Source: Fontibacillus panacisegetis (GTDB taxonomy: Bacteria; Bacillota; Bacilli; Paenibacillales; Paenibacillaceae). From it: a DNA stretch of 64,000 bases. The notes under the pieces were generated by a model that was not told the DNA's origin, did no database searches, and was given only the letters and a program-made list of their open reading frames with translations. The stretch covers positions 63,554 through 127,553 of the forward strand of contig NZ_FNBG01000008.1 in assembly GCF_900102215.1 (NCBI RefSeq), in the 5' to 3' direction. Below, piece after piece: positions 1 through 64,000 of the stretch; the first letter of the stretch is position 1; the number at the start of each line of letters is the position of its first letter. Made by a program: the position numbers and the translations under genes.

Positions 1-1703
1 GCGTTGTCGTAGAAATGCTCTGTAATGGCTCCGCCGTACTGACGACTTTCCTGTTCCATCCTCTTACCAAACTTGTTCCACAAATGAAGCAGCTTCCGAT
101 GCCATTCGTGCAGGTTCGAATCTTGTAAATCTTTCAGAAGGTCATGAACATATAAAATGAACACCCCGTTTAAACCTGTCTCATCTTTTTCCCGTTCTCC
201 CTGATGGCAATCCGGATTCAGTCGAACGACCATCACTTCCGCAGCCCACTGCAAATATGTCTCCGGTGAATTCAGCTTTAGCATTGAGGCTGGCATGCAG
301 GACAGCAAATAAAACACATGGGCGATATAATCAAGATCAAAAATTCGGTAAAACGTTCCATATAATATTCGTGGCTTCGCAAAATCCCCATGTTCAAACC
401 AATGACGCTTCATATCCAAAACTGCCGAGGTTTCTGCTTTCTCTACCTGTTCCTCAACCGCTCCGGTCAGCTTATTTTTCATAAGTAAAAACGTCAATTT
501 GCCAAGCGATTCTCCTTGATTGGACAAGGGTATAAAAGCATGTGGACGGCCCGCTTTCCCATCAGGATCGTAATTATGACTGCATAGCCATTCCGCACGC
601 TTCTCCAGTATTTCATCGATCGGTTCAAGTACATTCCATACGAGTACATCCTTGCGTCCACTTTCTAAATGAAGCTCCAGCTTGTGTTCTCCGGGTTGTT
701 CTCTTTTCAGTGATAATATGAATACTTCCGGCTTACCTTCCTCCTGTATCAAGTGCTCCATGACTGATTCTTTACTAATGCTCTCACCATCACGTGAAGC
801 GGTAATGAGTAGAAGCTCTTGTATTTTGTCACCTCTTGCCAACTCCAGTTCTGCTTCAAAAGAACCTCCTTTGGTCAGAACCGGAGTATAGGACCAGCGT
901 GGATGTCCATACTCTCTTGCTCTTTGGTAGAAATCTTCTTGATCAGCAACTGGCGCAAATACATATTCCCATTCCAGTTCTTGAACAGCTTCAAGCTCGA
1001 CCGGGCCATATCCGTCCTTATAGATCCAGTCTACAGCCGCCGATTCAGGCATGGAGCTGCCATCTTCTATCAGCGATATTCTATGGAACAGTAGCCCATC
1101 TAGCGAAGGAGATACCTGCTCCAAAAAACGATTCTCATACCGGCAAAGTGTTCCCAAAGCCGCCGCTCTGCCTTTTGTACCATAAATTCCTAAATGCGGA
1201 GCTTTATTGCTCCGACGCATAGCTGCAAATTTGGAATAATCTCCGCCCATATGTGCAAAAACTGCACACGACTGCTCCATATTACGTATGACATCATCGT
1301 CACGGAACATAATGTAAGCCAAGGAAAACCAGACATGAAGTCCGTTAATGGTCAGTTTTTTGTCCGTACGATTCACACATTTCACTTTCCAGCGCAGTTG
1401 ATTATCTTCCAGATCATATTGGAGCCCAATGGATAAACCATTAGCATCATAAGAAATTACAGCACGGTTTACGCCGTTTACATTGATTTGAGGTTCAAGC
1501 TCGGCACTACGTACCGTTTGTCCATCCACCGTAGCAGTCCACTCACCAAACAGCTTGTCTCTATCCTCGTAGCCTGCCTTCAGTAAATAGGCGGGGTCCA
1601 CCACCCAGTTCATGGCACCTAAATCTTCCTTCATTTTGAAGGATTGTACAGCCCCTCTTTGATCAAATATAAGTTCAAACTTGGAATTGCTCAGTATGTT
1701 CAA
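1..1703 (-). CDS. Large DUF5695-like protein, 3' end cut by window edge
   Basis: An uninterrupted reading frame of 567 codons runs from a TTG start at 1703 off the left edge of the window. It is preceded by a GGGGTGGAG ribosome-binding site. No signal peptide is visible, so it is probably cytoplasmic. The N-terminal part reads as a beta-sandwich-like region (WVVDPAYLLKAGYEDRDKLFGEW, then alternating beta-type segments). The later part is helix-rich, with AEWLCSHNYDPDGKAGRPHAF near residue 395. From memory the sequence resembles the DUF5695 proteins that occur next to sugar ABC importers in Paenibacillus; I could not search this. It follows two sugar permeases and is probably the last visible gene of that operon, so a role in cutting or remodelling an imported glycan is an inference from position. 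Confidence 0.6.
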   Translation of the reverse strand, partial: MNILSNSKFELIFDQRGAVQSFKMKEDLGAMNWVVDPAYLLKAGYEDRDKLFGEWTATVDGQTVRSAELEPQINVNGVNRAVISYDANGLSIGLQYDLEDNQLRWKVKCVNRTDKKLTINGLHVWFSLAYIMFRDDDVIRNMEQSCAVFAHMGGDYSKFAAMRRSNKAPHLGIYGTKGRAAALGTLCRYENRFLEQVSPSLDGLLFHRISLIEDGSSMPESAAVDWIYKDGYGPVELEAVQELEWEYVFAPVADQEDFYQRAREYGHPRWSYTPVLTKGGSFEAELELARGDKIQELLLITASRDGESISKESVMEHLIQEEGKPEVFILSLKREQPGEHKLELHLESGRKDVLVWNVLEPIDEILEKRAEWLCSHNYDPDGKAGRPHAFIPLSNQGESLGKLTFLLMKNKLTGAVEEQVEKAETSAVLDMKRHWFEHGDFAKPRILYGTFYRIFDLDYIAHVFYLLSCMPASMLKLNSPETYLQWAAEVMVVRLNPDCHQGEREKDETGLNGVFILYVHDLLKDLQDSNLHEWHRKLLHLWNKFGKRMEQESRQYGGAITEHFYDN

Positions 1704-1738
1704 AGTCTCCACCCCTCAGTCTTGTCGCTTGTATTTTT

Positions 1739-2578
1739 TTACTTTTTGACGCCGCTGAGCGAAATGCCCCCTAGAATCAAATCTTGTGTAAAATAGAACA
1801 GTGTAGCCGGAAACAGAACCGATAAGCAGGATACAGCCATCAGCTTTTCATATTCGATGTTAAATGCATTTTTGAAGAGGTTTATTCCTAACGGCAGCGT
1901 GTACATGCTCTGATCATTGATAAAAATGAGCGGAGTCAAAAACTCATTCCAGCACCATACGAAATGGAAAACCCCTATAACTACAACGATCGGTTTACAT
2001 AATGGCAAAATGATGCTCCAGTAAATTCTCCAGCGATTACAGCCATCAATCTCAGCAGCCTCATCCAGATCCCGCGGAACCCCCATAATGAATTGCCGCG
2101 CCAAAAAAATGAAAAAAGCAGAGCCGAAAGCCCCCGGCAAAATCATTGGCCAAAGCGTATTAATTAGACCAAGCTTGTTGTATTCGATGTATAGCGGAAT
2201 TGCGGTTACATCCCAAGGAATGACCATCGTCCCGATAACTAATAGAAAAAGAGCATTCCGCCCCCAGAAATTAATTCGGGCAAATCCAAAGGCAACCATC
2301 GTAGCTGACAGCATTGCAAAAGGAGTTGAAACCCCCACCACGATAAGTGTGTTCAGCAAAAATCGGCCAAAGGGCTGTGCGTTCCATGCCTCTCCAAAGT
2401 TGTCGAAGTGCCATGAGTCGGGAATCAACTGCGGCTTTGGCGTAAAAATATCCTCTGGTGCTTTGACCGCAGTGGACATCATCCATGCGATTGGAAATAA
2501 AAATGCGGCAGCAAGTAGAATAATCAGAACCATAAATACGATGGACTGTGTACGTTTATTGCGTTGAATTGTATGCAT
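1739..2578 (-). CDS. Carbohydrate ABC transporter permease (MalG/LacG type)
   Basis: This 279-residue inner-membrane permease has about six transmembrane segments. It carries the cytoplasmic EAA loop (EAAEIDGCNRWRIYWSIILP, about residues 163-182) that contacts the transporter ATPase. Family knowledge places it as the MalG-like half of a CUT1 sugar importer. Its start overlaps the stop of the upstream permease by one base, so the pair is translationally coupled. No ATPase gene is present in this locus; CUT1 importers of Firmicutes commonly share a distant MsmX-type ATPase. The substrate cannot be told from the sequence. Confidence 0.93.
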   Translation of the reverse strand: MHTIQRNKRTQSIVFMVLIILLAAAFLFPIAWMMSTAVKAPEDIFTPKPQLIPDSWHFDNFGEAWNAQPFGRFLLNTLIVVGVSTPFAMLSATMVAFGFARINFWGRNALFLLVIGTMVIPWDVTAIPLYIEYNKLGLINTLWPMILPGAFGSAFFIFLARQFIMGVPRDLDEAAEIDGCNRWRIYWSIILPLCKPIVVVIGVFHFVWCWNEFLTPLIFINDQSMYTLPLGINLFKNAFNIEYEKLMAVSCLSVLFPATLFYFTQDLILGGISLSGVKK

Positions 2579-3516
2579 CAGCGTCCACCTCCGTCAGCTT
2601 CATAATGTACCCAGTATTTTGACGATTTCAAAATAAGTCCGGTCAATACAACAATTAATATGAACATTGCCCAAGCCATAGCTGAGGCGTATCCCATCTT
2701 GAAATGAGTAAAGGCGTTGCGGTAAACGTGCAGGGAGTAAAAGTAGGTCGAGTTAGCAGGGCCGCCTCCGGTAAGCACAAACGCCAGAACTATGGTCTGG
2801 AATGCCGAGATCAGACTCGTCAAAATGTTGAACAGAATCGTCGGAGTAATCAGCGGAATCGTAATATTTAAAAATTTTCGAAGTGGACCCGCACCATCGA
2901 TATCAGCAGCTTCATAATATTCTGAAGACACGGATCTCAGCGCCGACAGATACAGCACCATTGGAGAGCCTACACCCCATAATGCAATAAAGATCAGAGC
3001 ATACAAAGCGACGTTCGGATCGGTGAGCCAATGAACTCGCGGAAGCCCAACAAGCTCCAGCATGTAATTCACAGGACCAAAATCATCGTTTAGCATCCAG
3101 CTGAAAATCAGGGCCAAGGTAACACCTTGAATAAGGGACGGCAGATAAAATATCGCCCGGAAAAATCTGATTCCATACGTGGCTCGATTTAGCAGTACAG
3201 CGATCAGAATCGCAAAAATCACCTGCAGCGGTACCATAATAAATACATATTTGAACGTTACGATCATGGATTTAAAGTAAAAGGGATCGCCAGTAAACAT
3301 TTGTACATAATTATCAAAGCCTATAAATTTCGGGCTTCCTACCATGTTCCACTCTGAAAAGCTGATGACCAATGAGAACATTAGCGGGAAAAACATTAAT
3401 AACAGAAATCCGATCAGCCACGGAGATATAAAGAATAAACCTGCCACATTTTCGCGTCTTCTTTTTCGTCTAGCGGAGCGGCGCATCATTGCTGCATCCG
3501 AGTTTGCAATTGCCAC
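2578..3516 (-). CDS. Carbohydrate ABC transporter permease (MalF/UgpA type)
   Basis: This 312-residue permease starts with a very basic cytoplasmic segment (RRSARRKRRRE) followed by about six membrane spans. Its EAA loop, EAADIDGAGPLRKFLNITIP, lies near residues 202-221 and ends in the proline typical of CUT1 permeases. It sits between the binding-protein gene, 56 bp upstream, and the MalG-type permease that overlaps its stop codon. It would form the heterodimeric membrane channel with that partner. Confidence 0.93.
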   Translation of the reverse strand: MAIANSDAAMMRRSARRKRRRENVAGLFFISPWLIGFLLLMFFPLMFSLVISFSEWNMVGSPKFIGFDNYVQMFTGDPFYFKSMIVTFKYVFIMVPLQVIFAILIAVLLNRATYGIRFFRAIFYLPSLIQGVTLALIFSWMLNDDFGPVNYMLELVGLPRVHWLTDPNVALYALIFIALWGVGSPMVLYLSALRSVSSEYYEAADIDGAGPLRKFLNITIPLITPTILFNILTSLISAFQTIVLAFVLTGGGPANSTYFYSLHVYRNAFTHFKMGYASAMAWAMFILIVVLTGLILKSSKYWVHYEADGGGR

Positions 3517-3572
3517 TTTTCATCACCTCTTTGGTGGAAAAAGGGAAGCGGCTAAGCTTCCCCGTTCCTCCA

Positions 3573-4877
3573 TTACTTTAATACTGATTGAGCCTGTACC
3601 GCTGCTTGGTCGAGCGTTTTCTGTATATCAGCATTACTATAGAAGATAGCCTGCACACCTGCGCGAATCATATCTTCGGCCTCACTCCATCTTTCATTGC
3701 GCATGCTGGCAATCAGCTTATCAGAACCCTCAAGCTCTTTAGCAAAGGATTCCAGATAAGGATCTGTAGCATAGCCATTTTCTTTATCGATAGAGATAAC
3801 CGGAGAAAAAGCGAATTTATTGGCCGTAATAATTTTGATACCTTCTTCACCTGACATAAATTTGATCAGTTCCCATGCGGCTTCCTTGTTCTTTCCAGAT
3901 TTCGGCATAGAGTAGCCGGACGTGTGAATAATGCCCTTCAAGCTTCCTCCTTCAGGAAGGGGGTGAGATACCGTACCGATATCCAGCTTGCCTTCCTTCA
4001 AAATATCTCCCAGCGGCCACATGCCATTGTCAAACATAGCGATTTGTCCAGTTTGGAACGATTCAAGACCATTGTTAGTACTAAATTTGCCTGCTGAATT
4101 GATTTTGGATGATACGTCATACAGCTGCTTCAAGAACGTAAATGTCTTCACATTTTCAGCACTGTTAAGTATTCCGTCAACTTGTTTGCCATCTTCGCTG
4201 ACCATGTCTCCACCGTTGCTCCACACATACGGCTGCATAGTCATGACATCATCCGGAGTCATAATAAATCCGTATTGTCCTGGCTTAGTGAGCTTTTGGA
4301 CGGTATCAACAAATTCATCCCAGCTCCATCCATCCTTTGGATATGGTACGCCAGCTTCGTCAAACAGCTTCTTGTTGTAATATATAGCGCGTGTCGAATA
4401 TGTTGTTGGCAGCCCCCACAGCTTGCCGTCATATTTCATGTAATCCATCAAAATCGGATAATACTTACCTAATTCATAGCTGTCTTTATCTACCCAAGTT
4501 TGCATGTCTTCAAGTGCTCCTCCCGGGACATACAACGGATAGTTCCATGCCATAAACACATCAGGAGCTGTTTCAGATGCTAGGGATGTCAGCAGCTTTT
4601 GGTCATAGTTATCTGGTACGGATTCCACTTTGACCTTGATATTAGGGTTTTTTTCCATAAAAGCGTTGATTGCATTTTGATATGGCTGAAGCGTCTGACC
4701 AGAATCCCATGTCATAAAACGAAGTGTTACCTCATCATTTTTTGCCCCACCATTCTCTGAGGAGCTTCCATCATTGGTACCGCTTTCATTTTTGCCCCCA
4801 CATGCGGACAATAGGCCTAAACATAATGCCACTATTAAAGATAATGCTACCCATTTCCTGTTCTTGCTTGTTTTCAC
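3573..4877 (-). CDS. Extracellular sugar-binding lipoprotein of an ABC importer
   Basis: This 434-residue protein has a lipoprotein signal: a basic start, a hydrophobic stretch (WVALSLIVALCLGLLSAC) and Cys26 in an LSAC lipobox, followed by a Gly/Ser/Asn-rich linker. The rest matches the family 1 extracellular solute-binding proteins that capture sugars for CUT1 importers (VTLRFMTWDSG near the N-terminus, AMFDNGMWPLGDI and a late EEGIKIITANKFAFSPV segment). The start is a GTG at 4877 placed 7-8 bases after a strong AAGGAGGGG site; the overlapping ATG is out of frame. It is the first gene of the importer operon, behind a LacI-type operator at 4970-4989. Confidence 0.92.
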   Translation of the reverse strand: MKTSKNRKWVALSLIVALCLGLLSACGGKNESGTNDGSSSENGGAKNDEVTLRFMTWDSGQTLQPYQNAINAFMEKNPNIKVKVESVPDNYDQKLLTSLASETAPDVFMAWNYPLYVPGGALEDMQTWVDKDSYELGKYYPILMDYMKYDGKLWGLPTTYSTRAIYYNKKLFDEAGVPYPKDGWSWDEFVDTVQKLTKPGQYGFIMTPDDVMTMQPYVWSNGGDMVSEDGKQVDGILNSAENVKTFTFLKQLYDVSSKINSAGKFSTNNGLESFQTGQIAMFDNGMWPLGDILKEGKLDIGTVSHPLPEGGSLKGIIHTSGYSMPKSGKNKEAAWELIKFMSGEEGIKIITANKFAFSPVISIDKENGYATDPYLESFAKELEGSDKLIASMRNERWSEAEDMIRAGVQAIFYSNADIQKTLDQAAVQAQSVLK

Positions 4878-4969
4878 ATTAACCCCTCCTTAATGTATGA
4901 ACAGCTTATATGTGAATTCACTTGACCACGATAACTTGTGGTTTTTGTGAAACGTCACCATTTGGACAA

Positions 4970-4989
4970 AAATCTAAACGTTTAGATTT
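4970..4989. promoter_or_regulatory. LacI-type operator upstream of the sugar importer operon
   Basis: A perfect 20-bp palindrome, AAATCTAAACGTTTAGATTT, extends to 22 bp with flanking A and T. It lies about 93 bp upstream of the binding-protein start and overlaps the -10 region. An identical 20-mer sits upstream of the neighbouring lacI-type gene at 6171-6190. The central CG dyad is typical of LacI-family operators. Confidence 0.85.
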
Positions 4990-5016
4990 TATTGTGTACT
5001 GAGAACCATTTTGCAA
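4988..5016 (-). promoter_or_regulatory. Probable promoter of the sugar importer operon
   Basis: On the minus strand a TTGCAA -35 box (5016-5011) is followed after 17 bp by AATAAA (4993-4988). The operator begins inside this -10 box, so bound repressor would block transcription initiation. The same TTGCAA box and arrangement occur at the lacI promoter. Confidence 0.5.
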
Positions 5017-5023
5017 TGTTTAC

Positions 5024-6064
5024 TCAGTTATGCGGCGGTGAAGACACTGAATCACGCTCAATTAATCTGCATATTGGCATTTCAGGACGCGCACGCAGCT
5101 TGCCTTGCATCAGATCATGCAATATTTCCATTGCCTTATAGCCCATTTCGTGCAGGGGAAGATCCATCGTTGTAATCCTTGGGGTTAAGTAATCGCTAAA
5201 TTCCCGATTGTCAAAGCCAATAACGGATAAGTTGTCTGGTACTTGAACACCAAGTTCCTTAGCCGCTCGAAGCACTCCTACCGCCATCACATCGTTCATC
5301 ACAAGGATCGCGCTCGGCGGGTCTGGCAGTTCAAGCAGTTCTCTGGTTAACCGATCGCCAGATTCCCGTTCCCAATCCCCCATTTTGATATATTGAGGAT
5401 CGAAAGGAAGCTCGTAATCAGTGACTGCTTTATAGTAACCATTCAAACGCAGACGTGACGGAATAGAATCCATCAGTCCACTGATTATAGCTATTTTACG
5501 GTGCCCTTTTTCAACTAAGTAAGACATAGCCTCATACGATGCCTTCTCATCATTGTATTGAATGGCGATATCATTATGTGTATAGCCGTAAGTGTACACA
5601 ATGGGCTTGCCTTCTACATCGATTAAACCTGTTAAATCCCGGGTGTGAACTCCAATGTAAATAATTCCGTCAACCTGCTTGCTTAGAAGATCGGACACAG
5701 CATTAACCGCGTACTTCCTGTATTTCTCCATATTAGAAAAATCCCGTCCAATCCTTTTGTCCAGCCGAAGGTTCGTAAGAATAATGTGAAGATCATGCCG
5801 ATCACCGTATTCATTAATTCCGTCAATTATTTCAGGCGTGTTAAAAACTGTAACATCTTCGGCGATTACGCCAATCGTATCGGTTCGTCTGCGTTTTAAG
5901 CTTTTTGCGATGTCATTCGGCTTATAGTTGAGCTCTTCGATCACGTCAAGCACACGCTGTCGGGTTTTAGGGCGAACGTTACGTGTCCCATTCAGTACAT
6001 ATGAGACCGTGGCTGTTGATACATTAGCCCTTGCGGCTATATCTTTAATGCTGATGTTAGACAT
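5024..6064 (-). CDS. LacI/GalR-family transcriptional regulator
   Basis: This 346-residue protein has the family layout. The N-terminal HTH with hinge helix spans residues 1-60 (IKDIAARANVSTATVSYVLNG, then KPNDIAKSLKRRRTDTIGVI). A periplasmic-binding-protein-like effector domain follows, with late motifs such as SAILVMNDVMAVGVLRAAKELG and LSVIGFDNREFSDYLTPRITT. It lies between the importer operon and a second copy of the same operator, so it most likely represses both the importer and itself, with an unknown sugar as inducer. The ribosome-binding site is a GGGAGG motif just before the ATG. Confidence 0.95.
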   Translation of the reverse strand: MSNISIKDIAARANVSTATVSYVLNGTRNVRPKTRQRVLDVIEELNYKPNDIAKSLKRRRTDTIGVIAEDVTVFNTPEIIDGINEYGDRHDLHIILTNLRLDKRIGRDFSNMEKYRKYAVNAVSDLLSKQVDGIIYIGVHTRDLTGLIDVEGKPIVYTYGYTHNDIAIQYNDEKASYEAMSYLVEKGHRKIAIISGLMDSIPSRLRLNGYYKAVTDYELPFDPQYIKMGDWERESGDRLTRELLELPDPPSAILVMNDVMAVGVLRAAKELGVQVPDNLSVIGFDNREFSDYLTPRITTMDLPLHEMGYKAMEILHDLMQGKLRARPEMPICRLIERDSVSSPPHN

Positions 6065-6170
6065 AATCCACCTCCCGGAGTGTTGCTTGTTTTATAAATT
6101 TAAACTCTAAACTGTTCTGAATTAGAAATCAAATGGTATTTCTCTCGGGTAACATATGTCGAGCTATCAG

Positions 6171-6190
6171 AAATCTAAACGTTTAGATTT
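6171..6190. promoter_or_regulatory. LacI-type operator upstream of the regulator gene
   Basis: This is the same 20-bp perfect palindrome as at 4970-4989, located about 107 bp upstream of the regulator start and close to the predicted transcription start. Two identical operators flanking one lacI-type gene indicate autoregulation together with control of the importer. Confidence 0.85.
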
Positions 6191-6196
6191 ACTCCT

Positions 6197-6235
6197 TTTA
6201 TATCATACTGTCTTCAATAATTGCAAGCGTTTTCT
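6197..6235 (-). promoter_or_regulatory. Probable lacI promoter with an overlapping cre-like site
   Basis: On the minus strand TTGCAA (6226-6221) and TATAAA (6202-6197) are separated by 18 bp. This puts the start of transcription at the edge of the operator at 6171-6190. A cre-like 14-mer at 6222-6235, TGCAAGCGTTTTCT, matches the CcpA consensus TGWAANCGNTNWCA at 12 of 14 positions and would cover the -35 box. The cre part is the weaker call. Confidence 0.45.
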
Positions 6236-6396
6236 TAAAAAGTTTGACCTCAAAAAGATTCTATTTCTCTGAATCGGCTAAAGTCTCGAATAATAAGATT
6301 TTTTTTAGAAACTGCTGCAAAAACAACTATGACGTTCAGGCGTCACCACCTAGAATGAAAATAAGAACCTCCAAATTTCCAAATTAGATCGAACAC

Positions 6397-6596
6397 AATA
6401 GAGGAAAAAACCTCCTTTATTTTCGAAAATGAGATGATTTCAAAGAAAATAAAGGAAATATTTTCCTTTACCCTTACTGAAATTGCCCTAAAATACGAAA
6501 AATCAGCGTTTAGCACCAAAATAGAGGAGTTAAGTTACTTTATTTTATGGTCTTAAGCGAATCCTGATAGAATAGGGGAACCTTTTTCCTTTATTG
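6397..6596. repeat. Decayed intergenic repeat, four related units
   Basis: Four copies of an A/T-rich motif resembling AATAGAGGAA, a short spacer, then TTCCTTTATTT begin at 6397, 6448, 6520 and 6571. Spacings are 51, 72 and 51 bp, so units one and three and units two and four are both exactly 123 bp apart, and the intervening sequence also shows patchy similarity. It looks like an old tandem duplication of about 123 bp. I see no convincing gene in 6240-6860. The part from 6600 to 6860 also has two GTGCATC motifs 50 bp apart (6711 and 6761). Confidence 0.6.
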
Positions 6597-6862
6597 CTAC
6601 CGAAGTGCTGATACAGGCTGAAAACGCCCAACTGGAGCCCATGATGCTTCTTTTTAACACGACACGAGCCTAATCACGATTACTTGTGGCATACTCTATA
6701 TTTTCGTATAAAGTGCATCTTATTATCGAATGTCCTAATCAATACTATGAATTCATGCGATAGTGCATCCTTTTTGAGTCAAAACGCACGTTGTTGCTAA
6801 ATATGAATATAATGGAGTGGTTCCTGGGTTACTCGCACCTTAAAACACCTTAGACGCAAAGT

Positions 6863-6894
6863 AAAAGAGACTCTCCATATAAGAGAGCCTCTTT
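6863..6894 (-). terminator. Rho-independent terminator of the tRNA gene
   Basis: A hairpin with a stem of about 12 bp (AAAGAGGCTCTC pairing with GAGAGTCTCTTT) lies just downstream of the tRNA on the minus strand. It ends in a T-rich tail. Confidence 0.75.
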
Positions 6895-6899
6895 ATTTA

Positions 6900-6973
<74 letters not shown>

Positions 6974-6984
6974 ACATAGTATGT

Positions 6985-7021
6985 AAAAAGGATGCGTTAT
7001 TTATTATAACGCATCCTTTTT
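6985..7021. terminator. Strong bidirectional terminator hairpin
   Basis: Inverted arms AAAAAGGATGCGTTAT and ATAACGCATCCTTTTT flank a 5-base loop. The A run and T run on either side allow termination in both directions. It lies six bases beyond the stop of the small gene at 7027 and so ends that transcript before the tRNA. Confidence 0.88.
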
Positions 7022-7026
7022 ATTTT

Positions 7027-7407
7027 TCAAAGAGGTTTTATTTGTCGATTATTGGAATATGGTGGAAGTACTGCTTTTAGCTTTACAGAAAGATCAGGAT
7101 GAGCCAGCAAATTTAATTTGAATTGTTCGCGCTGCTTGGCTGGTTCTGGCCAACCTTCATCACCAAACTCCTCCTCTTTGATTACATGAAATGCTTGATG
7201 CATACTGTTATCGAACCAATCGATGTCGAGACTGGCATCGCTTTTTAGCATTTTTATGATTTCATACTGTTCTTCATCAGCTGCTCGAGCAACATATACG
7301 TACAAATCAGGTGCAAGCGCAGCTCCCGGACTTACAATAATTTCAGCACATGGAACACCTTCATGCTCGGTAATCCTGCTAAATTTCGCATCTTTAATGT
7401 AATACAT
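7027..7407 (-). CDS. Hypothetical protein (126 aa)
   Basis: I do not recognise this protein. It is soluble-looking and acidic in its middle (EEEFGDEGWPEPAKQREQ, residues 77-94) and begins MYYIKDAKFSRI. It follows a second small gene 24 bp upstream with a purine-rich AGAAGGGA site before the ATG, and it is closed by a strong terminator. Both genes have normal codon use and a sensible ribosome-binding site, which supports a real two-gene operon of unknown function. Confidence 0.7.
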   Translation of the reverse strand: MYYIKDAKFSRITEHEGVPCAEIIVSPGAALAPDLYVYVARAADEEQYEIIKMLKSDASLDIDWFDNSMHQAFHVIKEEEFGDEGWPEPAKQREQFKLNLLAHPDLSVKLKAVLPPYSNNRQIKPL

Positions 7408-7431
7408 TACGGCGCATCCCTTCTTAATACA

Positions 7432-7740
7432 TTAACTACGTTCTAGTATTACTCTTACCTGCTGCTTTGTTTCTTCGCTTCCAAGTCTGTAAATTTCATG
7501 GTACAGATCATTCATCAGACTGGAGTAATTGGCATTTACCCATTCCTCCGGGGTGTCGGGCCAAGGATAAGTAAACGCTAAAAACTCACTATCCTCTGTC
7601 TCTCCAATTTGCTCCAACATATGACTTATCGTGTCAGCTTCTGACTCTGTGGCATGAATGACCCATTCATAACTAGCCTCATCCTGATTATCAAGCAGAG
7701 AACGTCCCTGAACGGAGACGTAATAAGTCCTTTTTTCCAC
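7432..7740 (-). CDS. Hypothetical protein (102 aa)
   Basis: I do not recognise this small acidic protein (YYVSVQGRSLLDNQDEASYEWVIHATESEADTISHMLEQI). It may be an alpha/beta protein, but no known motif is visible. The start is chosen as GTG at 7740, seven bases after GAGGAGG. A TTG two codons upstream would sit too close to that site. It is the first gene of a two-gene unit with the 126-residue protein. Confidence 0.68.
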   Translation of the reverse strand: MEKRTYYVSVQGRSLLDNQDEASYEWVIHATESEADTISHMLEQIGETEDSEFLAFTYPWPDTPEEWVNANYSSLMNDLYHEIYRLGSEETKQQVRVILERS

Positions 7741-7920
7741 GCACAATCCTCCTCACTAAATAGTCTTACAATTCCGTTTGGAATGATCAAATCATCCCTT
7801 TTAGTCATAGTTTTCCTTAGAGGACAGACATTTTATGCCCACTCTAGGCATAATTTGTTATTACTTTTCAACCCGCCAAGGCTACGGGAACGGAAGTCAT
7901 CATAGAGAGGAGAAACCAAA

Positions 7921-9765
7921 ATGTGCGGAATTACGGGTTTTATCGAGTGGAATCGGGATTTAACGCAGGACCTTGATCTGGTGCTGTCGATGACATCCTG
8001 TTTAGAAAAGAGGGGGCCGGATGCCCAAGGAACATGGATTTCCGGCCCTTGTGCTTTTGGGCATCGCAGGCTAAGCGTAATGGACCCTGAGAACGGAGCT
8101 CAGCCTATGGTCATTCTGGAAGAGGATGCCACCTATACGATTGTCTATAATGGAGAAATTTATAACGCTCCTGAATTAAAGGATGAGCTTCGCAGACGAG
8201 GACGGACATTTCGGACGAATTGCGATACGGAAGTACTTCTGCAATCCTATATCGAATGGGGACCGGATTGTGTTGATCGGCTAAATGGCATTTTTGCATT
8301 TGGTGTGTGGGATAGTGTACGGAAGCATGTTTTTTTTGCCCGGGATCGGCTAGGTGTTAAACCTTTATTTTATAGCGAGGTGGAGGGCACGCTAGTTTTT
8401 GGTTCTGAACCAAAATCATTACTCAAGCACCCTAAAGTTGAACCGGTGATCGGTGCAGACGGGCTAGCAGAAATTTTTGTCGTTGGACCAGCCAGAACAC
8501 CTGGGCATGGAATCTATCAGAATATGAGGGAGCTTAAGCCCGGTCATGCCATGATTTTTAACCGTTCCGGGCTTCGTATCCATCCATATTGGAAGCTCGA
8601 AGCAGATCAGCATTCGGATAATCCTGATGAGACTGCTGCTAAAATTCGGGAATTGCTACAGGATACGATGGATCGACAGTTGATCTCGGATGTTCCCGTG
8701 TGTACGCTTCTATCTGGCGGACTGGATTCCAGCGCCCTAACCGCCCTTGCCGTAGACTATTATCGCCGAACTGGTCAAGGTCAGGTACACACTTACTCTG
8801 TCGATTACGTAGATAATGACAAGTATTTTCAAGCACACAGCTATCAGCCCGGTGCTGATGAGCCTTGGATCAAACGAATGATTGAGGAGCTGCAAACGGA
8901 GCATCACTGGATTTCCTTCGATACTCCTGACCTTGTCGCGGCTCTACCAGACTCAACCCTAGCTCGTGATCTGCCGGGTATGGCTGATGTTGACGCATCA
9001 CTCCTGCTCTTTTGCAGAGAAATTAAGAAGGGCGCTACCGTAGCTATTTCCGGCGAAGCAGCTGACGAAGTATTCGGAGGATATCCGTGGTTCCATCGCA
9101 AGGAACTGCTCGAATCCGGCACGTTCCCATGGTCCATCGCTACTGATCTGCGAGCCAGCCTCTTATCACCGGAAATTAGAGCCTGGATTTCTCCGGAGAA
9201 ATACGTTGCCGATCGTTACGATGAGGCACTAAGTGAAGTTCCTCAGCTTCGTGGAGAGAACGACGAACAAATTCAAATGCGAACAATGTCTTACCTTAAC
9301 ATTACGCGCTTCATGCCGACCTTATTAGATCGTAAAGATCGTATGAGTATGGGGGCTGGACTTGAAGTTCGGGTTCCTTATTGCGATCATCGTCTCGTTC
9401 AATATGTATGGAATATCCCTTGGGAAATCAAAACATTCGGCGGTCGCGAGAAAGGTATTTTGCGCAAGGCGCTTGAAGGCATCCTGCCGGAAGATGTGCT
9501 GTATCGGAAAAAAAGTCCGTATCCCAAAACACATAATCCTGCTTATTTGAACGCTGTAAGAGGACAAATGCTAGATATTCTGGATAATCCCAATTCTCCT
9601 ATTTTACCTTTAATTGATGCCAAAAAAATACGTGAGATCGCTGCTTCACCAGAATCTTCCTCTAATTTGCCATGGTTCGGCCAGCTTATGTCTGGACCAC
9701 AATTGTTCGCTTATTTGACTCAAGTAAATTACTGGTTACAAGAATACCACGTTACCATTCGCTGA
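7921..9765 (+). CDS. asnB: Asparagine synthase (glutamine-hydrolysing)
   Basis: This 614-residue class B enzyme makes asparagine from aspartate, glutamine and ATP. The glutaminase domain starts with the exposed nucleophile Cys2 (MCGITGF) and includes the FGHRRLSVMD and YNGEIYNAPEL segments. The synthetase domain begins around residue 240 and has the ATP pyrophosphatase loop LLSGGLDSSALTALA (about residues 262-276) and ISGEAADEVFGGYPWF near 379. Length and overall pattern match B. subtilis AsnO (YisO), the sporulation-linked paralogue, better than AsnB or AsnH; this is from memory. A GAGAGGAG site precedes the ATG. It stands alone, divergent from the small genes at 7027-7740. Confidence 0.95.
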   Translation: MCGITGFIEWNRDLTQDLDLVLSMTSCLEKRGPDAQGTWISGPCAFGHRRLSVMDPENGAQPMVILEEDATYTIVYNGEIYNAPELKDELRRRGRTFRTNCDTEVLLQSYIEWGPDCVDRLNGIFAFGVWDSVRKHVFFARDRLGVKPLFYSEVEGTLVFGSEPKSLLKHPKVEPVIGADGLAEIFVVGPARTPGHGIYQNMRELKPGHAMIFNRSGLRIHPYWKLEADQHSDNPDETAAKIRELLQDTMDRQLISDVPVCTLLSGGLDSSALTALAVDYYRRTGQGQVHTYSVDYVDNDKYFQAHSYQPGADEPWIKRMIEELQTEHHWISFDTPDLVAALPDSTLARDLPGMADVDASLLLFCREIKKGATVAISGEAADEVFGGYPWFHRKELLESGTFPWSIATDLRASLLSPEIRAWISPEKYVADRYDEALSEVPQLRGENDEQIQMRTMSYLNITRFMPTLLDRKDRMSMGAGLEVRVPYCDHRLVQYVWNIPWEIKTFGGREKGILRKALEGILPEDVLYRKKSPYPKTHNPAYLNAVRGQMLDILDNPNSPILPLIDAKKIREIAASPESSSNLPWFGQLMSGPQLFAYLTQVNYWLQEYHVTIR

Positions 9766-9777
9766 GTTTAAAATAAA

Positions 9778-9828
9778 AAAGAGCTCCAGCAGCGTTCCTT
9801 CAAGAAGAAATGCCGCTGAAGCTCTTGT
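9778..9828 (+). terminator. Possible terminator after asnB
   Basis: An imperfect 12-bp stem (GAGCTCCAGCAG pairing with CCGCTGAAGCTC, two mismatches) lies 15 bp after the asnB stop. The tail has few T residues, so this is a weaker call than the hairpin at 9911. Confidence 0.45.
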
Positions 9829-9910
9829 CATGATTAAGCTGATTTGTTCTCACGATTTTTAAGACAGCGTATGAGTTTCTATGTATCGGGGAAGGTTAAA
9901 TTATTATGTA

Positions 9911-9941
9911 AAAAACCCCGAAGGCTAAGCCTTCGGGGTTT
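9911..9941. terminator. Bidirectional terminator between asnB and the amylase gene
   Basis: AAAACCCCGAAGGCT and AGCCTTCGGGGTTT form a perfect GC-rich hairpin with A and T runs on each side. It lies seven bases beyond the amylase stop codon and also faces asnB. Confidence 0.88.
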
Positions 9942-9947
9942 CCGATC

Positions 9948-12900
9948 TTATTTCAAATAAGCTCCATCTACTCCGATTTTGCCAGGAGCAGGATTGTTAG
10001 GGAGATCTTGAACATAAACACGCAGGTTGCCTTTACCTGATACAGTAGCAGTGAGTGTTCCATTGTTTACGTTTTTAACATCTCCAGTGACAGCATCCTT
10101 GTAGACACCGTTAGGAATACCTGTGAAAGTAGCTGACGAACTCACTGTAACGAGTGCAAAGCTATCCACACCTTTTGCTGTATCGGTAAAGCGGCGTTTA
10201 TACGCAATGTTACCGCTAACTCCTTCAGTTGAGTACTGGCCTTTTTGCAGAGCAGGAATTTTGCGGCGAATTTGGTTGAGACGCTGCACGTGCTTAACAA
10301 GTGGATGATTTAGTGTTTGTGCTACTTGACCTGTTGCAGATTGAACCACACCGAAGTCACTTGCCACAACAGTTCCTTCTATATTGTCTCCAAAATAAGC
10401 ACGTCCTGTAGTTTCGAGCGGGCAAGTAGGACCACAATCAATTTTAGCCCCTGCCTTGAACTCAATTTCCGAACCATAGAAAAGAGTAGGTATTCCACGG
10501 AAAGTCCACATAAGGCTCATATTTTCTGCCCATGCTGCTGTCCCACCTGTATAACGCGTACCCGATTTATTCGGGCCATAATCATGGCTGTCAACGTATA
10601 CCACGTTATATGTTGCATCATTGTAGCTATCATCCGAATCCTTACCATTCCAGAAAGCATTGCCGGCATCACTGAAGTTCATGTGCATACGCATATCAAT
10701 AACGTTCATACCAGAGAACTGACTGTGATCTGGAGTATGATAATTGTTGCCATTCATGAATGCATTGGTAGATGTCGGTTGATTAGCTGTGCCCATCACA
10801 GAATTTTCGTATTGATACATTTCTAAAGCTGCTGCTGCGTCGTCTGCACTGTATTGTTTACGTTCTTTCCATGTGAAGAATTGGGCAGAATGGTTAACCG
10901 AGCCACGGTTCCATTTATCATTTACGAAGGAACCAACCTCACCGAACATGAAGAAGTTTTTACCCTTGTCTCCGAACTTTTGGGCAGCATAGTTTTGAGC
11001 ATCAGGTAAAAATTCTCGGTTCCAAGTTGTACGAGGGACATGCACCGCTGTATCAATACGGAAGCCATCCACACCCATATCAATAAAATTACGATAAACT
11101 TCTTTTAAGAAATCCTGAACCCTTTGATTCTCTGTGTTAAAATCAGCAAGATCCTCGTGAATCCAGCAGCTTCTGGAATCCTCACCTTCCCAGTTGCCTA
11201 TCCAGCATTGATGGAACAGCTCCGATGGAAACATTCCAGATGTCGGATTCGGCCATTGGCAATTATAAATTCGATATCCTTCCTTGCTATAGAACGAAGT
11301 CGGTTGTCCCCAGTTACGGCAGGTATTTCCGGCTGGTTCTTCGGTTGACCAAATATCGCCATTATAAGCTTTACCCATCGGGTCGTTTCCATTGAGTCCA
11401 TCATATTCCTTGCCAGGTACAGGTGTGTCATAGTACCAGCTCCATTGACTGTCTTGGACACCATAAACAGTTGGTGAGAACAGATTCTTCTCACCCCAAC
11501 GACTTGAGTGGTTGTACACAACGTCTTGAATAATTTTGATGCCTTTGTTATGAGCTTCATTAATCAATTCTTGATAGCTTGCACCTTCTGATTCTAATCG
11601 TGGGTCAACCCGATAGAAGTCCCAGCCATGGTAGCCATGGAAATCATAATCAGAACGGTTTAGTACGACTGGTGTAATCCAAATTGCGGAGAAGCCAAGT
11701 GCTTTAATGTAATCTAGTTTTTCAATCAGACCTTTGAAATCGCCTCTAAACATGGGGTCATTGTTAGCAGCGTTTCCAGAAGATACATGGAATTGGCCTC
11801 CCCGGTTGTTGGATGAATCCCCATCAAAGAAGCGGGCTGTCATAACAAAATAAATGGAATCCTCCCGCATGTCTGTACCGATTGGTTCTCCACCCGGAAG
11901 TGGTGTTGGTGCATCTCCTGTTTTTGCTGAGACTGAAGCGCTGCTTGCAGATTTGTTTGAAGGTTCTGCTTTGTCATATGCCGCTACTGAATAAGTATAT
12001 ACAGTTTGAGCATCAAGCCCTGAATCTGCGTAAGAATTGGTGGCAGATGTGAATACCTTTGTACCTTGAGTACCGCCAGTACGAGTAATTTCGTACCCAG
12101 CTACACCGCGTCCACCCTCATTATCTATAGAAGCAGTCCAAGTTAACGCGATTCTGATTCCATTCGCTATAGCACTAACATTTGTTGGTACAGAAGGAGG
12201 TGTTGTATCTGGAATAGGAGGAATACACGGGTTGATCGTGTTTGCAGTTACAACGCCATCCTTGATGGTCGTTATACCAGGCCCTATGGAATAATTCACT
12301 CCACCATGATTGTCCCAAGCTCCATTACCGTTATTGAAAACAACGTTTACTCCGGTGGCTGTACCTAAATTAATTTTCTTTTTCTTCCAATCCGTACATG
12401 AAGTTGCTTCCATAGCTTCTCCAGGAACAGTCGTCCACGTAGAACCATTGATTTGATAATGAATGTTTACTGAGCTCCAGCCTCGAGTTTTCGTATAATA
12501 ATAAATTTCAGCTGTATTTTCACTTGTTGGATCAGCTGTTGTAACTTGCAGGGCTGTGGACTGTGCTGATTGATTGCCAGCAGCATCTTTAGCTAGAACA
12601 GTATAGCTGTAAGTTGTTGATGCAGTTAAGCCAGTATCGGTATACGAAGTTGTGGTTACACCGGCTTTAACTAAATTTCCATTGCGATAGACATCGTACC
12701 CAGTAACGCCAACATTATCTGTTGATGCTGTCCAGGAAATAACAGCGGAGGCACTAGTCACTGCACCTTTGCTTAGTCCAGTTGGAACACTTGGCGGGGT
12801 AGTATCCGGTGTACAAGGACTTGCTGCATTTACCGTAACGACTCCATCCTTAATCGTTGTAATCCCTGCTCCAATTGTATAATTAGAGCCGCCATTGTTA

Positions 12901-14129
12901 TCCCAAGTTCCAGAACCATTGTTAAATGCAGCCTTTAATCCTGTTGCTGTACCAAGGTTAATACTTTTGGCAGCCCAATTTGTACAACCAGCATCGTTCA
13001 TATTTACACCAGGAGTAGTGGTCCAGGTAGAACCATTTATTTGATAATGAATATTTGCCGAGCTCCATCCACGAGTTTTTGTATTGTAGTAAATTTGAGC
13101 AATATTGTCGTTGGGGGCTTCTGAAGTAGTCACTTGAAGTGGAGCCGATTGAGGGGATTGGTTACCAGCAGCATCTTTTGCCAGAACTGTATAACTGTAT
13201 GTTGTCGATGCTGTCAATCCGGAGTCTGTATATGAAGTCGAAGTTACATTGGATTGGATTAGTGTACTATTCCGATAAACATCATAACCAGTAACACCGA
13301 CATTATCTGTGGATGCTGTCCAGGAGAACATGGCTGATGTACTAGTGACTGTGCCTTGGGTCAGATCCGTTGGAATGGTCGGTGGTTCATCTTCGGATAT
13401 ACCACAAGGGTTTCCAGAGGAAATGATACCGCTTTCAACTTTAACATCACCAGTACCAAGCAAGTAGTTTTTCCCACCATTATTATCCCAGGTGGAGCCA
13501 TTGTTAAATGTAGCGGTTAATCCAGTTGCTGAACCAAGAGCAATCGTCTTTTTCTTCCATAAACTACAGCCCTCATCCATCGCTACTCCAGGAGCGGTGG
13601 TCCATGCTCCGCCAGTTGGAGAATAATGAATATTTACTGTCGGCCAGCTTGCATTAGACTTGTAGTAAACGGTAACTGTATTATCATCTGGAATCTGACC
13701 ACAGGGATCACCAGCATTCGCAAAAACTTGTCCATCTTTCACTTGATGTATTCCGCTAGTAAGCGAGTAGTTATTTCCACCGTTGTTGTCCCAAGCTCCT
13801 GAACCATTATTGAATACAGCTTGAAAACTAGAGGTACTTCCTAAGGGAATTGTAGCTTTAGTCCAGTTTGTACAAGCTTCTTCCATCGCTACACCCGGAG
13901 CAGTAGTCCAAGCCCCACTCCCGGTATGATGAATGTTGACGGAACTCCAGTTTTTATATGGGGTGTAATAATAGACGATGGCTTCATTGCCACTAGTTGA
14001 TTCTGATTCAGCTGCTGCCGCAATGGAATATGAAGTGCTCCCACTCATGCTTCCAAGAAATGAAAAGAAAAAGGTGATGCAAATTATAAGACTGTTCCAC
14101 TTCTTTAAGTGCACAAATCTCCTGGTCAT
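9948..14129 (-). CDS. Secreted modular alpha-amylase (GH13) with four starch-binding modules
   Basis: This 1393-residue exported enzyme cuts alpha-1,4 links in starch. A signal peptide covers about residues 1-40. Four CBM25/26-like starch-binding modules follow at about 50-143, 150-242, 342-440 and 540-640; each has the W..VNIHY...WTT.PG..M and FNNG..WDN.GG.NY patterns. Fibronectin type III modules lie at about 249-337, 445-533 and 645-745. The GH13 barrel spans about 757-1290: DVVYNH (near 867), GFRIDTAVH with the nucleophile Asp (near 1025), FGEVGS with the acid/base Glu (near 1060) and VDSHDYG (near 1182). A C-terminal beta domain ends the chain. The second and third FN3 repeats and the last CBMs are close duplicates. 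It is monocistronic, with a cre-controlled promoter. Confidence 0.95.
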   Translation of the reverse strand: MTRRFVHLKKWNSLIICITFFFSFLGSMSGSTSYSIAAAAESESTSGNEAIVYYYTPYKNWSSVNIHHTGSGAWTTAPGVAMEEACTNWTKATIPLGSTSSFQAVFNNGSGAWDNNGGNNYSLTSGIHQVKDGQVFANAGDPCGQIPDDNTVTVYYKSNASWPTVNIHYSPTGGAWTTAPGVAMDEGCSLWKKKTIALGSATGLTATFNNGSTWDNNGGKNYLLGTGDVKVESGIISSGNPCGISEDEPPTIPTDLTQGTVTSTSAMFSWTASTDNVGVTGYDVYRNSTLIQSNVTSTSYTDSGLTASTTYSYTVLAKDAAGNQSPQSAPLQVTTSEAPNDNIAQIYYNTKTRGWSSANIHYQINGSTWTTTPGVNMNDAGCTNWAAKSINLGTATGLKAAFNNGSGTWDNNGGSNYTIGAGITTIKDGVVTVNAASPCTPDTTPPSVPTGLSKGAVTSASAVISWTASTDNVGVTGYDVYRNGNLVKAGVTTTSYTDTGLTASTTYSYTVLAKDAAGNQSAQSTALQVTTADPTSENTAEIYYYTKTRGWSSVNIHYQINGSTWTTVPGEAMEATSCTDWKKKKINLGTATGVNVVFNNGNGAWDNHGGVNYSIGPGITTIKDGVVTANTINPCIPPIPDTTPPSVPTNVSAIANGIRIALTWTASIDNEGGRGVAGYEITRTGGTQGTKVFTSATNSYADSGLDAQTVYTYSVAAYDKAEPSNKSASSASVSAKTGDAPTPLPGGEPIGTDMREDSIYFVMTARFFDGDSSNNRGGQFHVSSGNAANNDPMFRGDFKGLIEKLDYIKALGFSAIWITPVVLNRSDYDFHGYHGWDFYRVDPRLESEGASYQELINEAHNKGIKIIQDVVYNHSSRWGEKNLFSPTVYGVQDSQWSWYYDTPVPGKEYDGLNGNDPMGKAYNGDIWSTEEPAGNTCRNWGQPTSFYSKEGYRIYNCQWPNPTSGMFPSELFHQCWIGNWEGEDSRSCWIHEDLADFNTENQRVQDFLKEVYRNFIDMGVDGFRIDTAVHVPRTTWNREFLPDAQNYAAQKFGDKGKNFFMFGEVGSFVNDKWNRGSVNHSAQFFTWKERKQYSADDAAAALEMYQYENSVMGTANQPTSTNAFMNGNNYHTPDHSQFSGMNVIDMRMHMNFSDAGNAFWNGKDSDDSYNDATYNVVYVDSHDYGPNKSGTRYTGGTAAWAENMSLMWTFRGIPTLFYGSEIEFKAGAKIDCGPTCPLETTGRAYFGDNIEGTVVASDFGVVQSATGQVAQTLNHPLVKHVQRLNQIRRKIPALQKGQYSTEGVSGNIAYKRRFTDTAKGVDSFALVTVSSSATFTGIPNGVYKDAVTGDVKNVNNGTLTATVSGKGNLRVYVQDLPNNPAPGKIGVDGAYLK

Positions 14130-14198
14130 TAATAACTATCCTCCTATAAAATATTTTTACGTGTTGCGCAAATACGTAATGCCTCCTCCCTCTATTTA

Positions 14199-14212
14199 TG
14201 CAATCGTTTTCA
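14199..14212. promoter_or_regulatory. cre site (CcpA operator) at the amylase promoter
   Basis: TGCAATCGTTTTCA (TGAAAACGATTGCA on the coding strand) matches the cre consensus TGWAANCGNTNWCA at 13 of 14 positions. It sits just downstream of the predicted -10 box, at about +6 to +19, a classic position for carbon catabolite repression of amylase genes. Confidence 0.8.
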
Positions 14213-14224
14213 TTTGTTCTGATT

Positions 14225-14254
14225 ATATTATCTCCATCAGCCAATATTTGTCAA
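14225..14254 (-). promoter_or_regulatory. Sigma-A promoter of the amylase gene
   Basis: On the minus strand a consensus TTGACA (14254-14249) and TAATAT (14230-14225) are separated by 18 bp. The start of the amylase gene lies about 95 bp downstream. Confidence 0.75.
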
Positions 14255-14324
14255 CGTTTTAAGTGTATAAAATTTAAAATTGATAGTATCGACATAAGTG
14301 ATGTAGTGAAATAGTCTTATCAAG

Positions 14325-14666
14325 AAGGGACTGTCCCAAAAGTAGGGTTAGTGTCAAAACTAGAAATATTGGTGCAAGGAAGATGATGCGGAATTCCTGA
14401 AATTCCTGCAAATGTGCAGGCTTTGATCACGTAAAGCCTCTAAATGCCCTAAATTGCTGCAAATGTGCAGGCTTTCTCTAAGGATTCTCTTCAAACTAGT
14501 CTATTCTGAACCATTTTCCTGCATTTTTGCAGGCTTTTGTTCATCCTTTCATGGCTACTTTTAAAAAACTGTATTTTTGCATCCTTTTCCTGATATCTTG
14601 CCTTCCACTGCTAAACAAGAAGCGTCCCTCAAAGTTATCTGAGATAACTTTGAGGGACAGCCTCTT
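14325..14666. mobile_element. MITE-like element, copy A (342 bp)
   Basis: This element has terminal inverted repeats: AAGGGACTGTCCCAAAA on the left, and on the right an end whose complement reads AAGAGGCTGTCCCTCAAA. It carries no plausible transposase. The interior has several CCTGCA...TGCAGG palindromes. A near-identical copy lies at 42830-43227. Copy A lacks about 61 bp that copy B has, the missing part being bounded by short ATGAT repeats. The right end holds a perfect 16-bp hairpin at 14624-14658. It is inserted 12 bp beyond the rdgB stop. Imperfect 8-bp flanks (CTTATCAA and CTTATTGA) may be a decayed target duplication. Confidence 0.75.
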
Positions 14667-14678
14667 CTTATTGAGCAC

Positions 14679-15314
14679 TCATCTATTAGTTGAGCTCTTC
14701 AATTTATCCACAAGCTCACGAAGTGCAGCTCCTCGATGACTAATTGCTTGCTTCTCCTCAATGGTTAGCTCTGCCATAGTCTTCTCATAGGGCGGCAAAT
14801 AAAAGAGCGGATCATATCCAAACCCACCGCCCCCAGCCGGTTCAGATGTGATCCATCCCTCGACCGATCCAGAGGATTCAACAAATTGTCCGGTTGCAGG
14901 ATCATATAGAGCAAGGTGGCAAACGAATTGGGCTGTGCTAAGAAGAGGCTGTTCGGTATCCTCGCCTTGCTGAAGCTTCTCAAGCTCAGCAAGCAGCTTG
15001 GTATTGTTATCAGCGTCCGAAGCCCCTTCACCTGCATATCTTGCGGAATATACTCCAGGATCACCGCTCAGCTTATCAACGCATAATCCGGAATCATCAG
15101 CCAATACAGGCTGTCCGAGCAAATCACCTACGGTTTTTGCTTTTTTACGAGCGTTGTCGGCAAAGGTTTCTCCGTCTTCAACCACTTCAGGCACATCGGG
15201 ATAGTCATACATACTTTCAACCGATTTGCCTGTAAACTCCAAGGCATGGGCGAATTCTCGCATCTTTCCTTTATTTCGAGTTGCTACAATAATTGTAGAT
15301 CCATTCATGTCCAT
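14679..15314 (-). CDS. rdgB: XTP/dITP diphosphatase (non-canonical purine NTP pyrophosphatase)
   Basis: This 211-residue HAM1/RdgB-family protein removes hydrolysed or deaminated purine nucleotides (ITP, dITP, XTP) from the pool. Visible family motifs are the N-terminal IIVATRNKGKMREF, ETFADNARKKA, LADDSGLCVDKLSGDPGVYSARYAG, GGGFGYDPLFYLP and the C-terminal EKQAISHRGAALREL. Its ATG overlaps the rph stop by one base, so the two genes are translationally coupled. The order gerM-rph-rdgB is that of B. subtilis gerM-rph-ysnA. A MITE-like element follows immediately. Confidence 0.95.
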   Translation of the reverse strand: MDMNGSTIIVATRNKGKMREFAHALEFTGKSVESMYDYPDVPEVVEDGETFADNARKKAKTVGDLLGQPVLADDSGLCVDKLSGDPGVYSARYAGEGASDADNNTKLLAELEKLQQGEDTEQPLLSTAQFVCHLALYDPATGQFVESSGSVEGWITSEPAGGGGFGYDPLFYLPPYEKTMAELTIEEKQAISHRGAALRELVDKLKSSTNR

Positions 15315-16075
15315 TATACGTTAGCCCCTGCGTCACCATTAGGAATTTTTAGAGCGATCGGACCGAGAGCTTCTCGCTGTTGGGCAATCATCTCTTGAAT
15401 CCCTTTCTCAGCAACTGCAAGCATTTGGTCTAGCTGACTTCTGGAGAAAGGATGCTCTTCACCTGTACCTTGGACTTCAACAAATTGTCCTTGTCCAGTC
15501 ATAACGACATTCATATCCACCTTAGCCCTGGAGTCTTCTTCATAATTCAAATCAAGCAAAACCTCCTGGCCTACAATTCCTACACTAACAGATGCTAAAT
15601 AGTCGGTAATCGGGAATACGGGAAGAGAATGCTTCTGAACAATTTTGTTCATAGCAATGGCCATCGCGATAAAAGCCCCTGTAATCGAAGTAGTACGTGT
15701 ACCTCCATCAGCCTGCAGTACGTCGCAATCGATCGTAATAGAACGTTCTCCCAGAGCATGCAGATCAACAACAGAACGGAGTGAACGCCCGATCAATCTT
15801 TGGATCTCCATCGTTCTGCCGCTTAGCTTACCACGTGCTGCTTCACGTTGGTTACGGGATTGTGTTGCCCGAGGCAGCATGGAATACTCTGCTGTAATCC
15901 AGCCTTTTCCCTGCCCCTTCATAAACATAGGCACTTTTTCCTCTACTGTCGCTGTGCACATTACTTTCGTATCGCCAACTTCAATATATACAGAACCTTC
16001 TGCATATTTATTTATATTTACAGTCAAACTCATCGGTCTGCGCTCATTAGCCTCGCGTCCGTTTGTTCTCATCAT
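15314..16075 (-). CDS. rph: Ribonuclease PH
   Basis: This 253-residue phosphorolytic 3'-5' exoribonuclease trims the 3' ends of tRNA precursors. The start [15 protein letters not shown] is the typical RNase PH N-terminus. Other family segments are [64 protein letters not shown] and a late [14 protein letters not shown]. The length is normal. It lies in an operon between gerM, 146 bp upstream, and rdgB. Confidence 0.96.
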
Positions 16076-16221
16076 TCACTGCCTCCTACATTTCATGCTG
16101 TCCTTATATGCTTTTCCTATTCTACCAAAGTGTAGGCATAAAAGCATCTTTTGAAACCCATAATCTTGTAAGAGATGATGAGTGTTCCTCAAGTGTCCTG
16201 CGTAGTACATTGAACAATGCG

Positions 16222-17283
16222 CTAAATCGGGATTTCGTTAATTACTTCCGGTCTCGTTACCGGTTCACCGTATTTTTGATCATCCATTCCAACTACATCC
16301 TTTTGCCCGTTAAGCCATATACGAACTTTCCCTTCTTTCGTGTTCTGCGTTACTGTAAGTACCAAGGATTGCATCATTTGTGCCGGAGGTTTCTCCCCGA
16401 TATTGAACATATCATCTTCAATCGATACCGTGATTACTCCATCCTCTGATACCTCAACAGCTTTTAGAACCGACTGATCCGTTAAGACTCTCTCTAGTCC
16501 TGAAGCTTTGGAAGGACCTTTAATTAGCTCACCAATCGCTGCTGTTACAGGACTGCTCTCTGACGAGACAAATCGGGTAACTGGAACATAATATTGTACC
16601 CCTTCCGATGTTGAAGCCGAGAAGAAAACAGTGACGGGCCTAGTCTGTGATAAATTCGTTCCTTCTCCCAGTTCGAGATTGATTCCTAAATTGCTATTGA
16701 GCGGGCGATCGAGCGGTGTGCCGTTGATTGGCATTTCATTTAACTTGGCTCCGTCCATCCATAACTGAACATTTTTAATTTGAGGGTCACTGAGTAAAGT
16801 CCAAGTCACCGCTTCAAGCAGCTTCCGTTCATCACCTTTATCATACTCGCCAAAAGATTTGTTGAATTCCACAATGGCAAGCTGCTCGTCCTGCTTAATT
16901 GTAACGGCCTTGACCTCAGTGTTTTTCGGAAGCACCCCGCTAAATCCCGTTGGAATGTAATTGCTGTACGTGCCGTCCTTCACCAGCATTTCAAGCATTC
17001 GCGTATATTTGCTTGCAGCATCTCCTTGCGGTAAATGTAGTGAGACCGGAGCAAGCCAACCATGTTCATCTTTTAAAAATACTGTCGACAACGCTTCTTC
17101 TGTTAGCAGGCTTGTCTTGTCAACAGCTTCAAGAGATTTCAGCATCTGACTCTCAATCTCCGTCGGCGGCGGATCAATCTGTGCCGAAGGGCCTGTCCCA
17201 AACAAACTGCAACCGGATAATAACAACGGAATAGTTAATACACTAACTGCTGCGGTATTGCGAAATTGCCGGTTCCATCTCAT
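16222..17283 (-). CDS. gerM: GerM-type sporulation and germination lipoprotein
   Basis: This 353-residue lipoprotein has an N-terminal signal with the lipobox LSGC (Cys25). Two GerMN-like repeats follow. One begins near residue 80 (VSLHLPQGDAASKYTRMLEMLVKDG...LPKNTEVKAVTIKQDEQLAIVEFNKSF). The other begins near 207 (VTVFFSASTSEGVQYYVPVTRFVSSESSPVTAAIGELIKGP). In B. subtilis GerM is needed in the forespore-mother cell channel and spore cortex formation. The synteny with rph and rdgB supports the assignment. A GGGAGG site precedes the ATG. Confidence 0.9.
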   Translation of the reverse strand: MRWNRQFRNTAAVSVLTIPLLLSGCSLFGTGPSAQIDPPPTEIESQMLKSLEAVDKTSLLTEEALSTVFLKDEHGWLAPVSLHLPQGDAASKYTRMLEMLVKDGTYSNYIPTGFSGVLPKNTEVKAVTIKQDEQLAIVEFNKSFGEYDKGDERKLLEAVTWTLLSDPQIKNVQLWMDGAKLNEMPINGTPLDRPLNSNLGINLELGEGTNLSQTRPVTVFFSASTSEGVQYYVPVTRFVSSESSPVTAAIGELIKGPSKASGLERVLTDQSVLKAVEVSEDGVITVSIEDDMFNIGEKPPAQMMQSLVLTVTQNTKEGKVRIWLNGQKDVVGMDDQKYGEPVTRPEVINEIPI

Positions 17284-17426
17284 CCCTATAGTTCCTCCCT
17301 AACATTTTTCTTGAGTTTGTATTACTATATATACGAGCCCTCTTGTGAAAAATAACTTCTGAACACACATTATTTAGAAGTCTGTGCTCGCTCTGGATTA
17401 AAAAATATTGGGTAAGGGTGATATGA

Positions 17427-17996
17427 ATGGAACAACAACCAAAAGATAAGTTACCTTACAGCCTGAACAGTAAAAAGGTTGCTGACGCAACCAGAATGTG
17501 GCTTCAAAAACGCGGAGTTACTATGGAGGAAATAGCTGAGCTTGTATTGCTGCTGCAGAAAAAGTATTATCCTGAGCTGACTATGGAGGAATGCATACAT
17601 AATGTAGAGCAGGTGCTGAGCAAAAGAGAAGTACAAAACGCAGTACTTACCGGTATCCAGCTTGATATTCTCGCAGAACAAGAGCTATTGATTCCTGAGC
17701 TTCAGGATATGATCTCTCATGATGAAGGCTTGTACGGAGTAGATGAAATTCTTGCCTTCTCCATCGTTAACGTATATGGAAGTATCGGTTTTACGAATTA
17801 TGGTTATGTAGACAAATTGAAGCCAGGTGTTCTGGAAAGATTGAATGACAAGAGCCTTGGTCCCTGCAATACCTTCCTCGATGACATTGTTGGCGCGGTA
17901 GCGGCTTCTGCAAGCAGTCGGATCGCCCACCGCAAGCAGACTGAGCGTGAACAAGAGCGCGGAGAAGATACGTTAGGTCCTGATATTGTTCGTTAG
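17427..17996 (+). CDS. pgpA: PgpA-family phosphatidylglycerophosphatase (YutG-like)
   Basis: This 189-residue protein closely matches the pattern of B. subtilis YutG, a PgpA-family member: KKYYPELTMEECIHNVEQVLSKREVQNAVLTGIQLDILAEQ, DEGLYGVDEILAFSIVNVYGSIGFTNYGYVDKLKPG and FLDDIVGAVAASASSRIAH. The family removes the phosphate from phosphatidylglycerophosphate. The Firmicute subgroup lacks the membrane segments of the Gram-negative enzyme, so the function is by homology only. It is divergent from gerM, with a GGGTAAGGGTGAT site before the ATG. The C-terminus ends inside a short tandem duplication. Confidence 0.8.
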   Translation: MEQQPKDKLPYSLNSKKVADATRMWLQKRGVTMEEIAELVLLLQKKYYPELTMEECIHNVEQVLSKREVQNAVLTGIQLDILAEQELLIPELQDMISHDEGLYGVDEILAFSIVNVYGSIGFTNYGYVDKLKPGVLERLNDKSLGPCNTFLDDIVGAVAASASSRIAHRKQTEREQERGEDTLGPDIVR

Positions 17997-18013
17997 CTGA
18001 TATTGTTCGTAAG
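17980..18013 (+). repeat. 17-bp tandem duplication across the pgpA stop codon
   Basis: CTGATATTGTTCGTTAG (17980-17996) is followed directly by CTGATATTGTTCGTAAG, with one mismatch. The first copy encodes the last codons and stop of the PgpA-like gene. Confidence 0.9.
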
Positions 18014-18093
18014 TATATGAATTTGCCTCAGGGCTTGGGGGATCGCTTTTTTTTGACCGCTAGGCTAACCCATATTTCTTGAAATTAAGGGTA

Positions 18094-18149
18094 AAAAAGG
18101 ACTCTATTCCTCAGATTCTATCCAATCTGCAGAGCAATAGGGTCCTTTT
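18094..18149. terminator. Bidirectional terminator between convergent genes
   Basis: A long inverted repeat, with arms around AAAGGACTCTATTCCTC and AGAGCAATAGGGTCCTTT, lies between the PgpA-like gene and the convergent metallo-hydrolase gene. A and T runs flank the stem. Confidence 0.75.
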
Positions 18150-18202
18150 GGGGTTCTATATTTTCCCTTAGTAATAAACCACTCTTCAGGTCGGTCTGTA
18201 AC

Positions 18203-19192
18203 CTACACTAGCTTAAAAACATCGGTCTGCCTGTCGCTGCCTTCGGAAATTTGAACTTGTCCCAATCGAATCAGCTCAATTACATGGGCTAAAGTCTCTG
18301 ACATCGCAAAACGCATCTGATGTATTCCAAGCTCATTACCAAACAATACAGCACATACCTCATAACCGGTCATCGGCTGCTCCGCAAGCATATTTACAAT
18401 TCGTTCCAATCGTTCTTCATGATGCTTGATCAATAACCGGGTTCGTTCCCCAAAGTAGATGAAGGGATTCCGATGCCCCGGAAATGCAATATCCACCTCA
18501 AAAGCGCTTAGCTTGTCCAGTGAAACCATAAAGGTATGAAGCGGCATAGGATCACTGCCTGGTAAAAAGCTCACATTGGGAGAAATCTGCGGCAGTACAG
18601 CGTCTCCACAGATCATTATTTTTTGTTCGGTATGGTAAAAAGAGAGATGCCCTGGCGCATGTCCCCCCGTTTCTATTGGAAGCCATATTCGTCCTCCCAT
18701 TCTAAACCTGCTCTCTTCTGACAAATAGGTCACCTCAGGAACTGGTGTAACCTGACTGATGAAGCTTTCCATATGAGCTGGCAGTTGCTCACACCAGGCT
18801 TCAGGCAGCCCGTTTCTGCTATATAGATTCAGAAGCTCCTCATTCATTGTACTTGCTGCTCCCCACATTCGCCGGGTCTCTTCATGCGCTCTTTCCGACA
18901 TAAAGACAGGGGCGCCGCTTAAAGACTGCATGTATCCGGCCATCCCATAATGATCCGGATGATGATGGGTGACCACAATAGCTGATATGTCTGCCGCTGA
19001 TATTCCTAACTCAGCGAAGGCCTCACGCCACTCTCCCTCTGACACATTCGTGTGTGGTCCGGGGTCTATGATCGTTATCCCTTCGTCTCCGCGCAGCACA
19101 TAGCTGTTCACCCATCGCAAAGGAGGCGCCATAGAAATACGAACTAAAGCAATCTCTTCCCGGTCCCATTTCTGAATCCGTTCCGTCGTCAT
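18203..19192 (-). CDS. Metallo-beta-lactamase-fold hydrolase
   Basis: This 329-residue protein has the metal-binding HxHxDH motif in IVVTHHHPDHYGMAGY (near residue 76), GGHAPGHLSFYH as the next His site, and MICGDAVLP with the bridging Asp. A C-terminal winged-helix-like region (MTGYEVCAVLFGN...QMRFAMSETLAHVIELIRLGQV) is typical of the LACTB2-like subgroup. The substrate is unknown; relatives hydrolyse thioesters, lactones or RNA. Its ATG overlaps the stop of the upstream methyltransferase by four bases, so the two are co-expressed. Confidence 0.88.
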   Translation of the reverse strand: MTTERIQKWDREEIALVRISMAPPLRWVNSYVLRGDEGITIIDPGPHTNVSEGEWREAFAELGISAADISAIVVTHHHPDHYGMAGYMQSLSGAPVFMSERAHEETRRMWGAASTMNEELLNLYSRNGLPEAWCEQLPAHMESFISQVTPVPEVTYLSEESRFRMGGRIWLPIETGGHAPGHLSFYHTEQKIMICGDAVLPQISPNVSFLPGSDPMPLHTFMVSLDKLSAFEVDIAFPGHRNPFIYFGERTRLLIKHHEERLERIVNMLAEQPMTGYEVCAVLFGNELGIHQMRFAMSETLAHVIELIRLGQVQISEGSDRQTDVFKLV

Positions 19193-19947
19193 ATCGCAGT
19201 GCCAACCATTATCATGCGTGGAGAGTAAGCCTCATCATATTCCTCTTCATCGTAATCTCCATGGACCTTGTCCAGTCGAAGCCCTGCCGCATGCAGCATC
19301 TCCGTCAACTGATCTATCGAATACATTTTAATTCTCTCCAAATAGTTACGAGGCTGTTGAATGGAGCCATCGAGACTTCCACTGATTCGATGGTCTGTAA
19401 TCGTAATTTGTTTCTTCACATAGCCGTCCTCAATCACCCGGTTTTCTACGATCAGTTGTCCCTCGTCCACCCGCTCTGAATGAGGGATCAAATGGGATAT
19501 GGTATATTGGGGATTGAGAAAATCTATAATAAACCGTCCCCCCGGCTTTAACATCCTGGAGATTTCCTGTAACACTTTGACATGCTCCTCATCTTGTTCA
19601 AAATATCCAAACGAAGTAAACAAATTGACGACGGCATCAAATCCACCCTCAAGAGGCAAGCTTCTCATATCACTTTGAACCCAGGTTACTGTGCCTTCCG
19701 GATCATTGCTGCGAGCCTCCTTAAGCAGCACTCCCGACAAATCTATCCCTGTTACCTCATAACCTGCTTCATGAAGTGCCATCGAATGACGCCCCATTCC
19801 GCAGCACAAATCCAGCACCTGTGCTCCCTTCGAAAGTCCAAGCCAAGAGATCATCTTATGTACTTCACGTTTAGCTCCCTGTATATCTCTATGTTTATAC
19901 ACTAGCAAGTAGTCTTCTCCAAAGCTTCGTTCATACCATTCTGCCAT
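19189..19947 (-). CDS. SAM-dependent methyltransferase
   Basis: This 252-residue class I methyltransferase has the S-adenosylmethionine loop VLDLCCGMGRHSMALHEAGYEVTGIDLS (about residues 43-70). Further on it has WVQSDMRSLPLEGGFDAVVNLFTSFGYF and LKPGGRFIIDFLNPQY. The methyl acceptor cannot be predicted. It is coupled to the metallo-hydrolase gene by an ATGA overlap. Confidence 0.88.
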   Translation of the reverse strand: MAEWYERSFGEDYLLVYKHRDIQGAKREVHKMISWLGLSKGAQVLDLCCGMGRHSMALHEAGYEVTGIDLSGVLLKEARSNDPEGTVTWVQSDMRSLPLEGGFDAVVNLFTSFGYFEQDEEHVKVLQEISRMLKPGGRFIIDFLNPQYTISHLIPHSERVDEGQLIVENRVIEDGYVKKQITITDHRISGSLDGSIQQPRNYLERIKMYSIDQLTEMLHAAGLRLDKVHGDYDEEEYDEAYSPRMIMVGTAI

Positions 19948-20080
19948 TTAGCCCACTCCTTCCCCGATCATGATCATACGCTCTTTGTAACCGTACGTTC
20001 AGTTGCATGCTTCTTATTGTACTGCCTGTCAGTTCTAAACTCAAAGGATGCTTTTTACTAAAAATAAGCTTCCACACGAA

Positions 20081-20129
20081 AAAAACGATAGCAGCCAAAG
20101 CATATCTGCTTATCTGCCATCGTTTTTTT
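20081..20129 (-). terminator. Terminator of the amino-sugar operon
   Basis: The arms ACGATGGCAG and CTGCTATCGT (minus strand), separated by 19 bases, are followed by a run of seven T residues. The hairpin touches the rpiR stop codon, and a second A run allows termination from the other side as well. Confidence 0.7.
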
Positions 20130-20988
20130 AATATAATTTATCCGTAATCGCCTTAGCCGTTACTTCCCTAACCTTCAATGCATCTTCCTTCATTTTAAAA
20201 GTAACGCCAACATTTAAAATATCAATAAGAACAAGCTGTGAAACCTTAGCTGATAATGAGCTCCCCTGCAGCGGATTTTCTCTTGCAACCATCAACAGTA
20301 CAATATCAGCAATTTTAGTAATTGGAGAGCGGGCATTGCTAGTAATGACAACAATTTTAGCACCGGCTTTTTTAGCCAGACTTAAGTTGTCAATGGTATC
20401 CTTGGTGCTGCCTGAAATCGAAATTCCTACGGCGACTTCATTAGGTCCCATCAGAGAAGCCGCCATCGCTTGAAAGTGCGTATCTGATCTGGCCATCGTT
20501 CTTTTTCCGATTCTGGAAAAGCTGTGCGCAGCCTGAAGGGCAGTTAAGCCCGACGAGCCTACGCCGAAAAAGTGTATACATTCCGCATCATGCAGCACAG
20601 AAATTGCCTTCTCTAATTGCTCGTGGTTTACCAATTCAGAGGTTTGCTCCAAGGAGCTGATATGCATAGAGACCACTTTTTGCTTTACAGTGGACGCATC
20701 GTCCTCTTCAGTAACTTCGTTATACAAGCGGTCAGACGGCTTGACCAAATCCTGAGCTAAAGACAGCTTGAAATCCTGGAATCCCTGAAACTTCAGCTTG
20801 CGGCAAAAGCGCAATACCGTCGTTTCCCCGACATCTGCTCTTTCTGCAAGCTCTGTGACGGAATGATAAATGATATCTTGAGAATTATCCAAAATAAATT
20901 TAGCTACCTTTTGTTCTGTTTTGGTTAAGCCGTTCAAATGACTGCGGATCGACAAAAGCGTTTTTCCCATTCCTTGTTCGTTCGACAA
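20128..20988 (-). CDS. RpiR/MurR-family transcriptional regulator of the amino-sugar operon
   Basis: The protein has an N-terminal RpiR helix-turn-helix (LTKTEQKVAKFILDNSQDIIYHSVTELAERADVGETTVLRFCRKLKFQGFQDFK) and a C-terminal SIS sugar-phosphate-binding domain (IHFFGVGSSGLTALQAAHSFSRIG, VAVGISISGSTKDTIDNLSLAKKAGAKIVVITS). I place the start at TTG 20988, six bases after AAAGGGGA, giving 286 residues as usual for the family. The frame stays open to an ATG at 21069. It lies at the end of the nanE operon and probably senses a phosphorylated amino sugar. Confidence 0.88.
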   Translation of the reverse strand: MSNEQGMGKTLLSIRSHLNGLTKTEQKVAKFILDNSQDIIYHSVTELAERADVGETTVLRFCRKLKFQGFQDFKLSLAQDLVKPSDRLYNEVTEEDDASTVKQKVVSMHISSLEQTSELVNHEQLEKAISVLHDAECIHFFGVGSSGLTALQAAHSFSRIGKRTMARSDTHFQAMAASLMGPNEVAVGISISGSTKDTIDNLSLAKKAGAKIVVITSNARSPITKIADIVLLMVARENPLQGSSLSAKVSQLVLIDILNVGVTFKMKEDALKVREVTAKAITDKLY

Positions 20989-21068
20989 GTGAATCCCCTT
21001 TCTTTCAGGCAAGGCCTTACAAACCTTTAGACCGTATTCCATTTCCGACATACGGACTGTATCCATCA

Positions 21069-21086
21069 CATATGATGTTCATAAAT
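21069..21086. promoter_or_regulatory. Possible operator half-site upstream of rpiR
   Basis: The minus strand here reads TTTATGAACATCATATG. It shares ATGAACAT with the inverted repeat at 23671-23686 in the same operon. This is suggestive only. Confidence 0.25.
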
Positions 21087-21120
21087 ATAAGTAATACATA
21101 ATTAATGGAAAATGGCAATC

Positions 21121-22080
21121 CTAAAGCCTTTTCTTTAGAAAATAAGACGCTACTGCTCCTACCACTCCACCGTCGTCTTCCAATGCGGCAGGTACAATAT
21201 CAATTTTTGTCTCAGCAGGCAGCTCTCGAAACACTGGCAGCAATTGTCCGTAAACCTGTTGACGTACCCGTTTCAACAGGAAATCTCCCTGCTTGGTTAC
21301 AGCTCCGCCGATTACGATACCTTGAGGATTAAACAAATGTATTAAATTGGCTAAACCAATAGCAATATAGCTTGAATATTGATCTACCAGTTCAACAGCC
21401 TGTAAATCCCCTTCTCTCGCAAGGGCAAACACTTCTTCTGGATTATGATACTTAGTACAATCTACGCCGGATTCCTGAACGATTCTCATCAATGCGGTAA
21501 CCGAAGCATACTGCTCCCAACAGCCAGCTCTACCACAATTGCATGGATGTCCATCTGCCTGTATGACTTGATGGCCTATTTCACCGGCAAACCCATCTCG
21601 TCCACGGTAAGGCTGCTTATCAATAATAAGGCAGCCCCCGACTCCTGTTCCGAGTGTGACGCAAATAAAGTCCCGCCAATTTCTGCCCGAGCCTATCCAC
21701 GCCTCGCCATAAGCCATTGCATTGGCATCATTATCTATAACAACCGGGAAGCCAGTTAATGCATTAAGTCTCTCTCTTAGCCTCATGCCTGCCCAACCGG
21801 GCAGGTTTGCTGTCGCTCCCATCACAATTCCTGCTTCAGCATTGACCTGACCTGCAGATCCAATGCCAACCCCTTGGATTTCCCAATCTTGTTCACTAGC
21901 GTATAACTGCAATTTTTCCACGATGGCTGCGAGGTGTTCAAGTATTGCCTCTCCACCTTTATGAGCATTGGTGGGCACGCTAATACGATACACGACCCCT
22001 CCCTCACTCGTAACAATTCCGGCCTTTATATTCGTTCCTCCAAGATCAATCCCTATGGCATACTCGAGAACACGGTTCAT
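21121..22080 (-). CDS. ROK-family sugar kinase (probable ManNAc or amino-sugar kinase)
   Basis: This 319-residue kinase has the ROK ATP-binding loop IGIDLGGTNIKAGIV (residues 9-23). It also has VIDNDANAMAYGE, with the catalytic Asp in the family motif, VTLGTGVGGCLIID, GEIGH and the zinc-binding CNCGRAGCWEQYAS near residue 181. ROK kinases phosphorylate glucose, ManNAc, GlcNAc, fructose or allose. The nanE neighbour makes ManNAc the best guess. Its ATG overlaps the DUF4127 gene stop by four bases. Confidence 0.9.
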   Translation of the reverse strand: MNRVLEYAIGIDLGGTNIKAGIVTSEGGVVYRISVPTNAHKGGEAILEHLAAIVEKLQLYASEQDWEIQGVGIGSAGQVNAEAGIVMGATANLPGWAGMRLRERLNALTGFPVVIDNDANAMAYGEAWIGSGRNWRDFICVTLGTGVGGCLIIDKQPYRGRDGFAGEIGHQVIQADGHPCNCGRAGCWEQYASVTALMRIVQESGVDCTKYHNPEEVFALAREGDLQAVELVDQYSSYIAIGLANLIHLFNPQGIVIGGAVTKQGDFLLKRVRQQVYGQLLPVFRELPAETKIDIVPAALEDDGGVVGAVASYFLKKRL

Positions 22081-23648
22081 TCCCCATGAACACCTCCCAT
22101 TTGGATGGCGAACCCTACTTCAAACATCCTTTTCCATGGAAGCTCTACATCAACTACCTTCATTGGCTTCAAGCCTTGTTCCCATAAATATTCCTCAGCG
22201 AAACGGTTCAGCTCCACCTCAATCAATTCACATACTTCATCGATAACATGTGATATTTCAAAATAACTGGCTCCTAGACCCGGCAAGTTATTCTCACAGA
22301 TCTGCTTTCGTACAAGCGCCTGATAGCCCCAATCCTCAATCAATCTTGAAATGTAGAACGATTGGCTGCTTATATCGTGCGCATCCTGCTTTTCTGAAGC
22401 ATTAAACCGGTAGTAGGAAGCAATAACAGCATGTGAAATTACTGTCCCCAGCGAATTTCCCGATGTGTTCCAGGCCGCATACCCGCTAAGCTGCCCCAGC
22501 AATCCCTGTGCATGAATCAATCTCATTAGTTGATGATCGCCACCGTTGCATAGCGCTACATCCGCCAGCATAACTAATTTTTCAGCCTTCAAATAATGCT
22601 TCATGACCTGTACAAATTCGCGAATATTGATTTCAGAAAAGTAAGAGCGATGACGGTCCTGAAAAGCTGTATCTGTCTCTGCCATTTCGCTTTGTCCTAC
22701 GGCGGGTGAATGCACCATCAATATAGCATTTGCATCGCTCGAAGCATCGGAAATAATAGCTCCGGCAGAAGTTACGTGCGCCTTAATACTTTCAGCAAGA
22801 CTGCGGTCCTCATATTTTGGAATACACAACGGTCCTTTAGTAGATGAGTATCTTACGAACAGAGATGGATTATAATTTTTAACCTCACAAAACACACGAG
22901 AGAACAGAGTACAGCCTATTTCATCCGCACCCGGATAAATAGCTACTTTATCGCTTAGCCCAGACAGCTCAACACGTACAGTTAATGTTTTTTGCTCCAT
23001 AGCACTAAAGCCAAATTGGGAATTATCATCAAGCGGAATAATTAAATAGTCGATAACGCCTGATTGCACAAGATCTATAGACATTTGGTTTACTTGAGAA
23101 TTCACATCTCTTCTCGCCAGATAATCACGGAGAATTTCAGCAGGTATCGCTGCTGTAATATTCTTCAGTCTTATCTCCTCACTCTCCGTGAGGCCAACAC
23201 TGTCTCTTTTATCAGTGAACCAACCTAGCTCATATAGCTCACGACCTACTTGATCGTAATAATCCGGTTCTTCCTCACTGCTGGAGTAGGCAGGAACGCG
23301 GGTTATTAAATTGAATGCATAAATTTTCAAAAGCGGGTTTGCTTCCTTCAACGTCTCCAGCATCCTAATTCTGTCATGACACCGTTCTGCGCTGTCATGA
23401 TGAAGACGGGAAGGTACAATACCGCCGTGAACCAGCATATCTATTGATACAATCAGTACGTTTGCGTCTTTGCATTGCTGCATAAGCCAAACGCTAAGCT
23501 CCTCACAATCTGCACTTTGCTTCTTGCTGCCAAGCTGATCCATACGAGGAACAATCATTTCCAAATCGGTCATTGCTGCCAGCTGCTGCGGATAAAGCAA
23601 ATTGCAGGGTCTCTCATCTAAAGGTAAATAAACCACTCTAGTCGCCAT
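22077..23648 (-). CDS. DUF4127-family protein in the amino-sugar operon
   Basis: This 523-residue cytoplasmic protein has no signal peptide. I recognise the pattern of the DUF4127 family: VVYLPLDERPCNLLYPQQLA at the N-terminus, VSIDMLVHGGIVPSRLHHD, YLIIPLDDNSQFGFSAMEQ near residue 203, YPGADEIGCTLFSRV, LADVALCNGGDHQLM and YAAWNTSGNSLGTVISHAV. The family has no established function that I know of. Conserved Asp/Glu-rich motifs (PLDER, PLDDN, GADE) and the position between sugar permeases and a sugar kinase suggest a sugar-processing enzyme, perhaps a glycosidase. That is inference. The start ATG follows an AGGTAGGTG site. Confidence 0.8.
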   Translation of the reverse strand: MATRVVYLPLDERPCNLLYPQQLAAMTDLEMIVPRMDQLGSKKQSADCEELSVWLMQQCKDANVLIVSIDMLVHGGIVPSRLHHDSAERCHDRIRMLETLKEANPLLKIYAFNLITRVPAYSSSEEEPDYYDQVGRELYELGWFTDKRDSVGLTESEEIRLKNITAAIPAEILRDYLARRDVNSQVNQMSIDLVQSGVIDYLIIPLDDNSQFGFSAMEQKTLTVRVELSGLSDKVAIYPGADEIGCTLFSRVFCEVKNYNPSLFVRYSSTKGPLCIPKYEDRSLAESIKAHVTSAGAIISDASSDANAILMVHSPAVGQSEMAETDTAFQDRHRSYFSEINIREFVQVMKHYLKAEKLVMLADVALCNGGDHQLMRLIHAQGLLGQLSGYAAWNTSGNSLGTVISHAVIASYYRFNASEKQDAHDISSQSFYISRLIEDWGYQALVRKQICENNLPGLGASYFEISHVIDEVCELIEVELNRFAEEYLWEQGLKPMKVVDVELPWKRMFEVGFAIQMGGVHGE

Positions 23649-23670
23649 CTTATTATCACACCTACCTAAA

Positions 23671-23686
23671 GAATATGTTCATATTC
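23671..23686. promoter_or_regulatory. Inverted repeat upstream of the DUF4127 gene, possible operator
   Basis: GAATATGTTCATATTC has perfect 7-bp arms around a 2-base centre. It lies in the 50-bp gap between the permease and DUF4127 genes. On the minus strand it ends in ATATTCTTTA, the same ten bases found in the nanE promoter spacer. It may be a second RpiR-type binding site with an internal promoter. Confidence 0.4.
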
Positions 23687-23698
23687 ATACTTAACAAG

Positions 23699-24532
23699 CT
23701 ATTCTTTGACCGCACCTGCAGTAATTCCTCGAATAAATTGCTTCTGCATAAGAAGGAATAATATAATCATTGGAATTAGCGACATAACCGAACCTGCCAT
23801 AATAGCCGTCCAATCAATGTCTCTGGATGATTTAAAAAGCGCCATCCCAACAGGAAGAGTACGCATCTTTTCACTGTTGGTAACAAGCAACGGCCACAGC
23901 AAATTGTTCCAGGCAGTATTAAAGGTGAATATGGCCAGCGTAGCCATTACACTACCATTCATAGGCACTACAATATGCCAAAACTTGCGCATTTCCGAGC
24001 AGCCATCAATTTGTGCAGCCTCCAAAATAGCATCCGGCATAGAAAGCATAAATTGACGAACCAGAAATATACCAAAAGCCGTCGAGATTTGCGGTATAAT
24101 CAGTCCCTGAAAAGTATCGATCCAGCCAAAGCTGGACACCATGCGAAACAAAGGAATCATTGTCGCTTGGAACGGTATCATCAGCGTAATTAAAAAGAAC
24201 ATAAACAGAATGTTTCTACCCGGAAATTTCATTTTTGCAAAAGCATATCCTGCCATCATGCAGAGTAAAACCGTAATAAACGTAATTAACAGAGCTGAAA
24301 GAATACTATTGAGGTAGTATCTTTCAAAAGGGATCATTGAGAATACCTTTTTGTAATTGACAAGTTCCAGAGAATCCGGTATCCACTTTGGCGGAAAACG
24401 AAACACTTCACTTCCCGGCTTAAATGAAGTGGACAGCATCCAGGCTAACGGAGCTAAGTTTAAAATCAAGCCTGCACTCAAAAATAGATAAATGAAGAAC
24501 AATTGAATTTTCTTTTTTCGAAATTCTCCCAT
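23699..24532 (-). CDS. Carbohydrate ABC transporter permease (MalG type)
   Basis: This 277-residue permease has about six membrane spans and the EAA loop EAAQIDGCSEMRKFWHIVVPM (about residues 169-189). It pairs with the permease gene 10 bp upstream. A GAGGTAA site precedes the ATG. No ATPase gene is present nearby, so a shared MsmX-type ATPase is likely. Confidence 0.93.
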   Translation of the reverse strand: MGEFRKKKIQLFFIYLFLSAGLILNLAPLAWMLSTSFKPGSEVFRFPPKWIPDSLELVNYKKVFSMIPFERYYLNSILSALLITFITVLLCMMAGYAFAKMKFPGRNILFMFFLITLMIPFQATMIPLFRMVSSFGWIDTFQGLIIPQISTAFGIFLVRQFMLSMPDAILEAAQIDGCSEMRKFWHIVVPMNGSVMATLAIFTFNTAWNNLLWPLLVTNSEKMRTLPVGMALFKSSRDIDWTAIMAGSVMSLIPMIILFLLMQKQFIRGITAGAVKE

Positions 24533-24542
24533 ATCGGTTACC

Positions 24543-25463
24543 TCATTCTTCCTTCTTATATATCAGTTTGAACTGAATAAGAGAAATAATTAATAGCATG
24601 AATAAAAAGATATAGGATAACGCAGAGGTGTAGCCCAACTTCAAATATCTAAAATTAGTGAAAATCTGAAAAACAATGGTTTCCGTTGATTTAACGGGTC
24701 CGCCTGCAGTCATCACATAAATTTGATCGAATACATTAAATGCCCCTATAACCCCATATATAAGAAGAAACGCAAATGTATCCTTCAACCCGGGAAATGT
24801 GACATTCCAGAACGATTTAAATCCACCTGCACCGTCAATTTTCGCAGCCTCATACAAATGCTCGGGAATTTTTTGCAATGCGGCGAGAAATATAATCATC
24901 GAGAATCCCATACCTTGCCATACACTAGTAAATATGATGGAATACATCGCAATTTTTTTGTCGGTCAGCCACCCCACTGGCTCAATGCCCATAACTCCGA
25001 TGAAGTAGTTGAGCAAACCCTTCTCGTTGTAGATCAATGACCAAACAAGTGATACTACAACCATCGGAGTAATAACCGGAATGAAATAGGTCACTTTAAA
25101 AAAGTTTTGAAGGCGTGTTAATTTGTCAATACCCAGCGCTAGAATAAGCGCAACTCCCATACCTGCAGCAAGACTCACGATCGAAAACTTAACTGTATTC
25201 ATCAGTGCTTTATGAAAATCCTTGCTCTGCAAAATGTTCGTATAATTCTCGATGCCAATGTATTTCGGAGATTGAAGACCGTTCCAATTCGTGAAGCTCA
25301 TAAAAAAACCATACAACATCGGAATTAGACTAAACACGATCAGCAAAATGAGAGGAATAAGGATAAACCCGTAAGCTTCCTTGCTTCGTATCATCTCCCT
25401 GAAGATATTAGGCTTACGGGAAACTAATATGCGATCAGGCTCAGTCGTAATGTGTCCACTCAT
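24543..25463 (-). CDS. Carbohydrate ABC transporter permease (MalF type)
   Basis: This permease of about 306 residues has six predicted membrane spans and the EAA loop EAAKIDGAGGFKSFWNVTFPGLKD. I set the start at the ATG at 25463 (MSGHITTEPDR), five bases after AAAGGATGG. An upstream ATG at 25520 is in frame but lacks a good site. It lies between the binding-protein and MalG-type permease genes of the nanE operon. Confidence 0.92.
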   Translation of the reverse strand: MSGHITTEPDRILVSRKPNIFREMIRSKEAYGFILIPLILLIVFSLIPMLYGFFMSFTNWNGLQSPKYIGIENYTNILQSKDFHKALMNTVKFSIVSLAAGMGVALILALGIDKLTRLQNFFKVTYFIPVITPMVVVSLVWSLIYNEKGLLNYFIGVMGIEPVGWLTDKKIAMYSIIFTSVWQGMGFSMIIFLAALQKIPEHLYEAAKIDGAGGFKSFWNVTFPGLKDTFAFLLIYGVIGAFNVFDQIYVMTAGGPVKSTETIVFQIFTNFRYLKLGYTSALSYIFLFMLLIISLIQFKLIYKKEE

Positions 25464-25555
25464 ATTTTCCATCCTTTCAGTTAAAGGCAGGTATAGTTCA
25501 CCCATACCCGCCTTAAACATTCAACAAACTTCACTCGAAAAAGATGTTTAGAAGA

Positions 25556-26893
25556 CTACTCCTGTGCAAGTATGGAATTTACAATCTCCGCAGCCTCGTC
25601 AAGCGCTTCTTGCGGTGTAGCTTCGTTGTATACTGCTTTGGCTACCGCATCGGAAATCGCTTGGCTAATCTCCTGCCAGGAACCAACGATCGGGTTAGGA
25701 GTTCCTTTCTCAACAGCGGCCTTAAACACGTTCATAGGCACTTCGTTTCCGAAGAAAGGATCTGGAGAATTAACTTCCGTCGATTCTAATGCCGGCAAAT
25801 ATCCTGGAGCTGCACCGGAAGTTTTGTAAATCTGAACAGCATTTTCCTCACGGCTAAGGAATTCAATGAATTTCCACGCTGCTTCCTTATGCTGTGATTT
25901 CTCAAAAATACTGAGGTAAGTTCCGCCAATATGCGTACCATATTGTTTATTGCTTAACGCATCAGTAATTTTCCACTTGCCTTCTTGTTCCGGATTGCTG
26001 TTTTTAATCAAGCCCATCACGTACGGACCATCCTGAAACATAGCGATCGTACCGTCCTTCAGACCTGCTACATAACTGCCACGGTCAGGAGTCCAATTGA
26101 CACCGATTTTATGTTTGTTCACGAGATCGGAATAGAATTGCAAAGCCTCCACACCTTCCGGGCTGTTAAAGGCTGCCTTCTTGTTGTCATCTGTCAGCAC
26201 CTTGCCGCCGTTGGCATACAGGAATGGTTCATAGTGATACCAATCCGGCATAACAAGGAAAGCAAACTGATCTGTTTTGCCATCTCCGTCCGTATCCTTG
26301 GTTAGCTTTTTGCCAACCTCCACAAGCTCATCCCAGCTTTTTGGTGCAGCAGTGACTCCCGCTTCCTCAAGCAAATCACTTCTATAGTAAAGTGAGTATG
26401 CATCGAAGTCATACGGAACACCAAACAGACCGCTTTCTGTAGTTGCTGCTTCGATCATACCTTTACTGTACACAGAATTGATGTCATTGCCGTTAACCTT
26501 GCCGCCAGAGAGCCCGTTTAGGTCAGCAAATAGACCAAAAACCGTATATTTAGGGTTCCACATCATACCAGTTGTAGCGATATCCGGCGTTTCTCCCCCT
26601 GAGGCTGCTGCCGCCATTTTGTCCCAAAAGTTATCCCAAGGCTGCTCTTGAAAATCTACTTTGATGTTAGGGAACTCCTCTTCAAATTTGGGAATCAAGG
26701 GTTTTATCGGCGTAGTAGCACCATAGTTATCCCAAATTGTAATCGTAACTTGCTCATTTTCATTTTTCTGTTCGCCAGCAGCTGGCTGATCTGCCGCATT
26801 CGAATTAGAGCTACCTCCTGAACAACCAGATAGTACAGCAATAGATAACAAGATGGATGATAACATAATTGACATTTTACGCTTGTGTTTCAT
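25556..26893 (-). CDS. Sugar-binding lipoprotein of the amino-sugar ABC importer
   Basis: This 445-residue family 1 solute-binding lipoprotein has a lipobox LSGC (Cys24) after a hydrophobic signal, then a Ser/Asn-rich linker. The mature protein begins with VTITIWDNYGATTPIKPLIPKFEEEFPNIKVDFQEQPWDNFWDKMAAAAS, a typical CUT1 binding-protein N-terminus, and has AWKFIEFLSREENAVQIYKTSGAAPGYLPAL near the end. TAAGGAGGG precedes the ATG. A binding preference for ManNAc or a ManNAc-containing glycan is inferred from nanE. Confidence 0.92.
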   Translation of the reverse strand: MKHKRKMSIMLSSILLSIAVLSGCSGGSSNSNAADQPAAGEQKNENEQVTITIWDNYGATTPIKPLIPKFEEEFPNIKVDFQEQPWDNFWDKMAAAASGGETPDIATTGMMWNPKYTVFGLFADLNGLSGGKVNGNDINSVYSKGMIEAATTESGLFGVPYDFDAYSLYYRSDLLEEAGVTAAPKSWDELVEVGKKLTKDTDGDGKTDQFAFLVMPDWYHYEPFLYANGGKVLTDDNKKAAFNSPEGVEALQFYSDLVNKHKIGVNWTPDRGSYVAGLKDGTIAMFQDGPYVMGLIKNSNPEQEGKWKITDALSNKQYGTHIGGTYLSIFEKSQHKEAAWKFIEFLSREENAVQIYKTSGAAPGYLPALESTEVNSPDPFFGNEVPMNVFKAAVEKGTPNPIVGSWQEISQAISDAVAKAVYNEATPQEALDEAAEIVNSILAQE

Positions 26894-26978
26894 AATAACC
26901 CTCCTTAGAAATAAATCATTTTTTATCCTTGTGATTCCTTGAAATGAAGTTCCATCACCCCTTTCAATGCAATCCTTG

Positions 26979-27674
26979 TCAGCAATGAATAAATTTCTCC
27001 ATCGCTTCGGTATATTTTTTCGTTATAGCATGAGGGCGAGTAATTGCTCCTCCAATAACTACAGCATAGGCCCCTTCTTTCAAGCACTGGATTGCTTGTT
27101 CAGGAGAATGTATCCTTCCTTCCGCCATGACAGGAATCTTAACACTTCTGCTGAGGTTAGCAATTAATTGGAAATCTGGTTCTTCTCTCTGCGGACTGTA
27201 CGGTGTGTACCCTGACAAAGTCGTTGAAATTACGTCAAATCCCAACCGCTCAGCAGCTATACCTTCCTCAAAAGTAGATACATCAGCCATTAGCAAGACA
27301 TTAAAGTTTCGTCTCACTTCCTGTACGATCTCGGCGAGATTCATGTCACCAGGACGATCTCTGAAGGTCGCATCCATCGCAACAATATCCGCTCCAGCTT
27401 CTATGACACATCTTACTTCTTCCATGGTCGGTGTAATGTAAACCTCATATCCGTCATAATCCTTCTTCCATAACCCGATTAAAGGTAACTTTGTTACTTT
27501 ACGGATAGCCATAATATCTGAAGGTGTATTGGCTCTTATACCAACTGCATTGCCTTTATCAGCAGATATCGCAAAACGCGCCATAAATTCACTACCGAAA
27601 AACGGTTCATCCTCTAGAGCCTGGCAGGAGACAATTAGTTTGCCTTTTAAAGATTCGATGATTTGATGAGACAT
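26979..27674 (-). CDS. nanE: N-acetylmannosamine-6-phosphate 2-epimerase
   Basis: This 231-residue TIM-barrel enzyme converts ManNAc-6-P to GlcNAc-6-P. Family segments are KGKLIVSCQALEDEPFFGSEFMARFA, AVGIRANTPSDI, LPLIGLWKKDY, YITPTMEEV, ADIVAMDATFRDRPG, LLMADVSTFEEG and IPVMAEGRIHSPEQA. The start is the ATG at 27674 (MSHQII), seven bases after GGAGG; an ATG six codons upstream lacks such a site. It is the first gene of the operon, and its product feeds the nagA and nagB enzymes encoded at 40.9-42.8 kb. Confidence 0.93.
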   Translation of the reverse strand: MSHQIIESLKGKLIVSCQALEDEPFFGSEFMARFAISADKGNAVGIRANTPSDIMAIRKVTKLPLIGLWKKDYDGYEVYITPTMEEVRCVIEAGADIVAMDATFRDRPGDMNLAEIVQEVRRNFNVLLMADVSTFEEGIAAERLGFDVISTTLSGYTPYSPQREEPDFQLIANLSRSVKIPVMAEGRIHSPEQAIQCLKEGAYAVVIGGAITRPHAITKKYTEAMEKFIHC

Positions 27675-27725
27675 GAGAAAACCTCCAAACATTATTGTGT
27701 ATATAGGTATAATTCTTCAATTAAT

Positions 27726-27753
27726 ATTATAATAAAGAATATATTCTCCACAA
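27726..27753 (-). promoter_or_regulatory. nanE promoter with a palindrome inside the spacer
   Basis: On the minus strand TTGTGG (27753-27748) and TATAAT (27731-27726) are 16 bp apart. The spacer contains the perfect palindrome AGAATATATTCT (27736-27747). A palindrome between the -35 and -10 boxes is a natural repressor site, here presumably for the RpiR regulator at the end of the operon. Confidence 0.55.
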
Positions 27754-27930
27754 TAGCTTTAAAAAAATAAAAGGGAAATTTTCTCCTTTTTTTTAATTTA
27801 AATCGGTGTTTTTCTCTATTATAAGAATACTATTATACTTTGTAAATAGTTTTTTTAAGAAACATCGCATTTTTATCGATTTTATGTAAAAAAACCTGAC
27901 ACATAAATAACATAATGAACTAAGCAAAAT

Positions 27931-27968
27931 AAAAAACAGTGGGAAATGACCATTCCCCACTGTTTTTT
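27931..27968. terminator. Terminator of the PpiC-domain protein gene
   Basis: AAAAAACAGTGGG and CCCACTGTTTTTT form a strong hairpin flanked by A and T runs, nine bases beyond the stop of the gene at 27977. Confidence 0.88.
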
Positions 27969-27976
27969 ATTTAAAA

Positions 27977-29107
27977 TTATTTGTTTGTTGATACATTACC
28001 TGACACATTGTCAGCTGAAGCAGCATCAGTCAAGGTGTTTTTAATTGTAGCCTTGCTCTTCTTCTCTTCAAGCCATGTGCCGGTCAATTGGGACACCTGT
28101 TGAGCGACAAGACCCTCACGGATTTCTTCTTTCTTCTCTTCCAAAGTAGCTTCATGTGCTTCCTTACGATCTGTCAGCTTAATAACCTCATAACCTTGGC
28201 TAGTCTTTACAGGTTCGCTAATCTCATCTTTTTTTAGCTTGAAGGCAGCATTCTCTATAGCTTCTTCTTGCTCACCACGGCCAAAGAAATCAGTGTCGCC
28301 ACCCTTATCCTTAGTTGCAGTATCAAGGGATCTACTCTTAGCGAGCTCAGCAAAATCAGTTCCTCCCTTGAGCTGAGTAATGATATCCTTGGCTTCCTCT
28401 TCGGTCGCTACAAGAATTACAGAAGCACGCACCTGCTCTGGAGTATTAAACGAATCTTTATAGCTATCAAAGGTTTGTTTGATTTCTTCGTCAGTTACCT
28501 TAATTTGCGGTTCAAGCAACTTGGTCAGCTTCAGGTTGAAATCAATATCTTTGATCAGATCTTCCTTCGTCATGCCATAGGATTCCAGCGCCTGATTCAG
28601 ATTTTCCTCGGAACCAAATGATTCCGTAAAACTCTTCAATCTTTTATCAATATCAGCTTGTGTGACTGCAATATTTGCTTTTTTAGCTTCCTGGTTCACA
28701 AGCTCTTTTCCAATCATTTCGTCAAGTGCTTGTTTCCCGGCACCTTGCACCAGCTTATCGTAAAAATCCGCTTTGGAAATTTCTACGCCGTTCACAGTAG
28801 CTACGGCCTCTTGCTTACTGCTTGCAAAAGGGGGCTTAATTAACACAATGATAAGCGCTAGAGCGAGTACCAATGACACGATTGGCCACACTTTCCCAGA
28901 CTTCAAGCCACTTGGATTTACAGGAGCTACCCCTTCATTGACTACTACATTTTGATCGTCCAAGGCTTGTTCAGGTTGTTCCGAAACCTCTTCTGTTTGA
29001 GCTTGTCCGGATTGAACATTCAGTTCCGAATGCTCGGAATTTTCTACTGTGGAATCCTCATCTTGCCTCTGGTTATTACCTAACTCTTTGTTATCCTTAT
29101 CATCCAT
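27977..29107 (-). CDS. Membrane-anchored PpiC/SurA-type peptidylprolyl isomerase
   Basis: This 376-residue protein has a hydrophilic, acidic N-terminal tail of about 67 residues rich in Glu, Gln, Asn and Ser. One membrane span follows at about 71-90 (VWPIVSLVLALALIIVLI). The extracytoplasmic part has a SurA-like chaperone segment (VNGVEISKADFYDKLVQGAGKQALDEMIGKELVNQEAKK) and a PpiC rotamase domain (VRASVILVATEEEAKDIITQLKGGTDFAELAKSRS, GGDTDFFGRGE, EPVKTSQGYEVIKLTDR). It resembles PrsA but is anchored by a helix rather than a lipid. It probably folds exported proteins such as the amylase at the cell surface. Confidence 0.88.
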   Translation of the reverse strand: MDDKDNKELGNNQRQDEDSTVENSEHSELNVQSGQAQTEEVSEQPEQALDDQNVVVNEGVAPVNPSGLKSGKVWPIVSLVLALALIIVLIKPPFASSKQEAVATVNGVEISKADFYDKLVQGAGKQALDEMIGKELVNQEAKKANIAVTQADIDKRLKSFTESFGSEENLNQALESYGMTKEDLIKDIDFNLKLTKLLEPQIKVTDEEIKQTFDSYKDSFNTPEQVRASVILVATEEEAKDIITQLKGGTDFAELAKSRSLDTATKDKGGDTDFFGRGEQEEAIENAAFKLKKDEISEPVKTSQGYEVIKLTDRKEAHEATLEEKKEEIREGLVAQQVSQLTGTWLEEKKSKATIKNTLTDAASADNVSGNVSTNK

Positions 29108-29337
29108 TTAAACTTTGACTCCCTTCTATTTATAACAACTTGTGATAACTTATTTCCTTCTTAAGACTTTATCAGAGTTTGCATGAATAAACCTTAAAAA
29201 AATATAAAAAATGGCTTTTATTTTTAATATTGCTTTAAGAATTAAAAACAGATACTAATCAGTAAGCTACAATTCGTGTTATTGGTCAAAAAGTAGTAAA
29301 ATATTCAAGAGAACATGTTCTGGAGGCTTAAACAACG

Positions 29338-30693
29338 ATGGATTATACCACTTATTTTCAAAATCACAGAGAATCACATTTAAACGAATTGGAAGAACTT
29401 CTGTCCATCCCGAGCATTTCTGCACTATCCGAGCATAAATCTGATGTAGGAAAAGCTGCAGAATGGATCGCTGACGCACTACGACGCGCTGGTATGGAAT
29501 CCGTTGAAATTCACCCGACTGAAGGACATCCTATTGTCTATGCAGAGCATTTACATGCACCGGGCAAACCGACCGTTCTGGTGTATGGTCACTATGATGT
29601 ACAGCCTGTAGATCCGTTGGAATTATGGGAGACTCCTCCATTTGAGCCATCTATCCGAGACGGTAAATTGTATGCTCGCGGAGCTACTGATGATAAGGGC
29701 CAAGTCTTTCTTCATATTAAAGCGGTTGAAGCGATTTTAAAACAAGAACAAAAGCTCCCCGTTAATATCAAGTTTTGTATCGAGGGTGAAGAGGAGGTAA
29801 CCAGTCCAAATCTTCCGGGCTTCCTGAAAGCTAACAAGGAAAAACTCGCAGCCGATGCTGTCCTTATTTCCGATACTGCACTCCTTGAACCTGGCAAACC
29901 TGCGATTTGCATCGGGCTTCGTGGACTTTGTTCCCTTGAAGTCACTGTTGGAACTGCCAATACTGATCTTCATTCAGGAACCTACGGCGGCGGTGTCTCT
30001 AATTCATTACATGCGCTGGTATCTTTGCTTGCATCTCTTCATGACGAACAAGGTCGTGTTGCGGTCGCTGGCTTCTATGAAGGTGTCCATGAACTTACTG
30101 CTGCAATGAGAGAAGAATTTTCCAAGCAGCAATTTAATGAAGACAAACTGAAGGCGGATCTGGGTCTTGACACACTTTATGGTGAAGAAGGTTATAGCTT
30201 TGTTGAAAGAACCGGAGCTCGTCCAACCCTTGAGTTAAATGGAGTATACGGCGGATTCCAAGGGGAAGGCTCAAAAACAGTTATTCCTAAGGAAGCTCAT
30301 GCTAAAATTACTTGCCGCCTCGTTGGGGATCAAGATCCGCAGGATATGCTCGACAAAATTGAACGTCATTTACGCAATCATCTTCAACCCGGTGCTAAGC
30401 TGAAGATAGAGCAACTTGAAAAGGCCCGGGCCTTCAGCTGCGACTCTACTAACCCAATGCTCCAAAAAGCAGCTGATGCTTATGAAAAAGTTTACGGCAC
30501 TCGCGCTTTGTTCACACTAGATGGCGGATCTATTCCGATCGTAGAGCAATTATCCTTCGTGTTATCCGCACCAGCGGTCATGATGGGATTTGGCCTTCCT
30601 GACGAAAATCTTCACGCTCCGAATGAGCATTTTAATTTGGAAAATTTCGATAAGGGATTGCTAACAATCGTTGAATATCTGAAATCTCTGTAA
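29338..30693 (+). CDS. M20-family metallopeptidase (dipeptidase)
   Basis: This 451-residue M20 peptidase has the zinc-site motifs VLVYGHYDVQPVDP (near residue 82) and ARGATDDKGQVFLHIKA, the catalytic Glu pair in CIEGEEEVTSPNL (near 142), and a late His in NEHFNLENF. A dimerisation domain is inserted near residues 200-315 (LHSGTYGGGVSNSLHALVSLLASLHD). The family cleaves dipeptides or N-acyl amino acids. A GGAGG-like site (TCTGGAGGC) lies upstream of the ATG. It is monocistronic, divergent from the PpiC protein gene. Confidence 0.9.
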   Translation: MDYTTYFQNHRESHLNELEELLSIPSISALSEHKSDVGKAAEWIADALRRAGMESVEIHPTEGHPIVYAEHLHAPGKPTVLVYGHYDVQPVDPLELWETPPFEPSIRDGKLYARGATDDKGQVFLHIKAVEAILKQEQKLPVNIKFCIEGEEEVTSPNLPGFLKANKEKLAADAVLISDTALLEPGKPAICIGLRGLCSLEVTVGTANTDLHSGTYGGGVSNSLHALVSLLASLHDEQGRVAVAGFYEGVHELTAAMREEFSKQQFNEDKLKADLGLDTLYGEEGYSFVERTGARPTLELNGVYGGFQGEGSKTVIPKEAHAKITCRLVGDQDPQDMLDKIERHLRNHLQPGAKLKIEQLEKARAFSCDSTNPMLQKAADAYEKVYGTRALFTLDGGSIPIVEQLSFVLSAPAVMMGFGLPDENLHAPNEHFNLENFDKGLLTIVEYLKSL

Positions 30694-30707
30694 AATGCAT
30701 TTGTACG

Positions 30708-30737
30708 AAAAGCCGTCCTGCCGGGCGGTTTTTTTGT
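30708..30737 (+). terminator. Terminator of the M20 peptidase gene
   Basis: A compact hairpin, GCCGTCC-TGCC-GGGCGGT, is followed by seven T residues, 14 bp after the stop codon. Confidence 0.85.
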
Positions 30738-30834
30738 TGCAATAATCCTTCTTGCTAAGTAAGTTTAGTTCTAATATAATAAAACAAAATAATAGTTCTA
30801 TATTCATAGAACTGAATGGAGACGTGTTCCACAG

Positions 30835-31755
30835 ATGAGTTGCAAAGTTGAAGTAGATTTTGCTCCAATATATGAATGTATGACCAGCCTAACCGCTTTT
30901 TTTAGCAAGCAAAATCATAATGCCATGGATGCAGGGAAACTCTGGGTACGGGAAGTTCAGGGTCTTTTTGCACCTGTTATTCTGCAAAAGATGAAAGGAA
31001 TCGTCAAATCGCTGGAGGATTTTAGTCTCTCCCCGTACATTTGGAGTTGCCCCGGCAATCGATCGGTATCGGAGTTTCTCGATTGGTTTGATGATTTATC
31101 CACAGGCCAGTTATATGAAATTGCCGCCAGTTGCGGACTGTCCGTTCCTTCTAACCTTCCTGAGCTGAGAAATCTGACTTCAGAAGTTTTGAGGGAGTGG
31201 GATTTACGTTATTTCAGCAGTATTACACTGGCAATTATCGAAGGGTTAACACAAGAGGCTTTAGCCCGCCAATTGCTATTGAATGAGATGGAAGATATGG
31301 AGGTCTATGAACAAGCGACCGGAGGAATGAGGCTTTATCCCAATGATCTGCTGAAGCGGGTAATTCTCGTACCCCAATATCATTCCCGTCCTTTGGTTAG
31401 CTCCAATATTTATGATGAGATCATATTCACTCATTACTCCTGTGACATTATTCCTCCAGATCAAGGGCATCCCGCCCCAACTCTCCTTCGCCTCACACGG
31501 GCACTGTCAGATGAGACTCGGTTATGCATTCTTCGCCTGCTGTCACAGAAGCAAATGACCTTTACGGAAATCGTCCGGGAAATCGGATTATCCAAAAGCA
31601 CTATTCATTACCATCTAATCGCTCTACGGGCAGCTGGCCTCGTCATCGTGCATTATTATTCCAAAAGCACAGAGTCCAAAAATATAGAGTACAGCCTTCG
31701 ATTGGAGGCGCTAAAAGATCTGCCCCTTCAAATCGGTCGTTATTTAACAAGCTGA
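30835..31755 (+). CDS. ArsR-type winged-helix transcriptional regulator (large form)
   Basis: This 306-residue protein has a C-terminal ArsR-like winged helix (LRLTRALSDETRLCILRLLSQKQMTFTEIVREIGLSKSTIHYHLIALRAAGLVIVHYY, about residues 223-280). It is preceded by a long N-terminal domain with no motif I recognise. No Cys pair typical of metal sensors is visible in the helix region. It lies 38 bp upstream of an MFS exporter gene, in the same direction, and probably regulates it. Confidence 0.85.
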   Translation: MSCKVEVDFAPIYECMTSLTAFFSKQNHNAMDAGKLWVREVQGLFAPVILQKMKGIVKSLEDFSLSPYIWSCPGNRSVSEFLDWFDDLSTGQLYEIAASCGLSVPSNLPELRNLTSEVLREWDLRYFSSITLAIIEGLTQEALARQLLLNEMEDMEVYEQATGGMRLYPNDLLKRVILVPQYHSRPLVSSNIYDEIIFTHYSCDIIPPDQGHPAPTLLRLTRALSDETRLCILRLLSQKQMTFTEIVREIGLSKSTIHYHLIALRAAGLVIVHYYSKSTESKNIEYSLRLEALKDLPLQIGRYLTS

Positions 31756-31793
31756 TTCAGCCGGTATTGTGAAATGATGAGGGGTGATCATCT

Positions 31794-33029
31794 GTGAAAA
31801 AACGTAGTTACTATGGGCTACTGGTTACTATTGCCCTTAGCGGCTTTGGGGATGCTTTTGGCTTACTGGCCATGGAGTGGCTGGTATATGAGCTGACTGG
31901 CTCCAAATTAGCGATGGGTGCGCTGGCTCTCTGTTCCGGTGTCCCTGAACTGGTTCTTCGTCTGCTCGGCTCTCCACTCGCTGACCGCTTGCCTCGCGAA
32001 CGGCTTATGGCAGGACTCGCGTGCATGCGATTAATTGCTATTGTGCTGCCACTGGCTGCGGGCTTAACTGGCCAATTACAACTATGGCATTTATTCCTCG
32101 CTGCCGGATTAAGCGGCTCCTGTGCGGCACTGTTTATGCCGACGGCTATGGCCTTCATTCCAAGTATTGCGGACAGTAAGAAGCTGGTACGTGCTTTTGC
32201 TATCATCGACGGCTGCAGGAATGCTGTCGCCTTAATCGGACCTGCCATAGCAGGCGCAATAACTGCTGCCAGCGGTGCGCTGCCTGCGCTTGGGATTAAT
32301 GCAGCTTGTTATATAGTAAGCATATTCACATTACTGTATCTCCCTAAAACACATGGTCAAGTTAAAAAATCAGCCGACTTCTCCATCTCTGCCTATGTGC
32401 GGGATATTTTTGAAGCCTTCTCTTTTTATAGACAATTTCCCGCAATGCTGACCATTATGTGTATGGTTTCAATTAGTAATATGAGCTCTATAGCCATCTG
32501 GACGATGATGGTCCCTTTTGTACGCGAGGTATTGCATCTAAATGCTGCTGCCCTGGGAACCTTGACGACTGCCTCGGCTTTAGGTACATTAACCGGACTC
32601 GCCATCATTTCTTTACTTGGAGAAATCAAACGACGACGGATTGTGATGCTCTGCAGTCTGGCTGCAATGGGCTTCTTTAATTCCATCCTGGGTTTAGTAC
32701 ACAGTTTTCCAGTTGCGCTGGTTGTATTATTTGCCGCAGGTGCTGCTGGTCCCTTCTTCGGCTCACTGAGCTCTACATTGCATGGAAAGCTTGTTCCCGA
32801 TCATCTACAGGGCCGTGTCAATTCAATTCGCTTTCTAATCGGCGGCGGACTGCAGCCTGTGGGAGCATTAGCAGGTGGAGCAATAGCACAGCTCTATGGT
32901 GTTCCTGTATTAATCCTCATCGCGGGCTTACTGCCGCTCATAAGTTCAGTTGCCGCAGCTTTGTTTCTTTCCAGTTTAAAAGCGCTTGACGGAAATCTGC
33001 AAAATCTTGAAGTAAACATTCATCTTTGA
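31794..33029 (+). CDS. MFS-family transporter
   Basis: This 411-residue protein has about twelve membrane segments and an MFS-type loop after the second span (GSPLADRLPRERLMAGLACMRL). The overall layout resembles drug and macrolide exporters of the MFS_3 type. The start is a GTG at 31794 after a GAGGGGTGAT site. It follows an ArsR-like regulator and was probably acquired or kept with it as an exporter unit; the substrate is unknown. Confidence 0.88.
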   Translation: MKKRSYYGLLVTIALSGFGDAFGLLAMEWLVYELTGSKLAMGALALCSGVPELVLRLLGSPLADRLPRERLMAGLACMRLIAIVLPLAAGLTGQLQLWHLFLAAGLSGSCAALFMPTAMAFIPSIADSKKLVRAFAIIDGCRNAVALIGPAIAGAITAASGALPALGINAACYIVSIFTLLYLPKTHGQVKKSADFSISAYVRDIFEAFSFYRQFPAMLTIMCMVSISNMSSIAIWTMMVPFVREVLHLNAAALGTLTTASALGTLTGLAIISLLGEIKRRRIVMLCSLAAMGFFNSILGLVHSFPVALVVLFAAGAAGPFFGSLSSTLHGKLVPDHLQGRVNSIRFLIGGGLQPVGALAGGAIAQLYGVPVLILIAGLLPLISSVAAALFLSSLKALDGNLQNLEVNIHL

Positions 33030-33208
33030 CAATTGAAGTACCGTATATTATTGAGCTTTGATGCTTGTAGAAGTCTTAAAATCCTGGCTGGAAAATCAGG
33101 TTGTAGTTATTACAGGAGGATCTAGCAAGACAAAAAACCTCCTCTCTCTATCTGCTGGCGCAAGATGAAAAAGAAGGTCTCCGTTTTTTTAAGCTCATTA
33201 AAAAAACG

Positions 33209-33433
33209 TCAGATTTTTAACTCCCCAAGCTTAATCAGCTCAACAACCGCTTGTGCACGGCCCTTGACATTCAACTTCTGCATCACATTCGAAATATGAT
33301 TTCTTACAGTTTTCTCGCTGATAAACAGCTGGCCCGCAATATCGCGCGTCGTTTTATCCTGCACGAGGAGTTCGAAAACCTCCCGTTCACGATGAGTTAA
33401 CAGAAATTTGCTGTTACGATCGCTGCTCTTCAA
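33209..33433 (-). CDS. gerE: Spore coat transcription regulator GerE
   Basis: This 74-residue LuxR-type DNA-binding protein has the same length as B. subtilis GerE and nearly the same core: LLTHREREVFELLVQDKTTRDIAGQLFISEKTVRNHISNVMQKLNVKGRAQAVVELIKLGEL. It is a natural stand-alone HTH protein, not a fragment of a response regulator. GerE tunes late mother-cell genes read by sigma-K, mainly coat genes. The start is a TTG at 33433, six bases after AGGAGGGGTGA. A sigma-K-type promoter lies upstream at 33496-33523. Confidence 0.95.
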   Translation of the reverse strand: MKSSDRNSKFLLTHREREVFELLVQDKTTRDIAGQLFISEKTVRNHISNVMQKLNVKGRAQAVVELIKLGELKI

Positions 33434-33495
33434 AATGCGTCACCCCTCCTTGCTCGGGTTTTGTGGTTTAACAAGGTTAAGGGATACAGTCAACA

Positions 33496-33523
33496 CATAC
33501 TATGAAGAAACAGGGTTAATGGT
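33496..33523 (-). promoter_or_regulatory. Sigma-K-type promoter of gerE
   Basis: On the minus strand GCACC (-35, ending in ACC at 33523-33521) is followed after 16 bp by CATAGTATG (33504-33496). This fits the sigma-K pattern of AC and CATAnnnTA with one mismatch, and gerE is a known sigma-K gene. Nearly the same promoter (ACC, 16 bp, CATAGAATG) occurs at 51025-51052. Confidence 0.6.
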
Positions 33524-33559
33524 GCGATCATCCAGTAAAATGGGCGACTCAACAGAATC

Positions 33560-35083
<1,524 letters not shown>

Positions 35084-35148
35084 CTAATGATAACCTGTCT
35101 TAACATAAATTGACTATCCTCGCAACTTCCATTCTCTTAATTTTCTTA

Positions 35149-35177
35149 TTGACGCGGTAACGTATCAGAATTATGAT
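35149..35177 (+). promoter_or_regulatory. Promoter of the efe iron-uptake operon
   Basis: TTGACG (35149-35154), a 17-bp spacer and TATGAT (35172-35177) form a near-consensus sigma-A promoter. The Fur box starts 12 bp after the -10 box. The 238-bp gap between glpK and efeO holds this promoter and the Fur box. Confidence 0.75.
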
Positions 35178-35188
35178 GTAAAACGATA

Positions 35189-35205
35189 GTGATAATCATT
35201 ATCAC
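35189..35205. promoter_or_regulatory. Fur box of the efe operon
   Basis: GTGATAATCATTATCAC is a perfect palindrome that contains the classic 7-1-7 Fur operator TGATAATCATTATCA. It covers the region just downstream of the predicted transcription start, so iron-bound Fur would block the operon. Confidence 0.92.
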
Positions 35206-35300
35206 GAACTAATGAACGGCCATCCTGTTCTACGTATGCTATTAAGTATATTATTTCAAAATTTAAATTCTACATTTTAGATTAATAAGGAGTGTACTGA

Positions 35301-36191
35301 ATGAAATTCAATTATGCTGTTCCAACTGCTATTCTAAGCGCAGCTCTGCTGTTAACTGCCTGCAATTCTAATGAGGCAAATACCTCGAAAGAAACCCCTA
35401 CCGAAGCAAATTCAACAACAAATACGGCTGCTGCCAACAATAGCGCTGCGGCAGGAACAGCTGAAGCTGATTTCCAGCAAGCTATTGATCAATACCGTGC
35501 CTATGTCATCCAAGAATGTGATGCTTTCGTAACTGAGACAGGCAAATTCGTAGACGCGGTGAACAGCGGAGATATCGAAACTGCTAAATCACTTTATGCA
35601 CCAGCTCGTATGCATTATGAACGCATTGAACCTATCGCTGAAGCACTTGGCGATCTTGATCCTAATATCGATGCACGTGATGGTGATGTTGAGGCAGCGG
35701 ATTGGAGAGGATTCCACAGAATCGAAAAAGCACTTTGGGAAGATAAGACAACAGAAGGTCAAAAGGAATATGCTGATGGCCTGCTGAGTGATGCCAAGCT
35801 TTTGCGTGCTTTAGTAGAAACTGTTGAAATTGAGCCCTCCCTGCTAGTGACGGGAGCCGTCGAATTGCTTAATGAAGTATCCACCTCCAAAGTAACCGGT
35901 GAAGAAGAACGTTATTCCCACACCGATCTGTATGACTTTGCAGCCAACCTGGAAGGCGCTAAAAAAATATATGAACTGCTTGAACCACAATTATCCCAAA
36001 AGGATGCTGATCTCGATAAACAAATCAGCGATCGCTTCGTTGCTTTGGAACAAGAATTAGCTCCATTTAAAGACGGAGAGGGATATGTTACTTACGACAA
36101 ACTTAAAGAAGAAGATGTTCGCAAGCTGAGTCAAAATCTTGACGCACTGGCCGAGCCTTTGTCCCAAATGGGCAAATTATTGGGAGTGTAA
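35301..36191 (+). CDS. efeO: EfeO-type iron-uptake lipoprotein (M75 domain)
   Basis: This 296-residue lipoprotein has a lipobox LTAC (Cys21) and an Asn/Thr/Ala-rich linker to about residue 50. The EfeO/imelysin M75 domain carries the metal-site motif GFHRIEKALW (GxHxxE, near residue 135). It lacks the N-terminal cupredoxin domain of the E. coli form, as is usual for Firmicute EfeM/EfeO. It is thought to bind and hand iron to the EfeU permease. It is the first gene after a Fur box, four bases upstream of efeB. Confidence 0.92.
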   Translation: MKFNYAVPTAILSAALLLTACNSNEANTSKETPTEANSTTNTAAANNSAAAGTAEADFQQAIDQYRAYVIQECDAFVTETGKFVDAVNSGDIETAKSLYAPARMHYERIEPIAEALGDLDPNIDARDGDVEAADWRGFHRIEKALWEDKTTEGQKEYADGLLSDAKLLRALVETVEIEPSLLVTGAVELLNEVSTSKVTGEEERYSHTDLYDFAANLEGAKKIYELLEPQLSQKDADLDKQISDRFVALEQELAPFKDGEGYVTYDKLKEEDVRKLSQNLDALAEPLSQMGKLLGV

Positions 36192-36195
36192 ATTC

Positions 36196-37464
36196 ATGAA
36201 GGATAACATATTTAATAAGCGGGTTAGTAGACGCGATATATTAAAAATTGCCGGTGCAGGTAGCATCGGCTTATTACTTGGTGGCGGTACAACAGGAATG
36301 CTTGCGGCCCAAGGTAAACTTGGAAATTCCTCTAACAAAAAGAATTCCTCATCCTCAAACCATGCGGTTGAATTTTACGGCCAGCATCAGAGTGGAATTA
36401 TTACACCTACTCAGAACTTTATGGTCTTCGCGGCATTTGATTTGACGACTTCTTCGGTATCCGATGTTCGCAAATTGTTCCAATCCTGGACTAAATCAGC
36501 TGCAGAAATGAGCAGTGGGCAACTAATCGGCGAAGACAATAATAACTTGAATTTGCCTCCATCCGATACTGGAGAAGCTGCAGGCCTGTCCTCTTCTAAC
36601 TTAACGATCACGTTTGGAGCTGGACCATCCCTGTTTAACAGTCGATTTGGCCTATCCGGGAAACGCCCTGCCTCATTTGAAGACTTACCGAGCTTTCGTG
36701 GTGATGCTCTCCTTCCGGAATGGTGCAACGGCGATTTGGCTATCCAGGTATGCGCTGACGATATGCAGGTCGCCTTTCATGCGATTCGTAATCTGGCTCG
36801 TATCGCACGCGGAACAGCAGTTTTGCGTTGGACCCAAGAGGGATTTCAACGCACTTCACAAGCCGATCCACATCAAGGAACACCACGCAATCTTATGGGA
36901 TTCAAGGATGGAACAGGCAACCCTGATGTCAACGACAGCACCTTAATGAATGAGGTTGTCTGGGCACAAAGCTCTGACGGTGCAGGCTGGATGCATAACG
37001 GAACCTATATGGTAGCTCGTCGTATCCGAATGCGGATTGAAGTATGGGATCGTTCAACACTTGATGATCAGGAGCGCACCTTTGGACGTCATCGGGATTC
37101 AGGGGCTCCACTCGGAGCAACGGATGAATTCGCACCACTTGATCTGGAAGCAAAGAATGCTTCAGGAAAGCCCGCTCTTCCTATGGACTCTCATTCACGC
37201 CTGGCTCATATGGAAGGCAAACTTAAAATATTACGCCGTGCTTATTCCTACACAAGCGGCATGGACTTCAAGACAGGTCAGCTTGATGCCGGGCTGTTCT
37301 TCATTTCTTTTCAAAGGGATATTCAGAAACAGTTTGTGCCAATGCAGAAAATGCTCGCAGCTAACGATAAATTGAACGAATACATTGTTCATGTCGGTAG
37401 TGCTATATTCGCTTGTTTCCCTGGAGTTTCTAAAGGCGGCTACATTGGGGAGACACTTTTCTAA
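36196..37464 (+). CDS. efeB: EfeB-type haem peroxidase (DyP family), Tat-exported
   Basis: This 422-residue protein has a twin-arginine signal (SRRDILKIAGAGSIGLLLGGG, about residues 12-32). The DyP-type peroxidase domain carries the signature GFKDGTGNPD (GxxDG, near residue 235) and the late region YSYTSGMDFKTGQLDAGLFFISFQRDI. EfeB oxidises ferrous iron or releases iron from haem outside the membrane. I set the start at the ATG at 36196 after GGGAGTG; the longer reading frame from 36139 runs into efeO and lacks a site. A Ser/Asn/Lys linker follows the signal. Confidence 0.93.
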   Translation: MKDNIFNKRVSRRDILKIAGAGSIGLLLGGGTTGMLAAQGKLGNSSNKKNSSSSNHAVEFYGQHQSGIITPTQNFMVFAAFDLTTSSVSDVRKLFQSWTKSAAEMSSGQLIGEDNNNLNLPPSDTGEAAGLSSSNLTITFGAGPSLFNSRFGLSGKRPASFEDLPSFRGDALLPEWCNGDLAIQVCADDMQVAFHAIRNLARIARGTAVLRWTQEGFQRTSQADPHQGTPRNLMGFKDGTGNPDVNDSTLMNEVVWAQSSDGAGWMHNGTYMVARRIRMRIEVWDRSTLDDQERTFGRHRDSGAPLGATDEFAPLDLEAKNASGKPALPMDSHSRLAHMEGKLKILRRAYSYTSGMDFKTGQLDAGLFFISFQRDIQKQFVPMQKMLAANDKLNEYIVHVGSAIFACFPGVSKGGYIGETLF

Positions 37465-37485
37465 CATGAAGGAGGAGTAGAAACG

Positions 37486-39303
37486 ATGTTCGTTTCACCC
37501 GCTATAAAACATAATCGGAGGAAGGAATGGTATCATTTCCCGATCTCCCTGCTTATAGGTATTCTGTTGTTCACATTCGTTTTCTCATTTAGACCTCTAT
37601 TGGTACAAGCCGAAGAGGACCCTTCTTTGCAATCGTTGCTGCCTCTCGTAGGTGGGGCCTTAGTAGAAGCTGGAGCACAAAATTGGGACAAAGCATCTTC
37701 TGAGCTGGAGCAGTTTGAGGTGTTATGGAGCAAAATAGATGCATCGGCTTCGCCTGATCTCAGCTCCACCATTCAAAAGCAATTAGCATCGGCTAAAGAG
37801 GCAGTAGGCAGTCAAAATTCCGAGGAAGCCAGCGCTTCCTTGTCACTTCTCGCAAAGCAGGTCAATCAATATGTGAAGGATAATGGGGAAAAGAGCGATT
37901 CACCTGATGGCAAGGAAGTCGCCCGTGAATTGCTGGAACAGGTCAAACAGACGCTTACTCCGCTAGAAAGCGGTGATGTCAGCACCGCCCAAGCTCGATA
38001 CAAGGACATCATTAACGGCTGGAGTAAAGTAGAATCCCCTATACGGAACGGAAATTTTGGCGTCTACAGCAACTTGGAAACCCATATGACGATGATCCGT
38101 GTAGCACTTCAGACCGATCCGCCTAAGGCGGAGCAAGCGGTCAAGGAATTAAGCGATCTTATCGTTCTGCTTCAAAATTATATAGATGGGAAATTGGACG
38201 ACCAAAAATCAGCACCCGGGACCAATTCTGACAAAACCTTGGCCGATGCTGTGGCGCTGCTCCAGCAGGTAAAACAATCGGTTGAGGGGCAAAACGGTAA
38301 TCAGGCTTCGGAGCTCATGCAGCAATTTATTGTTCTGTGGCCCTCTGTTGAAGGGGAAGTCTCCATTTCTTCGGCTACATTATACACAGCTACAGAGAAC
38401 AGCATAACCGAAGCACAGAGCTATCTGGTCTCTGATCCGGTTGATTTCATTAAAGCCGCGCAGGTAATCGACGGAATGATCAGCAGCCTTGAACCTCTGA
38501 CGGAGCGCACTTCTTATTCAGCGTGGGATGCAGCAGTTATCCTGCTCCGTGAAGGTCTGGAAGCCATCCTCGTGCTCGCTGCATTGCTTGCGTTTGTAAA
38601 CCGCACTAAAGATAAGACGGCTCGGAATTTTATATGGGCAGGTGCAGGTACAGGCTTGTTATTATCCGCCGTCATAGCTGTTCTGCTTACTTTCGCAGTA
38701 TCGCAGGCGGTAGCTGGTGGAACCCGAGAGACGATTGAAGGCTTTATCGGTCTGGCAGCCGTAGTGATGATGCTGGCAGTTGGTCATTGGCTGCATAATA
38801 AATCCAGCGGCAAGGCCTGGAGCAAATATTTAGCCAAACAAGTTGGCGGTGCTTTGGAACGTGGAAGTCTATGGTCGTTGTTTGCTCTCTCTGGCCTTGC
38901 TATTTTACGAGAAGGTGCAGAAACTGCCGTGTTCTATATCGGAATGGCTCCGTCGATTGAAAATTCACAGCTAATAATTGGTATAGCCAGTGCGCTAGCT
39001 GCTCTATCAATTATTGGTTTCTGTATTATCCGTTTCAGTGTCAAGCTGCCTATTCGGCCATTCATGCTGGTAGCATCCCTGCTGATTTATTATCTGGTTA
39101 TCCGTTTCATGGGCGAAAGCATCCATGCCTTGCAAATCGGCGGGTTGCTGCCTGCTCACAGCAAAGCATGGCTGCCGACTATAAGCTGGATTGGCGCTTA
39201 CCCAACTTCGGAAACCTTTATCTCTCAGCTAGTCTTACTAGTGTTTGTCATTTGGCAGTTGATTACTGCTGAGCGTAATAATAAAGCTGCTAAAGCCGCA
39301 TAA
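37486..39303 (+). CDS. efeU: EfeU/FTR1-type iron permease with large N-terminal extracellular domain
   Basis: This 605-residue protein begins with a signal or anchor segment (residues 20-42), then a helical extracellular domain to about 345. The FTR1 membrane domain has the two paired REGLE-type motifs: REGLEAILVLAALLAF near residue 356 and REGAETAVFYIGM near 476. Those Glu residues carry iron in FTR1 permeases. The N-terminal domain holds about three internal repeats of a helical unit (for example SLLPLVGGALVEAGAQNWDKASSELEQFEVLW and LADAVALLQQVKQSVEGQNGNQASELMQQFIVLW), similar in kind to the efeO partner region. It is the last gene of the efe operon; AAGGAGGAG precedes the ATG. Confidence 0.92.
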   Translation: MFVSPAIKHNRRKEWYHFPISLLIGILLFTFVFSFRPLLVQAEEDPSLQSLLPLVGGALVEAGAQNWDKASSELEQFEVLWSKIDASASPDLSSTIQKQLASAKEAVGSQNSEEASASLSLLAKQVNQYVKDNGEKSDSPDGKEVARELLEQVKQTLTPLESGDVSTAQARYKDIINGWSKVESPIRNGNFGVYSNLETHMTMIRVALQTDPPKAEQAVKELSDLIVLLQNYIDGKLDDQKSAPGTNSDKTLADAVALLQQVKQSVEGQNGNQASELMQQFIVLWPSVEGEVSISSATLYTATENSITEAQSYLVSDPVDFIKAAQVIDGMISSLEPLTERTSYSAWDAAVILLREGLEAILVLAALLAFVNRTKDKTARNFIWAGAGTGLLLSAVIAVLLTFAVSQAVAGGTRETIEGFIGLAAVVMMLAVGHWLHNKSSGKAWSKYLAKQVGGALERGSLWSLFALSGLAILREGAETAVFYIGMAPSIENSQLIIGIASALAALSIIGFCIIRFSVKLPIRPFMLVASLLIYYLVIRFMGESIHALQIGGLLPAHSKAWLPTISWIGAYPTSETFISQLVLLVFVIWQLITAERNNKAAKAA

Positions 39304-39308
39304 TATGC

Positions 39309-39346
39309 AAAAAACCGTTCGGATCGATATGTCCGGACGGTTTTTT
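39309..39346. terminator. Bidirectional terminator between efeU and the marR-type gene
   Basis: AAAACCGTTCGGAT and GTCCGGACGGTTTT form a GC-rich hairpin with A and T runs on each side, between two convergent genes. Confidence 0.88.
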
Positions 39347-39358
39347 ATATCACAAGAC

Positions 39359-39823
39359 TTATGGGTGTGAATGCGGGAGTGGATGTGGATGTCCTTCCTT
39401 TTCAGCAAACTTCTCGATAATATTGAACAGCACATCTAATTCCTCAGTTGTTAATTCTGAAAGATAGGACCTCAGCACCTCGCGTGTCTTATCCCTTGCT
39501 TTAGTACACACTTCTTCCCCAAGCTCTGTTACAGATAACAGCACAGCCCTGCGATCATTTTCGTCATGCCGACGCTGTACATAGCCACTCTGAACAAGTC
39601 GATCGGTCATTACTGTTATCGCACTTGGTTTAACATCAAGCATTTCTGCCAGAAAGCTTACATTGCAAGTCTTGTTCTTGGCGATCATAGCTAGCATATG
39701 AAACTGGGGTCCTGTTAACCCTAATTCACGATGATTCATAATCTCACTTTTCATCTTGCGAACAGTTCTTGTATACGCATGTTGGAGACGCTCTATATAT
39801 TTGTCACTGAGCTTGATATCCAA
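39359..39823 (-). CDS. MarR-family regulator with a His-rich C-terminal tail
   Basis: This 154-residue regulator has the MarR winged helix (LGLTGPQFHMLAMIAKNKTCNVSFLAEMLDVKPSAITVMTDRLVQSGYVQRRHDENDRRAVLLSVTELG, about residues 33-100). The last ten residues are HPHPLPHSHP, with four His alternating with Pro, a potential metal-binding tail. The start is TTG at 39823 after GAGGAGGAG. It is convergent with the efe operon and close to it, which makes control by iron or another metal worth considering, but no target is visible. Confidence 0.88.
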   Translation of the reverse strand: MDIKLSDKYIERLQHAYTRTVRKMKSEIMNHRELGLTGPQFHMLAMIAKNKTCNVSFLAEMLDVKPSAITVMTDRLVQSGYVQRRHDENDRRAVLLSVTELGEEVCTKARDKTREVLRSYLSELTTEELDVLFNIIEKFAEKEGHPHPLPHSHP

Positions 39824-39916
39824 GCCATTCTCCTCCTCAAACGTAATCCATCATTTCCAGTGTATTATTTTAACATCGAAAAGACAAGGCAACTATCGAA
39901 TCTGACCAAATATACC

Positions 39917-39945
39917 TTGCAATCAACAGCAGAATCATCTATGAT
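39917..39945 (+). promoter_or_regulatory. Promoter of the rpiR-nagB-nagA operon
   Basis: TTGCAA (39917-39922), a 17-bp spacer and TATGAT (39940-39945) form a good sigma-A promoter. Transcription would start near 39952, at the first operator copy. Confidence 0.65.
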
Positions 39946-39951
39946 GAAATC

Positions 39952-39997
39952 AAAATAATTTTCAAATATTAATGATAATACATGAAAATAATTTTCA
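39952..39997 (+). promoter_or_regulatory. Twin operators of the nag operon
   Basis: The 13-mer AAAATAATTTTCA occurs at 39952-39964 and again at 39985-39997. The second is part of the 15-bp palindrome TGAAAATAATTTTCA (39983-39997). The copies are 33 bp apart, about three helical turns, which suits cooperative binding of a dimeric or tetrameric RpiR regulator next to the transcription start. Confidence 0.65.
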
Positions 39998-40014
39998 CTA
40001 TCTGAGGTGATCCT

Positions 40015-40884
40015 ATTCTTACTCCAATTTTGCACGCCCTCTCGACCCATCTTGAGACTCTTGCGCCTCAGGAACGTCGCCTTGGTGAATATATTTTGCA
40101 GGACCCGAATTCAGTCATTCATTTAGGCATTACCGAGTTAGCCAATATGTGCGGGATCAGTCCATCAACAATAACCCGCTTTTGCAAAACCTTTCACTTC
40201 AAAGGGTTTCCCGATTTCAAAATGAAGCTGGCCGGAGAATTGGCGAACAATCCTCATTCTGCGGAGGCTCATTATCAGGATGTAATCGCAGGCAATGACC
40301 TGGGCAAAATTGTACAAGCGATTGAAGCCAACCATCTTGCCTCTATTACCGATACGACCCGACTATTAGATATGGCTCAGCTCAAAAAAGCAGTGGATGT
40401 TCTATGTGCGGCAAAACGTATTGATCTGTATGGCATAGCGACATCTTCGATCATAGCGCAGGATTTTTATCAAAAGCTGGTTCGGATCGGAAAAAATTGC
40501 ACTGCTTTTGCCGATTCCCATATGCAAATTACTGCCGCATCTACGCTTGGTGAAGGAGATGTTGCTCTCGCTATTTCTTATTCGGGTGAAACCCCTGAAA
40601 CGATTGACGCGCTTCGTTGCGCTAAAGATAGTGGAGCAATCACCATCTCCCTGACTCAGTATGGCAATAGTCAGCTTGCTTCTTTAGCTGATGTATCTTT
40701 ATTCTCCTCCTCTTTAGAGGAAGGCATGCGAAGAGGCGATATGGCGTCCAGAATCGCTCAGCTTCATGTCATCGATATCCTGTTTACGGGAATGGTAAGT
40801 ATGGAGTTCCATGATTATATTCCTAAGCTTGAAAGCTCGTATCAAAATGTCCGGATCTACAGAAAACACAGGGAGGGTAAATAG
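40015..40884 (+). CDS. RpiR/MurR-family regulator of the nag operon, probable ATT start
   Basis: The protein has an RpiR helix-turn-helix (LETLAPQERRLGEYILQDPNSVIHLGITELANMCGISPSTITRFCKTFHFKGFPDFKMKLAGEL) and a SIS domain (IDLYGIATSSIIAQDFYQKLVRIG, VALAISYSGETPETIDALRCAKDSGAITISLTQ). The only codon well placed after the GAGGTGAT site is an ATT at 40015; the next candidate, TTG at 40030, is about 20 bases from that site and would cut the usual N-terminal residues. The gene is four bases upstream of nagB. SIS domains of this family sense sugar phosphates, here probably GlcNAc-6-P or GlcN-6-P. Confidence 0.88.
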   Translation: MLTPILHALSTHLETLAPQERRLGEYILQDPNSVIHLGITELANMCGISPSTITRFCKTFHFKGFPDFKMKLAGELANNPHSAEAHYQDVIAGNDLGKIVQAIEANHLASITDTTRLLDMAQLKKAVDVLCAAKRIDLYGIATSSIIAQDFYQKLVRIGKNCTAFADSHMQITAASTLGEGDVALAISYSGETPETIDALRCAKDSGAITISLTQYGNSQLASLADVSLFSSSLEEGMRRGDMASRIAQLHVIDILFTGMVSMEFHDYIPKLESSYQNVRIYRKHREGK

Positions 40885-40887
40885 GAC

Positions 40888-41616
40888 ATGATTAACATCA
40901 TAAAAGTCAACAACGAGCAGCAATTTAATGAGACAGGCGCTGGTATTATCGCCAGCTTGCTTCAATCTAAACCAAGGGCTATCCTCGGTCTCGCAACCGG
41001 AAGTACTCCGGTCGGTGTGTACGGGAAGCTTATCGAGCTTTATCTTGAGGGTGTAGTCAGCTTCAAGCAAGCGAGCAGCTACAATTTAGATGAATATATT
41101 GGTCTGCCAGCCAATCATCCAGAGAGCTACAGACAATTTATGAATGATAAGCTATTCAATCATATCGATATTTTACTGGAAAACACACATGTACCGTCAG
41201 GAAATGCAGTTGATCCCGATAAAGCAGCTGCCGATTACAGTGAGTTGCTTGAAAATGCAGGCCAAATCGATCTTCAACTGCTTGGACTTGGCCATAATGG
41301 ACATATCGGCTTTAACGAGCCCAGCGACGAGCTACAGGGTCCCCCTCATATCGTAACCTTGGATGAACGAACCCGTCAGGCGAATGCCCGTTTCTTTAAA
41401 TCCATCGACGAAGTTCCTACTCATGCTATTACAATGGGAATCGGTTCGATCCTGCATGCCAAACAAATTTTACTTATGGCAAAAGGAGCAGATAAAGCGG
41501 AGATCGTAGCACAAGCTCTGAAAGGCCCGATTACAACCCAATGCCCAGCTTCGTTCTTACAAACTCACCCTAATGTTGTTGTACTTCTAGATCAAGCAGC
41601 AGGGAGATTAGTTTAA
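40888..41616 (+). CDS. nagB: Glucosamine-6-phosphate deaminase
   Basis: This 242-residue enzyme converts glucosamine-6-phosphate to fructose-6-phosphate and ammonia. Motifs are LGLATGSTPVGVYGKLIELY, SYNLDEYIGLPANHPESYRQFM with the catalytic Asp, and LLGLGHNGHIGFNEPSDEL with the ring-opening His. It is the short Bacillus-type form, without the C-terminal extension of the allosteric E. coli enzyme. It sits between the regulator gene and nagA, with only one base before nagA. Confidence 0.96.
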   Translation: MINIIKVNNEQQFNETGAGIIASLLQSKPRAILGLATGSTPVGVYGKLIELYLEGVVSFKQASSYNLDEYIGLPANHPESYRQFMNDKLFNHIDILLENTHVPSGNAVDPDKAAADYSELLENAGQIDLQLLGLGHNGHIGFNEPSDELQGPPHIVTLDERTRQANARFFKSIDEVPTHAITMGIGSILHAKQILLMAKGADKAEIVAQALKGPITTQCPASFLQTHPNVVVLLDQAAGRLV

Positions 41617-41617
41617 T

Positions 41618-42802
41618 ATGAAAACAAACAATAGAAGCTTTACCATCGTTCATGCAAATGTAGTAACGCCTACAGGAATCATTCATGACGGAGCCGTTAC
41701 TGTTCAGGATGGAATCATCAGCTATGTAGGTTCAACATCTGGGCTAACCCGTGCTGGAATTGAACCTGTCGAAATTGTCGATGCTGAAGGTAACTATGTT
41801 ATGCCAGGGTTCATCGACATCCATGTTCATGGAGGTATGCTTGAGGATTTCTCTATGCCTAGTCAAAAAGGTCTTGATGCAATTACGAAGCTGCATTGCA
41901 GTCAAGGAACAACTTCAATGCTGGCAACAACGATGACCATGCCTAAAACTGTCATAGAAAACGTACTTGAAGAAGTACATCAATATATGAGTGGAGACAT
42001 GCCTTACACACAGCTGGTTGGCGTTCATTTGGAAGGACCCTTTATTAGCCCCAAATGGCCGGGTGCTCAAAATCCAGCTCATATCGTCCCTCCGAATAAA
42101 GAATGGGTTGAACAATGGGAGGAACGTTTTCCCGGTCTCATTAAGCAAGTAACCTTCGCCCCGGAACGTGAAGGAGCCTATGAACTAATCGCCTTTTTAC
42201 GCAAAAAGGGCATCGTTGCTGCCGCAGGGCATACAGATGCAACCTATGACGAGATTATGTCTGCGGTTGACGTTGGTCTGCATCATGTCGTGCATATGTT
42301 TAATGCGATGACTCCGCTGCATCATCGTAAGCCTGGTACTGCTGGAGCTGTTCTAAGCACTCCGGCGATCAGTGCAGAAATTATTGCAGACGGCATTCAT
42401 GTTCATCAGGCAGCCATCAAGCTTCTTGCCAGTGTAAAGACAAATCATAATTTGATCCTAATCACGGATGCCATGTCCGCTGCCGGACTAGGTAATGGTG
42501 AATATATGCTTGGGGATCTGCCTGTAATTGTTAAGGATAACGTATGTACGCTGAAGGAAAGTGAAGGAACGTTAGCCGGTAGTACACTTACGATGATTCG
42601 TGGCTTCCGTTATCTCGTTCAGGAAGTTGGTCTCTCCATTGAACAGGCTTCTGAAGCAGCCAGCGGTAATCCAGCCAAACTCATTCGTATAGGGCATCGT
42701 ACAGGCTCCATTGAAACAGATAAACAGGCTGACTTGCTATTAGTGGATCAAGATCTTGAATTAAAGCAAGTTTGGATCAAGGGCCGCCAAATAGAAAATT
42801 AA
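41618..42802 (+). CDS. nagA: N-acetylglucosamine-6-phosphate deacetylase
   Basis: This 394-residue amidohydrolase removes acetate from GlcNAc-6-P. Motifs are MPGFIDIHVHGGMLEDF (metal HxH, near residue 66), LVGVHLEGPFISPKWPGAQNP with the metal Glu, AAGHTDATYDE, VVHMFNAMTPLHHRKPG and ILITDAMSAAG with the catalytic Asp. It ends the operon and, together with nagB, would process GlcNAc-6-P made by NanE or by GlcNAc uptake. A MITE-like element begins 28 bp after its stop. Confidence 0.96.
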   Translation: MKTNNRSFTIVHANVVTPTGIIHDGAVTVQDGIISYVGSTSGLTRAGIEPVEIVDAEGNYVMPGFIDIHVHGGMLEDFSMPSQKGLDAITKLHCSQGTTSMLATTMTMPKTVIENVLEEVHQYMSGDMPYTQLVGVHLEGPFISPKWPGAQNPAHIVPPNKEWVEQWEERFPGLIKQVTFAPEREGAYELIAFLRKKGIVAAAGHTDATYDEIMSAVDVGLHHVVHMFNAMTPLHHRKPGTAGAVLSTPAISAEIIADGIHVHQAAIKLLASVKTNHNLILITDAMSAAGLGNGEYMLGDLPVIVKDNVCTLKESEGTLAGSTLTMIRGFRYLVQEVGLSIEQASEAASGNPAKLIRIGHRTGSIETDKQADLLLVDQDLELKQVWIKGRQIEN

Positions 42803-42829
42803 TTTTATTAATAAAATGCTTCCTAATAA

Positions 42830-43227
42830 AAGGGACTGTCCCAAAAAAGTGTCAAAACTAGAAATAGCGGTGCAAGGAAGATGATCCCTGCACCGCTTGA
42901 TCCTGCCGCATTCTATGACCGTATCTCATGTGTAATCGTGTCATGATGCGGAATTCCTGAAATTCCTGCAAATATACAGGTTTTGATCATGTAAAGCCTC
43001 TAAACGCCCTAAATTGCTGCAAATGTGCAGGCTTTCCCTAAGGATTCTCTTCAAACTAGTCTATTCCGAACCATATTCCTGCATTTTTGCAGGAATATGG
43101 TTCATCCTTTCATGGCTACTTTAAAAAAACTGTATTTTTGCATCCTTTTCCTGATATCTTGCCTTTACACTGCTAAACAAGAAGCGTCCCTCAAAGTTAT
43201 CTTAGATAACTTTTGGGACAGCCTCTT
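42830..43227. mobile_element. MITE-like element, copy B (398 bp)
   Basis: Terminal inverted repeats are AAGGGACTGTCCCAAAA on the left and, as complement on the right, AAGAGGCTGTCCCAAAA, matching at 14 of 17 positions. It has no transposase gene; short reading frames inside are not convincing. It is the fuller copy: it has about 61 bp (near 42885-42945) that copy A at 14325-14666 lacks. Internal palindromes built on CCTGCA and TGCAGG recur. It fills most of the 460-bp gap between nagA and the YhcN-type gene. Confidence 0.78.
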
Positions 43228-43264
43228 TTGCTGAACTATTTTGTGCCCCTGTTATTGATCCTAT

Positions 43265-44212
43265 CTAGCGCGTTACACCACCCATAAAGCCATCCGTAGT
43301 AACTCCACCACGATATCCATTTGTATTCACGTTACTCGGAGTTGTTGGAGCGTAGCCGCTTGGACCTGTCATGGTACCTGTTCGACCAGGGAAAACACGA
43401 TTAATCAAGGTTTGAAAATCAGCCGTCAAATTGTGAAGAGGTGCTCCACTACGTGATTTTGTTCCGTAGTTCCCCATCTCCGTTACAAAATCAGCGTCTT
43501 CTGATACGTAGACGTTACGAATGTGTGGAGCGGATTTTTTTACGGTATGAGCAATAGAATCCTTTAACTTTTGCGGAACCCGATCCGTTACACGTCCTGT
43601 CGTTCCTGTCCCCGTTGTAGTGTTCATTCTATGAAGAGTTCCGTCTGTTGTTGTACCTCTTGTTGTATAACCAGTTCCCATGTTATTTCCTACACCTACA
43701 GGACCTAAAATCCCTGTACTACTTCCAGCGAGTCCATTGTCAGCTATTCCACGTGTACCATAATTAGCCCCATACGGACCAGAAACATTGGTCGTCCCCC
43801 GATTATTGGTTACACCATTAGCTATGATACCGTGATTTGGTGATACCAAACCGTTGGAACGTGTAGTCAAATGAGTACCGTGAGTGGTTACACCATTGCC
43901 ATGGCGCGTAATCGCTACATATGCATCACGATCTGTAACAACTACATGTGCAGCCTGCACTTCTTTAAGCTGCGCTACTCGGTTACTTAACGCCGCACTG
44001 TACCGCATAGAATTAATTTTGTTATGATGACCATTCGTGTTTCGGGTGAACATACGGTTCTGTGGAAGTGAATTTACGTTGTATTTGCCATCAGGGTGTC
44101 TAAGGCTCTGTGTCTTCACATTGTTTCTGGTCGTTCCACAAGCTGTCAACCCAACTGTTCCGGCAAGCAATGCGGCAGATAATGATAAGCTAACTACTTT
44201 GGCTCCACGCAT
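43265..44212 (-). CDS. YhcN/YlaJ-type sporulation lipoprotein
   Basis: This 315-residue lipoprotein has a signal with the lipobox LTAC (Cys24 counted from the chosen start). A YhcN/YlaJ-type domain is split in two. The first part has SNRVAQLKEVQAAHVVVTDRDAYVAIT. The second has DRVPQKLKDSIAHTVKKSAPHIRNVYVSEDADFVTEMGNYG. Between them lies a long Gly/Asn/Thr-rich linker (about residues 105-215). I choose the ATG at 44212 after GGGGGATG; the frame extends upstream without a site. Family members sit in the inner membrane of spores and affect germination or outgrowth. It closes the 43-51 kb minus-strand group. Confidence 0.88.
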   Translation of the reverse strand: MRGAKVVSLSLSAALLAGTVGLTACGTTRNNVKTQSLRHPDGKYNVNSLPQNRMFTRNTNGHHNKINSMRYSAALSNRVAQLKEVQAAHVVVTDRDAYVAITRHGNGVTTHGTHLTTRSNGLVSPNHGIIANGVTNNRGTTNVSGPYGANYGTRGIADNGLAGSSTGILGPVGVGNNMGTGYTTRGTTTDGTLHRMNTTTGTGTTGRVTDRVPQKLKDSIAHTVKKSAPHIRNVYVSEDADFVTEMGNYGTKSRSGAPLHNLTADFQTLINRVFPGRTGTMTGPSGYAPTTPSNVNTNGYRGGVTTDGFMGGVTR

Positions 44213-44336
44213 GTAGTCATCCCCCATCAAATTTAAAATTTTATGATGAACAGGAGTTATCATGCACTGATTCAAAGTAGGCCATTCAGGTAAACTTACC
44301 CGAGTGTAATAAACATGCACGTGATATAAGTGTTCA

Positions 44337-44615
44337 CTACAGTGCCTCCAATAGTCGTCGAATCATTGCCCCGTCAGGAATGGAATACGACCCAGGAAGA
44401 TGAGATGGCATAGATGGCCAAAACAAATCCCCCCTGTTCCAATATAATGGCGTCAAGGAAGCTTTCTCTAAAATAAATTCCTTTCCTAATAAGGTCGGAT
44501 CAAGAGTCATTAGAAAGTCTGAATCGGGATATTTATAGCCACCAGGCAACTTCTCCTCAAAAATGCTCCACATTTCTGTATGAAGCTTCTCAGGATTACA
44601 AATGCTAAATATCAT
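44337..44615 (-). CDS. Hypothetical protein (92 aa), coupled to a glycosyltransferase gene
   Basis: I do not recognise this small protein (SICNPEKLHTEMWSIFEEKLPGGYKYPDSDFLMTLDPTLLGKEFILEKASL). Trp, Tyr, Leu and Pro are frequent. Its start lies within the last codons of the FG-GAP glycosyltransferase gene, an 11-base overlap, so it is probably translationally coupled to it and may be an accessory protein. Confidence 0.6.
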   Translation of the reverse strand: MIFSICNPEKLHTEMWSIFEEKLPGGYKYPDSDFLMTLDPTLLGKEFILEKASLTPLYWNRGDLFWPSMPSHLPGSYSIPDGAMIRRLLEAL

Positions 44616-47133
44616 TCCCTTTCACCTTCTCCATCGCCTTATCGTAAACCGCAAGCGTTCGTTCCAATAAAGTATTCGAAGACCAGTGGATTTTTGCCCA
44701 TTCTGCAGCTTGTTGAGCTATGACCGATCGTAATGCAGAGTCATTCATCAATTTCGTCAATTGCTCGGCCAATTGCTCCTCATTTCCAACATCAAACAGA
44801 AGCCCTGTTGATTCATTCTGAATCATTTCAGGAATTCCTCCGGCATTTGATGCAATGATGGGTATTCCAGCTAATTGTGCCTCCATAATGGAGAAAGGCA
44901 AATTATCCTGAAGTGAAGGAAGCACCATGACGTCGGATTCCCGCAAAATTGCGGGTACATCTTTACGATCTCCAAGTAATGTAATTCGATCCTTAATCCC
45001 TGCATTTTGAATTAATTGTTCGATCTCTGTACGCAGTGGACCATCTCCAAGCAGGAAACAATGCCAATTTGCATTCCCCTGTATCCGACTCAGCGCCCCG
45101 ATCAGCGTCTGATGTCCCTTTACTGGAACCAATCTTGCAGGACAGCTGATGATGAATGAATTCTCCTCTGGCATCTGAAGAGGTTGAGAAAGCGGCTGAT
45201 GCGTTTTCAATGCAAACTCATCAATGGATAACCCGTAGGGTATAATGTCGAATATATTAGACGGAACCTCAAATTGCTGCATTTCACGTACCAACCATTC
45301 CGTAGGCACAATAGTAGCATCCGCTGAAACGCATCCGTAATATTCTTCATCAGCAACATATTTCCACGCCAAGCTATTCTTATTTTGGATATCACCAGAG
45401 AACATATGCTCTTTGGCAAGCAGTCCGTGAATCGTGGCGACTAATGCAGTGGATGCTGGCTTCACCCGTGATAAGGCCCGGGTAGAAATTATATCCTGTG
45501 TATGGATAATGTCATATTGCTCAAGATCAAATAAACAAGCTGCCAGCTCAAAGCAATATCTCTCGATTTCTCGATAACGGACCCAAGGATCTACATGGGA
45601 CAAATATCGTTGATAAAATTGAAATACCTTTTCGTAAACCACACTTTTGATCTGCCACTTATTCACCTTTTTCTCGCCATCGACCAAATAATAATGAGCC
45701 ATATCAGGATGATGAGCGAGCACATCCACATGATGGCCTTGTCTCACTAATTCCTCTTTCAGTAAACGAACATAGACGTCTACTCCGCCAACATGGGGAA
45801 GATACCAATAGGTCGTCAGCAAAATCCGTTTTTTAGAGGAAAATGATTCAACAGGTTCAGCACTTAACGAATGAACTTGATTTTGATCTTTAGCATCGTG
45901 AGGAGAAGCTTTTTGAGAATGAAGGGGAGGAGACATTGACAGAAAATACACGCTTCCCGACATCAGTTTTTTTCGATTGCCTGCTGAAACAGCCCCTATC
46001 GCGATACACGGGCCTACTGTTGTATCCATACAGGAGAAAGCATGGCCGAATATCGCAGCCTCTTCCCCATTGAATTCATGCACGACTTCGCCATTTAAGT
46101 CCAGCAAATAAACAGCTCCGGTATGTGAACCCGCCAAGACCAACGGCTGTTGTCCGTCCATACAAAACGACAGCACTTTCGATCCCAGCTCCTGCTGCCC
46201 AAACCACCCATTTTTTTTCAAAATGGTTCGATTCTGTACGATGGATATGATCCTGACTTGCCCCCCGCGGGGATACTTCCCCCCCGTTCTAGGAGAACCA
46301 ATGATCAAGTCAGCAATTCCATCCCCATCCATATCCCCAAGCGCTAAATTTCTGCCTATTTCGTCATATGAACGCTCACCTGAATATTCATTAAGAAGAC
46401 CTTCTCTATTGTAAATAAGCACTCTGCCATTCCGTGTCAATCCCTGACTAGAATGCCGCGGAGCACCCATAACTAGTTCATCTTTACCATCGCCATTGAT
46501 ATCACCTGAAACAAGAGATACCCCTAGACCCTCACGATCGCTACCCATAAATTCTCCAAGAATACTCCTGTCACGCCCCGAATAAATGGTGACTCTACCG
46601 TCTCGTTCCTCCCAATTCGGATCTAAATGATGAGAAGACAAGGCGATATCTGGAATGCCATCCCCATCCCAGTCAAGAATGCTTATAGATCGGCCTAATG
46701 AGGCGAAATCTTCCCTACCGCTCCATTGATATAACAGTTGTCCGCTCTGTCCCGAATATACATAAACCTCACCACATTGTATCTTGGTCCCGCTGCTGGC
46801 ACGAGGTGCTGTCACAATAATTTCTGGGATACCATCCCCATTCAAATCTTCCAGAGCTATAGATGTTCCGAAGCAATCCCCATGCTTTTGACCGTTCAAT
46901 GTAAATAACAATTGCAAATCGTGACTATATACATAGACTCTGCCTGTATAATAATGGGGAATCGGATTTACTCCATCTTCATCCTCAATATAAGTTGCTG
47001 TGCTGGCAGAAACAATCCATTCTTGCCATCCATCTCCGTTAATGTCTCCGGATAAAATTACGTCTCCAAACCGGTCATGCTCCCTCTCGCCCTCTAATCG
47101 TTTCCATAAAAAAAACGGTAACTGATTGCTCAA
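44605..47133 (-). CDS. FG-GAP beta-propeller fused to a GT4 glycosyltransferase
   Basis: This 842-residue protein has two halves. Residues 1-395 hold seven FG-GAP/VCBS-like repeats. Five keep the calcium-loop pattern (GDINGDGWQEW, EDLNGDGIPEI, LDWDGDGIPDI, GDINGDGKDEL, GDMDGDGIADL) and two are degenerate, together enough for a closed seven-bladed propeller. After a linker, residues 437-842 are a GT4 enzyme (RILLTTYWYLPHVGGVDVYV, IIHTQDIISTRALSRVKP, IISCPARLVPVKGHQTLIGAL, MVLPSLQDNLPFSIMEAQLAGIPIIASNAGGIPEMI). No signal peptide is seen, so it acts in the cytoplasm, presumably of the mother cell. The GT half is paralogous to the enzymes at 47147 and 49763. Confidence 0.9.
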   Translation of the reverse strand: MSNQLPFFLWKRLEGEREHDRFGDVILSGDINGDGWQEWIVSASTATYIEDEDGVNPIPHYYTGRVYVYSHDLQLLFTLNGQKHGDCFGTSIALEDLNGDGIPEIIVTAPRASSGTKIQCGEVYVYSGQSGQLLYQWSGREDFASLGRSISILDWDGDGIPDIALSSHHLDPNWEERDGRVTIYSGRDRSILGEFMGSDREGLGVSLVSGDINGDGKDELVMGAPRHSSQGLTRNGRVLIYNREGLLNEYSGERSYDEIGRNLALGDMDGDGIADLIIGSPRTGGKYPRGGQVRIISIVQNRTILKKNGWFGQQELGSKVLSFCMDGQQPLVLAGSHTGAVYLLDLNGEVVHEFNGEEAAIFGHAFSCMDTTVGPCIAIGAVSAGNRKKLMSGSVYFLSMSPPLHSQKASPHDAKDQNQVHSLSAEPVESFSSKKRILLTTYWYLPHVGGVDVYVRLLKEELVRQGHHVDVLAHHPDMAHYYLVDGEKKVNKWQIKSVVYEKVFQFYQRYLSHVDPWVRYREIERYCFELAACLFDLEQYDIIHTQDIISTRALSRVKPASTALVATIHGLLAKEHMFSGDIQNKNSLAWKYVADEEYYGCVSADATIVPTEWLVREMQQFEVPSNIFDIIPYGLSIDEFALKTHQPLSQPLQMPEENSFIISCPARLVPVKGHQTLIGALSRIQGNANWHCFLLGDGPLRTEIEQLIQNAGIKDRITLLGDRKDVPAILRESDVMVLPSLQDNLPFSIMEAQLAGIPIIASNAGGIPEMIQNESTGLLFDVGNEEQLAEQLTKLMNDSALRSVIAQQAAEWAKIHWSSNTLLERTLAVYDKAMEKVKGNDI

Positions 47134-47146
47134 GCCCCATCCTCCT

Positions 47147-48679
47147 CTACACCATCACATCTACTGTTATCGGGTTAGCTGTAACAGTAATTTTTTTCGT
47201 CATCATCCGCTTTAAATCACGGGTCCATCCCAGTTCATAGTTGCCAGGCTGAACGTCCTGAAATTCAAAGCTGCCGTCTTCATCACTCTTCATGCTGCGA
47301 AGAACGAATCCAGAAATATCTATAAGATGTACCCAAACATCTTGGACAGGGGCCATCGCTACTATATCTGTAACGATTCCCTTCAAAGCTGTTACCGAGT
47401 CTTCTACGTCTTCAGCTCCACCGAGCTCTGGGAAGTCATGATTTAATCGAGCGGAGTACTCCTGCTCCCACAACGGAGAATGACCTCCGTCCTTCATAGA
47501 TTTCTCATATACATCAATGGTTTGATCTATCATGATCGAATCATTCCATATCGTTAAGGCATGTTTCCTTGCTTCTCTGGATTGCTCTTCACGCAGAGCC
47601 GTATCCTCTACCAATAACAACAATTTTTCAAATAAATCTTGAGCATTTCCCGGTTCTACAAGTTGGCCATTTACTCCGTCCTCTATCATCTCTACAATGC
47701 CCCCAACCCTTGAGGCTATTACCGGTTTACCAAGACTCTGAGACTCAATGATAGAAAAAGGAAGATTATCCTGTAGAGAAGGAAGCACTACAATATCCGT
47801 TTTTGAGATAAGTTGGGGAACATCAGTACGATTTCCGAGAAGCATGATATGCTCCTTAAGCCCAAGCTTCTCCGTTTGCAGCTCAAGATCATTTCGCATC
47901 ACTCCGTCTCCGATCAGCCAGCAAACAACATCCTTTCGAACATCAACTAACATTCTCATTGCCTTCAATAAGTAATTCTGACCTTTTATAGCTACCAATC
48001 GAGCCGGGCAAGCGATAATGATTTGTTTGATGGAGGAATCGGATGCACATGAGATTTTGTCAAAATACTGCTGGTTCAGACCATACTGAATAATATACGA
48101 ACGAGGATGATTAACTTGAAAATTCAGAAGACTGCGAGATAACCAACGACTAGGGAGAATGAGAAAATCAGCGGACATCGAACCATAATATTCTTCGGCC
48201 GATAAGTATTCACGCTCTGCCTGCGAACGAGCCACAATCTCATTGCTAGCAATCCATTCCGTAGCGAGACATCCATGTATAGTCGCAATGAGAGGGACAT
48301 GATCCGGTTTGGTCATTCTGCATACGAATGTCGAAATAATATCCTGAGTGTGTATCACATCGTATTGATCAAACGCAATTTCACGGCACACCAATTCAAA
48401 AGCGAATTTCTCGCTCTCTCTCCACAGCATCCACGGAGTTGGTTTGATCTGGTCTCTCTCAAATCTTAGCCTCACTTCTCTTTCAGCCTTGGCAAGGAAG
48501 GGTTTCTTATCTATATGCATTCCGTTTTTCAATAAATAATATTTTGCTAGACTTGGGTGCTGCGCGAGCATTTCCACCTCATGCCCCATTTCCTCCAGAC
48601 GGGACTGAAGAATCTTAAGGTATGTGAATACTCCCCCCGTATGTGGATATGCCCAATAGGTTACAAGTAATACCTTCAT
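47147..48679 (-). CDS. GT4 glycosyltransferase with a C-terminal CarboxypepD_reg-like domain
   Basis: This 510-residue protein starts with a GT4 enzyme (VLLVTYWAYPHTGGVFTYLKILQSRLEEMGHEVEMLAQHP, YDVIHTQDIISTFVCRMTKP, IIIACPARLVAIKGQNYLLKAM, IVVLPSLQDNLPFSIIESQSLGKPVIASRVGGIVEMI). It ends, from about residue 430, with a small beta-sandwich resembling the carboxypeptidase regulatory domain (ALKGIVTDIVAMAPVQDVWVHLIDISG...SDEDGSFEFQDVQPGNYELGWT). That module is more usual in extracellular proteins. It lies 13 bp upstream of the FG-GAP fusion gene and shares its GT ancestry. Confidence 0.9.
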   Translation of the reverse strand: MKVLLVTYWAYPHTGGVFTYLKILQSRLEEMGHEVEMLAQHPSLAKYYLLKNGMHIDKKPFLAKAEREVRLRFERDQIKPTPWMLWRESEKFAFELVCREIAFDQYDVIHTQDIISTFVCRMTKPDHVPLIATIHGCLATEWIASNEIVARSQAEREYLSAEEYYGSMSADFLILPSRWLSRSLLNFQVNHPRSYIIQYGLNQQYFDKISCASDSSIKQIIIACPARLVAIKGQNYLLKAMRMLVDVRKDVVCWLIGDGVMRNDLELQTEKLGLKEHIMLLGNRTDVPQLISKTDIVVLPSLQDNLPFSIIESQSLGKPVIASRVGGIVEMIEDGVNGQLVEPGNAQDLFEKLLLLVEDTALREEQSREARKHALTIWNDSIMIDQTIDVYEKSMKDGGHSPLWEQEYSARLNHDFPELGGAEDVEDSVTALKGIVTDIVAMAPVQDVWVHLIDISGFVLRSMKSDEDGSFEFQDVQPGNYELGWTRDLKRMMTKKITVTANPITVDVMV

Positions 48680-48837
48680 TTCATTGATTCGCCCCCATTC
48701 TTCTAGCGAGTTAATCCATGCAATTATTCGATCCCTTTTATTTCAATACATCATCAATATATTCAAAACGTTGCATTATGCTTTATGCTGTTGTCTTAAT
48801 TCGATAGTAAAAATGTGTTTGGGCAGATGGAGAATCC

Positions 48838-48888
48838 ATAAAAAAGGAGCAAGCTCCAGGGCCAGCTAGCCTCGAAGCTCGCTTTTTC
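48838..48888 (-). terminator. Probable terminator of the 49-51 kb transcript
   Basis: On the minus strand AAAAAGCGAGCTTCGAGGC pairs imperfectly with a GGAGCTTGCTCC arm, followed by CCTTTTTTA. It lies 43 bp beyond the stop of the basic-protein gene. The 250-bp gap 48680-48930 otherwise shows nothing clear; the next gene may have its own promoter there. Confidence 0.6.
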
Positions 48889-48930
48889 AGTGAATCAGGG
48901 TGTCAGCGAAGATGCTTATGTTATTATTGT

Positions 48931-49761
48931 TCACACATCTTCAGAATTTCGAACCTGTTGGGCAAGTAATGCTATTGTGTCTGCATTGACTATAGTACCT
49001 ACGGATTCATCTACATTGAGCCTGTTCATATCTGGATTTAGTTGATGATCGGAGCCTGCTTCAAGAGCTAGCAAATTAGCAAATGCAGAATCAGGAGTAA
49101 TTTCAGCACCCATAATGGAGTCCCTTAGTTTGGAATCTGCGGCAGCCTGTTCATATAAATTTTCCGTAGGAATGACAGCTGCCGGGATGTGATCCTGTAC
49201 TGATTCTGGCACTACTGCTATTGGCGCACCACCATGAAAATGATGACCCGGGTGGTCTGGGACACATATTTCATCCGGTGAAAGAGGCTGAGGAGTATGG
49301 CGAATATCAGGCGCTAAAAGGTTTGACATCAAGTCGCCTGGATTAGGATGTACCGGTGCTGGAGCTGCAATAGGCAATTCCTGTACTGGATTGTTGGGGC
49401 GCTGAGTTGGATGCTTGTAATATAGCTTTCTCCTCATATATTTATATTTGATTTGTTTTGTTCTGCGTCTTCTGGATTTCAGTTTTGAACTAGGGGCTAT
49501 TCTGACCTGATTGTGCTTTCTCTTTCTTTTGACAACCTTATAACGTTTCTTGACTGGCTTTGAATTTCTTGATGATCTTGTGCTTCTTTTCGGTTTTGAT
49601 GATCCCGGTTCCGGTTTTTCACATGGTCCCGGTAGCGGCAGCTCCGGTCTTGCAAACCACCCGACCTTCTTCATTACAGGGCCTCTCCTCACGAGTGGAA
49701 TCCGGGGTAAATGTCTCCTTGCACAGTTGGATTTACTGGAGGGATTGCATTTTGTCATCAA
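48931..49761 (-). CDS. Highly basic protein with acidic C-terminal half, unknown (possible coat protein)
   Basis: This 276-residue protein has a strongly basic N-terminal half (residues 55-115: KPKRSTRSSRNSKPVKKRY, KRKRKHNQVR, KLKSRRRRTKQIKYKYMRRKLYYK). A Pro/His linker follows, then an acidic helical C-terminal half (SAFANLLALEAGSDHQLNPDMNRLNVDESVGTIVNADTIALLAQQV). I do not recognise it. Its AAAGGAGGAG site lies inside the last codons of the upstream glycosyltransferase, so the two are coupled. The start is TTG 49761 or ATG 49758. A structural spore-coat role, or binding to an anionic polymer, is an inference from composition and context. Confidence 0.8.
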   Translation of the reverse strand: MMTKCNPSSKSNCARRHLPRIPLVRRGPVMKKVGWFARPELPLPGPCEKPEPGSSKPKRSTRSSRNSKPVKKRYKVVKRKRKHNQVRIAPSSKLKSRRRRTKQIKYKYMRRKLYYKHPTQRPNNPVQELPIAAPAPVHPNPGDLMSNLLAPDIRHTPQPLSPDEICVPDHPGHHFHGGAPIAVVPESVQDHIPAAVIPTENLYEQAAADSKLRDSIMGAEITPDSAFANLLALEAGSDHQLNPDMNRLNVDESVGTIVNADTIALLAQQVRNSEDV

Positions 49762-49762
49762 T

Positions 49763-50992
49763 TCATTCTCCTCCTTTAGTTACGAGGTGCTGATTAATTA
49801 CTGAGGAATAGACATCCATCGTTCTCTGCATCAAGGTATGAGTTGACCATTGTTGAATTGCCCACCGTCTAGCTTGCTCTCCTATACGTTTTCTCAAATC
49901 TCTATCCTCCATCAATCTGAGAAGATTCTTAAACATTTGCTCACTCTCTCCAACTGGTGAGATCAAGCCTGTTTCCTCATGTGTAACCATTTCCGGAATT
50001 CCGCCTGCATTTGAGACTACAATCGGCTTTCCTGCAGCTTGTGCCTCCATGACAGAGAACGGCAGGTTATCCTGTATACTCGGGAGTACAAAAATATCTC
50101 CTCGCCCAAGAATGGACGGAACGTCATTACGATCCCCCAAAAACTCAACATGCTGCTCTAAGCCAAGCGCTTGTCTTTGGACCAGCAATTCATTTCTGCA
50201 TGGACCATTTCCCAGCAAAAAGCAAATCCAGTCGCTGCGAACCTGTTTCAGCCTTGCCAGAGCATCTAACAAATATTTATGTCCCTTAATCGTTACTAAC
50301 CTTGCAGGACAAATAAAAACCTTATGACCTTCTTTTACCGGCAAATCCACATGCTGCTGCAGCCGTTTTTTAAATGACTTGATATCGATCCCATACGGAA
50401 TAACCTTCAATTTATGTTCTGCAACTCCAAATTCGTCAATCAATAGGTTCTTAAGCCATTGCGTCGGCACGATGGTCATATCGCTTGATACAGCTCCGTA
50501 GAATTCCTCTGCGGCGATATATTTCCACTTGAGCGTATCCTTCCCGGTAATCTCACCAGTATAGAGAAATTCTTCGGCAAGACAGCCATGAATCGTCGCA
50601 ATCAATGGTGTTGATTTAGGCTTTACCCGCCACAATGCCCTGGTGGATACAATATCCTGCGTATGGATCAGATCATACTTTGTAAGATCAAACGCTGCAG
50701 CAGCCGCTTCAAAGCAATATCGCTCAATATCTCTCCACCTGATCCATGGGTCTACATGCTTCATGTTCGTATCATAATATCCGTAGATCTTGTCATAAAT
50801 AGGGTCCTTTAGCTTTGCTTTATCCAAATAACGTCCATTGTTGGGCATATAGTACTTCTTCATATCCGGATGATGCGCGAACACATCTACATGATGACCC
50901 ATTGCCTCCAGTTCTTTGCGGAGTACATCTACATAAGTCGAGAGCCCTCCTACATGAGGCAAATAGAAATACGTCGTTAGTAATATCTTCAT
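49763..50992 (-). CDS. GT4 glycosyltransferase, YtcC-like
   Basis: This 409-residue GT4 enzyme has ILLTTYFYLPHVGGLSTYVDVLRKELEAMGHHVDVFAHHPDMKKYYM at the N-terminus. Later come YDLIHTQDIVSTRALWRVKPKSTPLIATIHGCLAEE, VFICPARLVTIKGHKYLLDAL, and the donor-site region IFVLPSIQDNLPFSVMEAQAAGKPIVVSNAGGIPEMV, in which the second Glu of the usual GT4 EX7E motif is conserved. Length and neighbours resemble B. subtilis YtcC of the ytcABC-ytdA spore-surface cluster. It is the unfused member of three paralogues here. A sigma-K-type promoter lies just upstream. Confidence 0.9.
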   Translation of the reverse strand: MKILLTTYFYLPHVGGLSTYVDVLRKELEAMGHHVDVFAHHPDMKKYYMPNNGRYLDKAKLKDPIYDKIYGYYDTNMKHVDPWIRWRDIERYCFEAAAAAFDLTKYDLIHTQDIVSTRALWRVKPKSTPLIATIHGCLAEEFLYTGEITGKDTLKWKYIAAEEFYGAVSSDMTIVPTQWLKNLLIDEFGVAEHKLKVIPYGIDIKSFKKRLQQHVDLPVKEGHKVFICPARLVTIKGHKYLLDALARLKQVRSDWICFLLGNGPCRNELLVQRQALGLEQHVEFLGDRNDVPSILGRGDIFVLPSIQDNLPFSVMEAQAAGKPIVVSNAGGIPEMVTHEETGLISPVGESEQMFKNLLRLMEDRDLRKRIGEQARRWAIQQWSTHTLMQRTMDVYSSVINQHLVTKGGE

Positions 50993-51024
50993 ATCCCTCG
51001 CCCTTCCTTCTGTACAATCCGCTA

Positions 51025-51052
51025 CATTCTATGCTATCCCCCAGATCAAGGT
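51025..51052 (-). promoter_or_regulatory. Sigma-K-type promoter of the YtcC-like gene
   Basis: On the minus strand ACC (51052-51050) is followed after 16 bp by CATAGAATG (51033-51025). It is nearly identical to the gerE promoter in this window (ACC, 16 bp, CATAGTATG). It would start transcription about 25 bases before the gene. The rest of the 312-bp gap 50993-51304 shows only a weaker pattern facing right (ACC at 51254, GATATACAA at 51272-51280). Confidence 0.5.
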
Positions 51053-51304
51053 AAGGGACAATAATCCAATTGTTCAGGATAACTGTCCTTAGGCTTATTT
51101 CTTGCAAGCGGCACAAGTATCATAGCTTCCAAACCTATAATCTTTTACCTAGTTTTCATAGACCAAAATTTGAGATTAGTGCCGAAAAAGTCTGATTTAA
51201 CGGCGTGATATTCTTCTATATTTTCTATCACGGGTACTTTCATCTATACCATTACCAGACTCACTGAGTAGGATATACAAACCATCTGAAAAGGAGTGAG
51301 ATTG

Positions 51305-52582
51305 TTGAACGAAGTAAAAACTAGCATTGCTGTTATCGGTTTAGGCTATGTAGGGCTTCCACTAGCTAGTTTATTTCTCAGCAAAGGCCATACAGTGTAC
51401 GGCATTGACCTTGATGTAACAAAAATTCAAAAACTGAGAAGCTATCAAAGCTATCTGTCCGATTTCTCCGCCAAGGACATTAGAAAGCTATTTGAAGGTG
51501 GGAGATTTCACGTTAGTGATTCCTTCTCTGATATAAGCCATGCCGAGGCTATTATCATTTGTGTACCAACACCGCTAGATCAGGATCACAACCCGGATTT
51601 GACCTATGTAAAAGGTGCTATGAGTCATTTACAGCCCTATTTGCATGAAGGACATCTGATCGTACTGGAGAGCTCAACATACCCTGGAACTACTGAGGAA
51701 GAGCTGCAGCCAATGATCGAATCTACCGGTCTCATTGTTGGCAAAAATGCATATCTTGCATATTCGCCTGAGAGAATAGATCCTGGCTCCCATCACGATC
51801 CTCTGCAAAACATTCCTAAGGTACTTGGAGGAGTGTCTGCGGAATGTACAGCACGAGCAAAGCGTATTTACGAGAGTATTTTCAGCAAGGTCGTCGTAGT
51901 ATCGTCACCTCGAGTCGCCGAGTTCACAAAATTGCTGGAAAATTGCCAGCGGCTTGTAAACATTTCATTTATGAATGAACTAACGATTATTTGTGAGAAA
52001 ATGAACATCAATCTGTGGGAAGCCATTGATGCTGCCAGCACCAAGCCTTACGGTTTTACTCCCTACTACCCTGGTCCAGGAATCGGTGGACACTGCATTC
52101 CTGTAGATCCGCTATATTTGCAGTGGAAAGCCAAACAGTTCGGCGGGGACTTGCAACTGATCCATAAGGCGCATGAAATCAATGAAGCTATGCCTGATTA
52201 TGTGGTCCACAGGGTTAGCAAGCTGCTCAGCTCGCGTAAGCCTTTAGAAGACAGCAGTTTATTTGTGCTTGGAGTCACATACAAGAAGGACGTTAATGAT
52301 ATGCGAGAGTCTTCCTCGATTCCTATCATTAAGAAACTGATAGATAAAGGAATCAAAATTCAATATCACGATCCTTATATCGAGAAATTCATATTGGATG
52401 GAGTAACGTTGGATAACGTCCCTCTCACCAAGAGAAACATTCAGCGTCATGATGGTGTGCTTATATTAACAGATCATTCCTCGATTTCTTATGAATCCTT
52501 AGTGACTATAGCCGATCTGATTATCGATACACGGAATGCCACCAAGGGAATCCAGGATCGTTCAAATATCGTTTTGATCTAA
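51305..52582 (+). CDS. Nucleotide-sugar dehydrogenase (UDP-GlcNAc/UDP-ManNAc type), YtcA-like
   Basis: This 425-residue enzyme oxidises the C6 of a UDP-sugar to a uronic acid. It has an N-terminal Rossmann loop IAVIGLGYVGLPLASLFLSKGH and ESSTYPGTTEEEL. The catalytic Cys is in PGPGIGGHCIPVDPLYLQWKA, the form typical of UDP-GlcNAc/ManNAc dehydrogenases (WbpA/WecC) rather than UDP-glucose dehydrogenase (GGSCFPKD). The usual NTYR motif reads NCQR. The C-terminal domain has VLGVTYKKDVNDMRESSS. Start is TTG 51305 (or TTG 51302) after AAGGAG. It opens a three-gene plus-strand operon with two epimerases, as in B. subtilis ytcAB. Confidence 0.92.
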   Translation: MNEVKTSIAVIGLGYVGLPLASLFLSKGHTVYGIDLDVTKIQKLRSYQSYLSDFSAKDIRKLFEGGRFHVSDSFSDISHAEAIIICVPTPLDQDHNPDLTYVKGAMSHLQPYLHEGHLIVLESSTYPGTTEEELQPMIESTGLIVGKNAYLAYSPERIDPGSHHDPLQNIPKVLGGVSAECTARAKRIYESIFSKVVVVSSPRVAEFTKLLENCQRLVNISFMNELTIICEKMNINLWEAIDAASTKPYGFTPYYPGPGIGGHCIPVDPLYLQWKAKQFGGDLQLIHKAHEINEAMPDYVVHRVSKLLSSRKPLEDSSLFVLGVTYKKDVNDMRESSSIPIIKKLIDKGIKIQYHDPYIEKFILDGVTLDNVPLTKRNIQRHDGVLILTDHSSISYESLVTIADLIIDTRNATKGIQDRSNIVLI

Positions 52583-52600
52583 TTAGGAGGGGTGACTAAA

Positions 52601-53578
52601 TTGAATATACTTGTTACAGGTGGGGCTGGTTTTATTGGCTCTCATCTCGTTGAACGCTTGCTAAAGCTAGGGCATAACGTAGTAACGCTAGATGATATGT
52701 CTACCGGCCAACTTCATTTCTTGAAGGAAGCTACAGAGAACAACCGTCATTCCATGATTCACGGCTCGGTGACCGATAAATCGCTGCTGCGCGGATTAGT
52801 AGAGCGTAGTGATGTAGTGTTCCATCTAGCAGCTGTTCTCGGGGTAAAAAACACAGTAGAAAACCCTCTGAAGGTAATCGAAGGGAATATCGACGGCACT
52901 CGCAACGTTCTTGAATCAGCCTACCAAAATAGAGTAAAGGTAGTCTTCTCCTCTACTTCCGAGGTTTACGGCCGTAATCCCCGGCTGCCATTTAATGAGG
53001 ATTCAGATCGTGTACTAGGATCTCCCTCCATCCACCGCTGGTGCTATGCGACGGCTAAAGCAATTGATGAGCATCTGTGCTTTGCTTACGCTGAGAAAGG
53101 TCTTCCGGTATCCATAGTAAGATATTTTAATGCTTATGGCCCTAGACAGACCTCTTCGCAATATGGTGGCGTAATTCCTCGTTTCATTAAGGCTGCTCTA
53201 TTGAATCAGCCGATCGAAGTGTATCATGACGGTTCACAAATCCGTTGTTTCACCTTTGTAAGTGATACTGTGGAAGGAACCGTTGCCACAATGAGCCATA
53301 CGGCAAACGGCCTTGCATTTAACATTGGTTCAGAATTCTCCATTACTATTTTGGAGCTGGCACACAAGATTCGTCAGCTCTCCGGCTCCTCGTCTCCTAT
53401 TATCTTAGTGCCATATGAGCAGGCTTACGGTTCCGGGTATGAAGATATGGCTGTACGTATTCCAGATATAACAAGATCCAGAAATCTGCTGCACTATAAT
53501 CCTGCAGTATCATTAGATGACGGCCTCCAAAGATCCATTGATTGGTTCAGGCTGCAATTGCAAGAAGGTAGATTATAA
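52601..53578 (+). CDS. NAD-dependent sugar epimerase/dehydratase (YtcB-like)
   Basis: This 325-residue extended SDR enzyme has the NAD loop ILVTGGAGFIGSHLVERLLKLGH. It has VFHLAAVLGVKNTVENPL, VVFSSTSEVYGRNPRLPFNEDSD, the YxxxK active site in RWCYATAKAIDEHLC and RYFNAYGPRQTSS. The substrate is probably the UDP-sugar or UDP-uronic acid from the preceding dehydrogenase. I choose TTG 52601, nine bases after AGGAGG; a GTG at 52592 overlaps that site. It is one base short of the next epimerase gene. Confidence 0.92.
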   Translation: MNILVTGGAGFIGSHLVERLLKLGHNVVTLDDMSTGQLHFLKEATENNRHSMIHGSVTDKSLLRGLVERSDVVFHLAAVLGVKNTVENPLKVIEGNIDGTRNVLESAYQNRVKVVFSSTSEVYGRNPRLPFNEDSDRVLGSPSIHRWCYATAKAIDEHLCFAYAEKGLPVSIVRYFNAYGPRQTSSQYGGVIPRFIKAALLNQPIEVYHDGSQIRCFTFVSDTVEGTVATMSHTANGLAFNIGSEFSITILELAHKIRQLSGSSSPIILVPYEQAYGSGYEDMAVRIPDITRSRNLLHYNPAVSLDDGLQRSIDWFRLQLQEGRL

Positions 53579-53579
53579 T

Positions 53580-54497
53580 ATGAAGGTTATCGTAACTGGA
53601 GGAGCTGGATTTATCGGATCTCATTTAGTTGAGGCCCTTGTACAGCAAGGAGCTGAGGTTCAGGTTATTGATAATTTGTCGACTGGCAACGAAAGTTATT
53701 TGCCGGAGGGAGTCCCCCTGTATCTACTAGACATTCGAAGTGAGGAAGCTGGAGAAAGAATCGTATTTGAACAGCCGGACATCGTATTTCATCAAGCTGC
53801 CCAAGTAGATGTCCAATGTTCTGTCAAAGAGCCAGGCTATGACGCAGGTGTAAACATAGCAGGATCAGCAAACATCATGCAGGCTTGCGTACGCGCTTCT
53901 GTGCGAAAAATAATCTATGCCTCTTCCTGCGCTGTCTATGGAGATCTAGACTCACCGCTCATTGATGAGCAGGACCCCATCAAACCACTCTCCTTCTACG
54001 GATTATCCAAACTAACTCCAGAATCTTATCTTCGTATCTTTCATGAATTGTATGGTCTTGAATACACGGTATTAAGATATGCTAACGTATACGGTCCAAG
54101 ACAGACACCAAAAGGTGAAGGCGGTGTTGTCTCCATCTTCATGGATCGTATTCGTAAGGGATTGCCGCTTGTCATCTTTGGTGACGGTGAGCAGACACGA
54201 GATTTTATCTATGTAAAAGATGTAGTAGAGGGAAATCTTGCGGCGATCACGAGGGGTAACGGGCAAATCATTCAGCTTGGAACAGCCATATCAACGTCAA
54301 TCAATGATCTGATGCTTAAGCTGCGAAATATCCATGGGCAGAACCTCGTCTCTACTTATCAGCAGGAGAGAAGCGGGGATATCAAGCATAGCTGCTTGAA
54401 TAACGTAAGAGCTCTGCAGGATTTAAAGTGGCAGCCAAAATATGATTTGAACCGCGGTTTACAAGACACTTATGATTACGAAATAAATAAAGACTGA
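53580..54497 (+). CDS. NAD-dependent UDP-sugar 4-epimerase-like protein
   Basis: This 305-residue SDR enzyme has VIVTGGAGFIGSHLVEALVQQGA, VFHQAAQVDVQCSVKEPGYDAGVNIAGSANIM, IIYASSCAVYGD, the active-site SFYGLSKLTPESYLR and RYANVYGPRQTPKGEGGVVSIFMDRI. It resembles UDP-glucose/UDP-GlcNAc 4-epimerases. It begins one base after the stop of the YtcB-like gene, so the two are coupled. The frame is open further upstream, but those codons overlap the previous gene. Confidence 0.92.
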   Translation: MKVIVTGGAGFIGSHLVEALVQQGAEVQVIDNLSTGNESYLPEGVPLYLLDIRSEEAGERIVFEQPDIVFHQAAQVDVQCSVKEPGYDAGVNIAGSANIMQACVRASVRKIIYASSCAVYGDLDSPLIDEQDPIKPLSFYGLSKLTPESYLRIFHELYGLEYTVLRYANVYGPRQTPKGEGGVVSIFMDRIRKGLPLVIFGDGEQTRDFIYVKDVVEGNLAAITRGNGQIIQLGTAISTSINDLMLKLRNIHGQNLVSTYQQERSGDIKHSCLNNVRALQDLKWQPKYDLNRGLQDTYDYEINKD

Positions 54498-54506
54498 TCA
54501 TACTAA

Positions 54507-54552
54507 AAGAACCTTCAACACCACCTATGAAGTGGATTGAAGGTTCTTTTCA
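54507..54552. terminator. Bidirectional terminator of the epimerase operon
   Basis: AAAAGAACCTTCAA and TTGAAGGTTCTTTT form a perfect outer stem with an inner loop that can also pair (CACC...GGTG-like). It lies between the convergent epimerase operon and the small gene at 54559. Confidence 0.85.
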
Positions 54553-54558
54553 GCTTTA

Positions 54559-54909
54559 TTACTTTATAGTATTTTCTTTTTGATCATTAACAGGTGGTTG
54601 ATTTTTTGTTGTGTTAATTGTTTTTACTGGAGGTTTAGTTTTTGGACCAGAAAGATAAGTTCCTGTTCCAGGACCAGTTCCAGGAGCTGTTCCAGCACCA
54701 GTGTAGAGCCCCGATCCTGCTGGTCTGTCAAGCCACATAAAGTACGGCTCCAATCTGTAAAGCCCTCTCTTTTGCTGATCATTAATATATTGGATCTTTT
54801 GCTCGACAGTTAATTTCTCCGGAATTAGATGGTGATATATTGGGGGGATTTTTTGCATTAGAGCTGCCAGAACTTCTTCCGGCTTTTTCACTCTATCATT
54901 CTCCGCCAT
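54559..54909 (-). CDS. Small protein with Gly/Thr/Pro-rich tail, unknown
   Basis: This protein of about 116 residues has an N-terminal helical part (VKKPEEVLAALMQKIPPIYHHLIPEKLTVEQKIQYINDQQKRGLYRLEPYFMWLDRP). A disordered tail follows (GAGTAPGTGPGTGTYL, then Lys/Thr/Asn/Gln). I do not recognise it. The ATG at 54909 is eight bases after GAGGAG. It lies among spore-surface genes and may be a small structural or adaptor protein. Confidence 0.65.
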   Translation of the reverse strand: MAENDRVKKPEEVLAALMQKIPPIYHHLIPEKLTVEQKIQYINDQQKRGLYRLEPYFMWLDRPAGSGLYTGAGTAPGTGPGTGTYLSGPKTKPPVKTINTTKNQPPVNDQKENTIK

Positions 54910-55012
54910 TCCATTCACTCCTCGCGAATATTGATATTGTTACATGATCTAGTATATTCGCAATCCATAGAATGGTATGGACTTATGAGCTCCACACTGC
55001 CTTTTTCCACTT

Positions 55013-55894
55013 TTAATCCTGCTCTATTTCAGTTACCAATTGTTTTAAATACTTATATAGAGGACCCCGCATATCTTCATTTTTGAGGCACCATTCAATT
55101 GATGCGATCAAATAACCGAGGTTGTTTCCGACATCATATAGTTTGCCATGATGCTGGTATGCATAGATTGGTTGTTCGCTTGCGAATGACTGAAGAGCAT
55201 CGGTCAACTGAATTTCTGTACCTACACCAGGCTCGGTATGACTAAGAATATCGAAAATGGCTGGTTCCAAAATATATCGTCCCATTATTGCCATATTAGA
55301 TGGTATTGCTGTTTTCGGTTTCTCCACCAACGTATGAACCCGGAAAAGTCGGTCCTCCATTTGTTGTCCTAACACAATTCCATAATTTCCGATTTCCGAA
55401 GGATCTACTTGCTCGACAGCGATAACAGGTGCCCTCTGCTTTTCGTATATATTGATTAACTGCTCTGTACAGGATGGCGAATTATCTGTAATCATATCGC
55501 CAAGCAGCACGGCAAATGGTTCATTTCCTATAAAACTACGAGCTGCCAAAATAGCATCACCAAGTCCAATAGCTTTCTTTTGCCGCACAAAATGAATGTT
55601 TGCAAGAGAGCTTGACTGATGGATCAACTTTAACATGTCTAATTTCCCCGTGGACTGTAGATGGAGTTCCAACTCCGTGTTTTTATCGAAATGATCTTCG
55701 ATAGAGCGCTTGTTTTTCCCCGTAATGACAATGATCTCTTCAATTCCTGCGGCAACCGCTTCTTCGACTATATATTGAATGGCTGGTTTATTCATAACGG
55801 GTAGCATTTCTTTCGGCACTGTCTTGGTAAAGGGAAGAAATCGGGTACCTAACCCTGCAGCAGGGATAATAGCTTTTCTCACCTTCATTTCCAA
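55013..55894 (-). CDS. galU: UTP-glucose-1-phosphate uridylyltransferase, YtdA-like
   Basis: This 293-residue GalU-family enzyme makes UDP-glucose. It has VRKAIIPAAGLGTRFLPFTKTVPKEMLPVMNKPAIQYIVEEAVAAGIEEIIVITG (nucleotide-binding N-terminus), FVRQKKAIGLGDAILAARSFIGNEPFAVLLGDMI and the late VEKPKTAIPSNMAIMGRYILEPAIF. The start is probably TTG 55894 after GGGGGATG. The B. subtilis counterpart in the spore-surface cluster is YtdA. The gene follows a run of glycosyltransferase genes on the minus strand and would supply the UDP-sugar for the dehydrogenase and epimerases. Confidence 0.93.
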   Translation of the reverse strand: MEMKVRKAIIPAAGLGTRFLPFTKTVPKEMLPVMNKPAIQYIVEEAVAAGIEEIIVITGKNKRSIEDHFDKNTELELHLQSTGKLDMLKLIHQSSSLANIHFVRQKKAIGLGDAILAARSFIGNEPFAVLLGDMITDNSPSCTEQLINIYEKQRAPVIAVEQVDPSEIGNYGIVLGQQMEDRLFRVHTLVEKPKTAIPSNMAIMGRYILEPAIFDILSHTEPGVGTEIQLTDALQSFASEQPIYAYQHHGKLYDVGNNLGYLIASIEWCLKNEDMRGPLYKYLKQLVTEIEQD

Positions 55895-55901
55895 AATTAA
55901 A

Positions 55902-56870
55902 TCATCCCCCTTGATGTCGATGCCGATTCAAAACATCGTCATAGATGGACGCATAACTGCTAGCCATCTTCTGAATTGTGTATCTTTCTGACACGTACTT
56001 TCGCAGCTCCTTCAGAGAGTAGGATGTTTCTCCCATAACCTTATTGGCCATTTCATGAACATCACCGCACAGGAAATCAGGGAATCCCGCTAACACTTCA
56101 GGAACAGCCCCTCTAGGGTAAGCTGCGACAGGAGTTCCACAAGCCATTGCCTCAACCATAACTAGACCGAACTGTTCCTCACACGCGGTAGGGAAAAGAA
56201 GCCATCTAGCATACTTCAGCAATCTTTGTTTGGTTTTCCCGTGGACCTCCCCTACATATTCAATATTTGGGTTGTTTTGGATTCTGGGCAGCAGCTCATC
56301 GAACAACTCGCCATCCCATGGAGGTCCGGCAATGATCGTTCTCATTCCTGTCAGCTCTGCCACCCTAATGGCGTCTTCTACCCCTTTTTCCCTATCGATT
56401 CTACCAAGGAACAACAAGTAGTCCCTCTTATTCTTAGTAAATTCATACTGCTCAATATCAATGCCATTATGCACATAGTAACCATGATCACGATGGATCG
56501 ACTGGTTAAGCTTGGTTTGACTCACATATACGGGGTTTCGGGCTGGTTGATTTATGGACCAATCCGTATGGATCGTAGAAATCACAGGAATATCTAACTC
56601 ATCTTCTCCGAATATCAAATCATGGGTATGATCATGAATGATATCTGTATCATCAGGCATCGTCTGAAGGACAAATTCTTTAATGTCCCAATGATCCCAT
56701 CTATGTCCATATGGAATAACAATTCCGCCAGCCTTGCTTCCAGCAACGGCGTATACATATACCTCATGGCCCATTTCTTGAAGCCCCATCGATAAATTAT
56801 AAACGACACGTTCTAATCCCCCACTGCCGGGAAGAGGGATAATATATGGTGAGATTTGAACAATAACCAT
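55902..56870 (-). CDS. GT4 glycosyltransferase
   Basis: This 322-residue GT4-type enzyme has an acceptor-side Gly loop (ISPYIIPLPGSGGLERVVYNLSMGLQEMGHEVYVYA), DIIHDHTHDLIF, a short second Rossmann domain (YLLFLGRIDREKGVEDAIRVAE) and the donor motif TACEEQFGLVMVEAMACGTPVAAYPRGAVPEVL, with both Glu residues of EX7E. It is shorter than most GT4 enzymes (about 360-400 residues) but has every core element. It lies seven bases upstream of the galU-type gene. Confidence 0.9.
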   Translation of the reverse strand: MVIVQISPYIIPLPGSGGLERVVYNLSMGLQEMGHEVYVYAVAGSKAGGIVIPYGHRWDHWDIKEFVLQTMPDDTDIIHDHTHDLIFGEDELDIPVISTIHTDWSINQPARNPVYVSQTKLNQSIHRDHGYYVHNGIDIEQYEFTKNKRDYLLFLGRIDREKGVEDAIRVAELTGMRTIIAGPPWDGELFDELLPRIQNNPNIEYVGEVHGKTKQRLLKYARWLLFPTACEEQFGLVMVEAMACGTPVAAYPRGAVPEVLAGFPDFLCGDVHEMANKVMGETSYSLKELRKYVSERYTIQKMASSYASIYDDVLNRHRHQGG

Positions 56871-56892
56871 ATGAATTCACCCCCAGTGGAGT

Positions 56893-57408
56893 CTAATCGG
56901 TAATAATTCTTTCGTATGAAATATAAGATTCCAATCCATCAATCACATACATTTGACTCTCGTAATGATGAAGAAGCTCCATCTTTTTCTTCAGGATGTT
57001 GTCGGGCAGCTTATCATCGGTCGTATCGAACACACATAAATTGTTCAGACGCATGTTATGAAGAATACGGGATAAAGCCTTGTGCTGGCTGTGCCCGTAT
57101 TCCCCATGTAGATTATGTGTCATAATACGCTCATAATGTCCCGACTTCAGCACTTTTTCCACATCGTTCTTCACTTGTTCTTCATCAAAGCTGCCTTCAT
57201 ACTCATCAGGATAATCCCATATTTCATAGCCTGCTTGAGCAAATTCCATTGCCTGTTTAAATTCTTTGGAACGTACAGCATCACTGCCATTGGTTAAACA
57301 AATTACTCTCCACCCTGGCTGTGAGATCAACGCTCCTCCCCCAAATATACTCTCGTCGTCAGGGTGAGCGACAATCATCAGCTTGTTATAAAGTTGTCTG
57401 AAAGACAT
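56893..57408 (-). CDS. PIG-L/LmbE-type N-deacetylase
   Basis: This 171-residue protein has the family zinc motif MIVAHPDDESIFGGGALI (AHPDDE) near the N-terminus and HNLHGEYGHSQHKALSRIL with the third zinc ligand. It is shorter than most PIG-L proteins (about 220 residues) but both metal motifs are present. The family removes acetyl groups from GlcNAc-type sugars, so it may deacetylate a sugar of the surface glycan. Its ATG overlaps the stop of the upstream glycosyltransferase by one base. Confidence 0.9.
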   Translation of the reverse strand: MSFRQLYNKLMIVAHPDDESIFGGGALISQPGWRVICLTNGSDAVRSKEFKQAMEFAQAGYEIWDYPDEYEGSFDEEQVKNDVEKVLKSGHYERIMTHNLHGEYGHSQHKALSRILHNMRLNNLCVFDTTDDKLPDNILKKKMELLHHYESQMYVIDGLESYISYERIITD

Positions 57409-58775
57409 TATTTCACCTCATATACCAGCCGTTGGTTGCGGATAACATCATTGTAGGCATCCAATAAAACATCCGTCGCATCAACGATATCAAATTGCTC
57501 CTTCACGAAATTCCGGCCAACCCATCCTCTTTCTTCCTGCTCTTGGTCAGACAGATTTAGTACTTGACGCAAGCTGTTTTTAATTTTATTCACCGACCAG
57601 GCTTCATCGGCATGATGGTCCCCGAACCAAGAATCCCAAGCCGTTTCATAGTTGCCTGGATGAATAGGTCCAATAAAGCCTTTACTGCCAATCGCTACAA
57701 AAGGGCATCTGCACGACAGAGCTTCAACCGCGATTCTTCCAGTACCTACAACGACATCACATGCGGTGTAATAACGTAACATATTCAATGAATTTCCGAG
57801 CAAATGGATAAAATCTTGTCCTACTTGCTTATGAACTTCTTTTGCCAGGTCTGAAATCAATTCGCTTTGTCTTCCTTCCCCTACAATGAGCAATTGAAGG
57901 TTTGGATATTGTTCTTTGCGCAGCTGTCTGCAGGCTTCGATCAAATCCTTGCAAATATCTGCCTTTTCCCAGGATAGTCTGCCTGCGTACATAATGATAG
58001 GTGCTGTATCTTCAATACCTAATTCTCTGCTCAAGTCAATTTGTGCATAGGGACGATCATCATATTGAATGGTATCAATTCCATTCGGAATCAAATGTGT
58101 AGCAACTCCGTTGACTGGTATTTGCTTTAAAACCGAGGGGCTGACACAAACGAGAGATTTGCTCCTTTTCATCACTTCGGCTTCATTATTAGAATAATGA
58201 CCATGAACAGTAAAAATCAAAGGAATACGCAGCTGTTCAGAAGCGACAATTGCGAAATGGCTGGATGGGATTTGGTGGGCATGAATAATATTGATCTCTT
58301 CCAAATTTAAAATTTGCTTCATTTGCGCAACGATTCTTTTCTCATCAGCAAAATTTTGAATGAAATTATCAGTAACGAAATCCAATTCATAAATCGGACA
58401 TCCCAATGCAGCAAATGCATCCATCATTTCGCCCTTTTTCCCAACGACAACTACATGGATTCTTCTTCGCAGCAATTCACGCACGCTGGAAAGAACATGT
58501 GTCTCTGTGCCGCCAACATTAAACTGATCCAGAACCATCAAAATACGGGGTTCCCAATCGTGGTTTTTTGTCCTGTACTCTCCTGCCGGATTGTTCTTTT
58601 CTTCATTATTTAACAGAACGATTTGTTTTGGAGCCTGAGCATTAACGACATATTTAACAATCGGCCGATTTGCTGGTGTCTTGGCTGAAGCTTTGGCGGT
58701 AGTCTTTACAGGAGACTTTTCAGGAACTTTTGCCGAAACCCTCTTCTTCATATCGATATTTTTCCTTCTCTTCAA
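57408..58775 (-). CDS. GT4-type glycosyltransferase with a basic low-complexity N-terminus
   Basis: This 455-residue protein has an N-terminal tail of about 75 residues rich in Lys, Ala, Pro, Val and Thr (MKKRVSAKVPEKSPVKTTAKASAKTPANRP). A GT4 fold follows (ILMVLDQFNVGGTETHVLSSVRELLRRRIHVVVVG, INIIHAHQIPSSHFAIVASEQL, IIMYAGRLSWEKADICKDLIEACRQL, CDVVVGTGRIAVEALSCRCPFVAIGSKGFIGPI). The tail resembles histone-like or matrix-binding tails and is unusual on a glycosyltransferase. The start is TTG 58775 after AAAGGAG, or ATG 58751. B. subtilis CotSA is a comparable coat-associated GT4. Confidence 0.88.
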   Translation of the reverse strand: MKRRKNIDMKKRVSAKVPEKSPVKTTAKASAKTPANRPIVKYVVNAQAPKQIVLLNNEEKNNPAGEYRTKNHDWEPRILMVLDQFNVGGTETHVLSSVRELLRRRIHVVVVGKKGEMMDAFAALGCPIYELDFVTDNFIQNFADEKRIVAQMKQILNLEEINIIHAHQIPSSHFAIVASEQLRIPLIFTVHGHYSNNEAEVMKRSKSLVCVSPSVLKQIPVNGVATHLIPNGIDTIQYDDRPYAQIDLSRELGIEDTAPIIMYAGRLSWEKADICKDLIEACRQLRKEQYPNLQLLIVGEGRQSELISDLAKEVHKQVGQDFIHLLGNSLNMLRYYTACDVVVGTGRIAVEALSCRCPFVAIGSKGFIGPIHPGNYETAWDSWFGDHHADEAWSVNKIKNSLRQVLNLSDQEQEERGWVGRNFVKEQFDIVDATDVLLDAYNDVIRNQRLVYEVK

Positions 58776-58795
58776 GGACCTTCATCTCCTTTAAG

Positions 58796-59473
58796 TCAAT
58801 AAAATTCTCTGGATCTCTGATTGGAATGAAGACGGTAGTAGTACAATACATCATGTAAATTATCTACTCCATAACCGTTCTGAATAAATTTAGCTACGTA
58901 TTCATAATCTTCCGCCCCGTTCATATTTCGGGTTAACCCGCCTAACTTGTCAAATCTACTGGCTCGAAACATAGCTGTCGGGTGTGAGACACAATGATCA
59001 CCTTGAGCGTATCTGGAAACGATGTCTTCTCCGTAACTAAGCCAGTTTGACAACGTCTGCTCGCTTGCATTCTCATCCTCAAAAGCCATATAGTTCGTAC
59101 CTACTAAATCGATATCCGGGTGTGCATTCAGATACTCAACTTGTTTCTGCAATCGATCCCGATGAGAGAAGTCATCTGCATCATGAATAGCGATATATTC
59201 TCCCTGGGCCAAAAAAAAACCACTCGTTACGGCACCAGAAAATCCTGCGTTACGCGGCATTTGCAGCAGTGTCAGTCGAGTAAATCCGGTTCGCATTCTC
59301 CACCTGAGGACGACGTCAGCTGATCTGTCAGTGGAATTGTCATCAACAACGATAATTTCCATGTCTTTATAGCTTTGTTCGCTCAAATAGTCCAAACATT
59401 CTTCAATATAGTGCACAGCATTATAACAGGGTATAACAACGCTAACTAATTGATGAATCCTTGAGTAGGCCAA
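58796..59473 (-). CDS. GT2 family glycosyltransferase
   Basis: This 225-residue GT-A enzyme has LVSVVIPCYNAVHYIEECLDYLSEQSYKDMEIIVVDDNSTDRSADVV at the N-terminus, the DxD-type metal site AIHDADDFSHRDRLQKQVEYL (near residue 95) and the acceptor-side region MNGAEDYEYVAKFIQNGY. It has no membrane segments. The start is a TTG at 59473 after a GATGAGG site. It is the first gene of the minus-strand run down to galU. Confidence 0.92.
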   Translation of the reverse strand: MAYSRIHQLVSVVIPCYNAVHYIEECLDYLSEQSYKDMEIIVVDDNSTDRSADVVLRWRMRTGFTRLTLLQMPRNAGFSGAVTSGFFLAQGEYIAIHDADDFSHRDRLQKQVEYLNAHPDIDLVGTNYMAFEDENASEQTLSNWLSYGEDIVSRYAQGDHCVSHPTAMFRASRFDKLGGLTRNMNGAEDYEYVAKFIQNGYGVDNLHDVLYYYRLHSNQRSREFY

Positions 59474-59605
59474 GGCAACCTCATCCTTTCATGAACTTAC
59501 TCTGCTCCAAATTATGATGAAACTCCCTATATTGACAGGTACAATCGCGCAATTATGAAACTATCGATATTGGACTACGAAAACCCAATCCATTTAATAA
59601 ATCCA

Positions 59606-59614
59606 TCATAAAAT
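59606..59614 (+). promoter_or_regulatory. Possible sporulation-type -10 element
   Basis: CATAAAATA matches the sigma-K -10 pattern CATAnnnTA exactly and lies 33 bases before the TTG start of the next gene. The -35 region is weak, and a sigma-E reading is also possible. Confidence 0.3.
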
Positions 59615-59647
59615 ATGACAAATAAAAAAGATGGAGGTTGAAACGAA

Positions 59648-61132
59648 TTGACGGAATACACGGAATCTGAATATTCGGAATATACAGATTACTCGGAATA
59701 TACGAACTACACTCATAGCAATAATTCAACCGATGATAGCGAAAATAATAAAGTAAAGCGCATTTGTTTTGCTATTCTTGTTCATAACCGTAAGGAAGTC
59801 GTAATTGATCTGCTGGATAACATTCGTTGCTATTGCCCAAATAGCTCAATTGTTTTATTTAATGGCGGCGATGATCCTGAGTTATGCCATGGACTGGGAT
59901 ATCCCGTCTGTCCAACCAGCAGAAAGCTTTCATATGGAGTCACCGCTGTCTACATGCTTGAAGTCATGAGATGGCTCGAAGATAGTAATAAAAAATACGA
60001 CTATCTGGTCAATCTTGATTCTGATGCGCTGTTCGCAAAAGAAGGTTACGAATCCTACATTATTAGAGAAATGGAAAACAAGGATTATATGGGGGTAGGA
60101 ACTAAAGTTCCGGACGACGATTTTTATTGTCTCATTCAGCTGCGGCAAGAAAAAAAGCAATGGGAGCCCCTGCTAGGACAAGAACCCTACTTTGAGTCAT
60201 TTAACGTTGGACAGGTCTACAGCAGAAATCTAGTTCAGCGATTTCTCAACAGCGACCAATATAGTCTATTTCATAAAAACCTGATGGAAACTGAGGCCTT
60301 CGGGGTAGATGAGCTTGTCTTCGTCACGATGACAGACCGGCTTGGAATACAAGTACATCCTTATCAAGAAGATGTTGCATCTACGATAAGATACCGTCCC
60401 CATTTTCCACTGGACGAAATGGTGCATTATTTAAACCAGAAGCCTGGCTGCTATCTGTTCCATCCGGTTTATCGAAAAATGAAGGATGAAACTAGAGCGG
60501 CTGTACGTGAATTGATGAAACGCGAGATTCAGTATGATCCCGATATTCAAGAGTCTTTCATCAATAAAGATCTGGGACGGTTCCCGTACATGATCAGACG
60601 AAAAAAAAATAAAGGCACCGTCATGGAATGGATTGCCGCTTCTGAGGAAGAAGGACTGCTGTATTGGAAGGTGAAATCCGGTATTTTGTATGGTCCTTAT
60701 TCGTTCGGTAGTGGTAAGGTAAGCGGATTAAGCGTCCTGGAAACCAGTTATGGAAATATCGAAGTGATCTGCCGAATCGGCACTAGCCTCGTTCATTTTT
60801 GGAGAGATGACGATACAGGGGAATGGTTCCAATCGGATACTTTTGCCGAAGAAGTCGTTGGAATGCCTTCATTTATACAAAGCAGTTATGGGAGCTTCGA
60901 AGTGTTAGCTCCGCTAAAAGGCGGAGGTCTAGGACATTGGTGGAGGAACAATGACAATCCAGAGCATCCTTGGATTGGTCCTCACGTATTCGGAAAGGAT
61001 CATTTTACTGATGCAATCCTTATCGAGAACAATTCCAGTCAACTCACCGCTGTAGTGTTGCAAAATGACGTATATAAATATTTTGTCAGGGATGACCGCA
61101 ACAGTTGGCAGTGGTTAGGCCCTTACGAATGA
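59648..61132 (+). CDS. Putative glycosyltransferase with Y/S/E/T tandem N-terminus and lectin-like propeller
   Basis: This 494-residue protein has three parts. Residues 1-33 are a tandem repeat of (E/D/N)YSEYT-type units. Residues 37 to about 320 resemble a GT-A glycosyltransferase (RICFAILVHNRKEVVIDLLDNIRCYCPNSSIVLFNGG, DYLVNLDSDALFAKEGYESYII with a DxD-like motif, FNVGQVYSRNLVQRFL, FGVDELVFVTMTDRLGI). From about 325 it has blade-like repeats (LLYWKVKSGILYGPYSFGSGKVSG, LVHFWRDDDTGEWFQSDTFAEEVVGMPSF, LGHWWRNNDNPEHPWIGPHVFG), as in PLL-type lectin propellers. The start is TTG 59648 after GGAGG. The domain calls are from pattern only. Confidence 0.78.
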   Translation: MTEYTESEYSEYTDYSEYTNYTHSNNSTDDSENNKVKRICFAILVHNRKEVVIDLLDNIRCYCPNSSIVLFNGGDDPELCHGLGYPVCPTSRKLSYGVTAVYMLEVMRWLEDSNKKYDYLVNLDSDALFAKEGYESYIIREMENKDYMGVGTKVPDDDFYCLIQLRQEKKQWEPLLGQEPYFESFNVGQVYSRNLVQRFLNSDQYSLFHKNLMETEAFGVDELVFVTMTDRLGIQVHPYQEDVASTIRYRPHFPLDEMVHYLNQKPGCYLFHPVYRKMKDETRAAVRELMKREIQYDPDIQESFINKDLGRFPYMIRRKKNKGTVMEWIAASEEEGLLYWKVKSGILYGPYSFGSGKVSGLSVLETSYGNIEVICRIGTSLVHFWRDDDTGEWFQSDTFAEEVVGMPSFIQSSYGSFEVLAPLKGGGLGHWWRNNDNPEHPWIGPHVFGKDHFTDAILIENNSSQLTAVVLQNDVYKYFVRDDRNSWQWLGPYE

Positions 61133-61145
61133 CAGGTGATTAGGC

Positions 61146-61937
61146 ATGTATCGACGAGCTGTGCAATATATAAAACCGATGGAGCAGGGCTGGACTCGTC
61201 CCCACATATTTAAATGTGATGATCATAAAACGTATGTAGTCAAGTTAAGCAACAATCCTGACGGCACTAGCGTTCTGGCAAACGAATGGATAGCCAGCCG
61301 TCTAGCAGAATTGTTGAATCTACCTATAGCTAAATGCAGCATCGTAATGATTACCCGCGATCTACTAGATATGTATCCTGAATTAAAGAAGCTAGATATC
61401 CCCCCTGGTCTCCACATTGGCACCCGATATGCTAAAGATGGAGTTAATGTAGGGGACAACGTTGATTTATCAGATTGCAATAATGTACATTACGCTGCCG
61501 GGATGATTGCATTCGATCATTGGATCAATAACTGGGATAGACATGTCACACAGGCGAATCTGCTCTACTTGGATGAGAAGAGAGAGATCATGTTGATAGA
61601 CCATTCCGATGCATTTTTCGGACCGGACTGGAACATGGAAGAGTGGTGGGAGGATCCAGAGAAAATGGATGTATTCTGGGGACCCCTGTACGAAAAATTT
61701 GTTCCATTTATCGATAACTATGATCCGTTTGATCCTTACCTAACCGCTATAGAATCGCTAGACGAAGATGACATCAGAAACGCTATACATGGATTACCGG
61801 ATCAATGGTCTATTCCAGAGGATGATTTAAATGAATTGGTCGACTTCCTGCTCTATCGCAAGGATCGCGTTCGCTTTGCCATCGAGGAATTGATACATCA
61901 TTTCCCAGTCTGGCAAACTGCTAGGTATGAGTACTAG
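61146..61937 (+). CDS. HipA-like kinase
   Basis: This 263-residue protein resembles the stand-alone HipA-like kinase family. It has an ATP-site-like N-terminal lobe (RPHIFKCDDHKTYVVKLSNNPDGTSVLANEWIASRLAELLNLPIAKCSIVMI), the catalytic loop FDHWINNWDRHVTQANLLYLD (Asp and Asn near residues 120-135) and the metal Asp in MLIDHSDAFFGPDW. No HipB-type antitoxin gene is next to it, so a toxin role is unlikely. It lies 13 bp after the propeller protein gene and upstream of a Ser-tailed protein, so a protein kinase acting on coat components is possible. Confidence 0.85.
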   Translation: MYRRAVQYIKPMEQGWTRPHIFKCDDHKTYVVKLSNNPDGTSVLANEWIASRLAELLNLPIAKCSIVMITRDLLDMYPELKKLDIPPGLHIGTRYAKDGVNVGDNVDLSDCNNVHYAAGMIAFDHWINNWDRHVTQANLLYLDEKREIMLIDHSDAFFGPDWNMEEWWEDPEKMDVFWGPLYEKFVPFIDNYDPFDPYLTAIESLDEDDIRNAIHGLPDQWSIPEDDLNELVDFLLYRKDRVRFAIEELIHHFPVWQTARYEY

Positions 61938-62049
61938 ATTCTATTTTTTACGCTAGAGTCTATCAATAAACCCAAGCAATTTCGATATTTTTGCATTTAA
62001 TAATAATGGATAGATAATCTTAATTGAATCTCTTAAGGAGAGTGTTAAA

Positions 62050-62709
62050 ATGTCGAGTAGTGCTCATCACAAGAAGAAAGAAACGGTAACCTCCGGTCCT
62101 TTTTTTGTTCCTCTTCTTACTCCAGGTTATGCCCCTAACAATAGAATTGTCGTCACACTTAAAAATCCAACTCACAAAAAATTGTCAGTTTTCGTATCTC
62201 TCGGAATCTGTAAAGAATGTCCGCCAGCAGGATGGCAGCCACCACAATCACCTGCACCTACTCCTGTACCAGGGCCTCCTCCTCCTAACCAATGTATAGA
62301 CACAATTAAAACTTTAGAAAAGGAAATAAGTCTTGGATTTCATCATGTCGATCCCATGAGCTGTCTCCGTATTGAAAAAACCTTTGATTATTACTATTTA
62401 GGAAATACTGTATTAAGAGTCGAAGCCAAAGGCGACTTTAACGTTGATCATGAATGTAATACTTTGCTCGGTGGTTTACTTGAAATCAGTAGTGTTGTCG
62501 GTTTCATCAATCTTCCTATGGCCAACACGATAACTCTCCCGGATTATGTTACCGCTAACCTTCAACAGTCAGCAGGTCTATACTACAATATTAACGGTCT
62601 GGATGTTGCAGATCCTTCAACTTTCATAGCGTTTGGTGACTACGTCGTTGTTAAGAAACACGCTAATTCAGATTCCAGCTCTAGTTCCTCCAGCTCCAGC
62701 GACCACTAG
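62050..62709 (+). CDS. Unknown protein with Pro-rich linker and poly-Ser tail (possible spore-surface protein)
   Basis: This 219-residue protein has no signal peptide. It has a short N-terminal beta-type part (FFVPLLTPGYAPNNRIVVTLKNPTHKKLSVFVSLGICKECPPAGW) and a Pro-rich linker (SPAPTPVPGPPPPNQC, near residue 75). A second domain follows (FDYYYLGNTVLRVEAKGDFNVDHECNTLLGG), and the tail is SDSSSSSSSSSDH. Four Cys residues are spread over the two domains. I do not recognise the family. It has a strong AAGGAGAG site and is flanked by two kinase-like genes. Composition fits a structural surface protein. Confidence 0.7.
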   Translation: MSSSAHHKKKETVTSGPFFVPLLTPGYAPNNRIVVTLKNPTHKKLSVFVSLGICKECPPAGWQPPQSPAPTPVPGPPPPNQCIDTIKTLEKEISLGFHHVDPMSCLRIEKTFDYYYLGNTVLRVEAKGDFNVDHECNTLLGGLLEISSVVGFINLPMANTITLPDYVTANLQQSAGLYYNINGLDVADPSTFIAFGDYVVVKKHANSDSSSSSSSSSDH

Positions 62710-62742
62710 TAAGAGATTCATTCATCATTGCTGCTTCTGCAA

Positions 62743-62773
62743 TACAGCCTCTTTCCTTCTGAAAGAGGCTGTA
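62743..62773 (+). terminator. Hairpin after the Ser-tailed protein gene
   Basis: TACAGCCTCTTTC and GAAAGAGGCTGTA form a perfect 13-bp stem with a 5-base loop. There is no clear T run after it, so it could be an attenuating or stabilising hairpin rather than a full terminator. Confidence 0.55.
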
Positions 62774-62820
62774 CCTATCTATACCTCATTCTACCAACTT
62801 GATTCCGGAAGGTGGTTTGC

Positions 62821-63804
62821 GTGCTTGATCCCCTGCTGCTAGCAGCTTCCTCTCATTATGGCTTTAGCATAGAGAATTACGATCTTCTCCATGAGACTTC
62901 GCGAACCTTGGTCGTCTCACTTGAGACAACAAAAGGTAGCTACGTCTTAAAGAGCATTTACGTCACGGAGAAGAGGCTTCAATTTATTTTGGAGGTAGAA
63001 CACTTTTTACGTGAAAAGGGAATATCCATTCCAATGGTCTATCCAACATTAAGTGGAGAGTCCTATCTGAATTGGGAAGGAGATCTTTTCGTTTTACAAG
63101 AAAAAATTCAAGGTACCTCGAACTCCCCATCTTCTTTGGATGCAATCACAAGTAAAGCTGCCCTACTCGGAACCATGCATAACGTATCACTCGGATTCCA
63201 TTCTCACTTTGGTCCAGACTATGCCGAAGAGCATGATTGGGAGAAACACTATATTCGAAAGATTCGAGACATGCTAGAGTGGAAGGATCGGTTCTCCAAG
63301 TCAAAATCTGCTAAAAAGAAAATGATTCTGGAGGGGATCAATGATTACCTGAAGGCCGGAATTAGAGCATTAAAGCTAATTCAGCTTCACGCTCAGTTTC
63401 AGCAATGGAAGGACCTTCCGCCTCATGAACACTTTATAGCTCACGGCGACTTCCACAGCGAGAACATACTTTACACCGAAGAACAACTATATATCATTGA
63501 CTGGGAATTTGTTCGGTACAACTATCCCTCTAAGGATATTGGCCGTTTATTAAACAGTATATTAAAGCATTCTGAATCTTGGGATAACGCCTCTTTTCAG
63601 AACCTCATCCAACATTATACTAGGTACAACCCACTTAACGATTGGCAGCTGCAAATGCTGTACCTTGATTTATCGTTCCCACACAACTTCTACCGATTTC
63701 TTCAGAACCGCATGTATAAGGAAATGTCCATTGAAGAAATTGAAGTATTTTTACGTAGAGAGCATGATAAAACCTCCTATTTAATAAAAGAATACCCTAA
63801 TTAA
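62821..63804 (+). CDS. CotS-family spore coat kinase-like protein
   Basis: This protein of about 327 residues has the aminoglycoside-phosphotransferase-type kinase fold of the CotS/CotI/YutH family. It has an ATP-binding lobe (RTLVVSLETTKGSYVLKSIY, VLQEKIQGTS), the catalytic loop HFIAHGDFHSENILYTEEQL (HGDxxxxN) and the metal Asp in LYIIDWEFVRYNYPSKDIGRLL. I choose GTG 62821, eight bases after GGAAGG; a GTG at 62812 overlaps that site. CotS in B. subtilis is a coat protein next to cotSA and ytcABC-ytdA, which matches the neighbours here. Confidence 0.9.
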   Translation: MLDPLLLAASSHYGFSIENYDLLHETSRTLVVSLETTKGSYVLKSIYVTEKRLQFILEVEHFLREKGISIPMVYPTLSGESYLNWEGDLFVLQEKIQGTSNSPSSLDAITSKAALLGTMHNVSLGFHSHFGPDYAEEHDWEKHYIRKIRDMLEWKDRFSKSKSAKKKMILEGINDYLKAGIRALKLIQLHAQFQQWKDLPPHEHFIAHGDFHSENILYTEEQLYIIDWEFVRYNYPSKDIGRLLNSILKHSESWDNASFQNLIQHYTRYNPLNDWQLQMLYLDLSFPHNFYRFLQNRMYKEMSIEEIEVFLRREHDKTSYLIKEYPN

Positions 63805-63810
63805 TAGCCT

Positions 63811-63841
63811 TGCCGTCCCATACAGGACGGTCCATTTTTTT
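63811..63841 (+). terminator. Terminator of the CotS-like gene
   Basis: CCGTCC, a short loop and GGACGG, followed by a run of T residues, lie about 8 bp after the stop codon. Confidence 0.8.
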
Positions 63842-63943
63842 TAGAAAACGCATTCACTTCCCCATATACCCTTCTAACAGTAAAAAAGACGAAACAGATA
63901 TGTTATCCTGTCCCGCCCTATCATTCATACTTGTCACTACACT

Positions 63944-64000
63944 TCAAGCTTTAGGTTTCAACTCTTTCAAAACAACGCGACCTGTAGCCGCCACCTTCCA
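63944..64000 (-). CDS. C-terminal end of a gene cut by the right window edge
   Basis: The minus strand gives an open frame of 18 codons ending in TGA at 63946-63944 (WKVAATGRVVLKELKPKA). It looks like the end of a real protein, perhaps a zinc-type dehydrogenase C-terminus, but this is too short to identify. Confidence 0.4.
   Translation of the reverse strand, partial: WKVAATGRVVLKELKPKA

Follow-up and report, generated by a model that had tools for sequence, protein, structure and literature searches.

Three published reports name the spore polysaccharide clusters ytdA-ytcABC, spsA-L, yfnHGFED and cgeAB-cgeCDE of Bacillus subtilis (PMC7439481, PMC11708026, PMC4670728). In one of these reports ytdA is sigma-K dependent, microscopy is said to suggest that one branch (SpsI, SpsK and YtdA) acts on the coat itself, and the recruitment of YtdA is suggested to depend on GerE-controlled genes (PMC4670728). 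The locus considered here, from Fontibacillus panacisegetis, begins in a stretch of 64,000 nucleotides, here called the window. By family, it resembles the B. subtilis clusters. The ytc-type set of a GalU-type uridylyltransferase, an NDP-sugar dehydrogenase, an SDR protein and GT4 glycosyltransferases occurs together, and CgeB-type and GT2 enzymes and a coat-associated kinase-like protein are found as well; a likeness gene by gene is presumed. Unlike in B. subtilis, these functions are gathered in one slot with exchangeable cassettes in this genus, several core proteins have a YxxG tag in common, and lectin-like and FG-GAP fusions occur. Capsule and O-antigen loci have conserved flanks and a core, variable sugar and glycosyltransferase genes and a slightly lower GC content in the variable part. 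The present locus shares all of these features, whereas no flippase, polymerase or exporter was found in it and the glycan is proposed to be assembled inside the cell, on the spore.

The earlier note had reported positions 43265 to 63804 of the window as a spore-surface glycan cluster, with its size relative to the ytc set as the chief point, which is not supported. All 19 open reading frames of this span were upheld in an ORF and family profile check and nearly all family assignments held in profile searches. One GT2, five GT4-type, two epimerase-like SDR, PIG-L, CotS and YhcN proteins were all found, and the at least four proteins listed without a family correspond to four without a Pfam match (44337, 48931, 54559, 62050). 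Overlooked in that list were an FG-GAP fusion (44605), a CarboxypepD_reg-like tail (47147), a HipA_2 kinase (61146) and a GT-A-like/lectin-like protein (59648). The end at 63804 is only the window edge, an arbitrary cut that mixed the conserved flank gene yhcN with variable cassettes. The locus runs on with the 3' end of a double GT2 (63944..64000, minus strand) and ends at about 82561 in extended window coordinates (C27:146114; the C27 position is the window position plus 63553). In these coordinates a glycosyltransferase block lies beyond the cassettes (63944-69656), followed by the conserved core with the tagged proteins (69826-82561) and, from 82626, by an ECF transporter as the right flank.

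The gene neighbourhoods, which the earlier note had wanted compared, were analysed in 26 congeneric loci, and the same slot was filled with sugar genes. The slot search covered 39 genomes of the genus; nagA was found in 38, EcfS in 30 and both in 29, three of these with the two genes on different contigs, and the compared loci were picked for the presence of both. The order was fixed: nagBA-yhcN, sugar genes, YheCD and then the ECF transporter, over 17-46 kb. From nagA to EcfS the distance was 16.7-46.3 kb in 26/26 genomes having both on one contig. The YhcN, YheCD, EcfT and EcfA families were present in 26/26 loci, CgeB1, CgeB2 and the core GT2 in 25/26, the K/R protein, RmlA, two further GT2 and a GT4 in 24/26, and GT-D in 23/26. 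The core thus comprises two CgeB-like glycosyltransferases, a small K/R-rich protein, GT2s, a GT-D protein, RmlA, a GT4 and YheCD. The own-genome families at 44337-69656 were each found in 1-10 of the 26 loci, with the exception of the dehydrogenase (18/26); since core and variable families were assigned by frequency, their contrast is partly by construction. One locus (G157) has the flanks and the core without a middle cassette. Blocks A, C and D and core B were found in different combinations and orders among the genomes, which rules out a cluster inherited as one unit. Positions 44337-63804 are mostly strain-variable cassettes, and the locus is therefore organised like a capsule locus. It is not universal in the genus, since CgeB1 was not found within 20 kb after nagA in three (G128, G112 and G166) of the nine genus genomes that lack EcfS. 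We regard it as fairly probable, as the best explanation of the whole, that the genes of the reported span form the variable section of a more extensive spore-surface polysaccharide locus common to most of the genus.

The left end of the reported span is on the minus strand. The YhcN/YlaJ-family sporulation lipoprotein (43265..44320; PF09580, 78.5 bits against a cut-off of 26.3) is the conserved left flank; it scored 88.6 bits with TIGR02898, below the cut-off of 99.75. Its true start is likely near codon 37, just before a lipobox-like LTAC, because the match of the homologue in G032 begins there. It is followed by a 92-aa protein without a Pfam family (44337..44615; variable, 3/26 loci) and an 842-aa fusion of N-terminal FG-GAP repeats (127 bits) with a C-terminal GT4 (44605..47133; Glycos_transf_1, 123 bits). 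The fusion family occurs in 4/26 genus loci (own genome, G096, G155 and G170), and a full-length match was obtained only in the own genome and G096 when 148 family genomes were searched. Next come a GT4 with a C-terminal carboxypeptidase-regulatory-like domain (47147..48679; Glycos_transf_1, 121 bits; CarboxypepD_reg, 28.9 bits, below the cut-off of 32.3), a 276-aa K/R-rich low-complexity protein (48931..49761; K+R 17%) with a weak homologue in G096 (27% over the C-terminal half), and a GT4 (49763..50992; Glycos_transf_1, 133 bits) whose family is present in 9/26 loci.

The nucleotide-sugar genes start on the plus strand with a YtcA-like 6-dehydrogenase of probable UDP-HexNAc type (51296..52582; TIGR03026, 421 bits against a cut-off of 189.8), which has the GGHCIPVDP sequence noticed before. 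Its closest solved structure is Cap5O (4e-66), along with UDP-ManNAc-type dehydrogenases, and the NCBIfam equivalog cut-offs were not reached. The adjoining SDR protein (52592..53578), judged by sequence comparison, is probably a UDP-GlcNAcA decarboxylase of the UDP-XylNAc synthase type or an epimerase; it reached no NCBIfam equivalog cut-off and is closest to UDP-glucuronic acid decarboxylase 1 among solved structures (1.8e-52). The third enzyme is a GalE/TviC-like 4-epimerase (53517..54497; galE, 182.7 bits, below the cut-off of 262.3). It likely starts at codon 22 (about 53580), just past the upstream stop, and its G096 homologue aligns from residue 22. The minus strand encodes a 119-aa protein with GPGTG repeats (54559..54918; homologue in G096) and the YtdA-like GalU-type UTP-glucose-1-phosphate uridylyltransferase (55013..55894; TIGR01099, 357.8 bits against a cut-off of 326.8).

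For Bacillus cereus, a published report describes a UDP-XylNAc pathway consisting of a UDP-GlcNAc 6-dehydrogenase and UXNAcS (PMC5078965). Going by predicted activities, a HexNAc-type dehydrogenase adjoins a decarboxylase-like SDR here as well; the third, GalE-like SDR sets this locus apart. The pair of dehydrogenase and UXS-like decarboxylase suggests UDP-XylNAc as the predicted product rather than a retained uronic acid. An N-acetylated uronic acid trimmed by the deacetylase had been considered before. XylNAc is more likely than such a retained and deacetylated product, because the solved structures nearest to 52592 are UDP-glucuronate decarboxylases; we have dropped the retained uronic acid as the favoured product.

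Cassette C (55902-63804) first encodes, on the minus strand, a GT4 (55902..56870; also in G032), a PIG-L-type deacetylase with an AHPDD sequence (56893..57408; PF02585, 59.7 bits against a cut-off of 28.2), a GT4 with a K-rich N-terminus (57408..58775; Glyco_transf_4, 65.7 bits) and a GT2 (58796..59473; PF00535, 122 bits). On the plus strand follows a 494-aa protein (59648..61132) with a GT-A-like N-terminal part (VNLDSD) and a PLL-lectin-like propeller part at the C-terminus. Beside it lies a HipA_2-type kinase (61146..61937; PF20613, 100 bits), an arrangement also seen in G110, G094 and G032. The cassette ends with a 219-aa protein with a Ser-rich tail (62050..62709; one homologue in G110, three copies in G094) and a CotS-family kinase-like spore coat protein (62812..63804; TIGR02906, 180.6 bits against a cut-off of 172.7).

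The C-terminal ~180 aa of 59648-61132 are predicted to resemble PLL-family lectins (PLL, PHL and CV39L; DUF346 propellers) in the fold and by a weak sequence match. The family was found in 7/148 family genomes, and no relatives were found in a second, named genome collection. DUF346 was matched by two of eight members (best E 0.0016), the window's own not among them, and sequence comparison with PLL lectins gave E 0.04-0.13. A PDB profile search with the family alignment returned only two unrelated matches at E about 0.9. The structure was modelled from the single sequence with pLDDT below 50 over residues 1-315, and therefore only the C-terminal part was used. The first 26 Foldseek matches were PLL, PHL or CV39L lectins (best 3e-8, TMt 0.42). 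Instead of the full-length propeller of 340-360 aa in solved chains, about 175-215 columns align. Unlike the solved lectins, this part is about half their length and fused to a GT-A-like domain.

Two genomes of another genus, G110 and G094, carry cassette C by itself and without the GalU gene, and the GC content of the cassette is 0.418 compared to about 0.45. This would fit a spore-glycan core with unrelated neighbours, namely sugar cassettes gained by horizontal transfer and serving some other purpose such as phage receptor or general glycosylation. We consider this improbable, as most of the 26 loci hold sugar cassettes in the same slot from YhcN to the core/ECF end, a CotS-family gene is located inside cassette C, and the motif CATAnnnT is overrepresented ahead of the variable genes too (35/118 together, 18.8 expected, counted on orthologous promoters that are not independent).

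The absence of a flippase, polymerase or export gene, noticed before in the reported span, was borne out over the full locus. By hydropathy, the span encodes no polytopic membrane protein; over the whole own-genome locus the scan likewise gave no flippase, polymerase or exporter, and none of the proteins of this locus had a Pfam match to such a component. In the YhcN-EcfT interval of the 26 genomes, 3 of 770 ORFs had at least three hydrophobic segments: an adjacent pair between YheCD and EcfT in G160 and one 222-aa ORF in G155. These results argue against a locus that has no relation to spores and makes a vegetative exopolysaccharide or a cell-wall glycan. In favour of such a locus, NDP-sugar dehydrogenases, GalU, GT2 and GT4 also occur in capsule and teichuronic acid loci, and TuaC, TuaG and TviB are among the NCBIfam side matches, none of which reached its cut-off. 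The spore-named families CotS, YhcN and YheC/D, upstream regions rich in CATAnnnT and the absence of the core-GT2 tag region from a sister genus described below make it rather unlikely.

The spore link had also been based on a shared promoter type and a nearby gerE. A GerE-like LuxR-HTH regulator of 74 aa was confirmed at 33209..33433 on the minus strand, about 10 kb away (PF00196, 81.5 bits, 3.4e-23). The promoter signal, a motif that would bear on sigma-K-dependent transcription, is weak in the reported span: among the genes preceded by 30 bp or more of upstream DNA, 5/9 have CATAnnnT there (6 sites; 2.5 expected by our own arithmetic from the window-wide density), and the two-box site AC-N17-CATA lies only upstream of 49763. 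For several core genes and for the pooled variable genes of the loci CATAnnnT is enriched. Counted again on orthologous, not independent promoters, it was found upstream of CgeB2 in 16/22 (5.2 expected), sm3 in 19/20 (2.0), GT2d in 15/19 (2.5) and YheCD in 14/19 (3.2), compared to 1/14 (1.1) for nagB. No clear enrichment was observed for GT4e (6/18, 2.3 expected), f20 (3/12, 2.2) and EcfS (7/21, 4.0), and the motif was absent upstream of f10 (0/12), f31 (0/10) and RmlA (0/5); some of these genes may be operon-internal.

SpoIVA was present in 39/39 genomes of the genus. In the sister genus g8, SpoIVA was absent in 4/4 genomes tested out of 16, and none of the 16 had a core-GT2 match that extended over the tag region. 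This genus is apparently asporogenous, and as far as this comparison reaches, the refutation named in the earlier note, the same cluster in non-sporulating relatives, did not come about. The tag region of the core GT2 is also missing from genomes of genus g14 that do carry SpoIVA, so its absence alone is no marker of non-sporulators. In the open-access literature searched, neither transcripts, mutants nor sugar analyses of a Paenibacillus were found, nor a paper devoted to a spore-glycan locus of this genus. The best reading, which has gained support and is in our judgement a reasonably probable one, is a glycan of the spore surface that is put together without export; the spore link is strengthened, not proven.

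Five core proteins, namely four glycosyltransferases (CgeB-like, GT2 and GT-D enzymes) and the small K/R-rich protein, have a GxxxG/YxxG helix in common. It is conserved in 120/122 members of the five families (1.6 expected); the regex was drafted after viewing the own-genome sequences, and therefore the other genomes test conservation of the tag, not its discovery. Among 991 other ORFs 14 matches occurred, which include 5 YhcN repeats, 3 in GT2c and, by our own reading, 1 CgeB1 fragment. In the loci of the second collection, 36/913 ORFs without a core match also fit the regex; two recurring segments of hydrophobic appearance account for 18 of these, and on visual inspection at least eight resemble real tags. 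There, 32/32 proteins labelled as the K/R protein are tagged, a partly circular count because the labelling BLAST match often falls in the tag itself. The segment resembles the SMN YG-box and the GxxxG helices of FliH/Yae1 and differs from them in being common to several bacterial glycosyltransferases and a K/R-rich protein. Matches of the latter to SMN_YG-box (0.0029) and Yae1_N (1.2e-4) are below both curated cut-offs (17.8 against 21.3 bits for the SMN YG-box, PF20635).

We propose that the helix is a docking tag that holds the enzymes on the K/R-rich protein at the coat. That it is instead a generic helix or folding element needed by each protein alone is a substantial possibility, though short of an even chance. 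In an AlphaFold2 model of the core GT2 the tag belongs to one N-terminal helix (residues 12-48) running into the GT-A domain, and FliH has a similar stretch, GFSQGFEEG. Against such an element, the tag is found on different enzyme families and at the C-terminus of the K/R-rich protein, and its distance to the catalytic domain varies widely; in the core GT2, for example, it lies at N-terminal positions from 7 to 127. The GT-A core of the model matched polypeptide GalNAc-transferases best; at a TM of about 0.41 this likeness was not used for function. No paper on YG-tagged transferases was found in the open-access literature.

The data show which genes are present, that the locus and the tag are conserved and that exporters are lacking from the locus; for the spore location, the sugar identities, the reaction order and the docking we infer the following scheme as the most likely one. 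Late in sporulation, nucleotide sugars would be made in the cytosol of the mother cell. GalU would produce UDP-Glc, and the dehydrogenase UDP-GlcNAcA, which the UXS-like SDR would convert to UDP-XylNAc by decarboxylation; the GalE-like SDR would contribute a 4-epimerised sugar and RmlA of the core a dTDP sugar. Soluble GT2, GT4 and CgeB-like enzymes would pass these sugars directly to coat proteins or to the growing glycan on the forespore surface, so that a flippase, polymerase or exporter would not be needed. PIG-L may deacetylate amino-sugars. The cassettes would set the sugar composition and the conserved core would supply the assembly machinery, with the helix common to five of its proteins docking the enzymes at the coat, on the tagged K/R-rich protein. 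Taken together, a zipper-tag glycan assembly line on Paenibacillaceae spores, in which four core glycosyltransferases from different families and a K/R-rich coat-type protein are docked on the coat and cassettes, some with glycan-reading lectin- or propeller-fused transferases, switch the spore 'serotype', is a tentative and as a whole rather doubtful picture.

The conserved tag, common to several transferases and a small basic protein, makes enzyme recruitment directly testable. If the capsule-like variable spore locus is true, spore surfaces would diversify by cassette exchange, with consequences for the adhesion and ecology of spores and for phage or host recognition.

The window occupies C27:63554-127553 of a 5.26 Mb genome. 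An earlier note had placed a 20-kb spore-surface glycan cluster, larger than the B. subtilis ytcABC-ytdA-cotS set, at 43265-63804, and every one of the 19 ORFs of that span was found. Most family assignments were correct, but four domain features had been overlooked: the GT4 at 44605-47133 bears fused FG-GAP repeats, the following GT4 ends in a carboxypeptidase-regulatory-like tail (score below the cut-off), the GT-A-like protein at 59648-61132 has a lectin-like tail, and 61146-61937 encodes a HipA_2 kinase. The end at 63804 did not hold, since sugar genes run on past the window to 82561 (extended numbering, in which adding 63553 to a window position gives the C27 position). A double GT2 and four more GTs (63944-69656, extended) are followed by two CgeB-like GTs (DUF3880 plus Glyco_trans_1_2), a 125-aa K/R-rich protein, small proteins, a GT2, a GT-D protein, an RmlA-type nucleotidyltransferase, two GT2s with K/R-rich N-termini, a GT4 and a YheC/D ATP-grasp protein. 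A putative ECF transporter adjoins this end. The names CgeB and ECF are our presumed ones, with no curated match behind them.

The locus was then compared within the genus. nagA was found in 38 and EcfS in 30 of 39 congeneric genomes; both were present in 29, on different contigs in three and 16.7-46.3 kb apart in the remaining 26. These 26 single-contig loci, own genome included, were surveyed with families defined as reciprocal best hits (minimum identity 38%, minimum coverage 60% and 50%). nagA (by selection), YhcN, YheCD, EcfT and EcfA occurred in 26/26 loci, CgeB1, CgeB2 and the core GT2 in 25, the K/R-rich protein, RmlA, two GT2s and the GT4 in 24, and GT-D in 23. The families of our genome from 44337 to 69656 were each present in 1-10 of the 26 loci, except the dehydrogenase (18/26). 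The G157 locus consists of flanks and core with an empty middle. Another accessory set (families 9 and 10) was present in 21/26 loci; its G096 members matched the Pfam families UDP-GlcNAc 2-epimerase, Polysacc_synt_2, RmlD, epimerase and GT2. Among the 9 genomes without EcfS, CgeB1 lay within 20 kb after nagA in 6 and was absent there in 3 (G128, G112, G166).

Over 325 pairs, the median Jaccard index of family content was 0.89 for the core and 0.21 for the non-core genes. Since frequency served to define the core, the only independent part of this contrast is that the variable genes group into contiguous blocks. The GC content of these blocks was slightly lower (0.418-0.435 vs about 0.45). Cassette C (55902-63804, GalU excluded) stands alone, with its gene order kept, in two genomes of another genus. 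The genes of the claimed cluster are real, but the correct unit is a larger variable locus with a conserved core, and the reported span covers mostly the exchangeable genes of this locus. A capsule or O-antigen locus, with which the locus shares an exchangeable part within fixed surroundings, is the natural comparison. G094 (L064:777-3413) has three copies of the 62050-62709 family, the first and second separated by a CotS-like fragment.

Five core proteins share a YxxG/GxxxG repeat, which is N-terminal in CgeB1, CgeB2 and the core GT2, ahead of the catalytic domain in GT-D and C-terminal in the K/R-rich protein (mean K+R 30% over 24 loci). A single regular expression matched 120 of 122 tagged-family members in the 26 loci (1.6 expected when each protein was shuffled) and 14 of 991 other ORFs, a count that includes 9 partial loci. 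In our genome, the DNA pattern for [G][YF]xx[G][YF]xxG gave 27 matches, with 16 for the reversed control; 7 of the 27 fall within 6 kb in the locus core. When 15 of the other 20 were checked, 8 proved to lie in the reading frame of an ORF of 50 aa or more; we take these to include FliH, a PBP and metabolic enzymes.

In a named genome collection, the best 80 of at least 577 relatives were nearly all from Paenibacillus and Cohnella, plus Thermobacillus and three differently labelled records. Among these 80, the regular expression matched 63/78 core-GT2 ORFs (2 loci yielded none); of the 15 failures, ten have what looks by eye like a degenerate GxxxG run, and the other five are miscalled, truncated or without the tag. 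In the same loci it was matched in CgeB1 (51/55), CgeB2 (38/39), GT-D (52/60) and, partly circularly, the K/R protein (32/32); the other labels gave 10/61 (GT2c), 2/65 (GT2d), 0/67 (RmlA) and 36/913 (unlabelled). When 45 of these 78 ORFs were aligned, two tag glycines proved invariant, two more and the tyrosine were at least 90% conserved, and the preceding sequence showed no consensus. AlphaFold2 placed the tag within one helix (residues 12-48, pLDDT about 64-80) preceding a well-modelled GT-A domain. We propose that the tag may be a docking or oligomerisation helix. Further core-GT2 neighbours carry a related, GHxxGFxxGxxDGF-like repeat (L188:11697-12890, L190:11583-12767, L193:11589-12881), so the tag set may exceed five families. 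Two different locus proteins (window 54559-54918, extended 66339-67436) have GPGTG repeats in common, which may be a second low-complexity tag.

Among 148 family genomes, the FG-GAP-GT4 fusion was matched at full length in G000 (our genome) and G096 only, with GT4 matches in 43; in the genus set the family is also present in G155 and G170. Relatives of the 59648 protein were found in 7/148 genomes, with the C-terminal extension in 3 besides our own. This extension resembles PLL-family lectins by sequence (E 0.04-0.13), and its first 26 Foldseek hits were PLL-family lectins; DUF346 was matched (E 0.0016) in two family members, but the protein of the window itself gave no match. A carbohydrate-binding domain would suit a transferase that keeps hold of the glycan it extends. 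Elsewhere in the genome, two GT4 genes of one subfamily lie beside an apparent nif gene cluster (C40:112355-114997, L016:14356-16998), and a similar adjacent pair is found in G096 (C1:1560762-1563190).

The closest enzymes to the dehydrogenase are of the UDP-ManNAc type (Cap5O, 4e-66), and it scored higher with the WecC and TviB models than with UDP-Glc models; no equivalog cut-off was reached. The SDR at 52592 is nearest to UDP-glucuronate decarboxylases. In B. cereus, UDP-XylNAc is the product of such a dehydrogenase and decarboxylase (PMC5078965), so XylNAc is the favoured candidate product of the pair. GlcNAcA or GalNAcA is kept as an alternative because of a GalE-like third SDR.

The reported lack of a flippase, polymerase or export gene was confirmed by a hydropathy scan and extended to the 26 loci. 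No polytopic protein was detected between the YhcN gene and EcfT in our genome, and only 3 of 770 locus ORFs had at least 3 hydrophobic segments. Two of these are adjacent in G160 between YheCD and EcfT, one resembling an ABC-transporter permease; the third is a 222-aa ORF in G155.

The spore link is supported by the CotS and YhcN family scores and by YheC/D, and a GerE-like gene does lie about 10 kb from the cluster; G032 has apparently the same gerE-to-YhcN flank. Between gerE and the nag genes, the window carries an iron-uptake-like set of imelysin (M75), Dyp peroxidase and FTR1 permease (35301-39303), and G032 has a set of like sizes at the same place. A 1393-aa alpha-amylase with several CBM25 and fibronectin III domains is encoded at 9948-14129.

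CATAnnnT is the -10-like element of mother-cell promoters. Compared with first-order shuffles, with orthologous promoters not being independent, it was enriched upstream of CgeB2 (16/22, 5.2 expected), sm3 (19/20, 2.0), GT2d (15/19, 2.5), YheCD (14/19, 3.2), YhcN (9/19, 3.4), family 34 (8/8, 1.5), the dehydrogenase family (6/12, 2.1) and the pooled variable genes (35/118, 18.8). Little or no enrichment was seen for nagB (1/14, 1.1), EcfS (7/21, 4.0), GT4e (6/18, 2.3) and f20 (3/12, 2.2), and the element was absent upstream of f10 (0/12), f31 (0/10) and RmlA (0/5). A two-box version gave 14/22 for CgeB2 (2.8 expected), 8/20 for sm3 (0.6) and 23/118 for the variable genes (7.9). Within 43265-63804, where the earlier note proposed a shared promoter type, the signal is weak. 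Upstream of YheCD, the block AGTCGTCCAC was seen by eye in 12/19 sequences, often about 20 bases before CATA.

SpoIVA is present in 39/39 genus and 268/398 class genomes. The core GT2 profile matched 78 class genomes, 77 of them with SpoIVA; the exception belongs to the sister genus g8, and all 4 g8 genomes tested lacked SpoIVA. Among 16 g8 genomes, 10 gave a GT2-domain match, and in none did a match extend over the tag region. Outside the family, mostly the GT2 domain alone was matched; a few matches start earlier (e.g. G323, G484, G516, G187). As counter-evidence, 11 SpoIVA-bearing genomes of the genus g14 match only from about the GT2 domain onward. In B. subtilis, ytdA depends on sigma-K, and one spore polysaccharide branch was suggested by microscopy to run on the coat (both PMC4670728); the clusters named in PMC7439481 and PMC11708026 include sps, yfn, ytdA-ytcABC and cge.

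The cluster is real and, as a set of spore glycan enzymes, partly ordinary. The unit to which it properly belongs, a variable, capsule-like spore-glycan locus whose conserved core is tagged, extends well past the original finding, and a search of open-access literature turned up no description of it.
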